Assembly (NCBI RefSeq): GCF_041262565.1
Contig: NZ_JBGCCJ010000001.1
Location: forward strand, 1,488,001 to 1,552,000
Source of the DNA: Leifsonia sp. EB41
GTDB taxonomy: Bacteria > Actinomycetota > Actinomycetes > Actinomycetales > Microbacteriaceae
Direction: 5' to 3'
Length of the DNA: 64,000 nt
Shown: piece by piece, positions 1 to 64,000 of the stretch
Position numbering within the stretch: the first letter of the stretch is position 1
Layout: each line of letters starts with the position of its first letter
Notes under the pieces: model-generated
The model's input: only the letters and a program-made list of their open reading frames with translations
What the model was told of the DNA's origin: nothing
The model's database searches: none
Translations under genes and position numbers: made by a program

Positions 1-515
1 GCCGTCTCGTTCGCGGTGCGGCCGCTGGTGTAGAACGCGGCCTGATCGGGCGACGCGAGGCCGTTCAGGCGGTCGGCGATCAGGGCGAAGGCCTCGTCCC
101 AGCCGATCGGCTCGTAGTGGTCGGCGCCGGACGGCTTGTGCACGGGCTCCACGAGGCGGCCCTGCATCCCGAGCCAGTACTCCGACTTGTCGAGCAGGCT
201 GGTCAGCGAATTCTCGGCCCAGAAGCTGGTCGGCACCGTGATCGGGGTGGCCTCCCAGGTGACGGCCTTCGCGCCGTTCTCGCAGAACTCGAGGATGTTG
301 CGGTCACCCGGGTCGGGCCACGCGCAGCTCATGCAGTCGAAGCCGTTCTTCTGGTTGATGGCCGTCATCAGCTTCGCGGTGCGGGCGGGGCCCATGTCGC
401 GGATGGCGGGCTCCATCGAGTGCAGGATGGCCGGCACGCCGACGGCCCACTTCTTGTTGTGGCCGACCTCCAGGTCGGGGTACTCGTCGCCGGGGTTGAC
501 GTCCGTCTTCGGCAT
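1..515 (-). CDS. FdhF/YdeP-family molybdopterin oxidoreductase, N-terminal part
   Basis: The visible 171 residues are the N-terminus of a formate-dehydrogenase-H-like (FdhF/YdeP family) molybdopterin oxidoreductase, and the gene runs off the left edge of the window. The segment has the family's conserved stretch with FDCMSCAWPDP near residue 57 and an FYTSGRTANE stretch near residue 158. The family member would be a cytoplasmic bis-MGD enzyme of unknown substrate. The ATG at 515 overlaps the fdhD stop codon (TGATG), so translation is probably coupled. The adjacent fdhD and the divergent moeA support a molybdenum-cofactor role. The catalytic residue and C-terminal domain lie outside the window. 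Confidence 0.9.
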   Translation of the reverse strand, partial: MPKTDVNPGDEYPDLEVGHNKKWAVGVPAILHSMEPAIRDMGPARTAKLMTAINQKNGFDCMSCAWPDPGDRNILEFCENGAKAVTWEATPITVPTSFWAENSLTSLLDKSEYWLGMQGRLVEPVHKPSGADHYEPIGWDEAFALIADRLNGLASPDQAAFYTSGRTANET

Positions 516-1372
516 CAGGCCATCGCTTTCTCTGTCTTCTCCGTCACCAGAATCCGCTCGTCACCCGAGTAGACGACCATCGACGACCCCCGGAGGAACC
601 CGACGACGGTGACGCCGAGCTCCCGGCCCAGGTCGACCGCGAGCGACGACGGCGCCGACACCGCGGCGAGGATCGGGATTCCGGCCATCGACGCCTTCTG
701 GACCAGCTCGAAACTCGCCCTGCCCGACACCATCAGCACGGTCCCGCTCAGCGGGAGGCGGTCCTCCTTGAGCGCCCAGCCGACGACCTTGTCGACCGCG
801 TTGTGCCGGCCGACATCCTCGCGCAGCACGAGTAGGGCGCCGGTCGCGGCGTCGAACAGCGCAGCGGCGTGGAGGCCTCCGGTCTTCTCGAACATCGCCT
901 GCCCCTCGCGCAGCCGGTCGGGAAGCGTGGTGAGCAGCTCGTCGGTGATCGCGACCGGGTCGGCGTCGACCGGATACGCGGAGCGCGTGCGCACGGCGTC
1001 GATGCTCGCCTTGCCGCACAGGCCGCACGAGCTGGTCATGTAGAAGTTGCGGTCGAGGCTCGCGTCCGGTCGCGGAACTCCGGGCGCCAGCGTCACGTCG
1101 AGGACGTTGTAGGTGTTCTCGCCGTCGACCGCGCCTCCCGCGCAGTAGCGGATGGCGCTCAGCTGGTCGCCGTGGGAGACGACGCCCTCGGAGACGAGGA
1201 AGCCGGCCGCCAGGTCGAAGTCGCTCCCCGGCGTGCGCATGGTGATCGAGAGCGGCGTGCCGGCCACCCGGATCTCGAGCGGCTCCTCGACGGCCAGCAC
1301 ATCCTCCCGGCGGCTGCGCGATTCACCGACGACGATGCGCGTGATCTGTTTTCGCGATGTCGTGCGACTCAT
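515..1372 (-). CDS. fdhD: Formate dehydrogenase accessory sulfurtransferase FdhD
   Basis: A 285-residue FdhD protein, normal length for the family. FdhD passes sulfur from a cysteine desulfurase to the molybdenum cofactor of formate-dehydrogenase-type enzymes. The catalytic cysteine loop is visible as [10 protein letters not shown], with Cys116 and Cys119, and the C-terminal half holds the conserved [13 protein letters not shown] segment. It is the first gene of a two-gene minus-strand unit with the FdhF-like oxidoreductase (1-base overlap), its likely client. It is divergent from moeA across 98 bp. Confidence 0.95.
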
Positions 1373-1470
1373 GCTCCAGGCTTACCACGGCGTAGCGTGA
1401 GACCCTACCGGAATGCCCGCGGCGGTCATTCGAATACTGCGGGAAGAGGATCGGGAATGGGCATGACGCG

Positions 1471-2616
1471 GTGACCGGGCATCCTGGACGGCCGTCGTGG
1501 GACGAGGCGCGTGCCATCGCCGCGGTGGCGGGGTCGGCGCTGCCGCGTGAGCGGGTCGCGCTCGACGCTGCGATCGGCCGGCGTCTCGCCGTCGATCTCG
1601 TGACGCCGATCGACCTCCCGCACTTCGCGTCGGCGGCGATGGACGGCTGGCTGGTCGCGGGCGACGGGCCGTGGAGGCTGGTGGACTCCGACCCCGGCCG
1701 CGGACAGGCCGCCCCGATCGTCACTGGAGCGCTCGTGGCGGCCGACGCCTTCGCCGTGCTGCGCAGCGAGAGCGGGGAGGTCGCCGGCGGGATGCTGCGC
1801 TCGACCGTCGCGGGTGAGCCGCGGCCCGGCCACCACATCCGTCACCCCGGGACGGAGGCGCTGACCGGAGAACGGCTGATCGCCGCGGGCGCCCTGCTCA
1901 ACCCGGCGCACGTCGCCCTCGCTGCGGCGACCGGCGCCGACGACCTCCTCGTGGCGGCCGTCCCCTCGGTCGCTCTCGTGTTCACCGGCGACGAGGTCGT
2001 GACCTCCGGCGTGCCCGGGCCCGGGCGCGTCCGCGACAGCTTCGCCGTGCAGCTCCCGGCCCTGATCGGGATGCTGGGCGGCCGGGTGACCGGCACGGCC
2101 CGCGTGCCGGACCGGCTGGAGGACACTGTGGCGGCGCTGCGCGACGCGGACGCGGCGCTGATCGTGACGACGGGCGGCACCGGGACGTCGTCGGCCGACC
2201 ACCTCCGCGACGCCCTCCGTGCACTCGGCGCACGCCTCCTGGTCGACGGGGTGGCCATGCGGCCCGGCGGCCCGACGCGGATCGCGGAGCTGCCGGACGG
2301 GCGGCTCGTCGCGGCGCTTCCCGGCAACCCGCTCGCGGCGATGGTCTCGGCGATCACGCTCGTGGAGCCGCTGCTGGCCGGGCTGGCCGGGCGGCCTCCC
2401 GCGCCGACGCACCCCGCCGGCGACGCCGAGGTCGAGGGCCGAGCGGGGACGACCGTTCTCGTCCCGTACTCCGAGGTCGACGGCCGACCCGTCGTCGCGC
2501 GCTGGCGCGGCGCAGCCATGCTGCGCGGCCTGGCCGCCGCGACCGGCATCCTCATCGTCCCCCCGAACTCCCCCGCCCAGTCCCTCCCCCTCCCCTGGCA
2601 CACCAACGAGAGGTGA
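1471..2616 (+). CDS. moeA: Molybdopterin molybdenumtransferase MoeA
   Basis: A 381-residue MoeA-like protein that inserts molybdate into adenylylated molybdopterin in the cytoplasm. The N-terminal segment carries HFASAAMDGW near residues 51-60, a version of the family's S-AMDG motif. The central domain has TTGGTGTSSADH near residue 231, and ALPGNPLAAM lies near residue 286. The GTG at 1471 is the chosen start. It follows an upstream ATG-initiated stretch that ends in TGA at 1471, so no longer start is possible in that frame. It faces fdhD divergently, fitting a molybdoenzyme-maturation locus. The last codons lie inside a long inverted repeat at 2613-2658. Confidence 0.92.
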   Translation: MTGHPGRPSWDEARAIAAVAGSALPRERVALDAAIGRRLAVDLVTPIDLPHFASAAMDGWLVAGDGPWRLVDSDPGRGQAAPIVTGALVAADAFAVLRSESGEVAGGMLRSTVAGEPRPGHHIRHPGTEALTGERLIAAGALLNPAHVALAAATGADDLLVAAVPSVALVFTGDEVVTSGVPGPGRVRDSFAVQLPALIGMLGGRVTGTARVPDRLEDTVAALRDADAALIVTTGGTGTSSADHLRDALRALGARLLVDGVAMRPGGPTRIAELPDGRLVAALPGNPLAAMVSAITLVEPLLAGLAGRPPAPTHPAGDAEVEGRAGTTVLVPYSEVDGRPVVARWRGAAMLRGLAAATGILIVPPNSPAQSLPLPWHTNER

Positions 2617-2658
2617 CCAATCGTGGAAATCGCGGGTGCGATTTCCACGATTGCTCAC
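2613..2658. repeat. Long hairpin at the moeA stop codon
   Basis: An inverted repeat with a perfect 16-bp arm (CAATCGTGGAAATCGC), a 4-base loop GGGT, and a 4-bp outer extension after one mismatch. It includes the moeA TGA and ends about 45 bases before the next start codon. No T-run follows it. It probably works as a transcript end or processing structure. Confidence 0.75.
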
Positions 2659-2703
2659 GTCTCGGCGGAAAGGGATACGGTGGCAGCGGCCGGAAGGAGA
2701 GAG

Positions 2704-4932
2704 ATGGACGAGACCGCGGAGGGCGCAGAGCCCGAATCGACCGAGATCACCTACGACGAACAGCTCTACCCCGCCCGGCCGCGCCGGCTGCGCCCGCGCG
2801 CCAACCTGCGCGGCGGCGCGATCCGCCGCACGGTCTCCGACCCGCGCGCAGCGAACGGGCTGAACCCCGCCTACGTGCAGTGGCTGGTCCGCCAGTCGAT
2901 GCTGAAGGACGCCGACGTGCTCAGCCGTCAGCTCTCCGGCTCGCCGAGCATGTGGCGCAACCCCTACGCGCGGCCCGATGCGCGCCGTGCGGTGTCGACG
3001 TCCGACGTCTGGTTCACCGCGTACCCGATCTCGCTCATCACCCGCAGGGACCAGAGCTTCCTCGCGGCCCTCGCGGACCCCGAGCTGTGGAACGTGTTCG
3101 AGCGGATCGGCATCAACGGCGTGCACACCGGCCCGGTGAAGCGCGCCGGCGGTCTCCGCGGCTGGCAGGAGACCCCGAGCGTCGACGGGCACTTCGACCG
3201 GATCGGCACCCAGATCGACCCCATCTTCGGCGACGAGGAGACCTTCCAGCGGATGACCGACGTCGCCGAGGAGCACGGCGGCGTCGTCATCGACGACATC
3301 GTGCCCGGCCACACCGGCAAGGGCGCCGACTTCCGCCTCGCCGAGATGGCGTACAAGGACTACCCGGGCATCTACCACATGGTCGAGATCCCGCCGGAGG
3401 AGTGGCACCTGCTGCCGGAGGTGCCCGAGCACCGCGACTCGGTGAACCTCGACCCGGCGACGGAGGCCTCCCTCGCCGAGCGCGGCTACATCATCGGCGA
3501 GCTGCAGCGCGTCATCTTCTACGCCCCCGGCGTCAAGGAGACGAACTGGAGCGTCACCGCGCCGGTCGTCGGCGTCGACGGCGTGACCCGCCGCTGGGTC
3601 TACCTGCACTACTTCAAGGAGGGCCAGCCCTCGGTCAACTGGCTCGACCCGACCTTCTCGGGGATGCGCCTGGTCATCGGCGACGCCCTCCACTCGCTCG
3701 GCGACCTCGGCACCAGCGCGCTGCGGCTGGACGCGAACGGCTTCCTCGGCGTCGAGAAGAGCGCGGAGGGCCTGCCGGCCTGGTCCGAGGGCCACCCGCT
3801 CTCGGCCGCGGCCAACCACGTCATCGCGGGAATGGTCCGCAAGGTCGGTGGCTTCACCTTCCAGGAGCTCAACCTGACGGTGGAGGACATCCGGGACACC
3901 GGCGCGGTCGGCGCGGACCTCTCGTACGACTTCATCAACCGGCCCGCCTACCACCACGCGCTCGCGACCGGCGACACCGAGTTCCTGCGGCTCACGCTGC
4001 GGACGTCGCTGGAGCTGGGCGTGGAGCCGGCGAGCCTGGTGCACGGCCTCCAGAACCACGACGAGCTCACCTACGAGCTCGTGCACTGGGCGACGCTGCA
4101 CAAGAACGACCTGTACCCGTTCCGCTACCAGGAGCTGCCGGGCGGCGAGCTGGCCGAGCTGATCCGGTCGGAGCTGCTGGAGGCCCTGACCGCCCCGGCC
4201 GCCGACTACAACCTGGTGTTCACGACGAACGGGATCGCCTGCACCACGGCCTCCCTCATCGCCGCGACGCAGGGCCACGCGACGCTCGACTCCATCACGG
4301 AGGCCGACGTACCGGCGATCCGCGACGCGCACCTGCTGCTCGCGGCGTTCAACGCCTGGCAGCCCGGTGTCTTCGCGCTGTCCGGCTGGGACCTGCTCGG
4401 CTCGCTCACCGTCCCGCGGGAGCAGGTCGCCGACCTGATCGCCGACGGCGACACCCGCTGGATCGAGCGCGGCGCCCACGACCTGCTCGGGATCGCGCCG
4501 GAGGAGGAGCGCTCGGCCTCGGGCATGCCGCGATCCCGGTCGCTGTACGGCACCCTCCCCGACCAGCTCGCCCGGCCGGACTCGTTCGCGAGCGGGCTCG
4601 GCGACCTCCTGCGCATCCGCTCCCGCTACGGCATCGCGACGGCCCGCCAGGTCGACGTGCCCGATGTGGCGCACCCCGGGATGCTGGTGCTCGTGCACGA
4701 GCTGGAGTCGCTGGACGAGCACGGCCTCCCGGTCATGCAGCTCACGGTGCTCAACATGAGCGCGGAGGCCGTGGACGGCACGGTGCGGTCGGACGCGCTG
4801 CCGCTCGGGGCGACCGTGATCGACGCGGGCGACGACAGCGAGGTGACGACGGTCGACAACCTGAGCAGCTTCCCGCTGAGCATCGGGCCGTACGGCGTCC
4901 GCTTCCTGATCCTGCGGCGGCCGGAGGCCTGA
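2704..4932 (+). CDS. GH13 glycoside hydrolase, trehalose-synthase-like
   Basis: A 742-residue cytoplasmic protein of the GH13 alpha-amylase superfamily. All four conserved blocks are visible: [10 protein letters not shown] (block I), ALRLDANGF with nucleophile Asp343 (II), FTFQELN with acid/base Glu388 (III) and GLQNHDELT with Asp453 (IV). Its overall shape resembles maltose alpha-glucosyltransferase (TreS), which interconverts maltose and trehalose, but residues around block I differ from typical TreS, so the substrate is uncertain. The ATG at 2704 is chosen because GGAAGGAGAG precedes it by about 4 bases; an in-frame ATG at 2623 lies inside the upstream hairpin. It is a single gene with no carbohydrate partner beside it. 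Confidence 0.85.
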
Positions 4933-4972
4933 TCCCGGGCTGACGGCCTTGCCGTCGGCGGGGTGTGCTTTA

Positions 4973-4992
4973 ATCTGCGTATGCACGCAGAT
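4973..4992. promoter_or_regulatory. Operator overlapping the start codon of the ArsR-type repressor
   Basis: The sequence ATCTGCGT-ATGC-ACGCAGAT has perfect 8-bp arms and spans the ATG at 4981. A TTTAAT element ends 6 bases before that ATG, so the transcript is probably leaderless. A repressor bound here would block both the promoter and the start. Autoregulation by the encoded ArsR protein is inferred. Confidence 0.7.
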
Positions 4993-5343
4993 AAGCCGAT
5001 ATGCGGACGTCTCCCCGACAGCCAGTTCGTCGAGCTCGCGGTCGAAGTGTTCGGGATGCTCGCCGACGCCACCCGGGTGCGCATCATCCTGGCCCTCCGC
5101 GACGCCGGCGAGCTGTCGGTGAACCACCTCGCCGACATCCTCGACAAGCAGCCCGCCGCCGTCTCGCAGCACCTGGCGAAGCTGCGGCTGGCCCGGATCG
5201 TGGCGACGCGCCAGGACGGCCAGCGGGTCTTCTACCGGATGGAGAACGAGCACGCGAGCCGGCTGGTCACGGACGCGATCTTCCAGGCGGAGCACTCGCT
5301 GGGCGGGACACCGCGGCATCATCACGTGGAGGCGTCGGCATGA
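4981..5343 (+). CDS. ArsR/SmtB-family metal-responsive repressor
   Basis: A 120-residue winged-helix regulator of the ArsR/SmtB family. The recognition helix segment QPAAVSQHLAKLRLARIV is at about residues 57-74, and a histidine-rich C-terminus (PRHHHVE) is consistent with an alpha-5-type zinc/nickel/cobalt site. It should release its operator when metal is bound and so switch on the efflux genes behind it. The ATG at 4981 is preferred to a GTG at 4963 because the promoter elements fit a leaderless start at 4981. The stop overlaps the next start (ATGA), so regulator and first transporter form one operon. The metal cannot be assigned from sequence alone. Confidence 0.9.
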   Translation: MHADKPICGRLPDSQFVELAVEVFGMLADATRVRIILALRDAGELSVNHLADILDKQPAAVSQHLAKLRLARIVATRQDGQRVFYRMENEHASRLVTDAIFQAEHSLGGTPRHHHVEASA

Positions 5344-6356
5344 GCAGCGGGACCCACACCCACCACGAGCACGACCACGACCACGACCAAGACCACGACC
5401 ACGACCACCATCACCCGACCGGCTTCAAGGGTTTCCTCTACGGTCTCTTCGTCCCGCACTCCCACGACGCCGCCGACTCGATCGACGACGCCCTGGAGGC
5501 CAGCACCGAGGGCGTCCGCGCGCTGAAGATCAGCCTGTTCGTCCTGCTCGGCACCACGCTTCTGCAGGCGATCGTCGTGGGGTTCAGCGGGTCCGTCGCG
5601 CTGCTCGCGGACACCGTCCACAACTTCTCGGACGCGCTGACGGCCGTGCCGCTCTGGGTCGCGTTCGTGCTCGGCCGCCGGCTCGCGACCCGGCGCTACA
5701 CCTACGGCTACGGCCGCGCCGAGGACCTCGCCGGGCTGTTCATCATCGCGGTCGTCGCCCTGTCCGCGATCGTCGCCGCCTGGCAGTCGATCGACCGGTT
5801 CTTCCACCCGCACCCGCTGGAGAACCTCGGCTGGGTGGTCGTCGCCGGCCTGATCGGCTTCGCCGGCAACGAGGCGGTCGCGATCTACCGCATCCGGGTC
5901 GGGCAGCGGATCGGCTCCGCCGCCCTCGTCGCGGACGGCGTCCACGCCCGCATCGACGGCTTCACCTCGCTCGCCGTGGTGATCGGCGCGATCGGCGTCA
6001 TGCTCGGCTTCCCGCTCGCCGACCCGATCGTCGGCCTCCTCATCTCGGCCGCGATCATCGTGCTGCTGTGGGGTACCGTCCGCAGCATCGGCCGCCGCCT
6101 CCTCGACAGCATCGAGCCCGAGCTCGTCGGCCGGCTGGAGCACGCGCTCGAGGACACCCCCGGCGTGACCGCGGTGCCGCGCGTGCAGCTCCGCTGGGTC
6201 GGCCACCGGTTGCACGGCAGCGCACGGGTGACCGTCGACGCCGCGACCCTGGCCGACGCCCAGCGCATCACCGAGGCCGCGAGGGCGCACGCCACCGCGC
6301 ACCTCCGCAATCTGGACGAGCTGAGCCTCGAGCTCGTGCCCGGGCCGACGCAATGA
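5340..6356 (+). CDS. Cation diffusion facilitator efflux protein
   Basis: A 338-residue CDF-family metal/proton antiporter of the inner membrane. The N-terminus is a striking His/Asp-rich stretch (residues about 6-24) that could gather zinc or a similar metal. Six predicted membrane segments follow; the metal-site signatures are LLADTVHNFSDA in TM2 (the HxxxD motif) and VADGVHARIDG in TM5. A C-terminal cytoplasmic domain follows. It overlaps the upstream ArsR gene and the downstream transporter gene by 4 bases each, so the three are translated as one operon. Zinc, cobalt or nickel is most likely, given the ArsR partner. Confidence 0.93.
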   Translation: MSSGTHTHHEHDHDHDQDHDHDHHHPTGFKGFLYGLFVPHSHDAADSIDDALEASTEGVRALKISLFVLLGTTLLQAIVVGFSGSVALLADTVHNFSDALTAVPLWVAFVLGRRLATRRYTYGYGRAEDLAGLFIIAVVALSAIVAAWQSIDRFFHPHPLENLGWVVVAGLIGFAGNEAVAIYRIRVGQRIGSAALVADGVHARIDGFTSLAVVIGAIGVMLGFPLADPIVGLLISAAIIVLLWGTVRSIGRRLLDSIEPELVGRLEHALEDTPGVTAVPRVQLRWVGHRLHGSARVTVDAATLADAQRITEAARAHATAHLRNLDELSLELVPGPTQ

Positions 6357-6970
6357 CGGGCTCGCAGCTCGACCAGGCGACCCGCCACCGCCTGGTCCGC
6401 TTCGGCATCGGGCTGGAGGCGGTCACGCTCGGCTGGAACGTCGTCGGCGTCGTCGTGCTCGCCGTCCTCGCATACGCGAGCGCGTCGGTCGCCCTGCTCG
6501 GCTTCGGCCTGGACAGCCTGATCGAGATCTTCGCCAGCGTCGTCGTCATCTGGGAGCTGACCGGCGCCGGCGAGCGCCGTCAGCGACTCGCCCTGCGACT
6601 GATCGGCGTCGCGTTCGTCCTGCTGGCCGCCTACCTCCTCGTCCAGGCCGTCGTCGCGCTGATCGCCGGCCACCGCGCCGCGCCGACCCCCGGCGGCGCG
6701 GGCTGGACGGCCGTGACTGCGCTCGTGATGTTCGCCCTCGCTTTCGGCAAGGCCCGCACCGGCCGCCGGCTCGGCAACCCCGTCCTGATCACGGAGGGCC
6801 GGGTCACCCTGGTGGACGGCATCCTCGCGACCGCCGTCCTCGTTGGCATCGTGCTCAACGGCCTCTTCGGCTGGTGGTGGGCGGACCCGGTGGCGGGGCT
6901 CGTGATCGTGGCGTATGCGGTGCGGGAGGCGGTGGAGATCTTCAGGTCGCCCGTGGAGAGCGGGTCGTGA
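6353..6970 (+). CDS. Small CDF-like cation transporter
   Basis: A 205-residue membrane protein with six predicted transmembrane segments, related to the membrane domain of cation diffusion facilitators but without the cytoplasmic C-terminal domain. Two regions resemble CDF metal sites: LGFGLDSLIE near residue 46 and EGRVTLVDG near residue 148, both with Asp but lacking the usual His. It is the third gene of the ArsR operon (ATGA overlap). Its 3' end overlaps the 3' end of the convergent P-type ATPase gene by 29 bases. A metal-export role is inferred from context. Confidence 0.8.
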   Translation: MTGSQLDQATRHRLVRFGIGLEAVTLGWNVVGVVVLAVLAYASASVALLGFGLDSLIEIFASVVVIWELTGAGERRQRLALRLIGVAFVLLAAYLLVQAVVALIAGHRAAPTPGGAGWTAVTALVMFALAFGKARTGRRLGNPVLITEGRVTLVDGILATAVLVGIVLNGLFGWWWADPVAGLVIVAYAVREAVEIFRSPVESGS

Positions 6971-9584
6971 ACCGCGCCGCCCGGCGGGCAACCCGGTGCG
7001 GGTACGCGCGACGGCGCACCGCCGGCGCTCGCGGGGCGCTCAGCCGGGCGTAGTACCAGACCTTCGCGAGCTCCACGAGCACGAGGTACACGAGCACCAG
7101 GCCGACCAGCGCGAGGAAGAACAGCGCGGGCAGCGGCGTGAAGCCCAGCAGCCCGGCCAGCGGCGAGTACGGCAGCCAGGCTCCGACGGCCACCACCGCG
7201 AGGACCGAGACGGCGAGCGGGAGGGAGGCACGGCTGCGCAGGAACGGCACCCGGCGCGTCCTGATCACGAACACGATCAGCGTCTGCGTCGCGATCGACT
7301 CGATGAACCAGCCTGAACGGAACTCCGGCGGCGCGGCGTTGAATGCGAAGAGCATCAGCCCGAACGTGGCGAAGTCGAACACCGAGCTGATCGGGCCGAA
7401 GAGCAGCATGAAGCGGCGGATCGCTCCGATGTCCCAGTGCGACGGGACCGTGAGCTGCTCCGCATCCACGTTGTCGCTCGGGATGGCGAGCTGGCTGGAG
7501 TCGTAGAGCAGGTTGTTGAGCAGGATCTGGCCGGGGAGCATCGGCAGGAACGGCAGGATGACCGACGCGATCGAGGCGCTGAACATGTTGCCGAAGTTGC
7601 TGGAGGTCCCCATCAGCACGTACTTGATGGTGTTCGCGAAGATGCGACGCCCCTCGGTCACACCGTCGGCGAGGACGTCGAGGTCCTTGTCGAGCAGCAG
7701 CACGTCGGCGGCGTCCTTCGCCACGTCCACGGCGGAGTCGACCGAGATGCCGATGTCGGCGCTGTGCAGGGCCAGGGCGTCGTTGACGCCGTCGCCGAGG
7801 AAGCCGACCGCGCGGCCCTTCTGGCGCAAGACGCGGATGATGCGCGCCTTCTGCTCGGGCGAAACGCGGGCGAAGATCGTGGCGGCGCGGGCGGACTCCG
7901 CGAGCTGCGCGTCGTCGAGCGCGTCGACCGCCTCGCCGGTCAGGGTGCCGGCGCCGGGCATCCCGAGCTCGGCGCAGACGCGCTCGGCCACGACGGCACT
8001 GTCTCCGGTGGCGATCTTCACCCCGACGCCGAGGTCGGCGAGCCGCTGCAGGGACGCGCGCGCGTCCGGCTTCACGCCGTCCACGAACGCCAGGAAGCCG
8101 CGCAGGGTCAGGCCGGTCTCGTCGCCGGGGGTCAGCGCGACCAGGTCGCCTGCTGCCCTCGTGGCGATGGCGATGACGCGCGAGCCCGCAGCGTAGAGCT
8201 GCGACAGCGTCCCGGCCGCCGACGGGTCCACGTCCGCGCAGAGCGCGAGGACGGACTCCGGGGCGCCCTTCACGACGACGATGGGAGCGGAGCCGGTCGC
8301 GGCGACCAGAGCGCCGGCCATGCGGCGCTCGTGGTCGAACGGCACGGCGTCCAGCCTCCGGTACGCCGCGACCGGGGCGGAGGCCGCCTCTGCGCTCTCC
8401 CACAGGGCGGCGTCGAGCGCGTTCAGGCCGACCGTCTGCGGCGCGGCGGGATCGGTGTCGGTGGCGAGCAGGCCGAGCAGCAGCACCTCGTCGGCCTCCA
8501 CGTGGTCCAACGGCACCGGGCGGTCGAACACGATCCGGCCGGTAGTGAGCGTCCCGGTCTTGTCCGTGACCAGGAGATCGAGGTCACCCAGGTCCTCGAT
8601 GCAGACCATCCGCTTCACGAGCACCCGGCGCCGCGCGAGGGCGCGGGAGCCGGCAGCGAGGCTGGTGCTGACCACGGCAGGAAGCAGCTGCGGGGTGATG
8701 CCCACCGCGATGGCGAGCGAGAACAGCAGCGACTCGATGAGCGGTCGGCCGAGCAGCAGCGCCGCGACGAAGATCAGGGTCGTCAGGATGATCGCGACCA
8801 GCAGCAGGAAGGTCGAGAACTGGCCGAGGCCGCGCTGGAACTCGGTCTGCGGTTGCTGCGTGCCGAGGCCGACGGCGATCCGGCCGAACTCCGTCGTCCC
8901 GCCGGTCGCGACCACGACGCCGACCCCGCCTCCGGCGTGCACGACGGTGCCCATCAGAGCGCTGCAGGCGAGGTCGCCGACCCCGGCGCCCTCCGCCACC
9001 GGGTCGAGGGACTTGGCCGCCGCGTGCGCTTCGCCTGTCACGATGCTCTCGTCGCACTCCAGCCCGTTGACCTCGAAGAGCCGCAGGTCGGCGGGGACGA
9101 CGGAGCCCACCGAGAGCACTACGACGTCACCGGGGACGAGCTCCGTGACGTCCACGCTGCGGCGAGTGCCGCCGCGCAGCACGATCGAGGTGTGCCGGAG
9201 CCGGTCGTGGAGGGCGTCCGCCGCCTGCTCGGCCCGGAACTCGTTCACGAACCCCAGGCCGACGCTGACCACGAGGATGACCGCGATGATGACGGCCTCC
9301 GTCCCCTGGCCGACGAACGCGGAGACGATGGCGGTCGCGAACAGCAGGATGAGGATCGGGCTGCGCACCTGGCGGCCGAGGACACGCCAGGGGCGGGCCC
9401 GGTGACCGCGGACGGCGTTCGGGCCGATCGTGGCGAGCCGGGCGGCGGCCTCCGCGTCGCTGAGGCCGTCTGCCGTGGTCCGCTGGCCCGCGAGCACTGC
9501 CGCCGCGTCCTGGCAGGCCGCGACCTGGACCGGACTCGGCGCAGCGGGAGCGACGACCTCCGTCGTGCCCGGCGCGCCGCTCAC
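6942..9584 (-). CDS. P-type ATPase, magnesium/calcium-transport type (MgtA/CtpF-like)
   Basis: An 880-residue P-type ATPase with the full set of domains: N-terminal cation-ATPase domain, actuator domain with the TGEA loop, phosphorylation site DKTGTLTTG (Asp341), hinge GDGVNDALAL and a C-terminal membrane domain. The sequence is closest in type to magnesium-translocating (MgtA-like) pumps; mycobacterial DosR regulons also contain such a P-ATPase (CtpF). The GTG at 9584 overlaps the stop of the upstream universal stress protein gene (GTGA), so both share the promoter that carries the DosR-like box pair at 10549. The transported ion is not certain. Confidence 0.9.
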   Translation of the reverse strand: MSGAPGTTEVVAPAAPSPVQVAACQDAAAVLAGQRTTADGLSDAEAAARLATIGPNAVRGHRARPWRVLGRQVRSPILILLFATAIVSAFVGQGTEAVIIAVILVVSVGLGFVNEFRAEQAADALHDRLRHTSIVLRGGTRRSVDVTELVPGDVVVLSVGSVVPADLRLFEVNGLECDESIVTGEAHAAAKSLDPVAEGAGVGDLACSALMGTVVHAGGGVGVVVATGGTTEFGRIAVGLGTQQPQTEFQRGLGQFSTFLLLVAIILTTLIFVAALLLGRPLIESLLFSLAIAVGITPQLLPAVVSTSLAAGSRALARRRVLVKRMVCIEDLGDLDLLVTDKTGTLTTGRIVFDRPVPLDHVEADEVLLLGLLATDTDPAAPQTVGLNALDAALWESAEAASAPVAAYRRLDAVPFDHERRMAGALVAATGSAPIVVVKGAPESVLALCADVDPSAAGTLSQLYAAGSRVIAIATRAAGDLVALTPGDETGLTLRGFLAFVDGVKPDARASLQRLADLGVGVKIATGDSAVVAERVCAELGMPGAGTLTGEAVDALDDAQLAESARAATIFARVSPEQKARIIRVLRQKGRAVGFLGDGVNDALALHSADIGISVDSAVDVAKDAADVLLLDKDLDVLADGVTEGRRIFANTIKYVLMGTSSNFGNMFSASIASVILPFLPMLPGQILLNNLLYDSSQLAIPSDNVDAEQLTVPSHWDIGAIRRFMLLFGPISSVFDFATFGLMLFAFNAAPPEFRSGWFIESIATQTLIVFVIRTRRVPFLRSRASLPLAVSVLAVVAVGAWLPYSPLAGLLGFTPLPALFFLALVGLVLVYLVLVELAKVWYYARLSAPRAPAVRRRAYPHRVARRAARFTTRSPRAT

Positions 9585-10489
9585 TCGGCCTCGTGGCGCG
9601 TTCGCGCGATCACGACGGGCACGCGGACGTTCAGCAGCACGTCGTGGCCGACCGAGCCGAGCATGACGCGCTTCGCGCCGTGGCGATCGCGGGTTCCCAC
9701 GATCAGCATTCTGCTGCCTTCCGCCGCCTCGACCAAGCCTCGGGCGGGCGCCGCCTCGATCACGTCGGCGCGGACGTCGATGCCGGGGCGGCGCTCGCGC
9801 GCGCTCTCCGCCGCCGCGTCCACGATCCGCTGCCTCCTGTCGTCGAGCGACACCTCCGGGACGAGGCCTGCGAGCAGGGGGTTCGCGGTGTAGCCGACGC
9901 AGACCAGGCGCAGGCCTTCGCCGAGCGCCGCAGCCTCGTCCGCGGCGAACGCGACGGCCGTCTCCGAGGGCGGCTTGCCGTCCACACCGGCCACGACGCC
10001 CGCCCCCGACCGTGCCCAGCCGTGCGGAACGACGGCGACCGAGCAGGCCGCGGTCGACGCGACGCGCAGGTGCAGCGAGCCGGCGAAGCCGCGGTCGCGC
10101 TGCGAACGCGAACGGGCGCCGACCACCAGGAGGTCGGCGCCGCGGGAGGCCGCCGTCAGTTCGGCGCCCACGTGCCCGTACAGGTATCGCGTCCCCACCT
10201 CGAGGCCGGAATGGCGCCTCGGCGCGGGCTCGGGACCGGTCAGTGCCGGCACCCTCGCCGAGGCGTCCTCTGCGATGCGGAGGGCGGCCTCCCGCTCGGT
10301 CCCCAGCAGCGACTTCGCCGCGAGGACGAGCAGGTCGCTCGGGCCGTCCGCGTCGTCCCCCCAGGAATGCTGGAGCACGAAGACGAGCTCCAACCGGGAG
10401 CCGTCGCGGACCGCGCGGCGCACCGCCCACTCCAGCGCCGCCCGGTGCTCGGCTTTGCCGTCGACCCCGACCATGATCGTCTCGGCCAT
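9581..10489 (-). CDS. Universal stress protein, tandem-domain
   Basis: A 302-residue protein with two universal stress protein domains (about 1-140 and 150-300). Domain 1 begins IMVGVDG and domain 2 VVAGVDG, and both end with a G-x2-G-like nucleotide-binding segment; the second (VGTRDRHGAKRVMLGSV) is the better match. Tandem USPs of this type are the commonest members of mycobacterial DosR regulons. It is the first gene of a two-gene unit with the P-type ATPase and is divergent from a flavodoxin gene, with a DosR-like box pair in the shared 124-bp promoter region. Confidence 0.92.
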   Translation of the reverse strand: MAETIMVGVDGKAEHRAALEWAVRRAVRDGSRLELVFVLQHSWGDDADGPSDLLVLAAKSLLGTEREAALRIAEDASARVPALTGPEPAPRRHSGLEVGTRYLYGHVGAELTAASRGADLLVVGARSRSQRDRGFAGSLHLRVASTAACSVAVVPHGWARSGAGVVAGVDGKPPSETAVAFAADEAAALGEGLRLVCVGYTANPLLAGLVPEVSLDDRRQRIVDAAAESARERRPGIDVRADVIEAAPARGLVEAAEGSRMLIVGTRDRHGAKRVMLGSVGHDVLLNVRVPVVIARTRHEAE

Positions 10490-10548
10490 CGCATCCTCCA
10501 GCCCTCAGGGAACGCGACGAGTGTCCCAACCTGTGCCGGCGTCGCCCA

Positions 10549-10578
10549 GTGCCGAAAGTCCCGCGTGACCTTCGGCCC
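10549..10578. promoter_or_regulatory. DosR-like box pair A (USP/P-ATPase and flavodoxin promoters)
   Basis: Two 14-bp elements, GTGCCGAAAGTCCC and GTGACCTTCGGCCC, start 16 bp apart. The second matches the mycobacterial DosR core GGGACTTTAGTCCC at 10 of 14 positions. The pair lies between divergent genes starting at 10489 (-) and 10614 (+), so it could serve both. The same arrangement recurs at 13055-13084. Confidence 0.75.
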
Positions 10579-10613
10579 TGCGCACCGCGCGCGACCCGCG
10601 CGAGGGTGGCGGC

Positions 10614-11168
10614 ATGAACGACACCACACCGGTCGCCCGCGCGGCCATCGTCTACGAGTCCATGTTCGGGAGCACCCGCCGCGTCGCGGAGGCTATCGCG
10701 GACGGGCTGCGACCGTTCGTGTCGGTGACTGTGATGAAGGTCAAGGACGCACCTGAGGCCTTCCCGGACATCGACCTCCTCCTCATCGGCGCGCCGACGC
10801 ACGTGCACTCGCTGAGCCGGCCGTCCACCCGGGTGGAGGCGGCGAAGTGGGGAGACGACCCCGAGCGCCGACTCACCCTCGAACCCGACGCCGAGGGCAT
10901 CGGCGTGCGCGAGTGGCTGGAGACCTGCGGCGGCACGCCTGCGCGATTCGCCGCGTTCGACACCCGCGCCGACATGACGGAGATCTTCAGCGGCTCGGCC
11001 GCCGCCGCCATCGACAAGCGCCTGCGCAGGCTCGGGTCGCACCGCCTGCTCGCCAAGCACAGCTTCCTGGTCGACAAGGACAGCGTGCTGGTGGCCGGAC
11101 AGCTCGACGACGCCCGCGAGTGGGGACGCACAATCGGCGAAACGCTGCGGACGACGGTCGCCGTCTGA
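10614..11168 (+). CDS. Flavodoxin-domain protein
   Basis: A 184-residue flavodoxin-like protein expected to bind FMN. The phosphate-binding loop is seen in YESMFGSTRRVAEAIADGL near residue 17, followed by LLLIGAPTHVHSLSRP near residue 60, the typical second FMN loop. The protein is longer than a minimal flavodoxin by an insert around residues 75-100. It would be a soluble electron carrier or quinone-reductase-like protein in the cytoplasm. The upstream DosR-like box pair suggests induction under low oxygen. Confidence 0.85.
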   Translation: MNDTTPVARAAIVYESMFGSTRRVAEAIADGLRPFVSVTVMKVKDAPEAFPDIDLLLIGAPTHVHSLSRPSTRVEAAKWGDDPERRLTLEPDAEGIGVREWLETCGGTPARFAAFDTRADMTEIFSGSAAAAIDKRLRRLGSHRLLAKHSFLVDKDSVLVAGQLDDAREWGRTIGETLRTTVAV

Positions 11169-11199
11169 GGCGGTCCCGGAGCGGCGGCCTCCGCTCAGC

Positions 11200-11661
11200 T
11201 CACGATCCGTGGATCACGAGCACCGGGCAGTCTGCGTGCTCCACCACCGACCGCGACACCGACCCCAGAAGCAGCCCGGTGAAGCCGCCGAGCCCGCGGC
11301 TGCCCACGATCAGCATCTCGGCGTCCTCCGCCCCCGCGATCAGCTGGCGCGCCGCCGACCCGGAGCGGACGACGGTCGAGTACCACGGCGGCACGGTGGC
11401 GCCGAAGACCTCGCGCGCGGCCTCCTCGGCGATGCTGTGCGCGTCCCGCTCGGGGTCCCAGCCGCCCATGACGTAGCCGGGCCAGGACGGCGGGTACTCC
11501 CACACCGTCACGCCGACGAGGTTGCAGCCCAGCCGTTCGGTCATCCGGGCGCCGCGGCGCAGCGCGGACAGCGACTCCGCGGAGCCGTCCAGTCCGACGA
11601 CGATGCGGCCGCCGGGGTGGATGCGGTCCTCGGACCCGCCGTCGAGGGACTCGTCGGTCAT
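11200..11661 (-). CDS. Universal stress protein, single-domain
   Basis: A 153-residue single-domain universal stress protein. The conserved start IVVGLDGSAES and the C-terminal ATP-binding motif VGSRGLGGFTGLLLGSVS (G-x2-G-x9-G-S) are both intact, so ATP binding is likely. The ATG at 11661 is chosen over an upstream extension because AAGGAAGAGC precedes it. It is the third gene of a minus-strand run (12093-13004, 11687-12106, 11200-11661) that starts from the divergent promoter with box pair B. It converges on the flavodoxin gene. Confidence 0.92.
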   Translation of the reverse strand: MTDESLDGGSEDRIHPGGRIVVGLDGSAESLSALRRGARMTERLGCNLVGVTVWEYPPSWPGYVMGGWDPERDAHSIAEEAAREVFGATVPPWYSTVVRSGSAARQLIAGAEDAEMLIVGSRGLGGFTGLLLGSVSRSVVEHADCPVLVIHGS

Positions 11662-11686
11662 GATGCTCTTCCTTCCGTGCGGAGGT

Positions 11687-12106
11687 TCACCAGCGCTCCG
11701 GCTCCGGCTCGCGCCGGAACCGCCGGCCGGACATCGAGTCGATGTCGATGTGGACGTAGCGGTACTTGAGGGTCGGGATCCACGGCTGCAACGGGGCCTT
11801 GTCTGCCTCGTCGATCTCCACCTGATGCTCGAGCTGCCTGGCATGGCCGTGGACGACGACGCTCCAGGCCTCGTCGTCGGTCCAGCCGTCGGTCTCGAAC
11901 GCCACCGTGTCGTGCACGGTCAGCTCCAGCAGCTTGGTGCCGGGCGCCGTCCGGATCAGGATGCTCGACCCGTCGGAGTAGAAGTTGACCGGGTAGATGT
12001 CCGGTTCTCCGCCCACGGCCGTCGCCAGCCTCCCGACCGTCGCGCCCTTCAGAACCTCCCGGCACTCGTCGCGGTCCAGCACCCGGACCGGGTCATCCGA
12101 TGACAT
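11687..12106 (-). CDS. Pyridoxamine-5'-phosphate-oxidase-fold flavin/heme-binding protein
   Basis: A 139-residue protein of the split-barrel pyridoxamine-phosphate-oxidase-like superfamily. The family's core is visible as VGRLATAVGGEPDIYPVNF (about residues 24-42) and WSVVVHGHA near residue 81. Relatives in mycobacterial DosR regulons bind F420, flavin or heme; which applies here cannot be decided from sequence. The start overlaps the upstream USP gene by 14 bases, so they are in one transcript. The downstream gene is another USP. Confidence 0.85.
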   Translation of the reverse strand: MSSDDPVRVLDRDECREVLKGATVGRLATAVGGEPDIYPVNFYSDGSSILIRTAPGTKLLELTVHDTVAFETDGWTDDEAWSVVVHGHARQLEHQVEIDEADKAPLQPWIPTLKYRYVHIDIDSMSGRRFRREPEPERW

Positions 12107-13004
12107 GGCTCTCTCCTTCCGTCTTCGGCTGCTCCGCCCGCGCGGCGGCGGCCGGGGCGTGCACCACGACCGTCGGCGAGGACAGGTTGAGCAGCACGTC
12201 GTACGCGACAGCGCCGAGGCTGCCGAGCTGCGCATGTGCCCGGCGCGAGTCCCCGATCACGAGGAGCTCCGCGCTGCGGGCCAGTTCGTTGAGGGCGGCG
12301 CCCGCCGGCCGGCGCACCACCCGGCTGCGGATGACGATGCCGGGCTGCCTCGCCCGCGCCCGCGAGACGGCCGCCGCGAGGAGACCCCGCGCCTCGTCGT
12401 CCCGCCGGAGCTGCCAGTCGCGCCTCTCCTCGGGCTCGTCGGGGTCGAAGGGGACGGACGTCTGGGATGAGCGGACGGTCATCAGCTCGCAGTGGTGGTC
12501 GCAGGCCAGGTCCGCTGCCAGGTCGACCGCCGCCTCCCCCGCCGGTGTGTCGTCGACGCCGACGATCACGCCACGCCGCATCCGCGACGCCGCCTCCGGG
12601 ATGATCGCGACCGGCCCGGTGGCGAGGTTCGCGAGCTGGAGGCTGCGCGAGCCGAACGCTCGCCCGTAGTGGAAGCCCGTCTTGTGGGTGCCGACGACGA
12701 TCATCGTCCCCTGGTCGCTGAACGAGGCGAGCTCTGCCATCGGGCTGCCTGTCCGGGTCTCGCCGTGGATCGGCACGTCCGCTCCGAGGGACCGCGCGTA
12801 GTCGACCTCCTGCCCCAGCCGTTTCCCCGCGTCCTGGTCGACCTCGTCGATGAGCAGCGCCCCCACTGCGCCCCATCCGTCGTCGGCGACGTGGACGAGC
12901 GTCACACCGAGTCCCCGCTCCCGCGCCCCCGCGACCGCCCACCGGATCGCGGCGCGGGCCGGCACCGAACCGTCGACACCGACGATGTACCTGCGGATCT
13001 CCAT
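12093..13004 (-). CDS. Universal stress protein, tandem-domain
   Basis: A 303-residue protein with two universal stress protein domains (YIVGVDGSVPAR at residue 7 and VIVGVDDTPAGE near residue 146). The first domain lacks a clear G-x2-G-x9-G motif; the second has a partial one, GDSRRAHAQLGSLG. A role in ATP-linked stress adaptation is inferred from the family. It is the first gene of a minus-strand operon, 50 bp from the edge of the DosR-like box pair B, which also faces the alcohol dehydrogenase gene on the other strand. Confidence 0.92.
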   Translation of the reverse strand: MEIRRYIVGVDGSVPARAAIRWAVAGARERGLGVTLVHVADDGWGAVGALLIDEVDQDAGKRLGQEVDYARSLGADVPIHGETRTGSPMAELASFSDQGTMIVVGTHKTGFHYGRAFGSRSLQLANLATGPVAIIPEAASRMRRGVIVGVDDTPAGEAAVDLAADLACDHHCELMTVRSSQTSVPFDPDEPEERRDWQLRRDDEARGLLAAAVSRARARQPGIVIRSRVVRRPAGAALNELARSAELLVIGDSRRAHAQLGSLGAVAYDVLLNLSSPTVVVHAPAAAARAEQPKTEGESHVIG

Positions 13005-13054
13005 GGTGAGGCACCTCCGTCTGCAGTCTGCTCACCCGGCACGGGCGGCCCGAA

Positions 13055-13084
13055 GGGCCATAAGTCCCGTGGGACCTTCGGCCC
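13055..13084. promoter_or_regulatory. DosR-like box pair B (divergent USP and adh promoters)
   Basis: Two 14-bp elements, GGGCCATAAGTCCC and GGGACCTTCGGCCC, start 16 bp apart, as in pair A. The second matches the mycobacterial DosR core GGGACTTTAGTCCC at 11 of 14 positions. It lies between 13004 (-) and 13136 (+). The rightward operon ends with the sensor kinase and response regulator, so this site would make the system self-regulating. Confidence 0.8.
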
Positions 13085-13135
13085 GCCCGGCAGGCGCCAG
13101 CGGCGCTTGACTCGGTGGCGGATGGGAGGCACGCG

Positions 13136-14137
13136 ATGGCGGTGATGAGAGCGTGGCGCACCACGGGAACGAGCGGAGGGCTCGAGGCGGTCGATGCCAC
13201 GGTGCCGGAGCCGGCGTCGGACGAGGTGCTGGTCGAGGTGGAAGTGTGCGGGATCTGCCGCACCGATCTCCACGTGATCGACCACGAGATCCCCGTGCAC
13301 CGCCCGCTGGTGACACCCGGGCACCAGGCGATCGGCACGGTGGTCGACGTCGGCGACGCTGTGACATCGCTGGAGCCGGGAGCCCGCGTCGGCGTCGCCT
13401 GGCTGCGGCGCACCTGCGGCGAGTGTGCCTTCTGCCGGCGGGGTGCGGAGAACCTGTGCCCGAATTCGGAGTACACGGGCTGGGACGCCGACGGCGGTTT
13501 TGCCGACTACCTGGTGGCGCCGGCCGCATATGTCTATCCGATCGCGGCGGACGCCGACGCGCTGGAGACGGCGCCGCTTCTCTGCGCGGGGATCATCGGC
13601 TACCGCGCGCTCCGGCGGGCGCAGCTCCCACCGGGCGGCGTCCTCGGCATCTATGGGTTCGGGTCGAGCGCGCACGTGACGGCGCAACTCGCCATGGCGG
13701 GCGGCGCGCGGGTGTTCGCGATGACACGCGGCGTGCAGAACCGCCAGCTAGCCCGGGAGCTCGGCGCCGGCTTCGTCGGCGAGGAGGACGAGGAGCCGCC
13801 CGAGCCGCTGGACGCCGCGATCGTGTTCGCTCCGGCGGGCGGGCTCGTCCCGGTCGCACTGCGGGCCACGGCGAGCGGCGGCACCGTCGTGCTGGCCGGC
13901 ATCGAGATGTCCGACCTCGCGCCGCTCTCGTACACGGAGTCGCTGTTCCGCGAGCGCGACCTGCGCACCGTCACGGCGAACACCCGGGAGGACGGCGCGC
14001 GCTTCCTCGCGCTCGCACGGAACCTCCGGCTCAGGCCGACCGTGACGGCGGTTCCGTTCGACGGGCTGGCGGGTGCGATCGACGATCTGCGCCGCGGCAG
14101 GACCGGCGGCTCGCTGGTGCTGCGAGTCGCGGGGTAG
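13136..14137 (+). CDS. Zinc-dependent alcohol dehydrogenase
   Basis: A 333-residue medium-chain, zinc-dependent alcohol dehydrogenase-like protein. The catalytic zinc ligands are seen in CGICRTDLH and GHQAIG, the structural zinc cysteines in CGECAFCRRGAENLC, and the NAD(P) loop in IYGFGSSAH near residue 178. It would oxidise an alcohol or reduce an aldehyde in the cytoplasm. The ATG at 13136 is chosen because GGGAGG precedes it by 6 bases; a second ATG follows at 13145. It is the first gene of a rightward run that continues through a USP to the kinase and regulator. Confidence 0.9.
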   Translation: MAVMRAWRTTGTSGGLEAVDATVPEPASDEVLVEVEVCGICRTDLHVIDHEIPVHRPLVTPGHQAIGTVVDVGDAVTSLEPGARVGVAWLRRTCGECAFCRRGAENLCPNSEYTGWDADGGFADYLVAPAAYVYPIAADADALETAPLLCAGIIGYRALRRAQLPPGGVLGIYGFGSSAHVTAQLAMAGGARVFAMTRGVQNRQLARELGAGFVGEEDEEPPEPLDAAIVFAPAGGLVPVALRATASGGTVVLAGIEMSDLAPLSYTESLFRERDLRTVTANTREDGARFLALARNLRLRPTVTAVPFDGLAGAIDDLRRGRTGGSLVLRVAG

Positions 14138-14152
14138 GAAGGGAGAGGGACG

Positions 14153-15052
14153 ATGACCGACCGGACGATGGTCTGCTGGGACGGCTCTGCAGCGGCGGAG
14201 GCGGCCCTCGCCTGGGCGCTTCGCCGCGCGCGTGCCGAGGGCTCGACGATCGAGCTCGTCGACGTCGTCGACGTCGGCGACTTCCTGGGTGACGACGGCG
14301 CCCTCGACCGGGCGACCGAACAGGAGGAGGACCGGCTCGACTCCCGGGTGGAGGAGCTCGCAGACTCGCATCCCGGCGTCGTGTCCGGAGCGCAGCGGCT
14401 CGTCGGCGATCCGTTCGACCTGCTGACCGGTCAGACCCGCTCGGACACCCTCGTCGTGGTCGGCACACGGCACCGGATCGGGCCGCGCGTCCGCTACGGC
14501 TGGTCGCTCGGATCGCGGCTCGCGACGGCGGCCGCCGGTCCGGTGGCCGTGGTCCCGGTCGAAGAGCCCGAGGCCGCGGAGGCCCGGACGGGCGTCGTGG
14601 TGGGAGTGGACGGCTCCGAGGTGGGCAGGCTCGCCCTGGAGTTCGCGGCGCGAGAAGCCGAGGACCTGCGCCAGCGGCTGACGATCGTGCACTGCTGGGT
14701 GGCGCCGCTGTCCGAGCAGCCGCTGATCGTCCCCGACGACGAGTTCGTCACCTCGCAGGAGAGCGAACGGCAGGACCTGCTCGACGACCACGTGCGAACA
14801 GTGCGCGCCGCGCACCCCGACGTCGTCGTGCACGCGGTCCTGCTCCGCCAGAACCCGATCTCGGGGCTCCGCGTCCAGTCGGAGCACGCGTCGATGCTCG
14901 TCGTCGGCAGCCGGCGGCTCACCGGCTGGAAGCGCGCGTGGCTGGGCTCGGTCTCCCACGGCCTCGTCCTCGACCTCGCCGCTCCCACCATCGTGGTCGG
15001 TCAGGACACACAGGTGTACGCGACGCCGCGGGAAGCTACACTCGGCGCGTGA
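14153..15052 (+). CDS. Universal stress protein, tandem-domain
   Basis: A 299-residue tandem universal stress protein. Domain 2 begins VVVGVDGSEVGR near residue 144 and ends with VGSRRLTGWKRAWLGSVS, a good nucleotide-binding motif. Domain 1 (TMVCWDGSAA at residue 4) is more divergent, and its first strand has Trp where the family usually has Asp-rich VGVDGS. GAAGGGAGAGGG lies before the ATG. It follows the alcohol dehydrogenase gene by 15 bases and precedes the sensor kinase, separated by a hairpin. Confidence 0.92.
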   Translation: MTDRTMVCWDGSAAAEAALAWALRRARAEGSTIELVDVVDVGDFLGDDGALDRATEQEEDRLDSRVEELADSHPGVVSGAQRLVGDPFDLLTGQTRSDTLVVVGTRHRIGPRVRYGWSLGSRLATAAAGPVAVVPVEEPEAAEARTGVVVGVDGSEVGRLALEFAAREAEDLRQRLTIVHCWVAPLSEQPLIVPDDEFVTSQESERQDLLDDHVRTVRAAHPDVVVHAVLLRQNPISGLRVQSEHASMLVVGSRRLTGWKRAWLGSVSHGLVLDLAAPTIVVGQDTQVYATPREATLGA

Positions 15053-15056
15053 GCTC

Positions 15057-15076
15057 ACGGGCCGTTCACGGCCCGT
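15057..15076. terminator. Hairpin between USP and sensor-kinase genes
   Basis: ACGGGCCGT-TC-ACGGCCCGT is a perfect 9-bp inverted repeat starting 4 bases after the USP stop and ending 18 bases before the kinase ribosome-binding site. No T-run follows. It could be a weak terminator or attenuator lowering kinase expression relative to the stress genes. Confidence 0.55.
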
Positions 15077-15109
15077 AGCCCGCTTCCCGCTGCCGAGAGG
15101 AGGCGCGCC

Positions 15110-16798
15110 ATCCCGAGCGATGAGCCGATCACCTTCCCCGACGCGCCCCGGGCCGAACTCGACCGTGCCCTCGGCGAGCTGGTGGAGCAGGCACGGAAGG
15201 TGCTGGACACCCAAGGCAGGCTGCGCGCCCTCGTCCGGGCGAACCGGGCAGTGGTGTCGCACCTGGAGCTGCCGGTGGTGCTGCGGACAATCATCGAGTC
15301 GGCCGTCGAACTGGTCGGCGCGCGGTACGGCGCCCTCGGGGTGATCGCCGAGGGCGGCGGCCTGGAGCAGTTCATCCACGTCGGGATGTCGGACGACGCG
15401 GTGACACGAATCGGCCACTTGCCGGAGGGGCACGGGCTCCTCGGCGCCCTCATCGACGATCCGCGCCCGATCCGTCTCGACTCGATCGCCGACGACCCGA
15501 GGTCCTCCGGCTTCCCGGTGGGCCACCCGCCGATGACGGCGTTCCTCGGCCTCCCGATCACCGTGCGCGACGCGGTCTACGGCAACCTCTACCTGACCGA
15601 CCCCGTCGCCGGCGGGTTCACCGAGGACGACGAGCAGCTCGTCAAAGCGCTGGCCGCCAACGCCGGCTTCGCGATCGACAACGCCCGCCTGTTCGCCGAG
15701 ACCGTCGCACGGCAGGCCTGGAGCGCGTCCGCCGCCGAGCTGACAGCCAGCATCCTCGGGAGCGAGGCGGAGCAGTCGCACGAGGAGCTGGCGACCCGCA
15801 CGGCGACGCTGGTCGGGGCTCGCGCGGTGCTCGTCATCGGCGTCGATGTCCACGACGACGCGTTCCGCGTGCTCGGAGCGAGCGGCGCCTCCTGCGAACT
15901 CGACCCGACGGAGACGACGAACGAGAGGATCCGCAGCGCGATCGAAGGGGCGCAGCCCACGCGGCTCGACGAGCTGAGCGGCATCCGGCTCCCGGACGGT
16001 CGCAGCTCGGGACCCGCGCTCGTCATCCCGTTCGACGGGAAGACGGGCGACCCCGAGGTGCTGATCGCCGTCCGCGCGATCGGCGACCCCGCCTTCTCCG
16101 CGTTCGACCTGGAGAGGACCGTGACGTTCTCGCGCCAGGGCGCCCTGGCGATGGAGCTGGCCGCGGCCCGCGCCGACCGCGAGCGGGTGGTGCTCCTCGA
16201 GGATCGGGCGCGGATCGCCCGAGACCTGCACGACCATGTCATCCAGCAGCTCTTCGGCGCGGGGCTGGAACTGCAGAGCGTCCAGTCCGAGCTCGGACCC
16301 GGGAGGCTGGCCGACCGGATCGACGGCACCGTGAAGTCGCTGGACGACGCGATCGCGCAGATCCGCACCGCGATCTTCTCCCTGTCGCGTCAGCAGGGAC
16401 CGGCCGAGAGCCTCCGGCACCGGCTGCTCGACATCGTGCAGGAGGTCGGCGAGGCCCTGCCGCGGCCGGCGACGGTCTCCTTCTCCGGCCCCGTCGACCT
16501 GGTGTCCGACGCCGCGCTCGCCGACGATGTCGCGGCGTTCGTGCGGGAGGGACTGACCAACGTGGTCCGGCACGCGGGGGCCGGCACCGCCACGGTCGAG
16601 GTCGTGGCGTCAGCGGACGAACTCACGGTCGACGTGGCGGACGACGGCACCGGGATGGGCGGGACGAGCAGGCGCAGCGGGCTCGCCAACCTGTCCGAGC
16701 GCGCGGAGCGTCGCGCCGGCGTGCTCGATGTCGAGTCGACCCCCCGGGGGACGCGGTTGCGGCTCCGCCTGCCCGTGACCGTCGAGACCGTCCGATGA
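15110..16798 (+). CDS. DevS/DosT-like GAF-domain histidine kinase (probable ATC start)
   Basis: A 562-residue cytosolic sensor kinase when started at 15110. It has GAF-A (about 45-190), GAF-B (about 205-355), a HisKA_3 dimerisation domain with phospho-acceptor His374 (RDLHDHVIQQLF) and an HATPase domain with GLANLSERA. GAF-A carries GFPVGHPPMTAFLG; its His139 matches the haem-ligand histidine of mycobacterial DevS/DosT, so O2/NO/CO sensing is likely. No ATG, GTG or TTG lies near the good ribosome-binding site GAGAGGAGG; an ATC sits 6 bases after it. The next standard start, GTG at 15182, lacks a ribosome-binding site and cuts into residues alignable with DevS. The stop overlaps the regulator gene (ATGA). 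Confidence 0.88.
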   Translation: MPSDEPITFPDAPRAELDRALGELVEQARKVLDTQGRLRALVRANRAVVSHLELPVVLRTIIESAVELVGARYGALGVIAEGGGLEQFIHVGMSDDAVTRIGHLPEGHGLLGALIDDPRPIRLDSIADDPRSSGFPVGHPPMTAFLGLPITVRDAVYGNLYLTDPVAGGFTEDDEQLVKALAANAGFAIDNARLFAETVARQAWSASAAELTASILGSEAEQSHEELATRTATLVGARAVLVIGVDVHDDAFRVLGASGASCELDPTETTNERIRSAIEGAQPTRLDELSGIRLPDGRSSGPALVIPFDGKTGDPEVLIAVRAIGDPAFSAFDLERTVTFSRQGALAMELAAARADRERVVLLEDRARIARDLHDHVIQQLFGAGLELQSVQSELGPGRLADRIDGTVKSLDDAIAQIRTAIFSLSRQQGPAESLRHRLLDIVQEVGEALPRPATVSFSGPVDLVSDAALADDVAAFVREGLTNVVRHAGAGTATVEVVASADELTVDVADDGTGMGGTSRRSGLANLSERAERRAGVLDVESTPRGTRLRLRLPVTVETVR

Positions 16799-17439
16799 GC
16801 GCGCCACCGATCCGCGTCTTCCTCGCGGACGATCACGAGATCGTCCGCCGCGGCGTGGCCGCCCTGATCGACGGCCAGGACGATATGGAGGTCGTCGGCG
16901 AGGCGGCGACGGCCGCTCAGGCGCGCGCCAGGATCCTCGCCGTGCGGCCCGATGTCGCCGTGCTCGATGTCCGGCTGCCCGACGGCAGCGGCATCGACGT
17001 CTGCCGTGCCGTCAAGCAGGCGGAGCCGGGCATCCGCTGCCTGATGCTCACCGCCTACGACGACGAGGACGCGCTGCGCAGCGCGATCATCGCCGGCGCC
17101 GACGGCTACGTCGTCAAGGACATCCGCGCGAGCACTCTGCTGGACGATGTCCGCGCGGCCCACCGCGGAAACCGCCTTATCGACCCGCGCGTCGCGTCGC
17201 GCGTCTCGGCGACCCTGCGCGAGCCCGCCGACGACCCGCGGTTCGCCTCGCTCGGCCTCCGGGAGCGGCAGGTCCTCGCTCTCATCGCCGACGGGCGGAC
17301 CAACCGCCAGATCGCCGAGCAGTTGGGACTGGCCGAGAAGACGGTCAAGAACTATGTGAGCTCGCTGCTGGCGAAGCTGGGCCTGGAGCGGCGCACGCAG
17401 GCCGCTGTGCTCCACCTCGAGCACCGCGGCCACGGCTGA
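16795..17439 (+). CDS. DevR/DosR-like response regulator
   Basis: A 214-residue NarL/LuxR-type regulator. The receiver domain has the acidic pocket (ADDHE) and phospho-acceptor Asp58 (VLDVRLPDG); the C-terminal helix-turn-helix reads LAEKTVKNYVSSLLAKLG. This recognition segment is nearly identical to that of Mycobacterium tuberculosis DevR, and the residues equal to its DNA-contacting Lys179, Lys182 and Asn183 are kept as Lys182, Lys185 and Asn186. Binding to the DosR-like boxes found in this island is therefore likely. It is the last gene of the rightward operon, overlapping the kinase by 4 bases, and converges on a USP gene. Confidence 0.92.
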   Translation: MSAPPIRVFLADDHEIVRRGVAALIDGQDDMEVVGEAATAAQARARILAVRPDVAVLDVRLPDGSGIDVCRAVKQAEPGIRCLMLTAYDDEDALRSAIIAGADGYVVKDIRASTLLDDVRAAHRGNRLIDPRVASRVSATLREPADDPRFASLGLRERQVLALIADGRTNRQIAEQLGLAEKTVKNYVSSLLAKLGLERRTQAAVLHLEHRGHG

Positions 17440-17443
17440 CCTC

Positions 17444-18340
17444 TCACCACGCATCCCGGTCATCCGGCCCGCTCGGGACGGCGAAGGAGAACTCCTTCGG
17501 CGTGACGAGCACCGGGCACGGGAGGTTCTGAAGCACGTCGTGGCTGACCGAACCGAGCAGCGAGGAGACGAAGCGCCCGCGGCCGCGCGTCCCGACGACG
17601 ACGGCGACGGCTCCCGCTCCGCGCTCGATGAGCGCCTCCGCCGGGTTCCTGCGCACCACGATGTCGGCGATCGGCGCCGCCCGCGCGATCGGGACGTCGG
17701 CGACCGCCTCCGGGATCACGGCCTGCTCGCGCTTCAGGAACGCGGGATCGGCATGCTCGCCGGACTCGAGGGCGGCATGGAGGGCCTCAGGCACGTCCCA
17801 GGCGTGCACGGCCTCGACCTGCGCGCCCGACCAGCTCGCCTCTGTCACCGCCAGGGCGAGCGCGGAGCGTGCGAAGGCGGAGCGGTCCACGCCGACGACG
17901 ACCACATTCCGCTCGGGTCGCGGCGAGGCGGGGATCACGGCGACGACGCAGTCGGCCTTCGCCGCAAGCGTCAGCGGGAGGGTGCCGATCCTCGCCCCGC
18001 TGTTCAACGGCCCCTTGTCGGTGCCAACCACCAGGAGCGAGGCACCAGCGGCCTCCGCGAGGAGCGCGCCCGCCGGGGGCCCCTCCACCCAGCGCACCTC
18101 CACCGCCACGCCGGGGGCGAGCGCACGAACGTGGCTCCGGGCCTGCGCGAGGCCGGTCTCGACCACGGTCTCGAGGTCGAACCGTGGACCGAAGACAGCG
18201 CCGCCGAGGCGCGTGTCGATCGCGTGCACCACCTCCAGCGCGCCCCCGCGCTGCGCGACGCGGTCGGTGGCCCAGTCGAGCGCCCGCCACGCCGGCGGCG
18301 AGCCGTCGAACCCCACCACCGTGCGCCCGTCGATCGCCAT
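17444..18340 (-). CDS. Universal stress protein, tandem-domain
   Basis: A 298-residue tandem universal stress protein. Domain 1 begins TVVGFDGSPPAW near residue 7 and domain 2 VVVGVDRSAFAR near residue 149. Domain 2 ends with VGTRGRGRFVSSLLGSVSHDV, a full G-x2-G-x9-G-S motif. The ATG at 18340 is chosen because GGGGGAG precedes it by 8 bases; a GTG at 18346 that overlaps the upstream stop codon is an alternative and would add two residues. It is the second gene of an operon with a pyridoxamine-oxidase-like gene, downstream of the DosR-like box C. Confidence 0.9.
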   Translation of the reverse strand: MAIDGRTVVGFDGSPPAWRALDWATDRVAQRGGALEVVHAIDTRLGGAVFGPRFDLETVVETGLAQARSHVRALAPGVAVEVRWVEGPPAGALLAEAAGASLLVVGTDKGPLNSGARIGTLPLTLAAKADCVVAVIPASPRPERNVVVVGVDRSAFARSALALAVTEASWSGAQVEAVHAWDVPEALHAALESGEHADPAFLKREQAVIPEAVADVPIARAAPIADIVVRRNPAEALIERGAGAVAVVVGTRGRGRFVSSLLGSVSHDVLQNLPCPVLVTPKEFSFAVPSGPDDRDAW

Positions 18341-18342
18341 CG

Positions 18343-18834
18343 TCACCACTCCCCCTCCATGCGGCCGGTCAGCGTGTGCAGGTTCACCCGGAAGACCACG
18401 GCTGCAGCGGAAGGCTGCCCCACCTGCTCCCGCGCCTCCGCCAGCCGCGGGATGTCGAGTGTCCGCATCATCCCGAGCTCCGCTCCCTGATGGTCTTCCG
18501 CGCTCGCCGGCACGAGCGGCCGGAAGCGATCGACCAGGAGCTCCATCGCCTCCCTGGCCTCCGCGCCGAGGAGCTGTTCGAAACGGCCCCACGCGATCAC
18601 ACTGCGCCAGCGGTCGATGTGGTCGAGCTCGTCGACCTCGAAGCAGACCTCCGGCCGGGTCCGCAGCGCTTGCACCTTCCGGCCCTGTGCACTGTGGCAG
18701 TAGACAGCGCCGTCACGGAAGGCGAAGGAGATCGGGACGACGTACGGCTGGCCGTCGGCGATCATCCCGAGCCGGCCGACCAGGGCGGCCTTCAGGAGCT
18801 CATCGATCTCGTCGCGGGTCATCGGGGTGGGCAT
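18343..18834 (-). CDS. Pyridoxamine-5'-phosphate-oxidase-family protein
   Basis: A 163-residue split-barrel flavin/F420-binding-type protein. The core is visible as VGRLGMIADGQPYVVPISFAF (about residues 19-39), VYCHSAQGRKVQALR, and VCFEVDELD. It is a different subgroup from the protein at 11687-12106, which lacks the last segment. AGGAG lies 5 bases before the ATG at 18834. It is the first gene of a minus-strand pair with a USP gene and is divergent from a small membrane protein gene, with box C between them. A role in redox or cofactor handling in low oxygen is inferred. Confidence 0.85.
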   Translation of the reverse strand: MPTPMTRDEIDELLKAALVGRLGMIADGQPYVVPISFAFRDGAVYCHSAQGRKVQALRTRPEVCFEVDELDHIDRWRSVIAWGRFEQLLGAEAREAMELLVDRFRPLVPASAEDHQGAELGMMRTLDIPRLAEAREQVGQPSAAAVVFRVNLHTLTGRMEGEW

Positions 18835-18894
18835 GGGGACTCCTCACGTCATCGGCTTCTCTGTCGAGCCTGCCCCGCCCGCGCGCGGCGGGCC

Positions 18895-18908
18895 AGGACC
18901 TTAGGCCC
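18895..18908. promoter_or_regulatory. DosR-like box C
   Basis: AGGACCTTAGGCCC matches the second element of pairs A and B at 12 of 14 positions. It lies in the 110-bp region between genes starting at 18834 (-) and 18945 (+). No partner element is seen 16 bp away on either side. Confidence 0.65.
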
Positions 18909-18944
18909 TTGCCGTGCCGCGGGCACAGGCGGTCTGATGGCCCC

Positions 18945-19247
18945 ATGAGAAACCACTACGAAGCGTCCCGCATGGGGATGCACGACGTGCCGCCTGTGGG
19001 CCGCATCCTCGTCGTCGCGGTCGTCGCCTGGAGCCTCGCCTGGAAGGGCGCGTCGCTCTGGCGCGCCGCCCGGAACGGCAGCAAGCCGTGGTTCGTCACC
19101 CTGCTGCTCTCCAACACGCTCGGCGTCCTCGACGCCGTCTACCTGTTCGGGGTGGACCGGCGTCACGGCAGGGAGGAGCTCGAGGAGGTCGCGATCCTGG
19201 AGGTCACCGGCGAGCCTGAGCAGGAGGGCCACCCGCAGGAGACCTGA
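18945..19247 (+). CDS. Small membrane protein, DUF5652-like
   Basis: A 100-residue protein with two predicted membrane segments (about 18-36 and 50-68) and a charged C-terminus. The stretch WFVTLLLSNTLGVLDAVYLF resembles small DUF5652-type membrane proteins of unknown function. The ATG at 18945 lies 37 bases after the DosR-like box C, so low-oxygen control is likely. It precedes the cytochrome gene set by 72 bases. No enzymatic motif is seen. Confidence 0.75.
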   Translation: MRNHYEASRMGMHDVPPVGRILVVAVVAWSLAWKGASLWRAARNGSKPWFVTLLLSNTLGVLDAVYLFGVDRRHGREELEEVAILEVTGEPEQEGHPQET

Positions 19248-19255
19248 GAGTCCGC

Positions 19256-19269
19256 GGGACCTTCGGCCC
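19256..19269. promoter_or_regulatory. DosR-like box D (cytochrome operon)
   Basis: GGGACCTTCGGCCC is identical to the second element of pair B. It is preceded by a degenerate half (GAGAGTCC), so the pair geometry is only partly kept. It lies 50 bases before the start at 19320 and just after the stop of the preceding gene. Confidence 0.75.
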
Positions 19270-19319
19270 GCCCGCCGATCCCGGCGAGGATCACGCTGGC
19301 ATCGACCGAAGGAGGCACC

Positions 19320-19469
19320 GTGGACATCGTCGCAAGCGCGCCGGGCATCTACCTCGGCTGGGGTGCGTTCACCATCCAGCTCGGCAATCTCATCGTCATC
19401 GTGGTCATGCTCGTGCTGTTCGCACTGGCGCTGCTGCTGCCGTTCCCGAAGGCGAGGCGCCGTCGATGA
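19320..19469 (+). CDS. 49-residue single-span membrane protein of the cytochrome operon
   Basis: A short ORF encoding 49 residues with one strong membrane segment (about residues 22-42) and a basic end (KARRRR), which predicts an N-out, C-in topology. The GTG at 19320 has GGAGG 5 bases before it. Its stop overlaps the cytochrome b start (ATGA). The position, clear ribosome-binding site and translational coupling make it a real gene; a small subunit that stabilises the cytochrome complex is inferred. I do not recognise a named family. Confidence 0.75.
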   Translation: MDIVASAPGIYLGWGAFTIQLGNLIVIVVMLVLFALALLLPFPKARRRR

Positions 19470-20149
19470 GCGGGCCTCAGGCGCCGAGCAGCCCGGATGA
19501 GGAGATCTACACCTGGACCGGCCGCGTACGCCGCTGGCTCCTGAAGCGCCTCCCGCCGCAGAAGCTGCTGCCGCAGGACCAGCCGAGCTACGTCTCCTCG
19601 TGGATCTACGTGTTCGGGATGGCGTCGCTCGCCGCGTTCGCCGTGGTGATCCTGTCCGGCCTGGTGCTCAGCCTCAACGGACCCGCCTGGTACCACGTCT
19701 CGAGCCTCGGGCATTTCACGAACAGCGTGCACCTGTGGAGCGTCGAGCTGTTCTTCCTGCTGATGGTCGTGCACCTGTGGGGCAAGTACTGGATGGCCGC
19801 GTGGCGCGGCGGCCGGGTGCTGACCTGGATCACGGGCGTGATCGCCTTCGCCGTGTCGATCGCGGCCGCGTTCACCGGCTACCTGCTCCAGACGAACTTC
19901 GACTCGCAGTGGATCGCCTTCGAGGGCAAGGACGCCCTGAACGCGGTCGGGATCGGCGCCTGGTTCAACGTGGCCGACCTCGGTCAGATGTTCACGTGGC
20001 ACATCGTGCTGCTGCCCATCGGTGTCGGCGCGATCGTCGTGCTGCACGTGCTCCTCGTGCGCGTGCACGGCGTCGTCCCGCCGATCGACGCGACCGAGGA
20101 GGACGACCAGGTCGTCCACGCCTACAACGAATCGGAGGCACCGCGATGA
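19466..20149 (+). CDS. Cytochrome b/b6-type dihaem membrane subunit
   Basis: A 227-residue protein matching the N-terminal, four-helix haem domain of cytochrome b/b6. The four haem ligands are His89 and His103 (SVHLWS and VVHLWGKYW) and His179 and His194; spacings of 14 and 15 residues are as in the b6 type. There is no C-terminal cytochrome b domain (subunit IV), which may be replaced by the next gene. It would move electrons between quinol and a partner in the cell membrane. It lies between the 49-residue protein and the next gene, with ATGA overlaps on both sides, downstream of DosR-like box D. Confidence 0.9.
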   Translation: MSGPQAPSSPDEEIYTWTGRVRRWLLKRLPPQKLLPQDQPSYVSSWIYVFGMASLAAFAVVILSGLVLSLNGPAWYHVSSLGHFTNSVHLWSVELFFLLMVVHLWGKYWMAAWRGGRVLTWITGVIAFAVSIAAAFTGYLLQTNFDSQWIAFEGKDALNAVGIGAWFNVADLGQMFTWHIVLLPIGVGAIVVLHVLLVRVHGVVPPIDATEEDDQVVHAYNESEAPR

Positions 20150-21210
20150 AGCGCACACCGAGCATGACCTGGCGGCGGCACGACGACGTCGCCGGCCGCC
20201 CGTGGAAGGGGCGCGTGCGCGACTACGACCTCTTCAAGGAGGTCACCATCGGCTTCGTCGTCGTCGGAGCGGTGACGCTCGGGCTCGCCGCGGTGTTCGG
20301 GTCGCCGGACGAACCGGGTGTCACCTTCGCCTCCTGGTCGGCGGCCGACCCCGTCGACTTCGCGTCGACCGCGACGGCCGAGCTCGGCGGGACGAGCGAC
20401 ACCGCCCAGTACGGGCCGCCCTACAACGACACCCAGGGCGCGACGCAGACCCTCGGGCCGCTCGACCTGCAGAGCCTGTCCGGCGTCCGGCTCCCGGTCG
20501 ACACGGCGAAGGCCTTCGTGATCGGCCCGTTGCGCACGCTGCCGACCGTGCCGCAAGCGGTCTCCCGCTGGACGAGCGCGTCCCCCGCGCAGCAGGCCAA
20601 GTGGACGGCCGCCTACGAGAAGGCCCTGGCCGCCGACACGGGGACCACGCTGCCGAAGTCGTCCTCGGGCGACTACGGCCCGGTGCCCGCGATCATCTCG
20701 TCGCTCAGCGGGATGGCGCGCAGCGGCGCGCTCGACGGCGCGCTCGCGAGCCAGGGCGGCTTCTACCCGCTGAACCACACGCCGGCGATCCTGTTCCTCG
20801 GCGACGGCCAGTACTTCCAGAACCTTGCGGCGGCCCAACACCTCACCGGGGACCAGTGGGGGATGATGAACGAGACCGGCAACACGCCGGGCCAGGCCTG
20901 GCTCTGGCTGTTCTCGCTCTTCTACCAGGTCCAGCCGTTCGCGTCGCTCGCCAACGCCGACCTCGTGATCGTGCTGATCATGGGCTCCTTGACGCTGCTG
21001 CTGGCCCTGCTGCCGTTCATCCCCGGCCTGCGCACGTTCCCGCGCTGGATCCCGCTGCACCGGGTCATCTGGCGGGACTACTACAGGGCGACCCGCCTGA
21101 GCGCGAGCACCGGGCAGAGCGCAACGGCGTCGTCCGCCGCGTCCAGCTCGTCGGCGCGCAGCGGCACCTCCGAGCGGGAGCCCTCCGCGCCGCGGAGCGA
21201 GACGGGGTAG
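20146..21210 (+). CDS. Membrane-anchored partner protein of the cytochrome b subunit
   Basis: A 354-residue protein with a membrane segment near residues 34-51, a large extracytoplasmic region (about 52-265) with a YGPPYN motif near residue 89, and a second membrane span near 267-288. It has no cysteine, so no c-type haem and no Rieske cluster. It starts inside the cytochrome b stop codon (ATGA). The last 43 residues are Ser/Ala-rich and lie antisense to the convergent ferredoxin gene, a 130-base overlap, so the true end may be shorter in relatives. The function is unknown; a role as extracytoplasmic subunit of a quinol-linked complex is inferred. Confidence 0.75.
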   Translation: MKRTPSMTWRRHDDVAGRPWKGRVRDYDLFKEVTIGFVVVGAVTLGLAAVFGSPDEPGVTFASWSAADPVDFASTATAELGGTSDTAQYGPPYNDTQGATQTLGPLDLQSLSGVRLPVDTAKAFVIGPLRTLPTVPQAVSRWTSASPAQQAKWTAAYEKALAADTGTTLPKSSSGDYGPVPAIISSLSGMARSGALDGALASQGGFYPLNHTPAILFLGDGQYFQNLAAAQHLTGDQWGMMNETGNTPGQAWLWLFSLFYQVQPFASLANADLVIVLIMGSLTLLLALLPFIPGLRTFPRWIPLHRVIWRDYYRATRLSASTGQSATASSAASSSSARSGTSEREPSAPRSETG

Positions 21211-21308
21211 CCCCAGTCGTCGCGCGTGAGGGCGCGGTCGAGGATCTCGGCGCAGAGTCCGCGGCCGTCGCACTTCGTCCAGTCGATGTGGAGGGCGTGG
21301 GAGGTCAT
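21081..21308 (-). CDS. Small ferredoxin, [3Fe-4S]-type
   Basis: A 75-residue ferredoxin with only three cysteines, Cys13 and Cys19 in KCDGRGLCAE and Cys65 in ALCPVLAL. This pattern fits a single [3Fe-4S] cluster. It is the third gene of a minus-strand operon; its ATG overlaps the stop of the NuoF-like gene. It would hand electrons to or from the NuoF-like protein. Its 3' end overlaps the convergent cytochrome-partner gene by 130 bases. Confidence 0.88.
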   Translation of the reverse strand: MTSHALHIDWTKCDGRGLCAEILDRALTRDDWGYPVSLRGAEGSRSEVPLRADELDAADDAVALCPVLALRRVAL

Positions 21309-22549
21309 CGCGCTCTCCGTACGCAGCGGCCGTGCGCGTGCGAGCGCACGTCGTGGTCGAAGACCGTGAGCGCGCTCCGCACGAGCCGGGCGGTCCCGTC
21401 GGGGTGGTGGCAGGAGCCGCGGCCGACGACGAGGCCGGCGAGCCGCTTGAGGTCGGCGGCGTTCTCCACCACGGCCTGCCCGGAGGCGACGGCCGCGAAC
21501 CGGTCGGCCATCGTCGGCAGGCCGAACATGCACGGACCGCACTGGCCGGCCGACTCCCCGGCGAGGTACTTGACGATTCCGGCGGTGACGTCGAGCGCGC
21601 AGCGGTGGTCGCCCAGCACGTGGATGATCCCGGCGCCCGGCGTCGCGTCGAACGGGGCGAGGTCGAGCGCGGTCAGCGGGAGGTTGAAGGCCTGCGCTGG
21701 CACCCAGGCGCCGTGGTAGCCGCCGATCAGCGCGGCGCTGACCGTCCGGAAGTCGAGCTGAAGGGGGGCCAGGGTCTCGCGCACCGTCGCGTCGGTGCGG
21801 ATCTCGTAGACGCCCTGCTTCGGCACGTCGCCGGTGACCGTCACCAGCCGCGTGCCCGGGTCGACCCGGTCGCCCACCGACCGGAACCAGCGGGCGCCGT
21901 GGCGCGCGATCAGCGCGACGTGCGCGAGCGTCTCCACGTTCTGCACGACGGTCGGCCGACCCCGGAGGCCCGCGGTCGTCAGGCGTTTCGTGCGGTCCAC
22001 CGGCCGCGCGTCGTCGTTCTCGATCAGGTTGACCAGGGCGCTCGCCTCGCCGGAGACGAACCCTCCCGCGCCCTCCACGACCTCGATCCCGCGCGCGTCC
22101 CGCCGCTCCTCGATCGCGCGCTCGACGGCCCGGAGGGCGTCGCCCTCGGCCACGATGAGCACGTTGCGCGCGCCGATCGTCCGTCCGGCGGCGAGCATCC
22201 CGTCGATCACGAGGTGGGGCGCGTTGCGCAGCAGCACGGCGTCCTTGGAACTGAGCGGCTCGCCCTCGGTGCCGTTGGCGATGAGGATCGGCGCCCGGCC
22301 GCGGCGGCGTCCGCCCGATTCGATGGCGGCGGAGAGCTTGCGCCAGACCGGGAAGGCCGCGCCCCCGCGCCCGGTGAGCCCGGAGGCCTCGAGCTCGGCG
22401 AGCATGGCATCGGGGTTCCTCTGGGGCAGCTCGCCGTAGGCGCGCAGGTGAGCGTCGAGCGCCGCGCGGTGTCCCGCAGCGAAGAGCCGTCCGGCGTCCA
22501 CTGCGCGCGTCGCGCCTCCCGACGCGCTCGGTTCCATCGTCATCGTCAT
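21305..22549 (-). CDS. NuoF-like NADH:acceptor oxidoreductase subunit
   Basis: A 414-residue protein related to NuoF, the FMN- and NADH-binding subunit of complex I. The FMN loop GRGGAAFPVWRK is at about residues 60-71, an SLBB-like region is near 240-300, and the Fe-S motif is ESAGQCGPC plus RGSCHHPDG. The first cysteine of the usual SCGxCxPC is alanine here, leaving Cys337, Cys340 and Cys380, so the cluster may be [3Fe-4S] or use another ligand. The gene overlaps both the upstream ferric-reductase-like gene and the ferredoxin gene by 4 bases. An NADH-to-membrane electron route is inferred. Confidence 0.85.
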   Translation of the reverse strand: MTMTMEPSASGGATRAVDAGRLFAAGHRAALDAHLRAYGELPQRNPDAMLAELEASGLTGRGGAAFPVWRKLSAAIESGGRRRGRAPILIANGTEGEPLSSKDAVLLRNAPHLVIDGMLAAGRTIGARNVLIVAEGDALRAVERAIEERRDARGIEVVEGAGGFVSGEASALVNLIENDDARPVDRTKRLTTAGLRGRPTVVQNVETLAHVALIARHGARWFRSVGDRVDPGTRLVTVTGDVPKQGVYEIRTDATVRETLAPLQLDFRTVSAALIGGYHGAWVPAQAFNLPLTALDLAPFDATPGAGIIHVLGDHRCALDVTAGIVKYLAGESAGQCGPCMFGLPTMADRFAAVASGQAVVENAADLKRLAGLVVGRGSCHHPDGTARLVRSALTVFDHDVRSHAHGRCVRRAR

Positions 22550-23118
22550 GCGTCGTCCTTGAGTCCGGCGGCCAGACGCCGCGTGTGCGAGTGCTCCACG
22601 AATCGGGCCGACAGCCGCCAGATCACGGCCGCGACGACGAGGAGGGTGCAGCCGGCGGTCACCAGCAGGAACCAGCCGTTCGTGCCGTTCGTCCCGTTGC
22701 CGATGCCGTGCGCGACGGCGATCGGCCACATGGCATAGGTGAACCAGTGCACGAAGCGGAAGGCCCGCTGGCCGATCCGGCGGCGGAGCAGGCCGGTGAT
22801 CGTGATCGCGACGACCAGATCGAACGCGACCGTCCCGAGGCCCTGCCAGAACGGCTTGAACGAGCCCGCGAACGGCACCACGATGTCGAGCACCGAGAGC
22901 TTGGCGTACGAGTCGAACAGCAGCGTCCCCACGTGGAGCACGAGGAAGACGCACGCGAGCAGCGACACGTTGCGGTGGATCAGCGACACCGAGAACCGCG
23001 GCATCCCCGGCAGGGGGCGCCCGGAGCGCGTGACGATGCCGAGCACCAGCGTCAGGGTGAACAGGAGCAGCGCGATGAGGCCGGAGGCCCGGCCGAAGGC
23101 CCAGAGCAGCTCACTCAT
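22546..23118 (-). CDS. Ferric-reductase-like transmembrane haem protein
   Basis: A 190-residue membrane protein with six predicted spans of the ferric-reductase-like type. Histidine pairs in LIHRN/VLHVG (His48, His62) and FVHWF/VAHGIG (His124, His136) are placed to hold two haems. It lacks the cytoplasmic FAD/NAD domain; the NuoF-like protein and ferredoxin encoded next (ATGA overlap) may supply electrons instead. It would pass electrons across the membrane to an outside acceptor, possibly the protein encoded at 23146-23493. Confidence 0.85.
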   Translation of the reverse strand: MSELLWAFGRASGLIALLLFTLTLVLGIVTRSGRPLPGMPRFSVSLIHRNVSLLACVFLVLHVGTLLFDSYAKLSVLDIVVPFAGSFKPFWQGLGTVAFDLVVAITITGLLRRRIGQRAFRFVHWFTYAMWPIAVAHGIGNGTNGTNGWFLLVTAGCTLLVVAAVIWRLSARFVEHSHTRRLAAGLKDDA

Positions 23119-23145
23119 CGTCGCTCCCCTCCGTCGGCCTTCGCA

Positions 23146-23493
23146 TCAGGAGCCTGACGACGAGCCGCTGGACGAGCCGCCCTGGCTCGGCTGGACGGGG
23201 GCCGGGGCGGGAGCAGGCGCGGCGGGCGCGGGGGCCGGAGCGGCCGGGGCCGGAGCGGGGGCCGCAGTCGGAATCGGGGCGGCCGGGGCCGCAGTCGGAG
23301 TGGCGGTCGGGGTCGGCGTCGCCGACGGCGTGGCCGCCGGAGTGCGCACCGGCTGCGCAGCCGCCGCCGAGTGCCTGGTCGGCGTGGTGTCGAACAGCAC
23401 CGTGCCGACGGCCGCGGCCGCGCCGACGCTCGTCACGCCGATCACGCCGGTGAGCACACCGACGATCCGCTTGCCTCGTGTCCAGGTCGCCAT
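23146..23493 (-). CDS. Pro/Ala-rich exported or membrane-anchored protein
   Basis: A 115-residue protein with a basic N-terminus, one membrane segment (about residues 11-34) and a long low-complexity tail of Ala-Pro repeats (blocks of APAPAPA), ending in a Ser/Gly-rich stretch. No cofactor motif is seen. GGGAGGGA lies before the ATG at 23493; a longer in-frame GTG start at 23529 is less likely. It is the first gene of the four-gene electron-transfer operon, downstream of a direct-repeat operator at 23536-23560. It may be a spacer or wall-spanning component; this is inference. Confidence 0.75.
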   Translation of the reverse strand: MATWTRGKRIVGVLTGVIGVTSVGAAAAVGTVLFDTTPTRHSAAAAQPVRTPAATPSATPTPTATPTAAPAAPIPTAAPAPAPAAPAPAPAAPAPAPAPVQPSQGGSSSGSSSGS

Positions 23494-23535
23494 CCGTCCC
23501 TCCCTTCTCCAGGTCGTTACCTCCACCATCCCGGC

Positions 23536-23560
23536 GAATTCTTGACGGATTCTTACGTCA
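23536..23560 (-). promoter_or_regulatory. Direct-repeat operator shared with 27042-27065
   Basis: Read on the minus strand the site begins GACGTAAGAATCC and continues with a second repeat CAAGAATTC, giving two AAGAAT-like repeats 11 bp apart. This spacing is typical of OmpR/PhoB-type regulators. The same 13-bp first half occurs upstream of the electron-transfer operon at 27084. The OmpR-type regulator at 29760 is the best candidate binder. Confidence 0.65.
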
Positions 23561-23576
23561 CATGGGCAGAACCTGA

Positions 23577-26943
<3,367 letters not shown>

Positions 26944-27041
26944 GCGGAAACCGTAGCCGCACCCGGCGGGCGACCGGCGGCGGCACCGCCGTCACGGCGC
27001 GCCGCCGCACTCCATAGCCGATCCTTAGGCCGTTCTCAGCC

Positions 27042-27065
27042 GACGTAAGAATCCACAAAGATTCG
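27042..27065 (+). promoter_or_regulatory. Direct-repeat operator shared with 23536-23560
   Basis: The site begins GACGTAAGAATCC, identical over 13 bp to the site upstream of the operon at 23146-21081, and continues with a second AAGATTC repeat 11 bp on. It ends 18 bases before the ATG at 27084. Binding by the OmpR-type regulator encoded at the end of this operon region is likely but not shown. Confidence 0.65.
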
Positions 27066-27083
27066 ACCAGCATCGTTGGAGGC

Positions 27084-28469
27084 ATGACAGAGACCTGGGC
27101 CGCGACGACGGCACCCGCGCGGCGCCCCCGTGCGCGCCGCGGCGCCGCGACCCGGCACCGGCGCGGCGCACTCACTGTGCGCATCCTGCTCGGCGCCAGC
27201 GTCATCGCCGTGCTCGGGATGTGGTGGTTCAGCGTCCCCGCGAACTTCGCCTCCACGCCCGCCAACGCCATCACCTCGCTCGGCGAGCTGAGCGGCCTGG
27301 TCGGCGCGCTGCTGGTCTGCTACCAGGTGCTGCTGATCGCCCGGGTGCCGTGGTTCGAGAACGCGGTCGGGCTCGACAAGCTGGTCTCCTGGCACCGGTC
27401 GCTCGGCGCCTCGGTCATCTTCCTCATCGTCGCGCACGTCGTCTTCATCGTGCTGGGCAGCGAGGTCATCGACAAGAGCACGCCCTGGGACGAGTTCTGG
27501 ACCGTCTACTACTCGTATCCGGACATGCTCTGGGCGCTCGTCGGGACCATCGCGTTCCTCGCGGTCGGGCTCTCCAGCGCACGCCTGATCCGGACGAAGC
27601 TGTCGTACGAGGTCTGGTACTGGCTGCACCTCACGACGTACGTCGCGATCTTCCTCACCTTCCTCCACCAGCTCAGCGCCGGCGTGCACTTCATCGGTAA
27701 CCCGGTCAACCGCATCCTCTGGATCGGCCTGTACCTCGGCACCGCCTCGGCCGTGCTGACCTGGCGCTTCATCCTGCCGAGCATGGACGCGTGGAAGAGC
27801 CGCATGCGCGTCATCGCGGTCGTCCCGGAGGGCCACGGCCTCAACAGCGTCTGGCTGGAGGGACCGCACGTCGACCGGCTCGGCGTCCGCGCCGGCAACT
27901 TCCTGCTGTTCCGCTTCCTCGCCTGGGGCCACCTCGGCACGGCGCACCCGTACTCGGTGTCGGCTGTGCCGGCGAACGGCCGGCTGCGCATCACCGTCGG
28001 CACCCTCGGCGACCACTCCAGCCGGCTGACCGCGCTGAAGCCGGGGACGCTCGTCTTCGCGGAGGGACCCTTCGGGCACTTCACCGCCGACCGCGCGAGC
28101 CGCGGCAAGCTGCTCCTCATCGCCGGCGGCGCGGGCATCGGCCCGATCCGCGCGCTCGCGGAGGAGCTGGTCTACCGCGGCGGCCGCCCGGTCGTCCTGT
28201 ACCGGGTCAGCGCGCCGGAGCAGCTCGCGCTCCTCGGCGAGCTGCAGGCGATGGAAGGCGTCACGGTGATCCCGCTCGTCGGCCGCCGCGCGCAGCTCGG
28301 CTACGACCCGCTCGGCCCCGGCCACCTGGTGCGGATCATCCCCGACCTCCACAATTGGGAGGCGTTCATCTGCGGGCCCGAGGGTATGGCCGAGCAGGTG
28401 GAGTCCTCGCTGCGCGAACTGCGGATGCCCAAGCGTTTCATCCACCGAGAAGAACTGAGCATGTCATGA
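27084..28469 (+). CDS. Ferric-reductase/ferredoxin-reductase fusion, transmembrane electron carrier
   Basis: A 461-residue protein: a six-span ferric-reductase-like membrane domain (about residues 30-225) with paired histidines (SWHRS/VAHVV and YWLHLTT/FLHQL), then a cytoplasmic FAD and NAD(P)H domain (about 235-455). The FAD-contact motif is HPYSVSAVP, and the NAD loop is IAGGAGIGPIRAL. It should move electrons from NAD(P)H through two haems to an extracytoplasmic acceptor. The next two genes (FMN-binding protein and ApbE) are the usual partners of this enzyme class in flavin-based electron transfer. The ATG at 27084 has TTGGAGG before it. Confidence 0.9.
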   Translation: MTETWAATTAPARRPRARRGAATRHRRGALTVRILLGASVIAVLGMWWFSVPANFASTPANAITSLGELSGLVGALLVCYQVLLIARVPWFENAVGLDKLVSWHRSLGASVIFLIVAHVVFIVLGSEVIDKSTPWDEFWTVYYSYPDMLWALVGTIAFLAVGLSSARLIRTKLSYEVWYWLHLTTYVAIFLTFLHQLSAGVHFIGNPVNRILWIGLYLGTASAVLTWRFILPSMDAWKSRMRVIAVVPEGHGLNSVWLEGPHVDRLGVRAGNFLLFRFLAWGHLGTAHPYSVSAVPANGRLRITVGTLGDHSSRLTALKPGTLVFAEGPFGHFTADRASRGKLLLIAGGAGIGPIRALAEELVYRGGRPVVLYRVSAPEQLALLGELQAMEGVTVIPLVGRRAQLGYDPLGPGHLVRIIPDLHNWEAFICGPEGMAEQVESSLRELRMPKRFIHREELSMS

Positions 28470-28963
28470 ACAACAAGTCGTGGCGCGGGACCGTCCTGTT
28501 CACCATCATCCTGGTGGTGATGGGCGCCACCGTCGGCCTCAAGCTGTACGGGGTGGGCGAGCAGACCACCGCGCTGTCGTCGGCGCACGCGACCACGACC
28601 ACGCCGTCGTCCGCGCCGAGCAGCACCCCCAGCGCGACGGCGACCGCCACGCCCTCCGCGTCGGCGTCGGCTCCCGCAGCCGCGGCGCCCGCGACCAAGA
28701 CCGTGACCGGAACGGCCGTGGACACCCGCTACGGCCCCGTGCAGGTGAAGGTCACGTTCGAGGGCACCAAGATCACCGCCATCGACGCCATCCAGTACCC
28801 GACCGAGAGTGGCCGGGACCAGGAGATCAACTCGCAGGCCATCCCGATGCTGCAGCAGGAGGCGATGTCCTCCCAGTCGGCGAAGATCGACACCATCTCG
28901 GGCGCCACCTACACCTCGGAGGGCTACATCCAGTCGCTGCAGTCGGCCATCGACCAGCGATGA
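28466..28963 (+). CDS. Membrane-anchored FMN-binding protein
   Basis: A 165-residue protein with an N-terminal membrane anchor (about 9-27), a Ser/Thr/Ala/Pro linker (about 40-75) and an FMN-binding domain (about 80-165). The segment SGATYTSEGY near residue 146 matches the sequence to which ApbE attaches FMN covalently through a Ser/Thr. It is translationally coupled on both sides (ATGA at 28466 and 28960). It would accept electrons from the membrane reductase encoded just upstream and pass them outward. Confidence 0.9.
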   Translation: MNNKSWRGTVLFTIILVVMGATVGLKLYGVGEQTTALSSAHATTTTPSSAPSSTPSATATATPSASASAPAAAAPATKTVTGTAVDTRYGPVQVKVTFEGTKITAIDAIQYPTESGRDQEINSQAIPMLQQEAMSSQSAKIDTISGATYTSEGYIQSLQSAIDQR

Positions 28964-29718
28964 GGTTCGTCGAGACGGTCATGGGCATCCCGATGTCGAT
29001 CGACATCCGGGAGACCGAGGAGCGTGTCGCAGCGGCGGCCGCCGAGCGCGCGTTCCGGGTGCTGCGGGACGCCGACGCGCTCTTCTCCGCGTACCGTCCC
29101 GACAGCGAGCTCAGCCGGGTGAACGCCCGCGGCGGCGACACGTCGGGGACGAGCGAGGACTTCGCGGAGGTCGTCGGGCTCGGCTCGGCGATGGCCGACG
29201 CCTCCGGCGGCGCGTTCCGCATCCGGCGGCCGGACGGCACCTGGGACCTCGACGGCGTCGTGAAGGGCTGGGCAGCCGACCGCGCGGCGCGCTCGCTCGC
29301 CGTGGGCGGCCTCCGGAACTTCTGCCTCAACGCGGGCGGCGACGTCGCGGTCTCCGGCAGCCCGGGCGAGGGCCGGCCGTGGAACGTGGGCGTGCGCTCC
29401 CCGGAGAGCGCCGCGGAGGTGCTCGCCGTGCTGGAGGTCCGCGACGGCGGCGTGGCGACCTCCGGCGCCTACGAGCGCGGCGCGCACATCGTCGACGGCC
29501 GCACGGACGGCGCGGCGACCGGGCTGCGCAGCGCGACCGTGGTGGCCGCCGACCTCACGACGGCCGACCTGCTCGCGACGGCCGTGTTCGCGCTCGGCGA
29601 GGACGGGATCCGCTGGGCCATGGGCAACGGCGCGCGCGGTGTGCTCGCCGTCGACGCGGCCGGCCGGCTGCTCGGGCTCGGCGAGCTGGCCTTCGCGGGA
29701 GCGGAGCAGCCGCGGTGA
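28960..29718 (+). CDS. apbE: FAD:protein FMN transferase ApbE
   Basis: A 252-residue ApbE-family protein that joins FMN to a Ser/Thr of a target protein. Conserved parts are DADALFSAYRPDSELSRVN, LDGVVKGWAADRA, NAGGDVAVSG and the late DLTTADLLATAVFALG (the Mg-binding T-x-D region). It lacks a signal peptide and is shorter than exported ApbE proteins, so it may act inside the cell. The target is very likely the FMN-binding protein encoded immediately upstream (ATGA overlap). Confidence 0.93.
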   Translation: MRFVETVMGIPMSIDIRETEERVAAAAAERAFRVLRDADALFSAYRPDSELSRVNARGGDTSGTSEDFAEVVGLGSAMADASGGAFRIRRPDGTWDLDGVVKGWAADRAARSLAVGGLRNFCLNAGGDVAVSGSPGEGRPWNVGVRSPESAAEVLAVLEVRDGGVATSGAYERGAHIVDGRTDGAATGLRSATVVAADLTTADLLATAVFALGEDGIRWAMGNGARGVLAVDAAGRLLGLGELAFAGAEQPR

Positions 29719-29747
29719 GCGGCGACGGGCTCGCGGGCGACCCCTCC

Positions 29748-29753
29748 TATACT
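29748..29753 (+). promoter_or_regulatory. -10 element of a leaderless promoter for the OmpR-type regulator
   Basis: TATACT ends 6 bases before the ATG at 29760, with no ribosome-binding site between. The transcript would therefore start at or next to the start codon. The site gives the two-component genes their own promoter in addition to read-through from apbE. Confidence 0.6.
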
Positions 29754-29759
29754 GCGGGC

Positions 29760-30428
29760 ATGAGTGAGCGCCGCCGGGTCCTGGTCGCCGAGGACGACAG
29801 CCGTCTCGCCGGGATGCTGGAGACGCTCCTGGTCTCCGACGGCTACGACGTCGAGCTCGCCCGCGACGGGCAGCGCGCGCTGCACCGTGGCCTGACCGAG
29901 AGCTTCGACGCCGTCGTGCTCGACCGCGGCCTCCCCGCGGTGGACGGGCTCGGTGTGCTGCGCGGCCTCCGCAGCAACGGCGTGACGACGCCCATCCTCA
30001 TCCTCTCGGCGCTCGGCACCGCCCCCGACCGGGTCGACGGCCTGAACGCGGGCGCGGAGGACTACCTGGCCAAGCCGTTCGACATCGACGAGCTGCTCGC
30101 CCGGGTGCGCGCGCTCATCCGCCGGGCGTCGTCGGACGTCCCGACCGTGCGCTTCCCGGGAGGGCAGCTGGATGTCGGCAGTCGCACGGTCACGCTCGGC
30201 ACCGGCGAGCGTATGGTGCTCTCGGACCGGGAGGCCAGCCTCCTCGAACTGCTGGCGCGACGGCCGGAGCAGGTCTTCTCGCGGGCCGTACTGCTGGACG
30301 AGGTCTTCGCCGACGCGGACGACCCCGGCGTGGTCGACACGTATGTGCACCATCTCCGCAAGAAGTTCGGCCGCACCCTCATCGAGACGGTGCGCGGCGT
30401 CGGCTACCGGCTGGGCGGCGTCGGATGA
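29760..30428 (+). CDS. OmpR-family response regulator
   Basis: A 222-residue regulator with a receiver domain (residues 1-120; acidic EDD near 11-13 and phospho-acceptor Asp55 in VVLDRGLP) and a winged-helix DNA-binding domain (about 130-220, ending FGRTLIETVRGVGYRLG). Its gene is 41 bases after apbE and overlaps the kinase gene (ATGA). Because two electron-transfer operons share a direct repeat with 11-bp spacing, this regulator is their likely controller. Confidence 0.93.
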   Translation: MSERRRVLVAEDDSRLAGMLETLLVSDGYDVELARDGQRALHRGLTESFDAVVLDRGLPAVDGLGVLRGLRSNGVTTPILILSALGTAPDRVDGLNAGAEDYLAKPFDIDELLARVRALIRRASSDVPTVRFPGGQLDVGSRTVTLGTGERMVLSDREASLLELLARRPEQVFSRAVLLDEVFADADDPGVVDTYVHHLRKKFGRTLIETVRGVGYRLGGVG

Positions 30429-31651
30429 AGGCCGACCTCCGCGAGCTGCGCACGGCGTCGGCGCGGCTGGCCCTGCAGTTCGCCGGCATCATCCTGGCGC
30501 TGTTCGTCGTGCTCGGCGGGGTCGTCTACATCGTCGTGTCCACCGGCCAGACGGAGGCCGCCAAGCGGGCGCTGGCCGACGCGTCGCAGGTGGACTCCGT
30601 GCACGACGCGCCGCACGACCTCCTGATCACGGTCATCCTCCCGCAGGGCCGGGATGTCTCCCCCAACCTGCCGAAGGGCCTCCCCGACGAGCGCGCGCTG
30701 CAGGACGTCGCCCAGAACGGCGGGTCGATCACCGAGACCGTCGTGGCGGCGGACGGGAAGAGCTACCTGACCCAGACCGACGTGCGGCGGGGCAAGGTGG
30801 TCCAGATCTCCTACGGCCTGGCCGAGCAGCAGGAGGAGATGGGCCGCCTGCTGACCGCGCTCATCATCTCGGGCGTCATCGCGACCGTGGCCGCCGCACT
30901 GGTCGGTCTCCTGCTGGCCCGCCGGTCGATGCGCCCGATGTCGGAGGCTCTCGCGCTGCAACGACGCTTCGTCGCGGACGCGGGCCACGAGCTCCGGACG
31001 CCGCTGACGCTGCTGAGCACCCGTGCCCAGCTCCTGCGGCGCCGCCTCTCCCGCGGCCAGGACGCGGCCGCGGACGACGACGTCCGGTCGGGGCTGGACG
31101 AGATCGTGGACGACAGCCGGGCTCTGACCGAGATCGTGGAGGACCTCCTCACGGCGGCCGACCCCCGCCAGAACGCGGAGCCGGAGCGGGTCGACATCGG
31201 AGAGCTCGCCGGCGTGGTCGCCCGCTCGGCCGAAGGGCGCGCGCACGAGCGCGGCATCGCGCTCACCACGACGGCGGCGCCCGCTGCGGTGGTCACCGGC
31301 GCACCCGTCTCGCTGCGCCGGATGATCGTCGCCCTGGTCGACAACGCGCTCGACCACGCCGCGTCGCAGGTCGCGGTCGACGTCTCGACGGACCGCGGCG
31401 ACGTCGTCCTCACGGTCTCCGACGACGGCCCGGGGTTCGGCGACGACCTCCGCGGCAGCGCCTTCGACCGTTTCGCCTCGGCGCGCGCGGAGGACGGCGC
31501 GGCCGGCCGCGAGCGGCACTACGGACTCGGGCTGGCGCTGGTCGCCGAGGTCGTGGACCGGCACGGCGGCCGCGTCACCGCCGCCGACCGCCCCACCGGC
31601 GGCGCCTGCCTCACCGTCACCCTCCCTCAGGCTCCGCCGAAGGGCACGTAA
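30425..31651 (+). CDS. Membrane sensor histidine kinase
   Basis: A 408-residue sensor kinase with two membrane spans (about 17-38 and 141-165) around a roughly 100-residue extracytoplasmic sensing loop, then a HisKA domain with phospho-acceptor His188 (DAGHELRTPL) and an HATPase domain (DNALDHA, DDGPGFGDD, GLGLALVAEV). It is paired with the upstream response regulator (4-base overlap). The signal is unknown but may be redox related. The final codons and stop lie within the left arm of the palindrome at 31635-31697. Confidence 0.93.
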   Translation: MKADLRELRTASARLALQFAGIILALFVVLGGVVYIVVSTGQTEAAKRALADASQVDSVHDAPHDLLITVILPQGRDVSPNLPKGLPDERALQDVAQNGGSITETVVAADGKSYLTQTDVRRGKVVQISYGLAEQQEEMGRLLTALIISGVIATVAAALVGLLLARRSMRPMSEALALQRRFVADAGHELRTPLTLLSTRAQLLRRRLSRGQDAAADDDVRSGLDEIVDDSRALTEIVEDLLTAADPRQNAEPERVDIGELAGVVARSAEGRAHERGIALTTTAAPAAVVTGAPVSLRRMIVALVDNALDHAASQVAVDVSTDRGDVVLTVSDDGPGFGDDLRGSAFDRFASARAEDGAAGRERHYGLGLALVAEVVDRHGGRVTAADRPTGGACLTVTLPQAPPKGT

Positions 31652-31697
31652 ACGCCCCTAAAACCGCGTTTTTGGGGCGTTTACGTGCCCTTCGGCG
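31635..31697. repeat. Palindromic element, family A copy 1
   Basis: An inverted repeat with perfect 24-bp arms; the arm core is AAGGGCACGTAAACGCCCC. An inner AAAAC/GTTTT stem closes on a CGC loop. It holds the kinase stop codon and lies between convergent genes. The same arm core is at 48701-48757. A two-way terminator role is likely. Confidence 0.8.
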
Positions 31698-31705
31698 ATG
31701 GATTC

Positions 31706-32629
31706 TCAGGCGTCGGTTAGTTCTGTGGGTTCTACTATGGCGTCCACCAGGGCGCCGTTGCGCCAGACGGTGAGCTCCAGGCGGCGTCCGATCGTGCTCG
31801 CGATCATGAGGCGCTGGAGGTCGGCGACCGCGTGGATGCGCATGCGGTCGAGCGAGATGAGCACGTCGCCCGCGCGGATGCCTGCGAGGTCGGCCGGGCT
31901 GTCCGGCACGACCGACATCACCTGGATGCCGGTGCGCGCGCCGGCCTTGCGCGCGATCTCCGGGTTGAGCGTGATCTCCGCGCCCGCGATGCCGAGCCAG
32001 CCGCGGCGGACCCGTCCCTCGCGCATCAGGGTTTCCATGATCTGGCGGCTGGTGGCGTTGATCGGCACGGCCAGGCCGAGGCCGGTTCCGGCGACGGCGG
32101 TGTTCACGCCGATCATCCGGGCGCTGCTGTCGGCGAGCGCTCCGCCGCTGTTGCCCGGGTTGAGCGCGGCGTCGGTCTGGATCACCTCGTCCACCACGCG
32201 GCCCGACCGGGTCGGCAGTGACCTCCCGAGCGCCGACACGATCCCGGCCGTCACGCTCCCCGCGAGGCCCAGCGGGTTGCCGACGGCGACGACGAGCTGT
32301 CCCACCTGAAGCCGTGCGGCGTCGCCGAGCTCGACCGGTGCAGGGACGGGCGCGTCGGCCAGCAGCATCGCGAGGTCGGAGAGCGGGTCGCGGCCGATGA
32401 CGCGTGCCCGCACGCGGGTGCCGTCCTCGAAGGCGAGGTCCACGCTCGCGGCGCCCTCCACGACGTGCGCACTGGTCAGGACATGGCCCTCTGCGGAGAT
32501 GACGGTGGCGCTGCCGAGGCCGACGCCGCGTGACGTCCGTGCGGTCACAGCGGCGACCGCCGGGCCGACGACGCGCGCGACGCGCACGACCGCCGCCGAG
32601 TAGGCGTCCAGCGCGTCCGAATCCGTCAT
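31706..32629 (-). CDS. Trypsin-like serine protease with PDZ domain (HtrA-like), no export signal
   Basis: A 307-residue HtrA-type protease: trypsin-like domain (about 20-190) and C-terminal PDZ domain (about 205-300). The catalytic triad is complete: His55 (TSAHVV), Asp85 (DPLSDLAML) and Ser161 (NPGNSGGAL). There is no signal peptide or membrane segment, unlike most HtrA proteins, so cytoplasmic action or loss of an N-terminal part must be considered. It is a single gene, convergent with the sensor kinase gene across a hairpin. The substrate is unknown. Confidence 0.88.
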   Translation of the reverse strand: MTDSDALDAYSAAVVRVARVVGPAVAAVTARTSRGVGLGSATVISAEGHVLTSAHVVEGAASVDLAFEDGTRVRARVIGRDPLSDLAMLLADAPVPAPVELGDAARLQVGQLVVAVGNPLGLAGSVTAGIVSALGRSLPTRSGRVVDEVIQTDAALNPGNSGGALADSSARMIGVNTAVAGTGLGLAVPINATSRQIMETLMREGRVRRGWLGIAGAEITLNPEIARKAGARTGIQVMSVVPDSPADLAGIRAGDVLISLDRMRIHAVADLQRLMIASTIGRRLELTVWRNGALVDAIVEPTELTDA

Positions 32630-32797
32630 GAGACGAGTGTGCGCCTGTCGGCGGCCGCAGAGGCCTCCCGTTCGCCGACGGCTGACGGCCGCATCTCACC
32701 GCAGATTCCGCCGGTAATCCCTCCCGTGACGGGCGGAATCGACATTCCCAACAACTTTTTGCTGCGGATCCCGTAGTCATGTCAACATCTGATCGCA

Positions 32798-32803
32798 TAT
32801 GAT
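32798..32803 (+). promoter_or_regulatory. Putative -10 element upstream of the Pot-type operon
   Basis: TATGAT lies 30 bases before the GTG at 32834, in the 204-bp region between the protease gene and the transporter genes. The rest of this region holds an imperfect ATTCCGCC/GGGCGGAAT inverted repeat near 32703-32738 and a T-run near 32756-32760, with no further gene. A good -35 is not seen. Confidence 0.4.
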
Positions 32804-32833
32804 TACGACGCCCACCGTCGAAGGAGACTGGAT

Positions 32834-33922
32834 GTGAGCGAGCAGCCCGCCATCAGGCTGACCGGACTGACCAAACGATTCGGGACGGTCGCGGCCGTCG
32901 ACGACCTCGACCTGGAGATCGCCGCCGGCGAGTTCTTCTCGATGCTCGGCCCCTCCGGCTCCGGCAAGACCACCGTGCTGCGCTGCATCGCCGGCTTCGA
33001 GCAGCCGACCTCCGGCACGATCGAGCTGTTCGGCCAGGACGTGACCGGCAAGCCCGCCGCCGCGCGCGAGGTGAACACGGTCTTCCAGGACTACGCCCTC
33101 TTCCCGCACATGAACGTGCTGGACAACGTCGCCTACGGCCTCCGGGTCCGCGGCGTCGGCCGGACGGAGCGGCGCAAGCGGGCGATGGACGCGCTCGCCG
33201 CCGTGCAGCTGCCGGACTTCGCCGACCGCAAGCCCGCCCAGCTCTCCGGCGGCCAGCGGCAGCGCGTGGCGCTCGCCCGCGCGACGGTCGTGCAGCCCAA
33301 GGCGCTGCTCCTGGACGAGCCGCTCGGCGCCCTCGACCTCAAGCTGCGCCAGCAGATGCAGGTCGAGCTCAAACAGCTCCAGCACGAGCTCGGGATCGCG
33401 TTCGTGTTCGTCACCCATGACCAGGACGAGGCGCTCACCCTTTCCGACCGGATCGCCGTCTTCAACAACGGCCGGATCGAGCAGCTCGGGACGCCGCGCG
33501 AGCTCTACGAGCACCCGAACTCCCGGTTCGTCGCGGACTTCGTCGGCACCTCGAACCTGTTCGACCGCGAGCGCGCCCGCAGCATCCTCGGCCTCGACGG
33601 CGAGTACTCCATCCGCCCGGAGAAGCTCGAACTGCACACGCTGCCGAACACCTCGGGCGCGCCGTCCGCCGCCGGGACGCTGGTCGAGTCGGTCTACGCG
33701 GGCAACAGCATCCGCCGCGTGGTGGACCTCGACGCGGGCCTCCGGATCTCGGTGCTGGAGAGCAACGACCGCACGCACCGCGCCGAGCTCGACCGCGGCT
33801 CGCGCGTGCACGTGACATGGAACGACGACGACCTCCGGAGGCTCGGCGGCGACGCGCCGGCCGACCTCCAGGACGCAGATGTACCTCGCAGCAGAGGTGT
33901 AGAAGAGAGGCAGGACTCATGA
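32834..33922 (+). CDS. Polyamine-type ABC transporter ATP-binding protein
   Basis: A 362-residue PotA-like ATPase. Walker A is GPSGSGKTT (about 39-47), signature LSGGQRQRVALARA, Walker B LLLDEPLGALD, and the switch histidine lies in FVTHDQDEA. A C-terminal TOBE-type domain follows (about 255-345). The GTG at 32834 is chosen because AAGGAG precedes it by 7 bases, while the overlapping ATG would be followed at once by a stop. It is the first gene of a four-gene importer operon. The substrate class (spermidine, putrescine or similar) comes from the family and is not proven. Confidence 0.92.
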   Translation: MSEQPAIRLTGLTKRFGTVAAVDDLDLEIAAGEFFSMLGPSGSGKTTVLRCIAGFEQPTSGTIELFGQDVTGKPAAAREVNTVFQDYALFPHMNVLDNVAYGLRVRGVGRTERRKRAMDALAAVQLPDFADRKPAQLSGGQRQRVALARATVVQPKALLLDEPLGALDLKLRQQMQVELKQLQHELGIAFVFVTHDQDEALTLSDRIAVFNNGRIEQLGTPRELYEHPNSRFVADFVGTSNLFDRERARSILGLDGEYSIRPEKLELHTLPNTSGAPSAAGTLVESVYAGNSIRRVVDLDAGLRISVLESNDRTHRAELDRGSRVHVTWNDDDLRRLGGDAPADLQDADVPRSRGVEERQDS

Positions 33923-35127
33923 TCCGTGCAACGAAGCGCGTGGCGCGCTCGGCGGCCGTCGCCGCGGCCGCCTCCGCGGCCCTCCTGGTGCTGGCCGCCT
34001 GTTCCGGCGGCGGCTCCACCGGCGGCTCGGCCGGCTCGGTTCCGAACGTCCCGATGGCGAAGAAGCTCGGGGCCAACGAGAACCAGCTCAACCTCATCGT
34101 CTGGGCGGGCTACGCCGAGGACGGCTCCAACGATCCGAAGGTCAACTGGGTGACCCCGTTCGAGCAGAACACCGGCTGCCAGGTCAACGCCAAGGTCGCG
34201 GGCACCTCCGACGAGATGGTGCAGCTCATGCGCACCGGCGATTACGACGGCGTCTCGGCCTCCGGCGACGCCACCCTCCGCCTGGTCTACGGCGGCCAGG
34301 TCGCCCCGGTCAACACCAAGCTGGTGCCGAACTACACGACCATCTCCAGCTTCCTCAAGGACAAGGCCTGGAACTCCGTCGACGGCCAGATGTACGGCAT
34401 CCCGCACGGCTGGGGCGCCAACGTGCTGATGTACAACAAGGCCAGCGTCACCCCGGCGCCCGACTCCTGGTCGGCCGTCTTCGACGACGCGTCCAAGTAC
34501 GCCGGCAAGGTCACCGCCTACGACTCGCCCATCTACATCGCCGACGCGGCCCTCTACCTGAAGGCGCACGACCCGTCGCTCGGGATCAAGGACCCGTACT
34601 CGCTCACCGAGAAGCAGCTCGACGCCGCGGTCTCACTGCTGAAGAAGCAGAAGACCTCCATCGGCGAGTACTGGTCGGACTACACCAAGTCCGTGCAGTC
34701 CTTCGAGTCCGGCAGCAGTGTGGTCGGCACGTCCTGGCAGGTCATCGCGAACCTCATCCAGAGCGACGGCAAGGTGCAGGTCGGCACGACCGTCCCGAAG
34801 GAGGGCTCGACCGGCTGGTCGGACACCTGGATGATCTCGTCCAAGGCGAAGCACCCGAACTGCATGTACCAGTGGATGAACTGGATCACCTCGCCGACGG
34901 TCAACGCCCAGGTCGCGGAGTGGTTCGGTGAGGCCCCCGCCCAGACGAAGGCGTGCGAGAAGACCCAGGACCCGACGTTCTGCGACCAGTACCACGCGCT
35001 CGACGCCGGCTACGCCTCGAAGATCCACTACTGGACGACGCCGCAGACCAAGTGCGTCGACGGCAGCGGCAACGACTGCACCGCGTACAGCGAGTGGGTG
35101 ACCAAGTGGCAGGAGATCAAGGGATGA
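33919..35127 (+). CDS. Extracellular solute-binding lipoprotein, spermidine/putrescine type
   Basis: A 402-residue PotD-type substrate-binding protein. A lipoprotein signal with lipobox LLVLAAC (Cys28) anchors it outside the membrane. Mature segments such as NLIVWAGYAEDG, GWGANVLMYNK and TDTW-like SDTWMISSKAKHP fit the family. Four cysteines near the C-terminus (for example KACEKTQDPTFC) may form disulfides, less usual in PotD. It overlaps the ATPase gene by 4 bases. Confidence 0.9.
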   Translation: MIRATKRVARSAAVAAAASAALLVLAACSGGGSTGGSAGSVPNVPMAKKLGANENQLNLIVWAGYAEDGSNDPKVNWVTPFEQNTGCQVNAKVAGTSDEMVQLMRTGDYDGVSASGDATLRLVYGGQVAPVNTKLVPNYTTISSFLKDKAWNSVDGQMYGIPHGWGANVLMYNKASVTPAPDSWSAVFDDASKYAGKVTAYDSPIYIADAALYLKAHDPSLGIKDPYSLTEKQLDAAVSLLKKQKTSIGEYWSDYTKSVQSFESGSSVVGTSWQVIANLIQSDGKVQVGTTVPKEGSTGWSDTWMISSKAKHPNCMYQWMNWITSPTVNAQVAEWFGEAPAQTKACEKTQDPTFCDQYHALDAGYASKIHYWTTPQTKCVDGSGNDCTAYSEWVTKWQEIKG

Positions 35128-35140
35128 CAGGAGTCCTGGG

Positions 35141-35959
35141 ATGAGGGCGCGCCTGGCCTTCCTGCTCGGGCCGCCCCTCCTCTGGCTCGTCGTCATCTAC
35201 CTGGGCTCGATCGCCGTCCTCCTGGTCTCCTCCTTCTGGACGGTGAACGGGTTCACGGGCGCGGTCGTCCCCACCTTCACGCTCGAGAACTACGCGACGC
35301 TGTTCACCGACCCGCTCTACGGGACGGTCGCGCTGCGGACGCTGCTCGTGGCGCTGGGGGTGACGCTCATCGACGCCGTGGTCGCCTTCCCGATGGCCCT
35401 GTACATCGCGAAGGTGGCCCGGCCGAGCCGGCGCGCACTCTATCTCGTCGCCGTGACGACGCCGCTCTGGGCCAGCTACCTGGTGAAGGCGTACGCCTGG
35501 CGCATCCTGGTCGAGCCGGGCGGGCCGATCGCGGTCGCGACGGGAGGCTACACGCCCGGCTTCGGCCTCCCGGCCACGATCATGACGCTGGCGTACCTCT
35601 GGCTGCCGTACATGATCATCCCGGTCTACGCCGGGTTCGACCGCGTGCCCGACTCGCTGTTCGAGGCCAGCTACGACCTGGGCGCGTCGACGTGGCGCAC
35701 GATCAGGACGGTCGCGTTCCCGCTGGTGTTCCCGGCGATCGTGGCCGGGTCGATCTTCACCTTCGCGCTGAGCTTCGGCGACTACATCGCGGTCGGGATC
35801 GTCGGCGGCAAGACGCAGCTCCTCGCGAACCTGATCTACGGACAGCTCGTCACGGCGAACAACCAGCCGCTGGCGGCGGCGCTGTCAGTGATCCCGCTCG
35901 TCGCGGTCGTGCTCTACCTGCTCGCGGTCCGCCGCACCGGCGCTTTGGAGAACGTGTGA
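35141..35959 (+). CDS. ABC transporter permease, PotB-like
   Basis: A 272-residue inner-membrane permease with six predicted spans. The binding-protein-dependent transport signature is near residue 175 in EASYDLGASTWRTIRTVAFPLVFPAI, which includes the EAA loop that meets the ATPase. It follows the binding-protein gene by 13 bases with AGGAG before the ATG, and its stop overlaps the next permease gene (GTGA). Confidence 0.92.
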   Translation: MRARLAFLLGPPLLWLVVIYLGSIAVLLVSSFWTVNGFTGAVVPTFTLENYATLFTDPLYGTVALRTLLVALGVTLIDAVVAFPMALYIAKVARPSRRALYLVAVTTPLWASYLVKAYAWRILVEPGGPIAVATGGYTPGFGLPATIMTLAYLWLPYMIIPVYAGFDRVPDSLFEASYDLGASTWRTIRTVAFPLVFPAIVAGSIFTFALSFGDYIAVGIVGGKTQLLANLIYGQLVTANNQPLAAALSVIPLVAVVLYLLAVRRTGALENV

Positions 35960-36771
35960 AGCTGCTCTCGACCCCCGCGCGCATCGTCGTCGGCCTCTGC
36001 ATGCTGGTCGGCCTGGTGATCCTCTACGTGCCGCTGCTGCTGATCGTGCTGAACTCGTTCAACAGCTCACGGACGTTCTCGTTCCCGCCGCCCGGCTTCA
36101 CGCTGCAGTGGTGGGTGGACGCGTTCCAGTCGCGCGGTGCGGCGGACGCGCTGGCGACCTCCGTGATCGCCGGGCTCTGCGCCTCCGCGATCGCACTGGT
36201 GCTCGGGACGATGGCGGCCTTCGCCGTGCAGCGGTTCCGGTTCTTCGGCCGGCAGAGCATCAACTTCCTGGTCGTGCTGCCGATCACCCTCCCGGGCATC
36301 GTCACCGGCATCGCGTTGGCCTCGACGTTCACGACCGTGCTCGGGCCGCTCGGCGTGACGCTCGGGATGGCGACGGTCATCATCGGCCACGCCACGTTCT
36401 GCATCGTCATCGTCTACAACAACGTCCAGGCCCGGCTGCGGCGGATGGGGACCTCCCTGGAGGAGGCCTCCGGCGACCTCGGCGCGCGCGGCTGGCAGAC
36501 GTTCCTCTGGGTGACGCTGCCGCAGGTGCGCGGGGCGCTCGCGGCGGGCGTGCTGCTGGCCTTCGCGCTCAGCTTCGACGAGATCGTGGTGACGACGTTC
36601 ACGGCGGGACCGGCCGTGCAGACGCTGCCGATCTGGATCTTCCAGAACCTGTTCCGGCCGAACCAGGCGCCGGTCGTCAACGTGGTCGCGGCCGTGCTCA
36701 CGATCCTTGCGATCATCCCGGTGTGGCTCTCCCAGCGCCTAGCCGGCGACTCGGTCACGAGTCGCGTCTAG
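35956..36771 (+). CDS. ABC transporter permease, PotC-like
   Basis: A 271-residue permease, the second membrane subunit of the polyamine-type importer, with six predicted spans. The EAA loop is visible as EEASGDLGARGWQTFLWVTLPQVRGAL near residue 170. The GTG at 35956 is the start and overlaps the PotB-like stop. It ends the operon and converges on the aldo/keto reductase gene, with the family-B palindrome between them. Confidence 0.92.
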   Translation: MKLLSTPARIVVGLCMLVGLVILYVPLLLIVLNSFNSSRTFSFPPPGFTLQWWVDAFQSRGAADALATSVIAGLCASAIALVLGTMAAFAVQRFRFFGRQSINFLVVLPITLPGIVTGIALASTFTTVLGPLGVTLGMATVIIGHATFCIVIVYNNVQARLRRMGTSLEEASGDLGARGWQTFLWVTLPQVRGALAAGVLLAFALSFDEIVVTTFTAGPAVQTLPIWIFQNLFRPNQAPVVNVVAAVLTILAIIPVWLSQRLAGDSVTSRV

Positions 36772-36781
36772 GCGCGCACAC

Positions 36782-36834
36782 ATTCGTGCCGAATGTCGAC
36801 TCTGGATGCGCCAGAGTCGACATTCGGCACGAAT
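36782..36834. repeat. Palindromic element, family B copy 1
   Basis: An inverted repeat with perfect 24-bp arms around a 5-base loop (ATGCG). The arm begins ATTCGTGCCGAATGTCG, a 17-bp core also present at 45867-45923. It lies between two convergent genes ending at 36771 and 36843. Bidirectional termination is likely. Confidence 0.8.
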
Positions 36835-36842
36835 CGTGGAGG

Positions 36843-37853
36843 CTACGCCTCGCGGTGCTGCGGCGAGCGCGTCGCCGTGTGCGAGGCGTCACGCTCGACC
36901 GCGCCGCCGAGCACCTCGTCGATGCTGCCGAGCAGCTCGGCCGGGATGGCGACTCCGGAGGCCTTCACGTTCTCGACGACCTGCTCGGGGCGGGAGGCGC
37001 CGATGATCGCGGTGGCGACGTTGTCGTTCTGGAGCACCCAGGCGACCGCGAGCTGCGCCGGCGTGAGGCCGAGCTCCTGCGCGATCGGGGTGAGCTGCTG
37101 GACGCGGGTCAGCACGTCGTCGGTCAGCCAGCGCTTGACCGCTCCCGCGCCGCCCTTCTCGTCGGTCGCCCGGCTGCCCTCGGGCAGCGGCGCGCCAGGA
37201 AGGTACTTGCCGCTGAGGACGCCCTGCGCGACAGGCGACCACACGATCTGCGAGATGCCGAGCTCCTTGGACGTCGGCACGACCTCCGCCTCGATGACCC
37301 GCCACAGCGCCGAGTACTCGGGCTGATTCGAGATCAGCTGGAAGCCGAGGTCCTTCGCCAGCGCGTGCCCGGCGCGAAGCTGGTCCGCCGTCCACTCGCT
37401 CACGCCGATGTAGAGCGCCTTGCCCTGCCGCACGATGTCGGCGAAGGCCTGCATCGTCTCCTCCAGCGGGGTGAAGAAGTCGAAGCGGTGCGCCTGGTAC
37501 AGGTCGACGTAGTCGGTGCCGAGCCGGGTGAGCGAGCCGTCGATGGACTCCAGGATGTGCTTGCGCGACAGCCCGACGTCGTTGTGGCCCTTGGGCCCGG
37601 TCGCGCCGAACACCTTCGTGAAGATTTCCAGCGACTGCCGGCGCTGGCCCTTCAGGGCGTCGCCGAGCACCTGCTCCGCTGCGGTGTTGGCGTAGACGTC
37701 CGCGGTGTCGAACGTGCTGATGCCGGCGTCGAGGGCGGCCCGGACGCACGCGGCGGCGGTCTCGTTCTCGATCTGCGAGCCGTGGGTCAGCCAGTTTCCG
37801 TAGGTGATCTCGGAGATCTTGAAGCCGGAGTTGCCGAGATGTCTGAACTGCAC
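36843..37853 (-). CDS. Aldo/keto reductase, Kv-beta-like
   Basis: A 336-residue NADPH-dependent aldo/keto reductase with the (alpha/beta)8 fold. The catalytic residues appear in FDTADVYANT (Asp and Tyr), a Lys in IFTKVFG and a His in YQAHRFD. The NADPH-binding end carries IIGASRPEQVVENV. This is the family of voltage-gated-channel beta-subunit-like and Tas-like reductases; the carbonyl substrate is unknown. The GTG at 37853 is the start, preceded by AAAGGAA. It is a single gene on the minus strand. Confidence 0.92.
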   Translation of the reverse strand: MQFRHLGNSGFKISEITYGNWLTHGSQIENETAAACVRAALDAGISTFDTADVYANTAAEQVLGDALKGQRRQSLEIFTKVFGATGPKGHNDVGLSRKHILESIDGSLTRLGTDYVDLYQAHRFDFFTPLEETMQAFADIVRQGKALYIGVSEWTADQLRAGHALAKDLGFQLISNQPEYSALWRVIEAEVVPTSKELGISQIVWSPVAQGVLSGKYLPGAPLPEGSRATDEKGGAGAVKRWLTDDVLTRVQQLTPIAQELGLTPAQLAVAWVLQNDNVATAIIGASRPEQVVENVKASGVAIPAELLGSIDEVLGGAVERDASHTATRSPQHREA

Positions 37854-37969
37854 TGTCGTTCCTTTCGAGGGGAGGTCGACTCGATCGTAGGCAGATGCGA
37901 TTCAGTGGGGCCAACAGTGGTTGGTTCTGGGATTCAGTGGTCTCAGTGCTGAGTGACGGTCAGTCGCCT

Positions 37970-39031
37970 TTATCGGTCTTTGAAGTAGCGGAACAGGTGG
38001 CGCTCCCGAACGGTGAGCACACCGGACCACGCCCCGACGAATCCCGAGAGCCAGAGGGAGCACATCACCGTGATGCCGACGGCCAGCGAGGGTCCGGCTC
38101 CGCTTTCGAGACCGGCCCCGATCAGAACAACAGCCGGCATCGCAAGGGCCGCCGAGATGATGCCCCATGCCACGGTCTCGGCAGCGACGATCCCCCTGAG
38201 ATCACTGTGCGATGCTCCAGCGTGGAGGGCGGACGCAAGTGCGAGCCGTCTGGAACGAACGGCGACGAAGCCGAGGACCAGGCCGACCAGCGCGGCACAC
38301 GGCCCGATGAAACGGCTGATCCGCTCTGCGAAAAGGGCGCGACCGTCGAAAGTCACGCCCAACGTGGGGTTCAATTGCGCGATAGCAGGCGGATCGTGCT
38401 GATCGCCCCCCAGCAGCACGGTCGAGAGCAGAGCAGCGGTCATGTCCTGCGCGGGCCGTGAGTCGATCCAGCACTCATCGAACGCTCGATCCGCAAGTAC
38501 AGGGGCGAGCGCAGCGTATGAGAGTCCCGGCCTTCGTCCGTCCTCGGGGTACGGGTAGTCGCCACCGACTCGCACCGTTCCTGACGTCGTGAACAGGATG
38601 TCGGCAGTTGCCGGTCCCAACGCCTCCATGGCCTCCGGCCCCAGGAGCACACCGGCGCTGCGCGTTGCAGCACCGATGACGGCGATGAATCCGGGCGATG
38701 CCTCGCTGAGGGGAATCGGCGAGCGGCGAAGAACCGTCGGCACAAGCTGCCAGGATGTCGATCGCACTGCACCAGCAGCTGCCACTCCCGGCAACTCGGC
38801 GAGACGGTCACAGCGCGTGCCATCCACGCGGTCCATCGCGGTGACGATCGAGATGGACGCGCCGCTGCGGGCGAATTCGTCGGCTCGCGCAGCGAGTTGC
38901 TGCGTCGAGCTCACGTCGGCTCCGGCAAGCAGGCTGACTGTCGCCGCAGCGACGATTGCAGTACGGCACGCGGCCGCTGAACCGGTCGTGGTATTTCGCC
39001 ACGCTTCTCGGAGAATGGCGCGGAACCTCAT
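37970..39031 (-). CDS. ABC transporter permease of the bacteriocin operon (FtsX/MacB-like)
   Basis: A 353-residue membrane protein with an N-terminal span (about 22-40), a roughly 180-residue extracytoplasmic domain and three C-terminal spans (about 245-350), the layout of MacB/FtsX-type permeases. It overlaps the ATPase gene by 4 bases and is the last gene of the lactococcin-972-like operon. With the ATPase and the peptidoglycan-binding adaptor it would form a mechanotransmission-type complex; self-protection against the bacteriocin is the likely role, but export of another factor is possible. Confidence 0.82.
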   Translation of the reverse strand: MRFRAILREAWRNTTTGSAAACRTAIVAAATVSLLAGADVSSTQQLAARADEFARSGASISIVTAMDRVDGTRCDRLAELPGVAAAGAVRSTSWQLVPTVLRRSPIPLSEASPGFIAVIGAATRSAGVLLGPEAMEALGPATADILFTTSGTVRVGGDYPYPEDGRRPGLSYAALAPVLADRAFDECWIDSRPAQDMTAALLSTVLLGGDQHDPPAIAQLNPTLGVTFDGRALFAERISRFIGPCAALVGLVLGFVAVRSRRLALASALHAGASHSDLRGIVAAETVAWGIISAALAMPAVVLIGAGLESGAGPSLAVGITVMCSLWLSGFVGAWSGVLTVRERHLFRYFKDR

Positions 39032-39660
39032 GACGCCCCGCCGGGTGTCGTCGGCAATGCGAGTTCCCGCCGGAGCACGATGTGATCAGTGCAGGCAGCC
39101 TGAGTGTCGAGATCGTGGGTAGCGACCACGACGATGGTGTCCGCCGCAGCGATGGCCCTGATCGACCCGTTGACTCCGTTCGCGGTCTCCCTGTCGAGTT
39201 GCGCCGTCGGCTCGTCGATGAGGAAGAGGTCCGGCGCAGCGGCGAGCCCCCTGGCCAACATGAGTCGCTGGGCCTCGCCTCCGCTCAGCTCGCGAAAGGA
39301 ACGATCAGCCCGAGAGAGTAGACCGAAGCTGTCGAGCATCCTATCGGCGAGAACGTCGGCCTCTTCTGTCGAGTGCCCCCGGGCGAGGAAAGGAAACGCA
39401 ACGTGGTCCCGCGCAGTCCTGTTGGAGGAACCGTGCGGATTCTGGAAGACCCACCCGATCTTGGCATCAACCGGCACAGCGATGGCGCCCTCCGCTGGTG
39501 CCATCCACCCGGCGAGCAGCGCCAGCAGCGTGCTTTTGCCCGCCCCGGACGGCCCGGTCAGGGAGTAGACCCGGCCGGCCTCCAGTGCGACGCTCAGTCC
39601 ACGGAAGAGCCACTCCCCGCTCGCAAAGCGATGACCGACATTCGAAAGCTCTACCCGCAT
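39028..39660 (-). CDS. ABC transporter ATP-binding protein of the bacteriocin operon
   Basis: A 210-residue ATPase of the LolD/MacB group. Walker A is GPSGAGKST (about 36-44), signature ELSGGEAQRLMLARG, Walker B LFLIDEPTAQLD, switch histidine in VVVATHDLDTQ. It is cytoplasmic and would drive the permease encoded by the next gene (4-base overlap). The 5' end overlaps the adaptor gene by 10 bases. Confidence 0.9.
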   Translation of the reverse strand: MRVELSNVGHRFASGEWLFRGLSVALEAGRVYSLTGPSGAGKSTLLALLAGWMAPAEGAIAVPVDAKIGWVFQNPHGSSNRTARDHVAFPFLARGHSTEEADVLADRMLDSFGLLSRADRSFRELSGGEAQRLMLARGLAAAPDLFLIDEPTAQLDRETANGVNGSIRAIAAADTIVVVATHDLDTQAACTDHIVLRRELALPTTPGGAS

Positions 39661-40679
39661 GGGGAATGCGCGTCAGGTCTCGAGTCGACACGCTCCGGCT
39701 TCTTCCCATTGGGAAATACGACGATCGTCTCTCCCAGCTGGGAACCGAGGATCTCGACCTGGTAGCGGTCACCGCGCGACGATACGCAACCGCGAACTCC
39801 ATCCACACCGAAGACGGCACTGGGAACGACGACCGAGACCTGGACGGGCTCGCTGAGCGCCAGGCGGGCATCGATCGGTTTCGCCTCGGACGCGGATACG
39901 TCCACATTCCCGGCCGCTCCGAGCGCCGGCAGATCCGCCACCTGCACGACGCCATCGTCATCGACGGCGTAACGCCCCTCGCCGACGATGACGACCCGAG
40001 CGCCGGGCAACAGATCACCCGGCGGGTCGATGACGGTGACTCTCGGCGAGGTACTCGCGAACGTCGCCATGGTCGCACCGTGGTCGACAGGTACTCCGGC
40101 GGAAAGGTCGCACTGCGACACCGAGACAGTCGGGGTCGGCAACCAGAGCACGGATGCGGCGGGAACGCTGTCCGGCGCGATTGTGACGCCGATTCGAGCG
40201 AATGCCTGGGCGGCGGCGACGATCGTGTTGCGCCCCATCACTCCATCCCTCGAGATGGGAGCCCCGAGGCGATGCAATTCCTCTTGGAGGGCGCGGACAT
40301 CGTCGCCCGTGGAGCCAACGGTCAGATCGCGCCAAAGAGGGACCCGTGTCGTGAGAGCGAGATAGGGCATCCCGTCGACAGAGACAGGCGATGTCCCGGA
40401 CTCCACAGCCATCCCTGGCTCGCACGGGAAGGAGGTCACGCGACCCGTCGTCGGCGCGAGTAAGGGAACGGGCACGGATGTTCGGACGGAGAGTTGGACG
40501 CTACGCGCGTCGTCGAATCGGTCCTGGCCGACGGGCAGCTCCTTCATCGAGGTGGCCGAGCGAAGGGCAGCAGGCGGTTCCGCCATCACTGTCGCGGCCG
40601 CTGCGGCTCCCGCCGAGGCGGCCGCGACTACCAAGATGGCTACCCAACCGACGCGGCTACGCAAGGATCGTTCAGCCAC
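39651..40679 (-). CDS. Exported peptidoglycan-binding adaptor protein
   Basis: A 342-residue protein with a Sec-type signal or anchor (about 10-32) and a peptidoglycan-binding domain of the PGB_1 type around residues 120-170 (VGSTGDDVRALQEELHRLGAP). The flanking regions resemble membrane-fusion (HlyD/MacA-like) adaptors: a short lipoyl-like beta stretch near 78-100 and a barrel-like part near 210-320. It would link the ABC transporter to the cell wall. It overlaps the lipoprotein gene upstream by 8 bases and the ATPase gene downstream by 10, so it belongs to the bacteriocin operon. Confidence 0.82.
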   Translation of the reverse strand: MAERSLRSRVGWVAILVVAAASAGAAAAATVMAEPPAALRSATSMKELPVGQDRFDDARSVQLSVRTSVPVPLLAPTTGRVTSFPCEPGMAVESGTSPVSVDGMPYLALTTRVPLWRDLTVGSTGDDVRALQEELHRLGAPISRDGVMGRNTIVAAAQAFARIGVTIAPDSVPAASVLWLPTPTVSVSQCDLSAGVPVDHGATMATFASTSPRVTVIDPPGDLLPGARVVIVGEGRYAVDDDGVVQVADLPALGAAGNVDVSASEAKPIDARLALSEPVQVSVVVPSAVFGVDGVRGCVSSRGDRYQVEILGSQLGETIVVFPNGKKPERVDSRPDAHSPCG

Positions 40680-41250
40680 CGAGAAGTCCGTCGGGGTCGA
40701 GGTCGCAGGCCTTGACCGCCCCGGCTTTGGCCACGCTCTTCGGCATGTCGCCTGCGAGATAGTCCTTGAGACCGTACCCGGCGCCGACCAGACCGTTGCG
40801 CTTGTAGCAGTCGACGATCAGCGCCGCCATGTCCTTGTGCGACGGATTGACCCGCATTTGCACATAGAACATGCCGATCGGATATTCACCAGACTCGTCA
40901 GAGCATCGACGCTCGACCTTCTGCGCTTCGTCGTGCGACATGGATGCCGGGTGAGTGTACGACCCGCCCTCGAAGTCGTAGCGCGCCAGGGTGACTCCCG
41001 CTGCAGACATGCACGCGCGATAGCGGTCCTTCATCTCCGCATACTCCTGGTCGGAAATCTTCCCGTCCTCGAGAGTTGCTCTGATCTCTGGCGATAGCGC
41101 ATTTTGATATTGATGTTGCATCTCCTCTGCCCACGAGCCAGTGGACAGGGGAATATCGTCGACCTCTGGACGCGGGCTCGAACACCCGGCCGTAGCGGCG
41201 ATGAGAGCAGTCACGACGAGCGCGCTGCTGAACCTCTTTTGATGAGACAT
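40672..41250 (-). CDS. Lipoprotein of the bacteriocin operon
   Basis: A 192-residue exported lipoprotein: basic start, hydrophobic core and lipobox ATAGC with Cys23. The mature part has five more cysteines or so (for example YRACMS, ERRCSDE, VDCYK and KACDL) and no recognised domain. It lies 63 bases after the bacteriocin precursor gene and overlaps the adaptor gene. An immunity or chaperone role for the bacteriocin is a reasonable inference. Confidence 0.8.
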   Translation of the reverse strand: MSHQKRFSSALVVTALIAATAGCSSPRPEVDDIPLSTGSWAEEMQHQYQNALSPEIRATLEDGKISDQEYAEMKDRYRACMSAAGVTLARYDFEGGSYTHPASMSHDEAQKVERRCSDESGEYPIGMFYVQMRVNPSHKDMAALIVDCYKRNGLVGAGYGLKDYLAGDMPKSVAKAGAVKACDLDPDGLLGG

Positions 41251-41274
41251 GATCTAGTGCTTTCGACAAGGGTT

Positions 41275-41307
41275 GGGATGACGCCGCTGACCAGGCGACG
41301 CCATCCC
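41275..41307 (-). terminator. Hairpin between bacteriocin precursor and lipoprotein genes
   Basis: On the minus-strand transcript GGGATGGCGTCGC pairs with GCGGCGTCATCCC (13 bp with two G-U pairs, 7-base loop). It starts 7 bases after the precursor stop codon. It probably lets only part of transcription pass, giving more precursor than transporter. Confidence 0.6.
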
Positions 41308-41313
41308 GAATGC

Positions 41314-41604
41314 CTACTTGACGTCGTAGAACGCGGTGTTCCCGCCGATGGCGGAGATCGCCTGAGCCTTGGCCGCCACACGGGGCTTCGCCCAACCGGC
41401 ATAGTCGCACCCGGCGCCACAGGCTGTTGCCTTGTGGTCACGAGAGTTGTGCTGGTAGTTCGAGTAGGTGTACTTGCCGGTTACTCCGTAGTCCCACGTT
41501 CCGCCCTCGACGGACACAGTCGTGGCGTGCGCAGCGGTGGCACCGCCTGCGATGAGCGCTCCCGCTACCGCTGTCGTGGCGAGCGCTTTCGTCAAGATCT
41601 TCAT
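41314..41604 (-). CDS. Lactococcin-972-family bacteriocin precursor
   Basis: A 96-residue precursor with a Sec signal peptide and a predicted cut after AHA at residue 27, giving a 69-residue mature peptide. The mature part has the family features: VEGGTWDYGV, a Tyr-rich YTYSNYQHNSRDHKAT stretch and a C-terminal AFYDVK. Lactococcin 972 itself blocks septum formation by binding lipid II. This peptide differs by two cysteines in ATACGAGCDYAGW, which could form a disulfide absent from lactococcin 972. AGAAGGAGAG precedes the ATG. It heads the lipoprotein-adaptor-ABC operon. Confidence 0.88.
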   Translation of the reverse strand: MKILTKALATTAVAGALIAGGATAAHATTVSVEGGTWDYGVTGKYTYSNYQHNSRDHKATACGAGCDYAGWAKPRVAAKAQAISAIGGNTAFYDVK

Positions 41605-41656
41605 CGGTCTCTCCTTCTAGGTCTTTCGGCGCATCTGTCCAGCCGAAATGTTTCAC

Positions 41657-42583
41657 CTAGCGTACACACGACTCGCGTCTACCGCGCAACATTTTCAGTC
41701 CTGCGCGCACCACCTCGGCCACTACCTGCGGCTTGCCGCCCTCCTTGGAGTTCTGCGTCGCCGAGTGCCCGGCTCCCGGGATCGTGCCGACGCTCGCCTC
41801 CGGGAGCAGCTTCCGCAGCCGGTCGACCGCGTGGCGGAGGTACGTCGGCGACTTCTCCGCCGAGATGAGCAGCACCGGCCCGCGGATCGCCGCGTAGTCG
41901 CCGATCCGGTCGGCGCGCTGCGCGACGATCCGCATGTCGTACGGGACCGCCAGCGCCAGCTCGCTCATCGTGGCGCCGCCGACCGGGAGGGAGCCCGCGT
42001 CCTTGGCGAGCATCTTCCGGGTGCTGGACTCCAGCATCCGCCGCGGGAAGAAGCGGAGGAACGCCGGGCCCATCTGCGTGCCGAGCAGGGCGGTGACCAT
42101 ATAAGCCGGCACGTCGCCGCGGGCGGCCTCCGGGTCGAACCGGGCGAGGAAGGCGTCGAGGTCCAGGGAGCCGTCGGCGACGAGGGCGGGCTCGAAGAGC
42201 ACGACGGCGAGCTCGGGCCGCGCGAGCGCGACCTCGGCGGCGATGATGCCGCCGGAGCTGACGCCCAGGATGGCGGTGGCGCCGGTCGCGGCGACGACCG
42301 CGGCGGCGTCGGCGACGTCGAGCGCCAGGTCGTAGGCCTCCAGCGCGGGGTACGCGCCACTGCGGCCCCGGCCGCGGCGGTTCATCAGGTGCACGGTGAA
42401 CGATCCGGCGAGCGCGGCCGCGAGCTCGCTCTGGCTGGCCGCCGACTGCATGGTTCCGTGGACGATCACGAGGCCGGGCCCCGTGCCGGTGCTGAAGTAC
42501 TCGATCGGCGTGCCATCCTCGGAAGACACCAGGTGCGAGGTGAGCTGATCGGTGGATGGTGCGGTGCTGACGGTGCGGGACAT
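41657..42583 (-). CDS. Alpha/beta hydrolase
   Basis: A 308-residue alpha/beta-hydrolase. The nucleophile elbow is LGVSSGG (Ser in GVSSG), the oxyanion region VIVHGTMQSA, and the C-terminal catalytic His is in GAGHSATQ. The ATG at 42583 is preferred because GAGAGGAAGG lies before it; an earlier in-frame start would enter the divergent MarR gene. The substrate is unknown. It is divergent from a MarR-type regulator across a 95-bp region with a palindromic operator, so that regulator probably controls it. Confidence 0.88.
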   Translation of the reverse strand: MSRTVSTAPSTDQLTSHLVSSEDGTPIEYFSTGTGPGLVIVHGTMQSAASQSELAAALAGSFTVHLMNRRGRGRSGAYPALEAYDLALDVADAAAVVAATGATAILGVSSGGIIAAEVALARPELAVVLFEPALVADGSLDLDAFLARFDPEAARGDVPAYMVTALLGTQMGPAFLRFFPRRMLESSTRKMLAKDAGSLPVGGATMSELALAVPYDMRIVAQRADRIGDYAAIRGPVLLISAEKSPTYLRHAVDRLRKLLPEASVGTIPGAGHSATQNSKEGGKPQVVAEVVRAGLKMLRGRRESCVR

Positions 42584-42636
42584 GGGATGCCCTTCCTCTC
42601 CGGTTCGCCGAGCCTCGTGGCCTGGCTTTCGATTTG

Positions 42637-42651
42637 TCTTAGTAACTAAGA
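42637..42651. promoter_or_regulatory. MarR-type operator
   Basis: TCTTAGTAACTAAGA is a perfect 15-bp palindrome (7-bp arms and a central base) between the divergent hydrolase and MarR genes. It is placed to control both promoters. Confidence 0.75.
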
Positions 42652-42678
42652 TAATGAGCGACTGAGAGGATTGCAAGA

Positions 42679-43173
42679 GTGGATTCGACGGAACCCGACG
42701 CCAGCGCGCGCGACGAGCTGATCGCACGCCTGACCGACCTCGGCGCGCAGTCCGCCAGCCTGACCGGACTGTTCCAGCAGCGCGCAGCCGCGAGCTACGG
42801 CCTCGGGGTCAGCGACATGAAGGCCCTCGACGTGCTGATGCGCAACGGACCGCAGACGGCCGGGCAGCTCGGCACGGCCCTGAACCTGACCTCCGGGGCG
42901 GTCACCGGGATCGCCGACCGACTGATCAAGCGTGGGTTCGCGCAGCGCGAGGCCGACCCCGCCGACCGGCGGCGGGTGCTGATCAGCGCGGACTTCGCCG
43001 CCCTCCAGTCCGGGCCGAACGTGTACCGGTCGATCGGGGAGGCCTTCCGGCGGCTGCACGAGTCGCTGACCACCGAGCAGCTCGCGTTCCTCGCGCGCTA
43101 CCAGGAGGAGTCGATCGCGCTGACCCAGCAGGCGGTCGACGCCCTCGGCGGCCCACACGGCCCCGCGTCCTAG
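42679..43173 (+). CDS. MarR-family regulator
   Basis: A 164-residue winged-helix MarR-family repressor. The DNA-binding segment is QTAGQLGTALNLTSGAVTGIADRLIKRG near residues 59-86, and the wing carries DRRRVLIS. The GTG start at 42679 has GAGAGG 10 bases before it. It is divergent from the alpha/beta hydrolase gene and likely controls that gene and itself at the palindrome at 42637. A ligand cannot be inferred. Confidence 0.9.
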   Translation: MDSTEPDASARDELIARLTDLGAQSASLTGLFQQRAAASYGLGVSDMKALDVLMRNGPQTAGQLGTALNLTSGAVTGIADRLIKRGFAQREADPADRRRVLISADFAALQSGPNVYRSIGEAFRRLHESLTTEQLAFLARYQEESIALTQQAVDALGGPHGPAS

Positions 43174-43205
43174 ACCCCGATCGCGCCACCGCAGAGAATG
43201 GCCCC

Positions 43206-45848
43206 ATGACCCAGGTGAACCCGGCCGAGCCCGCAGCCGAGCCGTCCGCCGAGCGCGAGCGCATCCATCAGGCGGACGACGGGACGTTGGCCTGGCGCGA
43301 CTGGGGGCCGTACGTCGCCGAGCGCGCCTGGGGCACGGTCCGCGAGGACTACAGCGCCGACGGCGAGGCCTGGGACTTCTTCCCGCACGACCACGCCCGC
43401 AGCCGCGCGTACCGCTGGAACGAGGACGGCATGGCCGCGTTCTCCGACCTGAAGCAGAACTGGTGCCTCGGCGTGTCGCTCTGGAACGGGCAGGACGCCA
43501 TCCTCAAGGAGCGGATGTTCGGCCTCAGCGGCCCGCAGGGCAACCACGGCGAGGACGTCAAGGAGTACTGGTGGTACCTCGACGGCACCCCGACGCACTC
43601 CTGGAACACCTGGCGCTACCACTACCCGCAGGCCGCGTACCCGTACGAGGACCTGATCGAGACCAACGCGCGCCGCGGCAAGCTCGAGCCGGAGTACGAG
43701 CTGGTCGACACCGGGATCTTCGACGACGGCCGCTACTGGGTGGTCACGGTCGACTACGCGAAGGAGGGGCCGCACGACCTCCTGATGCGCGTCACGATCG
43801 AGAACGCCGGCCCGGAGGCCGCGACGCTGGAAGTGCTGCCGACGCTCTGGTACCGCAACACCTGGTCGTGGGGATACGACGTGCCGAAGCCGTCGCTGCG
43901 GTTCGAGGGCGGGCGCGTGCTCGGGTCCGGGCCGGGCGGGGCGCTGGCCTTCAGCGGAGAGGGACAGCCGGATGCGCTGTTCTGCGACAACGAGACCAAC
44001 ACGGAGCGGCTGTTCGGCGCGGCGGACTCGCCCGCGTATCCGAAGGACGGGATCGGGGACCACGTCATCCGCGGCGCCGCGACCGTCGACCCTCAGCAGG
44101 TCGGGACGAAGGCCGCCCTCCACTACACCGTGACGCTCGGGCCGGGCGAGACACAGGTCCTCCGGCTGCGACTGACCGGCGGCGCGGGTGACCCGGCCGC
44201 CCTGGATCCGCAGGAGCTCGGGACCGGCTTCGACGATGTGCTCGCCCTGCGGCGGGCGGAAGCCGACGCGTTCTACGCCGGCCTGGACAACGCGCCCGCC
44301 GACCCCGATGAGGCGCGCGTGCTGCGCCAGGCGTTCGCGGGCCTGCTCTGGTCGAAGCAGTACTTCCACTTCAACGTCGACAAGTGGCTGGATGGCGACC
44401 CCGCCGGTCCCCCGCCGCCGCCCGGCCGCGCCGCCGTGCGCAACGGGCAGTGGCGGCACTTCGACGCCGACGACGTCATCCTGATGCCCGACCCGTGGGA
44501 GTACCCCTGGTTCGCGGCCTGGGACCTCGCCTTCCACTGCGTGACGATGGCGCACATCGACCCGGCGTTCGCGAAGGCGCAGCTCGTCCTGCTGCTGCGG
44601 GAGTGGTACATGCACCCGAACGGGCAGCTCCCGGCCTACGAGTGGAACTTCTCCGACGTGAACCCGCCGACGCACGCGTGGGCGGCGATCCAGGTCTTCC
44701 TCATCGACGGCGGGCGGGACTTCGGCTTCCTCGCCCGTATCCTCCACAAGCTGCTGATCAACTACACGTGGTGGACGAACAGCAAGGACGCCGACGAGGA
44801 CAACCTCTTCGAGGGCGGCTTCATGGGTCTCGACAACATCGCGCCGCTGAACCGGTCGACGCTGCCCCCGGAGGTCGGGACCATCGAGCAGGCCGACTCG
44901 ACCGGCTGGATGGCGAGCTACGCGCTCGACCTGCTGGAGATCGCGCTGCGGCTGGCCCGCGAGGACGACGTGTACGAGGACGTCGCCGTGAAGTTCGGCG
45001 AGCAGTTCCTCCGCATCGCCGGCTCGGCCAACAGCTCCGGCATGTGGGACGACGAGGACGCCTACTTCTACGACGTGCTGCACCTGGCCGACGGCCGGGA
45101 CGTCCCGCTCAAGGTGCGCTCGCTCGTCGGGCTCGTGCCGGTCGTCGCGTCGCTCGCGTACGACGAGCCGGGCGTGCGGACGCTGCCCGAGTTCCGCCGC
45201 ATCCTGAACCACTACCTGGTGAAGCATCCCGAGCTCGGCGCGGCCTTCCACCGGCGGGTGATCAGGAAGGAGCAGGTCTACCTGCTCTCGCTGGTGTCGC
45301 CCGAGCGCCTGACCCGCATCCTGAAGAAGGTCTTCAACCCGGCGGGACTACTCAGCGACCACGGCATCCGCGGCGTCTCCGCCTACCATCGCGAGCACCC
45401 CTTCACAGTGGAGGTCGACGGCGTCGAGGCGTCCGTCGACTACGAGCCCGCCGAGTCGACGACCGGGCTGTTCGGCGGCAACTCGAATTGGCGCGGGCCG
45501 GTCTGGTTCCCGCTCAACTCCTTGCTGGTCGCCGCGCTGCAGCACTACCAGTCGCACGGCGAGACCGGCGTCAGGATCGAGGACCCGCTCGGCTCCGGCA
45601 ACTCGCTGACCCCGGGCGAGGCGGCCGACGACCTCTCCCGGCGGCTGATCTCGCTGTTCCTCCCCGGCCCGGACGGGCGGCGGCCGTCGGACGCGCGGTA
45701 TCCGCTGCTCTCCACCGACCCGCGCTGGAAGGACAACGTGTTCTTCTACGAGTACTTCGACGGTGACACCGGGCAAGGGCTAGGGGCGTCGCACCAGACG
45801 GGATGGACGGCGATGGTGGCGCATCTGATCCTGACGCGTGGCCGGTAG
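43206..45848 (+). CDS. GH63/MGH1-like glycoside hydrolase
   Basis: An 880-residue cytoplasmic glycosidase of the GH63 (mannosylglycerate-hydrolase/alpha-glucosidase) type. The N-terminal beta-sandwich covers about residues 1-290; the catalytic alpha/alpha barrel starts near 370. Family segments are PWEYPWFAAWDLAFHC, PAYEWNFSDVNPPTHAW and NSNWRGPVWFPLN. There is no signal peptide. It may act on small alpha-glycosides such as compatible solutes, but the substrate is not decided. It is a single gene on the plus strand, followed by a pair of hairpins. Confidence 0.88.
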   Translation: MTQVNPAEPAAEPSAERERIHQADDGTLAWRDWGPYVAERAWGTVREDYSADGEAWDFFPHDHARSRAYRWNEDGMAAFSDLKQNWCLGVSLWNGQDAILKERMFGLSGPQGNHGEDVKEYWWYLDGTPTHSWNTWRYHYPQAAYPYEDLIETNARRGKLEPEYELVDTGIFDDGRYWVVTVDYAKEGPHDLLMRVTIENAGPEAATLEVLPTLWYRNTWSWGYDVPKPSLRFEGGRVLGSGPGGALAFSGEGQPDALFCDNETNTERLFGAADSPAYPKDGIGDHVIRGAATVDPQQVGTKAALHYTVTLGPGETQVLRLRLTGGAGDPAALDPQELGTGFDDVLALRRAEADAFYAGLDNAPADPDEARVLRQAFAGLLWSKQYFHFNVDKWLDGDPAGPPPPPGRAAVRNGQWRHFDADDVILMPDPWEYPWFAAWDLAFHCVTMAHIDPAFAKAQLVLLLREWYMHPNGQLPAYEWNFSDVNPPTHAWAAIQVFLIDGGRDFGFLARILHKLLINYTWWTNSKDADEDNLFEGGFMGLDNIAPLNRSTLPPEVGTIEQADSTGWMASYALDLLEIALRLAREDDVYEDVAVKFGEQFLRIAGSANSSGMWDDEDAYFYDVLHLADGRDVPLKVRSLVGLVPVVASLAYDEPGVRTLPEFRRILNHYLVKHPELGAAFHRRVIRKEQVYLLSLVSPERLTRILKKVFNPAGLLSDHGIRGVSAYHREHPFTVEVDGVEASVDYEPAESTTGLFGGNSNWRGPVWFPLNSLLVAALQHYQSHGETGVRIEDPLGSGNSLTPGEAADDLSRRLISLFLPGPDGRRPSDARYPLLSTDPRWKDNVFFYEYFDGDTGQGLGASHQTGWTAMVAHLILTRGR

Positions 45849-45852
45849 CGCC

Positions 45853-45872
45853 GAATCGCCCGCAGGCGATTC
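45853..45872. repeat. Small hairpin beside family-B copy 2
   Basis: GAATCGCC-CGCA-GGCGATTC is a perfect 8-bp hairpin starting 5 bases after the GH63-like stop codon. It shares six bases with the left arm of the larger palindrome that follows, so the two structures cannot form at once. Confidence 0.65.
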
Positions 45873-45923
45873 GTGCCGAATGTCGTGAAACGGCGGCGTT
45901 TTCGCGACATTCGGCACGAATCG
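45867..45923. repeat. Palindromic element, family B copy 2
   Basis: Perfect 19-bp arms with the core ATTCGTGCCGAATGTCG (same as at 36782) around a 19-base middle that can partly pair. It lies between two plus-strand genes. The rest of the 155-bp gap has no other feature I can support. Confidence 0.8.
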
Positions 45924-46003
45924 TAGGCGCGGAGTGCGTGGATGCGGTTGACTGGCGCCGCTCCACTCGACGCTCGTCACGACCTTGCTCGAAAGGATCC
46001 ACC

Positions 46004-46444
46004 ATGACCGCACCGCAGAGCCCCGCCTCCGCACCACTCGACCAGCCGCTGTACGGCGCCTCGTTCGGCGACGCCATCCGCCGGTTCTTCAAGAAGTACT
46101 CGGACTTCACCGGGCGGGCCAGCCGCAGCGAGTACTGGTGGTTCTTCCTGTTCGCCATCATCGTCGCCGCGGTCTACGAGATCCTGCTCCTGAGCCTCGG
46201 GACCGTCGGCAACGGCGGCCGCGGGCTCGGCCCGATCGGCTGGATTCTGATCGTCGTCTACATCGTCTGGGTGCTGGCGATCCTGGTACCGAGCCTCGCA
46301 CTGTCCTGGCGACGTCTGCACGACGCCAACTTCCCCGGCCCGTTCTTCTTCCTCGGGTTCATCCCGTTCGTCGGCGGGATCATCCTGCTCGTCTTCTACC
46401 TGCTCCCCGCGAAGCCCGAGGGCGCCCGGTTCGACCGCCGCTGA
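46004..46444 (+). CDS. DUF805 membrane protein
   Basis: A 146-residue inner-membrane protein of the DUF805 family with three or four predicted spans. The conserved family segment is FTGRASRSEYWWFFLF near residues 33-48, and ALSWRRLHDANFPGPFFFLG near residue 101. The function of the family is not known. GAAAGGA lies before the ATG. It stands alone and converges on the TetR-type gene. Confidence 0.9.
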   Translation: MTAPQSPASAPLDQPLYGASFGDAIRRFFKKYSDFTGRASRSEYWWFFLFAIIVAAVYEILLLSLGTVGNGGRGLGPIGWILIVVYIVWVLAILVPSLALSWRRLHDANFPGPFFFLGFIPFVGGIILLVFYLLPAKPEGARFDRR

Positions 46445-46450
46445 CGCGGC

Positions 46451-47074
46451 TCAGGCTCCCGGCCGGATGCCGACGGCCGGGAGCAGCACGCCGTCGATCA
46501 GCGACAGCAGGTACGCGCGGTCGACGGGCTGCTGCAGGATCAGCACCCGGTAGGCCGTCATCGACGGCATGATCATCGCCAGCGTCTCGACATCGGTCTC
46601 CGCGGAGATCTCCCCGCGCTCGATCGCCCGCTTCATGAACAGCCGGTTGAGGGAGGCCCGCGGCTCGACGATCGCGGCCGTCACGGCCTCCACCAGGTCG
46701 GGGTCGCGCGCGAGCATCGAGGTGAGACCGGCCATGATCTGGAGCTTCCGCTCGCCGTCCTCGATGGTGTGCGGCTTGACCATCGCGACCAGGTCGCCGC
46801 GCAGGGTGCCCGTGTCGGGCAGATGCTCGAAGTCGATCGCGTTCTTCTTCATGCACGCGATCGCCTCGACGACCAGCTCGCCTTTCGACCCCCAGCGGCG
46901 GTAGACCGTCGCCTTGCCGGCCTTGGCGCGGGCGGCCACCATGTCCATCGTCATGCGGTCGTAGCCGGTCTCGGCGAGGACCTCCAGCGCGGCGTCGAGG
47001 ATGTCGGCGTCGCGGGTGTGATCGCGTTTCCGGCCGAGTTTCGGCGCGGAGTCTGCGGCGTCGAGCTGCGTCAT
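46451..47074 (-). CDS. TetR-family repressor
   Basis: A 207-residue TetR-type repressor. The helix-turn-helix is ETGYDRMTMDMVAARAKAGKATVYRRWGSK at about residues 35-64. The C-terminal ligand domain is of the TetR_C_16-like, hydrophobic-pocket kind. It is divergent from an MFS exporter gene across about 100 bp, so a drug- or metabolite-sensing role controlling that pump is likely. Confidence 0.92.
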   Translation of the reverse strand: MTQLDAADSAPKLGRKRDHTRDADILDAALEVLAETGYDRMTMDMVAARAKAGKATVYRRWGSKGELVVEAIACMKKNAIDFEHLPDTGTLRGDLVAMVKPHTIEDGERKLQIMAGLTSMLARDPDLVEAVTAAIVEPRASLNRLFMKRAIERGEISAETDVETLAMIMPSMTAYRVLILQQPVDRAYLLSLIDGVLLPAVGIRPGA

Positions 47075-47114
47075 TGCGGCCTTCCCCCTGTGTTCGGTGA
47101 TGTCTTGTGGACCA

Positions 47115-47134
47115 TTCTAAGGTTAATTTTAGAA
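47115..47134. promoter_or_regulatory. TetR-type operator between regulator and MFS genes
   Basis: TTCTAAGGTTAATTTTAGAA is an imperfect 20-bp inverted repeat (outer TTCTAA/TTAGAA perfect) in the AT-rich divergent promoter. It is the best candidate operator for the adjacent TetR protein. Confidence 0.6.
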
Positions 47135-47178
47135 CTCGGGAGATCCGAAACTGCTGAGTTTCGTATATGCTGTCCGGC

Positions 47179-48699
47179 ATGACCCAGACTTCTCCCTCCC
47201 CCTCGGTCGCGCCCGCGGCTCCGGACGGCGGCGTTCCGCACTCCCGGCGCTGGTGGACGCTCGTCACCGTGGCGATGGCCCAGCTCATGGTCGTCCTCGA
47301 CTCGACCGTCGTCAACATCGCCCTCCCGGCCGCCCAGCAAGACCTCGGCTTCTCCAACGCCGACCGGCAGTGGATCGTCACCGCGTACTCGCTGGCTTTC
47401 GGCAGCCTGCTGCTGCTGGGCGGACGCATCTCCGACCTCATCGGCCGCAAACGCGCCTTCATCATCGGCCTGATCGGCTTCGCCGGCGCCTCCGCGCTGG
47501 GCGGCGCGGCCGGCACGTTCGGGATGCTCGTCGGCGCCCGCGCACTGCAGGGCGCGTTCGGCGCACTGCTCGCCCCGACCGCCCTCGCGGTCCTCACCAC
47601 GACCTTCACCGTCCCGAAGGAGCGCGCCCGCGCGTTCGGCATCTTCGGTGCGATCGCGGGTGCAGGCGGCGCGGTCGGCCTCCTGCTCGGCGGCGTGCTG
47701 ACCCAGCAGTTCAACTGGCGCTGGAACCTCTACATCAACGTCTTCATCGCCATCGCCGCGATCATCCTCGCGACCGTGTTCGTCACCGCCGGCCACCGCT
47801 CGGGCCCGCGGCCGAAGCTCGACATCCCCGGCACCATCCTCGTCTCCGGCGCGCTGTTCTCACTGGTCTACGGCTTCTCCAACGCCGAGAGCGACGGCTG
47901 GGACTCGCCGCTGACCTGGGGCTTCCTCGCCGCGTCCGGCGTGCTGCTGATCGTGTTCGTGCTGTGGCAGCGGAAGGCGGCGCACCCGCTCCTCCCGTTG
48001 CCGATCGTGCTCGACCGCAACCGCGGCGCCTCCTACAGCTCGATCCTCATCGCTGGCTCCGGGATGTTCGGCATCTTCCTGTTCGTCACCTATTACCTGG
48101 AGACGACGCTGAAGTTCACGCCCATCCAGACCGGGCTCGCCTTCCTGCCGATGATCGTCATGCTGGTCATCTCCGCGCAGTTCTCGACCAACCTGTTCCT
48201 GCCGAAGTTCGGGCCGAAGGTCATGGTGCCGATCGGCATGGTGATCGCCGGCTCCGGGATGCTGCTGCTCACCCGCCTCGGAGTGACGGCCAACTACGGC
48301 ACCGAGATCCTCCCGGCGCTGATGGTCATGGGCGTCGGCATGGGCTCGATCATGCCGCCCGCCATCCAGACGGCCACCCTCGGCGTCGACCGCCACTTCG
48401 CCGGCGTCGCCTCCGCGCTGGTGAACACGAGCCAGCAGGTCGGCGGCTCGATCGGCACCGCGCTGCTCAACACTCTCGCCGCGACGGCGCTGACCGACTA
48501 CCTGTCGGCGCACCTGCCGCCGACGCCGCACGTCCTCCAGGAGGCGGCGGTGCACAGCTACTCCACCGCGTACTGGTGGAGCGCAGGGTTCTTCGCGTTC
48601 GGGGCTGTGCTGTCGGCGCTGCTGTACCGCCGTCGGCAGCGGCCGGCGGTCGCGGATGCCGTCGCGCTGACGGACGCCGAGCCCGTCGCCGTCCACTGA
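47179..48699 (+). CDS. MFS drug exporter, DHA2 (14-span) type
   Basis: A 506-residue drug:proton antiporter with 14 predicted membrane spans. Motif A-like GGRISDLIGRKRAF and the DHA2-typical LDSTVVNIALPAAQQDLG are clear. The ATG at 47179 is chosen: TATGCT ends 7 bases before it, fitting a leaderless transcript. The in-frame ATG at 47167 overlaps that promoter element. The divergent TetR gene likely represses it. The final part is followed by a family-A palindrome. Confidence 0.9.
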   Translation: MTQTSPSPSVAPAAPDGGVPHSRRWWTLVTVAMAQLMVVLDSTVVNIALPAAQQDLGFSNADRQWIVTAYSLAFGSLLLLGGRISDLIGRKRAFIIGLIGFAGASALGGAAGTFGMLVGARALQGAFGALLAPTALAVLTTTFTVPKERARAFGIFGAIAGAGGAVGLLLGGVLTQQFNWRWNLYINVFIAIAAIILATVFVTAGHRSGPRPKLDIPGTILVSGALFSLVYGFSNAESDGWDSPLTWGFLAASGVLLIVFVLWQRKAAHPLLPLPIVLDRNRGASYSSILIAGSGMFGIFLFVTYYLETTLKFTPIQTGLAFLPMIVMLVISAQFSTNLFLPKFGPKVMVPIGMVIAGSGMLLLTRLGVTANYGTEILPALMVMGVGMGSIMPPAIQTATLGVDRHFAGVASALVNTSQQVGGSIGTALLNTLAATALTDYLSAHLPPTPHVLQEAAVHSYSTAYWWSAGFFAFGAVLSALLYRRRQRPAVADAVALTDAEPVAVH

Positions 48700-48700
48700 T

Positions 48701-48757
48701 CGAAGGGCACGTAAACGCCCCTAAAACTCGGTTTTGGGGGCGTTTACGTGCCCCTCG
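48701..48757. repeat. Palindromic element, family A copy 2
   Basis: Arms of 21 bp with one mismatch share the core AAGGGCACGTAAACGCCCC with the element at 31635, and again enclose an AAAAC/GTTTT inner stem. It starts 2 bases after the MFS stop codon. The sequence, not just the shape, is kept between copies. Confidence 0.8.
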
Positions 48758-48860
48758 GCTCCTGACAGTCCGCTGAATGTCGGTGTACGGGGCGGCCCGA
48801 CCGGTCTACTGTCCACCTTCGGTCTGCGTTCTCCTGCGCGCGGACCGCGGAAGGAGTCCC

Positions 48861-50318
48861 GTGGCCCTCAACCTGCCCCTGTCACCGCACCTCAGCGTGC
48901 GCCTCGACCCGGACGCGACCGGCGAACTGCTGGTCGATGGGTCCCCGGAGTGGTTCTCCGAGCCGAACACCGAGCAGTTGCGCGAGGTCGTCCTCGGCCG
49001 GGTCGGCCAGATCGCCGCCACCGCCGGGCACCCGGTGCAGCTCACCGTCTCCGACGAGGAGGGCGACTGGCTTCTGGTGGTCCACCCGGACGGCTCCATC
49101 GGCGACGAGGAGGAGCTGGCCGCCCAGAGCATGGCCGAGCCCGTGCCGTTCGCCGATGCGCGGGAGGCCGCGCGGCATCCCGAGCCGACGGCGTTCAACG
49201 ACCTGCTCGGCGCGGCCGAGCGCGACCCGGCCCCGGCGGCGGCGCCATTCAACGACCTGCTCGGCTCGTCGAAGCCGACAGCCCCCGTCCCGCTGCCGAC
49301 GGCTCAGCCGGAGACTCCGTCCCGGCTTTCCCCGTCTCGGCCGGTGAACCCGTCCCCGGTCACCGCGCCGGAGCCCGTCGAGCTGGTTCCGCGCGCGCCG
49401 GAGCGGACGTCGTTCCTGCACGTCGAGAAGCCGCGCCCCGACCTGGCGCGGTCCGGCGTCCGCGGTGCGCTCTCCCGCGCGGGCATCCCGATGTCTCCGT
49501 CGTCGGCGGAGCTGAAGGAGCGCGAAGAGCTCGAGTCCGTCAGCCGGCACTGGGCCGGCCCGCGGACCATCGCGATCGTGAACGGGAAGGGCGGCGCGAA
49601 CAAGACGCCGACCACCGCACTGCTGTCGGCCGTGTTCGCCCGCAACGGAGGCTCCGGCGTGCTCGCCTGGGACAACAACGAGACCCGAGGCACGCTCGGC
49701 TGGCGCACCGAGCAGGACGACCACGACGCCACGCTCCAGTCGCTGCTGCCTGCCGCCGACCAGCTCCTCTCGGCCGGCGCCCGCAGCGCCGACATCGGCC
49801 ACTTCGTCCACCACCAGAACGCGGACAAGTACGACGTGCTGCGCTCGAACCCGACCATGCTGGCGACCCAGCAGCGCATCTCGAGCGCCGACTTCGACCG
49901 CCTCCACCTGGTGGCGACGAAGTTCTACCGCCTGGTGATCATCGACAGCGGAAACGACGAGTCGGCCGAGCGCTGGCTCCGGATGATCGACCACACCGAC
50001 CAGCTCGTCATCGCGACGACGGCGCTCGGCGAGCACGCGGAGGCCGGCGCGCTGCTGCTGGAGGCCCTCATGCAGCGCGACGCCCAGTCGGCGCGGCTGG
50101 CGCGCGACGCGGTCGTGATCGTGTCGCAGTCGGAGCGCACCGGTCCCGAGTCGAACGTGACCCGCGTAGCCAAGGGCTTCGAGCCGCTGGCCCGCCGCGC
50201 GGTCACCATCCCGTTCGACCCGGAGATGCACGGTGGGAGGCTGGCCTACGACACGCTCGCGCCGAAGACCCGGCGGGCGTGGCTGCACGCGGCGGCGGCG
50301 GTGTCGGAGGGGTTGTAG
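48861..50318 (+). CDS. ParA/MinD-like ATPase with altered Walker A
   Basis: A 485-residue protein with a ParA/MinD-type nucleotide-binding domain in its C-terminal half (about 235-480). The Walker A is NGKGGANKTPTT (residues 241-252) where KGGxGK[ST] is usual, so the conserved Gly before Lys248 is Asn. The position of the switch Asp reads AWDNNETRGTLGW. The N-terminal half has a beta-rich segment (1-95) and a Pro/Ala linker with two copies of FNDLLG. GAAGGAG precedes the GTG. The function is unknown; partition or cell-pole roles are only suggested by the fold. Confidence 0.75.
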   Translation: MALNLPLSPHLSVRLDPDATGELLVDGSPEWFSEPNTEQLREVVLGRVGQIAATAGHPVQLTVSDEEGDWLLVVHPDGSIGDEEELAAQSMAEPVPFADAREAARHPEPTAFNDLLGAAERDPAPAAAPFNDLLGSSKPTAPVPLPTAQPETPSRLSPSRPVNPSPVTAPEPVELVPRAPERTSFLHVEKPRPDLARSGVRGALSRAGIPMSPSSAELKEREELESVSRHWAGPRTIAIVNGKGGANKTPTTALLSAVFARNGGSGVLAWDNNETRGTLGWRTEQDDHDATLQSLLPAADQLLSAGARSADIGHFVHHQNADKYDVLRSNPTMLATQQRISSADFDRLHLVATKFYRLVIIDSGNDESAERWLRMIDHTDQLVIATTALGEHAEAGALLLEALMQRDAQSARLARDAVVIVSQSERTGPESNVTRVAKGFEPLARRAVTIPFDPEMHGGRLAYDTLAPKTRRAWLHAAAAVSEGL

Positions 50319-50336
50319 GGCCGGCGTTTCGCGTTC

Positions 50337-50861
50337 CTAGTCGGCCGGGAGGGTGAACTCCGCCCCTGCCGCGAGGCACAGGTCGCGCAACTCGGCGACC
50401 GCCTGATTCGCGGAGTTGCCCTCCTCCGCGCTCACCGGTCGGCCGCCCGGCAGGTTGACGCGCTCGCCGACGTCCACGATGCGCGTCATGTACTCGGCGG
50501 CCGTCTCCCACTGACCATCCTCGCGCGCCGCCGCCTGGGCGAGCTCGGCCGCCTTCCTCTGGTTCGGGAACTTCTCCGCCACTTTCTGCTCGAAGGTGGC
50601 CGCGAACAGCGTGCAGGCCGTTCGGATCTGCGCGGTCGGGTCGCTGCCAGGGGCGGTGCCGTCGGCATCGGGAGGCGACGTCTCGGGATGCTGCGTCGGA
50701 GCTTCCGAGTGTCGGGCCCCGGTGTGCTCGGTTGCGCCCGGGCTGGTCGTGCTGTCGTGCCGAGGGGAGGTCCGCTCCGGGCCGCACCCGGCGAGCAGGA
50801 GGCCGCAGCACGCGACTATCACAAGGGTGGCCATCGTCGATGTCAGATTGATATGCTTCAC
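50337..50861 (-). CDS. Secreted lipoprotein of unknown function
   Basis: A 174-residue lipoprotein with lipobox LLAGC (Cys26), followed by a Ser/Thr/Pro-rich linker and a helical C-terminal part with two cysteines (RTACTLF and RDLCLA) likely to form a disulfide. No family was recognised. The GTG at 50861 is only 2 bases from the start of the divergent gene (TTCAC-CT-GTGAA), so neither can have a normal 5' leader. It converges on the ParA-like gene. Confidence 0.75.
   Translation of the reverse strand: MKHINLTSTMATLVIVACCGLLLAGCGPERTSPRHDSTTSPGATEHTGARHSEAPTQHPETSPPDADGTAPGSDPTAQIRTACTLFAATFEQKVAEKFPNQRKAAELAQAAAREDGQWETAAEYMTRIVDVGERVNLPGGRPVSAEEGNSANQAVAELRDLCLAAGAEFTLPAD
50852..50857 (+). 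promoter_or_regulatory. -10 element for the frameshifted surface-protein gene
   Basis: TATGCT ends 6 bases before the GTG at 50864 and no ribosome-binding site is present. This is consistent with a leaderless start that lies inside the coding region of the divergent lipoprotein gene. Confidence 0.5.
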
Positions 50862-50863
50862 CT

Positions 50864-52521
50864 GTGAATGTTACAAAGTCCCGTCCTCGGGTGCGCAATC
50901 GACCGATCCTCGGCGCCAGGCGCATCGGAGCCCTCGCCGTCCTGATCGCGATTCTCTCGGATTCTTCGCCGTTCCCGTAGCGGCGTCCGCGGACTGCGAC
51001 ATCGCGTGTGCCACGCGCGACCTCCCCGCCACGCCCCAGGGCGCGGCGAGTGAGCTGATGCGGTACGCCGCCTCCGGACAGTTGACCGAGGCGACCATCG
51101 TCCGCGGCTCGATCATCCGCGACGAGATCCAGCCGCTGGCCACTGGCACGATCCGGGAGGAGTGCCGCGTGGACAAGCGGGCGTTGCAGACCCTGATCGC
51201 CGTCATCAAGCACACGGGCAGCGTCCGCGTGACCGATCTGAACCGCTCCTGCGCGGACGACGGCCAGAACACCTGTCCGTCACTTTCGCCGCACTGCCAG
51301 AAGACCTGGGACAGCGACGGCTACATGTCCACGACGGCCATGGACATCGACCGGACGGGAGACGGGAAGGTCAACGGCAACGACACGGCGACGTTCCGCC
51401 TGCGCGCCCTCATGAAGGCGATCGTGCCGCAGGTGAACGCCGGCGCCCATATGGGACAGAACACCTGCAGTACGGTCAATCTCGACTCGCCGTACTTCGT
51501 GACCTTCAGAGATGACTGCAACCACCAGCACGCCGACTACCGAGGCAACTCCGTCGGACTGAACGTGTCGAGCACACCTCCCGCACCGCCCGTGGACTCC
51601 GACAAGGACGGCATTCCCGACTCGGCCGATGTGTGCCCGTTCGACGCCGGTTACGCGATCTACGACGGCTGCCCACTGCCTCGCACGGCCAACAGCACCG
51701 ATTTCGACGGCGACGGAGCGGCCGACGTCTTCTTCGCGCACCCGAACGGTCGCTGGCAGGTCTCGGACCACGGAATCAGCGCGTGGCGCACCCTGGCAAC
51801 GGGCAACATCCCGATCGATCGGATGCAGTTCGCCGACTTCAACGGCGACGGGGTCGCCGATGTGTTCTGGCCCGACGACAAGGGCCAGTGGTGGGTGTCC
51901 TACTCCGGGACCTCCGCGTGGACCGCACTCGCCAACGGTGGAGGGGCACGCGGCGAAGACCTCCAGCTCGGCGACTTCGACGGCGACGGCAAGGCCGACG
52001 TGTTCTGGGCCAATCCGGTCAAGGCCGAATGGTGGGTCTCCTACGGCGGCACCTCCGAGTGGAGGCGGCTGCCCGTGGCGGGGGTGCCCAGCAAGGACAT
52101 CCGCGTCGGCGATTTCAACGGCGACGGCAAGGCCGACGTCTTCTACGCGCACCCGGACGGCTCGTGGCTGATCTCCGACGGCGGGTCGAGCCCGTGGCGC
52201 AGGACCGTGAAGGCCGATGTGCCGGTGGCCGAGCTGAAGTTCGGCGACGTGAACGGCGACGGCACGACGGACGTCCTGTGGCCGAGCTCGACGGACGGAC
52301 GCTGGTGGGTCTCGTATGGCGCCGCATCGTCCTGGGAGAAGGGCGTCCTGGCGGACGTCCCCGCCGCCCAGTTGCAGCTCGCCGACCTGAACGGCGACGG
52401 CAAGGCGGACGTGATCTGGCCCCGCGACCTCGGGACGTGGCTCATCTCGTCCGGTGCTCGCACATCGTGGACGGCGGGCGCGAGCGGGAACGTGTCCCGT
52501 TCGTTGCTCGTGGCGCGCTGA
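50864..52521 (+). pseudogene. FG-GAP/VCBS-repeat secreted protein with a frameshift in the signal peptide
   Basis: The gene starts with GTG at 50864 (frame 1, signal-peptide-like RRIGALAVLIAIL) and stops at 50980. The mature part continues in a second frame from about 50956 to 52521. Removing one TC from the TTCTCTCGG run at 50952-50960 restores a perfect signal peptide ending VPVAASA before DCDIACA. The mature protein (about 510 residues) has a Cys-rich N-terminal part, a DSDKDGIPDSADVCP calcium-binding motif and six FG-GAP-like repeats built on DFNGDGKADVFW. It was a secreted surface or wall protein. It may be inactivated, phase-variable, or a read error. Confidence 0.75.
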
Positions 52522-52540
52522 GGGCGGAGGCGGTGGCGCC

Positions 52541-52942
52541 TCACCGCGCCCCGAAGCGCGCCACCGCCTCCGGCGTGACCGGCGTGAAGAAGTTGATCAC
52601 CGTCCCGTCCGGGTCGCGGAACAGCATCGAGCGGTTGCCCCACGGCAGCGTGGTCGGCTCCATGACCAGGCCGCCCGCGAGCTCCGCGATGCGGTCGCGG
52701 TCCGCGTCGACGTCGTCGACCAGGAATTCCAGCATCATGCCGCCGTTCGAGCGCGGAGCGACGGACGCGGCCGCGAAGCGGTCGGTGAGGGCGGTGGCGC
52801 TGATCGCGATGGTGCCGCGGCTGGTCACCAGTTCGACGAACCGGTCGGTGGCCCAGTTCGCTTCGATGCCCAGAGCCTTCTCGTAGAAGGCCACGAGGCC
52901 GGGGACATCGTCGGTGGGGAAGCGGACGGATGCGAAAGTCAT
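52541..52942 (-). CDS. VOC-superfamily (glyoxalase/bleomycin-resistance-like) protein
   Basis: A 133-residue protein of the vicinal-oxygen-chelate fold. The typical end segment FRDPDGTVINFFTPV is present, and the start FASVRFPTDDVPGLVAFYEKALG matches the family. Metal-ligand positions are not fully conserved by eye, so the function (isomerase, dioxygenase-like or binding protein) is undecided. It is divergent from a MarR regulator across a large operator and is probably that regulator's target. Confidence 0.88.
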   Translation of the reverse strand: MTFASVRFPTDDVPGLVAFYEKALGIEANWATDRFVELVTSRGTIAISATALTDRFAAASVAPRSNGGMMLEFLVDDVDADRDRIAELAGGLVMEPTTLPWGNRSMLFRDPDGTVINFFTPVTPEAVARFGAR

Positions 52943-52955
52943 AGCGATCTCCTGT

Positions 52956-52991
52956 CTGTATCAGTCAACTTATATCAGTTGACTGATACAG
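52956..52991. promoter_or_regulatory. 36-bp perfect MarR operator
   Basis: Arms of 15 bp (CTGTATCAGTCAACT and its reverse complement) flank a 6-base centre TATATC. The palindrome fills the gap between the divergent VOC and MarR genes, and its right arm overlaps TACAGT, a possible -10 that ends 7 bases before the MarR ATG. Confidence 0.85.
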
Positions 52992-52999
52992 TGTAAGCC

Positions 53000-53479
53000 A
53001 TGCCCGAGCAGAACATCCACGGCCCGCGCGACTTCGGCGACCGGCTGACCTATCTCGTCCGCCGCATCGACGGCGCTCTCGGGCAGCGGCTCGACCAGCG
53101 CCTCCGCGACTACGGGCTCACCCCCGCGCAGCTCTCCGCCCTCGCGCAGCTCGACATCGAGCATCCTGGCACCCTGACGGGCGCGCAGCTCGCCGACCGC
53201 TCAGGCGTGACCGCGCAGTCGATGTCCGCGGCGATCGCCCGGCTCCTGGAGCGCGGACTGGTCAGCCGCACGCAGAGCACCGTGCACGGGAGGCGGCTCG
53301 ACGTCTCCCTCACGCCGGCCGGCGCCGACCTCCTCCGCACCGTCCAGCACGAGACCCTCGACGCGGAGGCCGCGGTCGACTTCGGGCTGGACGACGGCGA
53401 GCTCGAACAGCTCAAGCAGACGCTGCGACGCGTCGCCCGTGCGCTCGGGGTCTTCCTTCCGGCCGACCGCGCGAGCTGA
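53000..53479 (+). CDS. MarR-family regulator
   Basis: A 159-residue MarR-type winged-helix regulator. The DNA-binding part is LTGAQLADRSGVTAQSMSAAIARLLERGL near residues 56-84, with the wing near HGRRLDVSLT. The ATG at 53000 has no ribosome-binding site, consistent with a leaderless transcript from TACAGT at 52987. It is divergent from the VOC gene and is expected to bind the perfect palindrome between them. Confidence 0.9.
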   Translation: MPEQNIHGPRDFGDRLTYLVRRIDGALGQRLDQRLRDYGLTPAQLSALAQLDIEHPGTLTGAQLADRSGVTAQSMSAAIARLLERGLVSRTQSTVHGRRLDVSLTPAGADLLRTVQHETLDAEAAVDFGLDDGELEQLKQTLRRVARALGVFLPADRAS

Positions 53480-53491
53480 CCTCGGCGGAGA

Positions 53492-55120
53492 CTATTCGCG
53501 GCGCGCCTTCCGCCGCCCCCGGACCGCACCCGCGACGGACAGCGCGACCCCGCCGGCGATCAGCGTGACGGCCGCCGCCAGAAGCGGTGTCGGCGTCTCG
53601 GAACCGGTGTCAGCGAGCTCGGTGGCGCCTCCGGCCGTGGAGCTGCCGCCGCCGTCCGGGACGACGGGCGGAGGTGTCGGCGTCGGGGTGGGAGTCGGCG
53701 TCGGCACGAACGTGTTCTCGATGGTGCACGTCACCGCAGCGCCCTGCGCCACCGTGACGACATCCCCGTTCAGCACCCCGCCCACACACGACCACGCTCC
53801 GGGCGTATACCCGGTCAGCGTCCCCGACTCCGACAGTGTGTAATCCCCCGGCGCGACCACCTGGTCGGTCACGGCCGCGCTGTTCCCCGGCCCTGTGACG
53901 GTGTCCGGGCCGGAGCCCGTCAACGTCCAGTCGGACGGCTGGCCGGTCGAGCCGTCGCTGTTGTGCACGACCTTCACCAGAGTCAGGATCGGGTCCTGCG
54001 CCGGCGCCGACTCGCAGGAGAGCTGCGCGGCGAACGGGAAGTCGTGCACCTCGCGCACCTGGCCGAGGGCGCCGGGGCCGTGCACGAACGACGCGGCCAC
54101 GACGTTGCCCTCGATGTTGTTGGTCTGCACCCACGACACCGCGGCGTTCGGCGCGTACAGGGTGCCCTCCATCGCCGCGCCGCCGTTCACCGTGACCGTG
54201 GAGGCTGTCGGGAAGTTCCAGAGGATGTACGGCGCCTGGTTGCCGCTGACCCCGGCCTGGTTGGGGAACGTCCCGGTGTAGTCGCCGGTGACGTTGATGA
54301 GCAGCGGCATACTGGCGGAGGGCGCGGTGCGGTAGGTGATCTCGGTGAGCTGGCCGAGCTCCGCCGCGGTGAGGTTCAGCACGTTGGTCACGCCCGGCGT
54401 CAGGGTCAGGTAGATGCTCGTCGGGGAGGTGATCGGCCGGGTGATCGGCGTGCCGTTCGCGTCGGTGGGGAGGACGTTCTCGTCGCACCCGGCGAGCGCG
54501 GTCGCCGTGGGACGGTAGAGCGCGAAGGCCCCGTCGACGTCGATGAGCGAGCTCGGCACCGGCGTGCCGATGGAGGCGGGCGTCTGGGTCACGGTCCCGG
54601 AGATCTGCGGGTTGGTGGTCGCCGCGGCGCCCTTCGGCACGATCGAGTAGTTGATGAGGGCGTTGTTCTGGTCGTGGTCGAAAGCGGTGTAGGTGGAGGT
54701 GTCGCCGATCTTCGTGTAGCCGCCGTTGAGCACCTTGAGATTGACGCCGGTCGGCGGGAAGACGACGCCGCCTCGCACGTACAGCAGCGTCTGGACCGTG
54801 TCGCCCGGAGCGGTGAAGGTGGGAACCGCCGGTGAGTGCGCGGCGACGTTGTACGAGGTCGTGAACGACAGGTTCCCGCCGACCGCGACGGTGCCCTCCG
54901 ACTCGTCCGCCGACAGCAGGACGTTCCCCTGCGCGATCACCAGGAACCCGCTGTTCGCCGGGTGCCCGGCCAGCGGCTGGGCGACGGGGTTGATCGGCCC
55001 GAGGGCGGTCGCCCCCGGTGCGGCGACCGCGGCCTGCGGGAGGGCGAGACCGCCCAGCAGCGCCGCCCCCAGTGCGGCCGCCGCGATCCCTGCCCGTGTC
55101 GAGAGTTGAGCCCCCCTCAT
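53492..55120 (-). CDS. Choice-of-anchor-A surface protein with LADTG sorting signal
   Basis: A 542-residue exported protein: signal peptide ending near AVAAPG (residue about 35), a choice-of-anchor-A domain (about 40-360), a Cna-B-like beta domain (about 375-470; LTLVKVVHNSDGSTG), a Thr-Pro linker and a C-terminal sorting signal LADTG with membrane span and RRKARRE tail. LAxTG is the motif of class E sortases in high-GC Gram-positives. It would be wall-anchored; ligand unknown. The ATG at 55120 lacks a strong ribosome-binding site. It is a single gene on the minus strand. Confidence 0.88.
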   Translation of the reverse strand: MRGAQLSTRAGIAAAALGAALLGGLALPQAAVAAPGATALGPINPVAQPLAGHPANSGFLVIAQGNVLLSADESEGTVAVGGNLSFTTSYNVAAHSPAVPTFTAPGDTVQTLLYVRGGVVFPPTGVNLKVLNGGYTKIGDTSTYTAFDHDQNNALINYSIVPKGAAATTNPQISGTVTQTPASIGTPVPSSLIDVDGAFALYRPTATALAGCDENVLPTDANGTPITRPITSPTSIYLTLTPGVTNVLNLTAAELGQLTEITYRTAPSASMPLLINVTGDYTGTFPNQAGVSGNQAPYILWNFPTASTVTVNGGAAMEGTLYAPNAAVSWVQTNNIEGNVVAASFVHGPGALGQVREVHDFPFAAQLSCESAPAQDPILTLVKVVHNSDGSTGQPSDWTLTGSGPDTVTGPGNSAAVTDQVVAPGDYTLSESGTLTGYTPGAWSCVGGVLNGDVVTVAQGAAVTCTIENTFVPTPTPTPTPTPPPVVPDGGGSSTAGGATELADTGSETPTPLLAAAVTLIAGGVALSVAGAVRGRRKARRE

Positions 55121-55176
55121 GCCGGGGAGTCTAGGTCGGCACCAGGAACACATCAACCCCCGGCGTCGGGGACACC

Positions 55177-56490
55177 TCAGCGGTAGTCGTACACCCGCTT
55201 GTACTTGCCCTCGCTGCGCGGCAGCTCCCCCGGCTCGGCGAGCACCACGTCCACGGTCGTGCCGATGTGCACCTTGATCTTCTGCCGGAGCACCTGCGCG
55301 GCGGCCTCGCAGACCTCGCGGTCGAGGTCGGGATGGCGCTCGATCCGCACGGTGAGCGCGTCCATCCGGCCCTCCTTGCGCAGTTCGAGGATGAAGTGCG
55401 GCGTCAGCGTCTCGATGCCGAGCACCAGCTCCTCGATCTGGGTCGGGAACAGGTTGACGCCACGCAGGATGATCATGTCGTCGTCGCGGCCGGTGATCTT
55501 CTCGATGCGGCGCAGCGCCGGGTACGCGCTGCCGGGCAGCAGGCGGGTCAGGTCGCGCGTGCGGTAGCGGATGACCGGGAAGGCCTCCTTGGTCAGCGAC
55601 GTGAAGACCAGCTCGCCGGTCGTTCCGTCGGCCACGGGCAGGCCGGTCTCGTGGTCGATGACCTCCGGGAGGAAGTGGTCCTCCCAGACGTGCGGGCCGT
55701 CCTTCGTGACCACCGACTCGCTCGCGACGCCCGGCCCCATCACCTCGCTGAGTCCGTAGATGTCGACCGCGTCGAGGCCGAGGCGGTGCTCGATCTCGCG
55801 GCGGAGCTCGTTCGTCCAGGGCTCGGCGCCGAGGATCGCGACCTTCAGCGACGTGCCGCGCGGGTCGAGCCCCGCGGCTTCGATGGCGTCGGCGATGGTC
55901 AGCAGGTAGCTGGGCGTGCACATGATCGCGTCCGGCTCGAAGTCGTGGATGAGCTGCACCTGCCGCGCGGTCTGGCCTCCCGACATCGGGATGACCGTCG
56001 CGCCGAGCCGCTCGATGCCCGCGTGCGCGCCGAGGCCGCCGGTGAAGAGACCGTAGCCGTAGGCGTTGTGGACCTTCCAGCCGGCGCCGACCCCGGCGGC
56101 CTGGAGGGAGCGTGCGACCAGGCCGGCCCAGCGGTCGAGGTCGCCCTGCGTGTAGCCGACGACGGTCGGCCGCCCGGTCGTCCCGGACGAGGCGTGGATG
56201 CGGCGGATCTCCTCCATCGGCACCGCGAACATCCCGAACGGGTACGTCGAGCGCAGGTCCTCCTTCGTCGTGAAGGGGAGGCGCACGATGTCCTCGAGTG
56301 TCCTGATGTCGTCCGGGCCGACGCCCGCGGCGTCGAACTTCGCGCGGTAGAGCGGGACGTTCTCGTAGGCGTGCCGCACGGTCCACTGCAGCCGCTTGAG
56401 CTGGAGGTCGCGAAGCTCGTCGCGGCTGATCGCCACGGGGTCGATCTCGGTCAGGTCGGGGGCGGCGGGGGCCGGTGTCGTCGTCGACAT
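55177..56490 (-). CDS. paaK: Phenylacetate-CoA ligase
   Basis: A 437-residue adenylate-forming enzyme of the PaaK family, which makes phenylacetyl-CoA from phenylacetate, ATP and CoA in the cytoplasm. The phosphate loop is SSGTTGRPT (about 101-109); other family parts are VHNAYGYGLFTGG, DIYGLSEVMGPG and the C-terminal KYKRVYDYR. Its length is normal. It follows the PaaI-type thioesterase gene by 15 bases in one operon behind a PaaR-like operator. Confidence 0.93.
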   Translation of the reverse strand: MSTTTPAPAAPDLTEIDPVAISRDELRDLQLKRLQWTVRHAYENVPLYRAKFDAAGVGPDDIRTLEDIVRLPFTTKEDLRSTYPFGMFAVPMEEIRRIHASSGTTGRPTVVGYTQGDLDRWAGLVARSLQAAGVGAGWKVHNAYGYGLFTGGLGAHAGIERLGATVIPMSGGQTARQVQLIHDFEPDAIMCTPSYLLTIADAIEAAGLDPRGTSLKVAILGAEPWTNELRREIEHRLGLDAVDIYGLSEVMGPGVASESVVTKDGPHVWEDHFLPEVIDHETGLPVADGTTGELVFTSLTKEAFPVIRYRTRDLTRLLPGSAYPALRRIEKITGRDDDMIILRGVNLFPTQIEELVLGIETLTPHFILELRKEGRMDALTVRIERHPDLDREVCEAAAQVLRQKIKVHIGTTVDVVLAEPGELPRSEGKYKRVYDYR

Positions 56491-56505
56491 GGTGTCCTTA
56501 CGGGG

Positions 56506-56946
56506 TCATTCGGTGGTGCTGCCGTGCTCGACGGCCGACCGGTTGGTGGTGAGCGAGCGGCCGCGGAACTCCGCGACCACGTCGCCGGTCTCGTCGGTCA
56601 CGGTGACGTCGTAGACGCCGTTGCGGCCGACCACCGTGCGGCGCACGGCGCGGGCGGTGAGGGTCTGACCGGCCCGGGTGGACTTGAGGAAGGTGATGTC
56701 GGCGCCGGCGGCGACGGTCACCCGTTCGTCCTCGTTGCAGGCGATGGCGAAGGCGGTATCGGCGAGTGCGAACACCAGGCCGCCGTGCGTGATGGCGAAG
56801 CCGTTCGTCATGTCCTCGCGGACCGTCATGCCGACGACCGCCTCGCCGGGCTCGTCTTTCTCGACCACCATGCCGAGCGCCGCGGACGCGCGGTCCCGGA
56901 GCATCATGGGACGGACTGACTCTGAGCTCATGTGCGCACCACCCAC
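56506..56946 (-). CDS. paaI: PaaI-type hydroxyphenylacetyl-CoA thioesterase
   Basis: A 146-residue hotdog-fold thioesterase matching PaaI, which hydrolyses phenylacetyl-CoA-derived intermediates and so relieves CoA trapping. The conserved NGFAITHGGLVFALADTAFA segment (about 48-67) is present. The GTG at 56946 is chosen because GAGGAGG lies 4 bases before it; an ATG at 56931 is a possible shorter start. It is the first gene of the paa operon. Confidence 0.85.
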   Translation of the reverse strand: MGGAHMSSESVRPMMLRDRASAALGMVVEKDEPGEAVVGMTVREDMTNGFAITHGGLVFALADTAFAIACNEDERVTVAAGADITFLKSTRAGQTLTARAVRRTVVGRNGVYDVTVTDETGDVVAEFRGRSLTTNRSAVEHGSTTE

Positions 56947-56962
56947 GGAACCTCCTCGTTCC

Positions 56963-56980
56963 TTACCGATCGTTCAGTAA
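56963..56980. promoter_or_regulatory. PaaR-like TetR-type operator
   Basis: TTACCGATCGTTCAGTAA is an imperfect 18-bp inverted repeat of the ACCGA-N4-TCGGT kind seen for TetR-family regulators of phenylacetate genes. It lies 16 bases upstream of the paaI start. No PaaR gene is in the window. Confidence 0.65.
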
Positions 56981-57041
56981 ATAGTGGCATCGAGGGTGCC
57001 GCGGCGCAACAGCGGGGCGAGAACTTCACCCGCGGGAGGTG

Positions 57042-59240
57042 TTACGACACGGGAAGGACGCGGTGGCCGCGCGCCGGAAGCACCAGCGGCCCAGCGGTCA
57101 CGGCGACGCCGTCGAGCACGGGACGGAGCGTCACCGGGTAGGGCGCGACATTGATCGCGACGACGGCGGCCGCCTGCTCGCTCGCGACCGGGACGGCGAT
57201 GGCGCCCGCGCGATCGGCCCCGAGCTCCAGCCGTTGCCGCACCCCGACCGCCTCCAGCAGCGACCGCCAGAAACCCGCGTGCACCGGGTAGTCGGCGCCG
57301 AGCACCACGGCGACCCCGCCGCCGGGCGTCTCGACGCGCATCGCCGCTGGGAGGCCGCTCCCGGTCTCCCGGAGCAGCGGCTCGCCGTCCCCGGCGAGGA
57401 GCTGGGCCCGCGTCACGCGGACCTCCCGCGCTCCATGCCCGGCGAGCGGACCGACCGCGCGGACGCTCGGGAAGTACTGACGCTCGGCGTGCATGCTCTC
57501 CACCACCACGCCCGCACTCGTCAGGCCGAGCGCGTCGGCGAGGACGGTGCACGGCGAGCCGTCGACGTCCTCAGCAGGGAGGTCGCCGGCGAGCAACAGC
57601 CGGCCTCCCGTCCCGAGGTGCCGCGCCAGGAACTCCTGCACACCGCGGCCGAGCTCGCGTCCCGTCGCCAGGACGATGAGCTCGCGCTCGCGTCCGTCCC
57701 GGGTGTCGGCGGATGCGCCCGCGCTCCACGCCTCGTCGCTGCCGGCGGCGGCCTGGAGGTCGAGCGCCCGGAAGCTCCAGCCGCCGAACACGAGCGCGCG
57801 GGCGAGGGTCTGCCGCACGCCGAGGCCGCGGTGCAGCTCGCGGTCGCGCACCTGCTCCGCGCGACGGGTGGCCGCCGGATGCCGGTACTCGGTGAGGTAG
57901 TGGTCGGCGACGAAGCCGAGCACCAGGTCGTCGGTGAGCTGCGCCGCCGTCGCGAACAGTGCGGCGTGCTCCATCACGGTGCGCGCCGCCTCCACGACGC
58001 CGTCGAGGCCCGCGGACGGTTCGCCCTCCGGCCCGATCGGCGCGGCGAACCCGTGCCGCTCGCCCGTGAAGGAGATGCGGTCGTTGCCGTCGCCCACCGG
58101 CTCGTCGAGCAGCGGGTTGATCCCGCCCGCGAACAGGTAGTAGTTGATCAGCCGGGTGCCCTGCGCCACGTCCAGCAGCGTCTTGAGCACGGTCGCCTCC
58201 GGCGAGACGAGCTGGGCGAGGTCCTCGCTGTAGTCTCCGCTGCCCGCGTCGAACTCCAGCGCGGTCAGCGGTTGGTCCGCGTCGTTCACCGCGGCCGTGA
58301 ACGCGTTGGCGACGTAGAGGTCGGCGGCGTCGGTCACGGTGAGCTCGCCGAGGTACATGTCGGTCCCGGCGGCGACACCCGGCCGGCCGCGGTACGACTG
58401 CGCGAGCTGGCTGATCCCGATCGGGAACGTCAGCCCGCGGCCGGCGTCGGTGCCGTGGATGTTGACGAGCAGGGGTGCGGTGATCCCGGCCGCCCGAGCC
58501 CAGCCCTCCAGGCGCTGCAGGTAGGCGGCGTACCGGCTGCGCACGAACCGGCCGAGCTGCTGGTGCAGTGCGAGCTCCGCGTCGGTGTGCGCTGCACCCG
58601 TGCGCGGGTTCGTCGTCTCCCCCGACCACTGCGCGAACGCCCGCAGCGCGTCGTCGGTGAGCGTCGGGGTGTTCGACACCCAGTCGAGCATGCCGACCTC
58701 GTTGTCGAGCTGCACCGCGATCACCGGACCGCCGTGCTCGCGCTGCCGCGCCGCGATCACCGGGAGGACCGCGTCGAACCAGGCCGACGACTCCGTCAGG
58801 AACGCCGGCGCCAGGTAGTCGAGCGAGTGCGTCGACCCCGGCTCGCCGTCCCAGCCGAGCTGACGGACCTCGGGATGCTCGTGCAGCACGCGGAACGGGA
58901 TGCCCTCGTTCTTCAGCTCCGCCATCTGGAACGGGCCGGGCCGCGCGATGAACCACAGCCCGTGCTCTGCGCACAGGTCGATGAACGCGCCCAGGTCGCG
59001 CTCCGGCCGGGTCGACCCGGCCAGGTCGACCGTACCGTCGGGCAGCTCGTGCCAGATCCACGGGATGTAGGACGCGACGGCGTTGAGCCCGGCCTCCCGG
59101 GCGGCCACGAGGCGGTCCGCCCACTCGTGCCGCGGCACCCGGAAGTAGTGCACCTCGCCGGCGAGCACCATTCGGGGCTCCCCGTCGATCAGGATGCGCG
59201 AGCCGGCCAGAGTGGTCGGGAGCCCGGGCACCGCGCTCAC
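57042..59240 (-). CDS. GH35-like beta-galactosidase
   Basis: A 732-residue cytoplasmic glycosidase of the GH35/GH-A clan type. The TIM barrel (about 10-350) begins RMVLAGEVHYFRVPRHEW; the acid/base is Glu181 in LDNEVG and Glu329 in TALEFDAG is the likely nucleophile. The C-terminal half holds beta-sandwich domains. The start GTG at 59240 overlaps the upstream GH1 stop (GTGA). It probably removes beta-galactosyl or related ends from imported oligosaccharides, working with the GH1 enzyme and the ABC transporter upstream. Confidence 0.82.
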   Translation of the reverse strand: MSAVPGLPTTLAGSRILIDGEPRMVLAGEVHYFRVPRHEWADRLVAAREAGLNAVASYIPWIWHELPDGTVDLAGSTRPERDLGAFIDLCAEHGLWFIARPGPFQMAELKNEGIPFRVLHEHPEVRQLGWDGEPGSTHSLDYLAPAFLTESSAWFDAVLPVIAARQREHGGPVIAVQLDNEVGMLDWVSNTPTLTDDALRAFAQWSGETTNPRTGAAHTDAELALHQQLGRFVRSRYAAYLQRLEGWARAAGITAPLLVNIHGTDAGRGLTFPIGISQLAQSYRGRPGVAAGTDMYLGELTVTDAADLYVANAFTAAVNDADQPLTALEFDAGSGDYSEDLAQLVSPEATVLKTLLDVAQGTRLINYYLFAGGINPLLDEPVGDGNDRISFTGERHGFAAPIGPEGEPSAGLDGVVEAARTVMEHAALFATAAQLTDDLVLGFVADHYLTEYRHPAATRRAEQVRDRELHRGLGVRQTLARALVFGGWSFRALDLQAAAGSDEAWSAGASADTRDGRERELIVLATGRELGRGVQEFLARHLGTGGRLLLAGDLPAEDVDGSPCTVLADALGLTSAGVVVESMHAERQYFPSVRAVGPLAGHGAREVRVTRAQLLAGDGEPLLRETGSGLPAAMRVETPGGGVAVVLGADYPVHAGFWRSLLEAVGVRQRLELGADRAGAIAVPVASEQAAAVVAINVAPYPVTLRPVLDGVAVTAGPLVLPARGHRVLPVS

Positions 59241-60409
59241 AGGCCGTTCTGCCGCGCGATCGAGCCCAGCCGGCCGAGCGACGGCTTGGGGGTGCGCTCG
59301 AACGTCTCCAGGTCGACCCCGATGAGCCCGAACGTCGGCCGGTACCCGCTGGCCCACTCGTAGTTGTCGAGGGCGCTCCAGTGCAGGTAGCCGCGCACGT
59401 CCACCCCCTCGGCGATGGTCTCGTGGATGGCGCGCAGCGACGCCTCGGTGTAGTCGATCCGGCGGCTGTCGTTCGCGGTCGCGATGCCGTTCTCGGTGAC
59501 CATGATCGGGGTGTGCCCGCTCTTCTCCCACGCCGCGCGGATGCCGTCGGCGGCGGCCTGCGGGAAGTACTCCCAGCCGGTCAGCGTCGTCTCGGCGTCC
59601 TCCGCGACGGGGAGGGGGCCCTCCGGGCCGACGAATGTGCGGGTGTACGCCTGCACGCCCAGGAAGTCGTCGCCGGCGGACTCCTCCAGGTACCAGTCGT
59701 CGCGCGGGTAGCCGTACTCGTGCAGCATCTCGGCGGAGCCCGGCTCCTCGGTCGGGATGAAGTCCTGCGTGGCGATGGTCCAGCCGCTCTGGAGTCCGGG
59801 GACGGACGACAGCACCTCGCGGGAGCGGCGGTGCGAGGCCAGCAACGCGTCGGCGACGTGGAGGTCGGGGTTCGGGAGGCCGTAGGCGACCAGGTTCTCC
59901 GCCTTCTCGCCGCCCGCGAGCATCGCCGCGATGTTCGGCTCGTTGATCGTGCACACGTAGCGCACGCCGTCCTGGAGGATCGGCAGCACGGTCTCGGTGT
60001 AGCGCGCGAACAGGTCGGGGGCCTCCGGGTTGCGCCAGAAGCCGGCCTGGTCCATCCAGCGCGGCACGGTGAAGTGCATGAGCGTCACGACCGGCTCCAG
60101 ACCGACGTCGAGGCAGGCGTCGATCATGCGGCGGTAGTGGTCGAGGTTCGCGCGCGAGACGAAGCCGCGCTCCGGCTCGATGCGCGCCCACTCCACCGAG
60201 AAGCGGTAGCTGTTCAGGCCCGCGTCGGCGAGGAGGCGCAGGTCCTCCGGGTACCGGTTGTAGTGGTCGGCGGCGTCGCCGCTCGGCTCCACGATCGCCG
60301 TGCCGGGCGCGTGCTCCATGACCCACCAGTTGCTGTTGACGTTGTTGCCCTCCACCTGGTGAGCGGCGGTCGCGGCGCCCCAGAGGAAGCCGTCGGGGAA
60401 GGTGAGCAC
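59237..60409 (-). CDS. GH1 beta-glucosidase
   Basis: A 390-residue GH1 enzyme, slightly short for the family. The acid/base Glu157 is in TINEPN and the nucleophile Glu306 in VTENG. The N-terminal FPDGFLWGAATAAHQVEG segment is typical. There is no signal peptide, so it acts on imported substrates such as beta-glucosides. It follows the ABC transporter ATPase by 55 bases on the same strand, pointing to a single uptake-and-cleavage operon. Confidence 0.92.
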   Translation of the reverse strand: MLTFPDGFLWGAATAAHQVEGNNVNSNWWVMEHAPGTAIVEPSGDAADHYNRYPEDLRLLADAGLNSYRFSVEWARIEPERGFVSRANLDHYRRMIDACLDVGLEPVVTLMHFTVPRWMDQAGFWRNPEAPDLFARYTETVLPILQDGVRYVCTINEPNIAAMLAGGEKAENLVAYGLPNPDLHVADALLASHRRSREVLSSVPGLQSGWTIATQDFIPTEEPGSAEMLHEYGYPRDDWYLEESAGDDFLGVQAYTRTFVGPEGPLPVAEDAETTLTGWEYFPQAAADGIRAAWEKSGHTPIMVTENGIATANDSRRIDYTEASLRAIHETIAEGVDVRGYLHWSALDNYEWASGYRPTFGLIGVDLETFERTPKPSLGRLGSIARQNGL

Positions 60410-60464
60410 AGAGTTCTCCTTGGTGTGGTCGGTCGGGAGTCGGGTCTGGACTTGTGGCCAGGGT

Positions 60465-62156
60465 TCAGCCGCGCGACGGCGTCGGCACGGCGTCGAGCAG
60501 CCGCACCGTGTAGTCGTCCTGCGGGCGCTGCAGCACCTCGGCGGTGTCGCCGCGCTCGACCACGACGCCCTTGTCGAGCACCATGATCCGGTCGGTGACG
60601 AGCCGCGCGCTGAGCAGGTCGTGGGTGATGTAGAGCATGGACACGCCGCGGGTGCGTCGCAGCTCCTCCAGCAGCGCGAGGACGCCGGCGCGCAGCGACA
60701 TGTCGAGCATCGAGACCGGCTCGTCGGCGATGATCACCTGCGGGTCGCTGGCGAGCGCGCGGGCGATGACCACGCGCTGGCGCTGGCCTCCGGAGAGCTG
60801 GTGCGGCAGCCGGGTGGCGAACTTCTCGACCGGCGTGAGGCCGACCGTCTCCAGGAGTTCGAGCACGCGCATCCGGGCGGCGTTGCCGCGCAGGCCGGTG
60901 AAGTTCTCGACCGGTCTGGTCAGGATGTACTCCACGGTGTGCAGAGGATTGAGCGCCGCGTAGGGGTCCTGGAACACCATCTGCACCTCGGAGTGGAGCT
61001 GCTTCAGCGCGCGCCGGCCCCGGAGGGTGTCGATGCGGGTGTCACCGAACTGGATCGTCCCGGAGGTCGGCCGCTCCACGCCGGTGATCATCTTGGCGAT
61101 GGTCGACTTGCCGCTGCCGCTCGCGCCGACGAGCGCCATCGACATCCCGGGCTCCAGGGTGAAGGACACGTCGTCGACGGCGCGCGTCTCGCCGCCTCTC
61201 CGCCCCTTCGGATAGACCTTCACGAGGTCGGAGACCACGATCGGCTCGCGGGCGCCGATGCGCTGCCGGGCTGCGTTCCCCGTGGTGCGCGCGCCGGCGA
61301 CCGCCGACGTGACCGGCGCAGGCCGGGCGGTGCCCTCCTGCCTCCGCTCCAGCCCGGGCACGGTCACCTCGGCGGCGCGCGGGTCGCCGTAGTGGCTCAG
61401 CAGCATCTGCGTGTACGGGTGCTCCGGAGCCTTCAGGATGCGGTCGCTCGGGGCGTCCTCCACGATCACGCCGTCGTGCATGACGAGCACGCGCTGAGTC
61501 GCCTCCAGCACGACGCCGAGGTCGTGGCTGATCAGGATGGCGGTGAAGTTCTCCGACGCCTGGAGCTGGCGGATGGTGTTCATCACGGCGTGCTGCACGA
61601 GCACGTCGAGCGCCGTGGTCGGCTCGTCGAACACCATCAGCCGCGGCTCCAGGGCGAGCGCGATCGCGATCGAGACGCGCTGCCGCATCCCGCCGGACAG
61701 CTCGCCCGGGTAGCGGCCCAGGGTGGCCTCCGGCAGCTCGACCTTCGCGATCAGCTCCTCCGCGCGGGCGGCGCGCGCCCGCGGCGGCACGTGGCCGTGC
61801 GCGGCGAAGATGTCGAGGAAGTGGTTGCGGATGGTGCGCACGGGGTTGAGCGCGTTCATGCCCGACTGCAGCACCATGGCGAAGCCGCCCTGGCGCTGGG
61901 TGCGCACCTCCTCGATGGAGAGCGCGGCGATGTCGGTGCCGTCGAACAGGATGCGGCCTCCCGCGATGCGCGCCGGCGGCTTGGACAGCCGGGTCAGCGC
62001 GAAGCCGAGGGTGGACTTGCCGGAGCCGGACTCGCCGACGAGCCCGACGAACTCGCCCTGGCCGAGCTCGAAGCTCACCTTCTTCACGGCCTCGAACGAC
62101 TGGCCTTTGCCCTCGTCGTAGACGACGGACAGGTCTTCGACCTTCAGCAGGCTCAT
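60465..62156 (-). CDS. ABC transporter ATPase with two fused nucleotide-binding domains
   Basis: A 563-residue fusion of two oligopeptide-type ATPases (about 1-260 and 300-555), like DppD-DppF joined. Domain 1 has GESGSGKST and LSGGMRQRVSIA; domain 2 has GASGSGKST and LSGGQRQRVVIA. Both keep the Walker B and switch histidine (LISHDLG and YITHDLL). It powers the permeases encoded by the two upstream genes. In actinobacteria, such importers often take up oligosaccharides as well as peptides, and the GH1 and GH35 genes downstream favour a sugar. Confidence 0.92.
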   Translation of the reverse strand: MSLLKVEDLSVVYDEGKGQSFEAVKKVSFELGQGEFVGLVGESGSGKSTLGFALTRLSKPPARIAGGRILFDGTDIAALSIEEVRTQRQGGFAMVLQSGMNALNPVRTIRNHFLDIFAAHGHVPPRARAARAEELIAKVELPEATLGRYPGELSGGMRQRVSIAIALALEPRLMVFDEPTTALDVLVQHAVMNTIRQLQASENFTAILISHDLGVVLEATQRVLVMHDGVIVEDAPSDRILKAPEHPYTQMLLSHYGDPRAAEVTVPGLERRQEGTARPAPVTSAVAGARTTGNAARQRIGAREPIVVSDLVKVYPKGRRGGETRAVDDVSFTLEPGMSMALVGASGSGKSTIAKMITGVERPTSGTIQFGDTRIDTLRGRRALKQLHSEVQMVFQDPYAALNPLHTVEYILTRPVENFTGLRGNAARMRVLELLETVGLTPVEKFATRLPHQLSGGQRQRVVIARALASDPQVIIADEPVSMLDMSLRAGVLALLEELRRTRGVSMLYITHDLLSARLVTDRIMVLDKGVVVERGDTAEVLQRPQDDYTVRLLDAVPTPSRG

Positions 62157-63115
62157 CGTGCGGCCTTCCTCTCACGCAGACGGGGGTTGCTCAGCCCGTC
62201 GACTCCGAAGTTGATGAACGTCATGGAGACGGCGAACAGCGCGATCATGAAGCCGGGCGCGAAGAGCTGCACCCACTGGCCGGTGAGCAGCACGTTGCTG
62301 TTCTGCGCCCAGAAGAGCATCGTTCCCCAGCTCACCGTGTTCGGGTCGCCGAGGCCCAGGAACTCCAGGCCGGCCTCCGCGAGGATGGCCGCGGTCGCCG
62401 CGCCGAAGAAGCTGGCGACGATCAGCGAGGTCATGTTGGGCAGGATCTCCCGGAACACGATCCGGCTCGGGCTCTCGCCGCTGAACTTGGCAGCGGTGAC
62501 GAAGTCGCGCGAGCGGAGGGTCTGCGTCTGCGAGCGCAGCACGCGGGCGCCCCACGCCCAGCCGGTGACCACGACGACGAGCACGATCACGGCGATGCCG
62601 CCGTTGTGCAGGTACGCGGCGATCACGATCATCAGCGGCAGCGACGGGATGACCAGGAAGAGGTTGACGACGAAGCCGACCCCCTCGCCCCAGAACGCCC
62701 GGACGTAGCCCCAGCTCAGCCCGACCAGGATCGCGACGATGGTGCTCAGGAGGCCGGCGATCAGCGCGACCGAGACGGACACCCTGGCGCCCCAGATGAG
62801 CTGGGACAGCACATCCTGGCCGACGCCTGTCGTGCCGAGCAGGTGCGCGGCGCTGCCGTCCTGGCTGTGCGGGAACGACGTGTCGTGCGGGTCGTATGGT
62901 GCGATCAGCGGCGCGAAGATCGCCATCAGGATGAAGAGCGCGAGCAGCACGATGCCGAAGCGCGCCTTGGGCTCCGACCACACCGTCCCGAACGCGCGGC
63001 CGACGACGCGCAGCGGGTTCCAGCCCTTGCGATCGTTCTCCGCAGCGGCCATCTCGGTGGCCCGGACGTGGGACGTCGTCGGAGTCTGCGTCATGGTGGG
63101 TTCCTTCTGCGTCAT
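62153..63115 (-). CDS. ABC transporter permease, DppC-like
   Basis: A 320-residue permease of the oligopeptide/oligosaccharide ABC family with six predicted spans and an N-terminal cytoplasmic segment. The EAA-type loop is near residue 225 in TAAKFSGESPSRIVFREILPN. The ATG at 63115 overlaps the upstream permease stop; an in-frame ATG at 63094 with AGAAGGA before it is an equally possible start. It overlaps the ATPase gene by 4 bases. Confidence 0.9.
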   Translation of the reverse strand: MTQKEPTMTQTPTTSHVRATEMAAAENDRKGWNPLRVVGRAFGTVWSEPKARFGIVLLALFILMAIFAPLIAPYDPHDTSFPHSQDGSAAHLLGTTGVGQDVLSQLIWGARVSVSVALIAGLLSTIVAILVGLSWGYVRAFWGEGVGFVVNLFLVIPSLPLMIVIAAYLHNGGIAVIVLVVVVTGWAWGARVLRSQTQTLRSRDFVTAAKFSGESPSRIVFREILPNMTSLIVASFFGAATAAILAEAGLEFLGLGDPNTVSWGTMLFWAQNSNVLLTGQWVQLFAPGFMIALFAVSMTFINFGVDGLSNPRLRERKAAR

Positions 63116-64000
63116 CGTCTGGTCCTCGGGTCGAGTACGCCGTACAGGATGTCCACGAGGAAGTTCGCGATCAGAACGCTCACCGTGATGATGAGGAACA
63201 GCGCCTGCATCAGCGGGTAGTCCTGGTTGGTCACCGCGTGGAAGAGGAGGAGGCCGACGCCGGGATAGGCGAACACGGTCTCCACCAGGAGCGATCCGCC
63301 GACCACGCCGCCGAGCACCATGCCGAACGACGTGAACTGCGGCAACAGCGCGTTGCGGGCGGCGTAACGGAGTGCGACGGTGCGCGTGCGCAGGCCGTTC
63401 GCCTCCGCGAAGGTCACGTAGTCCTCGCCGAGCGTGTTCACCATCGTGTTGCGCATGCCGATGATCCAGCCGCCGAACGCGGTCAGCAGGATCGTCAGGC
63501 CGGGCAGGATGCCGTGGTACAGCGCATCCATGAAGAAGTCCCAGCTCCAGTTCGGCGTCGCCGTCTGGGAGTACGCGCCGCTGGTGGGGAACCAGCCGGC
63601 CACGTAGCCGAGGAAGAACAGCAGCATCAGCGCGATCCAGAAGTACGGGAACGCGGAGAGGAACTGCCCGCCGACGGTCGGGATGGTGTCGAACGCGGTG
63701 CCGCGCTTCCACGCCGCCAGGACGCCGAGCAGGGTGCCGAGGACGAACGCCAGGACCGTCACGGTGCCGACCAGGACGAGCGTCCAGGGGAGCGCCGCGC
63801 CGATGAGGCTGGAGACGGACTGCGGGAAGTAGCTGAACGACGGCCCGAAGTCGAAGTGGACGACCTGGCCAAGGTACGTCACGTACTGGTCCCACAGGCT
63901 GCCGGTCGGCACGCCGAGCTGCGCCTCGATCGAGGCGCGCATCGCGGGCGACACCGGGCCGTTCTGGCTGAGCTTGGCGATCGCCGCGTCAGCGGGCGAG
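63112..64000 (-). CDS. ABC transporter permease, DppB-like, N-terminus beyond window
   Basis: At least 296 residues of a DppB-type permease are visible and the frame stays open to the right edge, so the start is outside. The visible part includes the SPADAAIAKL...LGV extracytoplasmic stretch, five spans and an EAA loop near FAEANGLRTRTVALRYAARNALLP. It pairs with the DppC-like permease (ATGA overlap). The solute-binding protein gene is probably just upstream, beyond the window. Confidence 0.88.
   Translation of the reverse strand, partial: SPADAAIAKLSQNGPVSPAMRASIEAQLGVPTGSLWDQYVTYLGQVVHFDFGPSFSYFPQSVSSLIGAALPWTLVLVGTVTVLAFVLGTLLGVLAAWKRGTAFDTIPTVGGQFLSAFPYFWIALMLLFFLGYVAGWFPTSGAYSQTATPNWSWDFFMDALYHGILPGLTILLTAFGGWIIGMRNTMVNTLGEDYVTFAEANGLRTRTVALRYAARNALLPQFTSFGMVLGGVVGGSLLVETVFAYPGVGLLLFHAVTNQDYPLMQALFLIITVSVLIANFLVDILYGVLDPRTRR

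Follow-up and report, generated by a model that had tools for sequence, protein, structure and literature searches.

A very probable DosR/DevR/OsdR-type stress regulon in a Leifsonia-type genome, with an apparently rare kinase start codon and an uncharacterised cytochrome module

Within a 64,000-nucleotide stretch of a Leifsonia-type genome (the whole of which is herein referred to as the window), we identify an island of stress genes that is very likely a gas-responsive regulon of the DosR/DevR/OsdR type, because its kinase, its regulator, its operator and its gene content all point to such a system (table 1). The closest named relative of the window is Leifsonia shinshuensis, in agreement with the host reading of the preliminary description, and we take the host family to be Microbacteriaceae. 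The gene content is also as that description had it (universal stress proteins or USPs, a P-type ATPase, a flavodoxin and pyridoxamine 5'-phosphate oxidase-like or PPOX-like proteins); indeed, 9 of the 15 USP-domain matches of the whole genome fall in the island. Two parts are unusual when set against the corresponding switch of Mycobacterium and Streptomyces: the apparent rare start codon of the kinase gene and an uncharacterised cytochrome module that is seemingly under the switch. Literature searches for DosR and hypoxia in Microbacteriaceae found nothing, those for a Leifsonia universal stress protein and hypoxia found another protein only, and those for DevR in Leifsonia and for the DosR regulon in Actinobacteria including Microbacterium gave, among the titles listed, nothing on the subject and unrelated work, respectively.

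Table 1. Genes, boxes and other elements of the island (positions in the window)
Feature	Position	Strand	Remarks
P-type ATPase, Mg-translocating type	6942..9584	-	TIGR01524 above cut-off; GTG start overlaps USP1 stop
USP1, double universal stress protein	9581..10489	-	
DosR-type box (partner) GTGCCGAAAGTCCC (+ strand letters)	10549..10562	-	between divergent USP1 and flavodoxin genes; 2 mismatches
DosR-type box GTGACCTTCGGCCC	10565..10578	+	16 bp from 10549 box
Flavodoxin-like protein	10614..11168	+	
USP2, single universal stress protein	11200..11661	-	
PPOX1, pyridoxamine 5'-phosphate oxidase-like protein	11687..12106	-	
USP3, double universal stress protein	12093..13004	-	
DosR-type box GGGCCATAAGTCCC (+ strand letters)	13055..13068	-	between divergent USP3 and ADH genes; 3 mismatches
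DosR-type box GGGACCTTCGGCCC	13071..13084	+	16 bp from 13055 box
ADH, zinc-binding alcohol dehydrogenase family	13136..14137	+	start uncertain: GTG 13115, ATG 13136 or 13145
USP4, double universal stress protein	14153..15052	+	
TACACT, -10-like element upstream of kinase gene	15037..15042	+	overlaps USP4 end
HK, DosS/DosT-type sensor kinase	15110..16798	+	probable ATC start at 15110
DosR/DevR-type response regulator	16795..17439	+	start overlaps kinase stop
USP5, double universal stress protein	17444..18340	-	
PPOX2, pyridoxamine 5'-phosphate oxidase-like protein	18343..18834	-	
DosR-type box AGGACCTTAGGCCC	18895..18908	+	between divergent PPOX2 and DUF5652 genes
DUF5652 protein	18945..19247	+	
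DosR-type box GGGACCTTCGGCCC	19256..19269	+	upstream of cytochrome module
SMALL, first gene of cytochrome module	19320..19469	+	49 aa, one hydrophobic stretch; no NCBIfam match
CYTB, cytochrome b6-like protein	19466..20149	+	four His, heme-ligand spacing 14 and 15
CYTC, membrane-type protein of cytochrome module	20146..21210	+	no Pfam, NCBIfam or PDB-sequence match

The best solved relatives of the kinase's GAF-A domain are DosT (2vzw, 7e-46) and chains of DevS (1e-42 to 1e-41). Sequence alignment and residue distances indicate that the heme histidine is aligned and the distal tyrosine kept (for the heme pocket we assume the residue numbers H149, E87 and Y171), with the His-to-gate distance (62) and the His-to-Tyr distance (22) as in DosS and with a gate residue that is Gly as in DosT (Glu in DosS). 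Among the DevS chains themselves the gate letters differ, as expected for gate mutants. The protein carries HisKA_3 and HATPase transmitter domains, the former separated from GAF-A by about 175 residues, and Pfam matches one GAF domain only; DosS and DosT, the two kinases of Mycobacterium tuberculosis, have two GAF domains each. The genome holds a single match to this kinase, which was found in 229 of 296 genomes of the class.

The regulator is of the NarL type and matches DevR best (3c3w, 3e-61), VraR being next (5e-43); it keeps the phosphorylation aspartate (equivalent to D54) and, as the preliminary description had proposed, the DNA-contact residues K179, K182 and N183 that are named for DevR in PMC5999986 (for the roles of all four residues, see also PMC3029386). 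An ordinary NarL-type two-component system for cell-envelope or redox stress, resembling VraR or DesR and lying beside stress genes by chance, might also be considered given the regulator's matches to VraR and DesR (5e-28) and that of the kinase's catalytic part to DesK (1e-11), but it is very improbable: the DevR match is better than the VraR match by 18 orders of magnitude, GAF-A, with its conserved heme His and Tyr, matches only DosT and DevS chains among solved structures at the limit used, and the core of the boxes is identical to OsdR sites published in PMC5069765. Within the DosR-type reading, the kinase could sense the redox state, as proposed for DosS, and not O2 directly. DevS is called a redox sensor in PMC5069765, and the heme pocket of DosS is closely related to that of GAF-A here; the gate, however, is the Gly of DosT and not the Glu of DosS, and we regard redox sensing as rather unlikely, though far less so than the ordinary NarL-type system.

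In the preferred DosR-type reading the operator is a palindromic box, GGGMC-N4-GKCCC, which precedes USP genes and further stress genes by about 42-68 bp, counted to the start codon. Four sites of the form (G/T/A)GGACCTT(C/A)GGCCC had been described beforehand; all four lie where they were placed, and those at 13071, 18895 and 19256 fit the form exactly, whereas that at 10565 (GTGACCTTCGGCCC) departs from it by one mismatch. The partner sites at 10549 and 13055 do begin exactly 16 bp ahead of those at 10565 and 13071, and these pairs recur: the 10549/10565 pair is kept in all six genomes of the clade, and the 13055/13071 pair occurs in 12 of the 15 genus genomes examined (at most one mismatch per box) or in 13 when one partner is allowed two mismatches. 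Counterparts of the 18895 box adjoin DUF5652 in two relatives (L164 and L165), L. shinshuensis has boxes in the corresponding promoters, and none of 14 genus loci lacks a box, by a count that excluded mismatched sites inside matched genes. The core GGGACCTTCGGCCC is also that of OsdR sites of Streptomyces coelicolor, listed at SCO0167, SCO0216 and SCO5979 in Table 1 of PMC5069765.

A scan of the genome supports a concentration of the box in the island but not its genome-wide over-representation. Perfect A/T-centred palindromes (GGGMCNWWNGKCCC with no mismatch) occur at four places in the 4,162,015-base genome, three of them within the island, and sites with at most one mismatch occur at 126 places, seven of which lie at 9.4-23.2 kb of the window (Poisson, ~3e-7). 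Six of these seven are intergenic; the site at 22682 and a match at 23090 were rejected as boxes, both being inside a coding sequence. Genome-wide, reversed control patterns are commoner than the box (144 vs. 97, 180 vs. 90 and 410 vs. 252, both strands), and 80 named loci hold 96 perfect palindromes against a mean of 98.4 for permuted palindromes, no excess, so that palindrome frequency alone proves nothing. Likewise, the described form with up to three mismatches was found 50 times in the whole window against 40.4 expected, a count reached by 7 of 100 shuffles; because this is no clear enrichment, loose matches (two or three mismatches, in window and genome alike) were set aside as noise. 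Over the 64 kb, a matrix built from 25 sites in the table of PMC5069765 places 19255 second, 13070 third, 10564 sixth, 10548 seventh and 13054 eleventh, the top rank falling to 43304, outside the island, and 18894 coming only 26th. The regulon may exceed the island, since the rest of the genome holds 42 further perfect palindromes when any centre is allowed and the OsdR sites given in PMC5069765 often have G/C-rich centres.

Direct control by the island of its own kinase and regulator, which had also been claimed, is not supported, as the region 14900-15110 holds no box (the best candidate has two mismatches, at 14944). Because the kinase promoter lacks a nearby box, autoregulation would be possible only by read-through. 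A box at this promoter is typical of such systems, though we do not treat it as defining them; the kinase-regulator promoter does carry one in three relatives (L010, L011 and L012), and one is present at osdR (Table 1 of PMC5069765). The -10-like TACACT recurs in 13 of 18 aligned kinase upstream regions, and TANNNT in all 18; a generic scan for sigma-70 promoters and terminators found none. A hairpin at ~15057-15076 was rejected as an operator, having by eye no counterpart at the same place in L009.

The kinase gene probably starts at ATC 15110, behind AGAGGAGG. Across the six-genome clade its apparent start is ATC or ATT, preceded by a Shine-Dalgarno sequence and replaced by a canonical start in none of the six, and the other alignable island genes start with ATG or GTG. 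A true start at GTG 15182, the first canonical in-frame codon, with ATC/ATT falling by chance in an N-terminal extension, would be in frame and retain the whole GAF-A domain; L148 has the same GTG, and canonical codons occur further downstream in all six genomes. This alternative is nevertheless distinctly unlikely, as the pattern of constraint is coding-like from ATC/ATT onward (28, 10 and 114 changes at positions 1, 2 and 3 of codons 2-25, and, across 15 pairs, 105 codon differences that are synonymous vs. 37 that are not) and not coding-like in the 12 codons before it (62, 75 and 54 changes), only two of the six genomes (L146 and L148) have a codon corresponding to GTG 15182, the next canonical codon in L150 and L151 lies 41 codons downstream, and relatives outside the clade have ATG, GTG or TTG at the aligned codon. 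In L148 an in-frame TTG lies 11 codons upstream of ATC/ATT. The near-cognate start likened to that of the kinase gene is known from infC and pcnB of Escherichia coli, which start with AUU (PMC9410913), whereas here the gene is the sensor kinase of a stress regulon. In all 28 genus genomes, infC (IF3) has ATC at its start position after AGAGGAG.

Downstream of the 19256 box lies the cytochrome module, three genes that include a b-type cytochrome and are uncharacterised. A box lies upstream of the module in eight of eight genus genomes, and, using a pattern fixed beforehand with permuted palindromes as the control, perfect boxes precede it in 5 of 25 other class genomes against 0.1-0.2 expected (best permuted palindrome, 1). 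Boxes with one mismatch give a weak signal (8 of 25, where permuted palindromes reach 7 and 6), a de novo search for palindromes ahead of the module in the 25 class genomes did not single out the box, and the module is not enriched with the kinase at class level (22 of 29 other module genomes vs. 229 of 296 overall). Among PDB sequences CYTB matches cytochrome b6 (2e-10), and in NCBIfam it matches ExtP (7.6e-15); across 36 sequences of its family, five His reach a conservation of at least 90%, and four of the five stand at b6-like spacing. It thereby shares with the cytochrome bc/b6f complexes a cytochrome b with four heme His, whereas their Qo-site half (PEWY) and Rieske protein are absent from the module: read by eye, CYTC is without PEWY, and no Rieske domain was found among the 19 proteins scanned. 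From ExtP, the cytochrome b of a selenite/tellurite operon, CYTB stands apart by a score far under the cut-off (55 of 290 bits). CYTC has no family match in the libraries searched and no match in the plasmid collection; its predicted structure (mean pLDDT 34.4, from three sequences) was useless.

Among known systems, OsdKR of S. coelicolor (SCO0203/SCO0204) shares with the island a kinase-regulator pair of the DosR type with numerous USP genes next to it, the identical box core at some sites, and a predicted regulon that likewise holds pyridoxamine 5'-phosphate oxidase and zinc-type dehydrogenases (PMC5069765). That regulon was predicted to comprise 27 transcription units including nitrate reductase, whereas here nearly all perfect A/T-centred boxes fall within the island, and the 19 proteins scanned included no nitrate reductase; the OsdR table of PMC5069765 names no cytochrome b gene. 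With DosR/DevR-DosS-DosT of M. tuberculosis the island shares the GAF-A heme His and Tyr, the DosT-like Gly, the equivalents of D54, K179, K182 and N183, and adjacent paired boxes at target promoters (PMC3029386 and PMC5999986), and it differs in the single kinase match, the ATC/ATT start and the b-type cytochrome module. The 16-bp start-to-start tandem may be a further difference.

The sequence itself shows the protein families, the conserved residues, the boxes with their conservation and the context of the start codon. We infer a low-oxygen response from homology to these systems, and likewise infer heme binding, the signal, DNA binding by the regulator, which way the regulation runs and what the start codon does to expression. 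The first GAF domain of the kinase would hold the heme, and with O2 bound the kinase would be off; loss of O2, or binding of NO or CO, would turn autophosphorylation on, and the phosphate would pass to the regulator, dimers of which would bind the palindromes, mostly at divergent genes, and meet tandem boxes at two promoters. The genes activated would be those for the USPs, the Mg-type P-ATPase, flavodoxin, the PPOX-like proteins, alcohol dehydrogenase, DUF5652 and the b-type cytochrome module, and the kinase and regulator would be transcribed from their own promoter and perhaps, through read-through, from the ADH-USP4 unit under box control as well. The probable AUC/AUU start should hold kinase synthesis low in the clade. 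More tentatively, it is possible, if on balance doubtful, that the clade deliberately translates its sensor kinase from AUC/AUU like IF3's own gene, with kinase dosage and the low-oxygen threshold following the IF3-to-ribosome balance and dormancy signalling thereby coupled to the state of translation, and that the switch also turns on a three-part cytochrome complex of the b type, so far undescribed, on which DosR has acted in several lineages of actinomycetes.

The island offers a compact DosR switch in a non-mycobacterial relative, in which operators, kinase and targets are testable together. The box that recurs before SMALL-CYTB-CYTC predicts a low-oxygen function for CYTC, a protein to which the libraries searched assign no family. 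The conserved near-cognate start in the sensor kinase would, if true, place a gene of stress signalling on what is a very short list.

Against solved structures, the GAF-A domain of the island's kinase matches DosT (2vzw, 7e-46) and DevS chains (1e-42 to 1e-41), and its transmitter part matches DosT/DevS and DesK. Its heme His aligns with that of DosT/DevS, its His-to-gate (62) and His-to-Tyr (22) spacings equal those of DosS, and its gate residue is Gly, as in DosT; given this gate and these heme-pocket distances, the kinase would be expected to sense O2 directly, in a DosT-like manner. The regulator matches DevR (3c3w, 3e-61) and then VraR (5e-43), with D58 aligned to DevR D54. The preliminary description held that it keeps the DNA-contact residues of DevR, and a KTVKN stretch does align with K179, K182 and N183 (residue roles in excerpts of PMC5999986). 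Among the matches listed, the kinase shares 81% identity with its counterpart in Leifsonia shinshuensis, which has the same gene order and boxes, and 65% with that of Leifsonia sp. 71-9; of the 80 loci kept, the top 17 (L009–L025) carry the names of Microbacteriaceae genera, and lower-ranked loci include names from other actinomycetes too.

The four operator sites proposed beforehand were found where they had been placed, with the proposed form, (G/T/A)GGACCTT(C/A)GGCCC, exact at three and deviating by one base at 10565; both 16-bp steps are exact. Loose matches are noise, in the window as in the whole genome (one contig, 4,162,015 bases), and the box is less frequent genome-wide than a reversed control pattern, but stricter A/T-centred sites cluster in the island: GGGMC-N4-GKCCC without mismatch occurs four times in all of the 4.16 Mb, three of them inside it. 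One-mismatch sites number 126 genome-wide, of which seven (six intergenic) fall within 13.8 kb of the window (Poisson 3e-7), and perfect sites with any centre number 45, three in the island (Poisson 5e-4) and 42 elsewhere. The informative property of the box is its concentration in the island, not its overall frequency. Two boxes, 13071 and 19256, have the same core as Streptomyces coelicolor OsdR sites at SCO0167 and SCO0216 (AGGGACCTTCGGCCCC) and SCO5979 (CGGGACCTTCGGCCCT), included in Table 1 of the OsdR study (PMC5069765). A matrix built from 25 sites of that table and run over the window places five of the six island boxes within the top 11 positions and the island site at 18894 only 26th; its top match lies outside the island.

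Features of the island and its surroundings (window coordinates)
Feature	Position	Remark
Tandem box	10549, 10565	16-bp step
Tandem box	13055, 13071	16-bp step
Single box	18895	
Single box	19256	5' of SMALL
Box centres		42.5 to 67.5 bp 5' of the USP1, flavodoxin, USP3, PPOX2, DUF5652 and SMALL start codons
Kinase gene	15110..16798 (+)	candidate ATC start at 15110; first canonical start GTG 15182
Cytochrome module	19320..21210 (+)	SMALL, CYTB, CYTC
Ferredoxin, NuoF-like, ferric-reductase-like operon	21276-23118	convergent with, and adjoining, the cytochrome module
CoA-disulfide-reductase-like gene	23595-25295	with rhodanese domain
Small CsoR-like reading frame	about 25500-25805	strand opposite to the preceding gene (by eye)
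Top OsdR-matrix match	43304-43319	outside the island

The kinase has a match in 17 of 28 genus genomes, and 15 (Leifsonia sp. EB41 and 14 fetched) were examined for tandems. At the USP3 promoter the 16-bp step, with at most one mismatch per box, is found in 12 of the 15, or 13 when one partner is allowed two mismatches. At the USP1/flavodoxin promoter it is confined, among these genomes, to a six-genome clade, beyond which there are steps of 24 to 39 bp or a lone box. Since 22 bp is the commonest step between one-mismatch boxes across the 80 named loci (11 pairs, against five for 16 bp), the 16-bp tandem looks like a lineage-specific trait. Cooperative paired boxes are described for Mycobacterium tuberculosis promoters in excerpts of PMC3029386.

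Direct control by the island of its own kinase and regulator, as previously claimed, is not borne out: no box lies by the kinase promoter in the window, where ADH and USP4 separate box from kinase gene, so that autoregulation is possible only through read-through from upstream box-controlled genes; a generic scan gave no terminator-like sites. Three relatives (L010, L011 and L012) have a box directly 5' of the kinase gene. Kinase genes in differing gene neighbourhoods have a -10-like element in common: all 18 upstream regions carry TANNNT, and in 13 of them it reads TACACT.

We consider it likely that kinase translation begins at an ATC/ATT codon. The conserved N-terminus ITFPDAPRAELDRAL is encoded 5' of the first canonical start, and in the six-genome clade (L146–L151) the codons ATC, ATT, ATC, ATT, ATC and ATT, preceded by AGAGGAG(G/T), stand where relatives' kinase genes have ATG, GTG or TTG. 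Variation is of coding type in codons 2–25 and not in the 12 codons upstream, and the open frame upstream holds no ATG, GTG or TTG in five of the six genomes, the exception (L148) having a TTG 11 codons upstream. The six form a single clade (support 1.000), within which we counted, by eye and on a tree rooted by us, at least three T/C third-base changes and none to ATG. Of the 110 readable kinase rows, 12 show no canonical start where one is expected: seven belong to this clade (five genomes, two of them twice) and five are scattered. For 15 other island genes in five relatives (75 cells, 18 of them missing or unaligned at the start), all 57 readable starts are ATG or GTG. The positive control was infC, which in 28/28 genus genomes has ATC at the start position a few bases 3' of AGAGGAG and probably starts there; the two genes of Escherichia coli with an AUU start are infC and pcnB (PMC9410913). 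In one genus genome (G504), the kinase match falls into two DNA-adjacent pieces that skip about 20 query residues (226–247), perhaps an internal deletion.

The cytochrome module comprises three overlapping genes: SMALL (49 aa), the b6-like CYTB, in which five His are at least 90% conserved across 36 sequences, four with b6-like spacing, and CYTC, which has no match among Pfam, NCBIfam and PDB sequences. The module is probably a quinol-linked b-type electron carrier. CYTC occurs in eight of 28 genus genomes, all among the 17 bearing the kinase (hypergeometric 0.008, counting genomes as independent despite their relatedness), and in all eight, including L144 and L145, where the module lies away from the kinase, a box (no more than one mismatch; perfect in seven) stands within 300 bp 5' of the module. 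Across the class sample CYTC is present in 30/296 genomes (Leifsonia sp. EB41 counted), with no kinase enrichment among module genomes (22/29 vs 229/296). Outside the genus, perfect boxes precede the module in five of 25 readable upstream regions, where 0.16 (Markov sequences) or 0.09 (same loci) are expected and the best permuted palindrome reaches one; the one-mismatch count (8/25 vs 2.9 expected) is weak because permuted palindromes reach 7 and 6. A box precedes the module in 0/7 genomes without a kinase match vs 8/18 with one (Fisher 0.04), five of the seven being low in G+C, which lowers chance box matches too. No intergenic box was seen in the adjoining ferredoxin operon; a NuoF-like gene likewise lies beside the module at L139 and L142. 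In a distant class genome (L113), the module's neighbour is a DosR-like regulator accompanied by two perfect boxes; the opposite strand downstream encodes a protein in which CTHxGC and CPCHG motifs of Rieske type were recognised by eye.

The island very probably represents a real DosR-type regulon, a variant of a known system, and homology gives its predicted low-oxygen control a good foundation. Our literature searches turned up no paper on the kinase start codon or the cytochrome module in this group; these two features appear to be new, and we interpret the module as a long-standing, optional target of DosR-type regulators.
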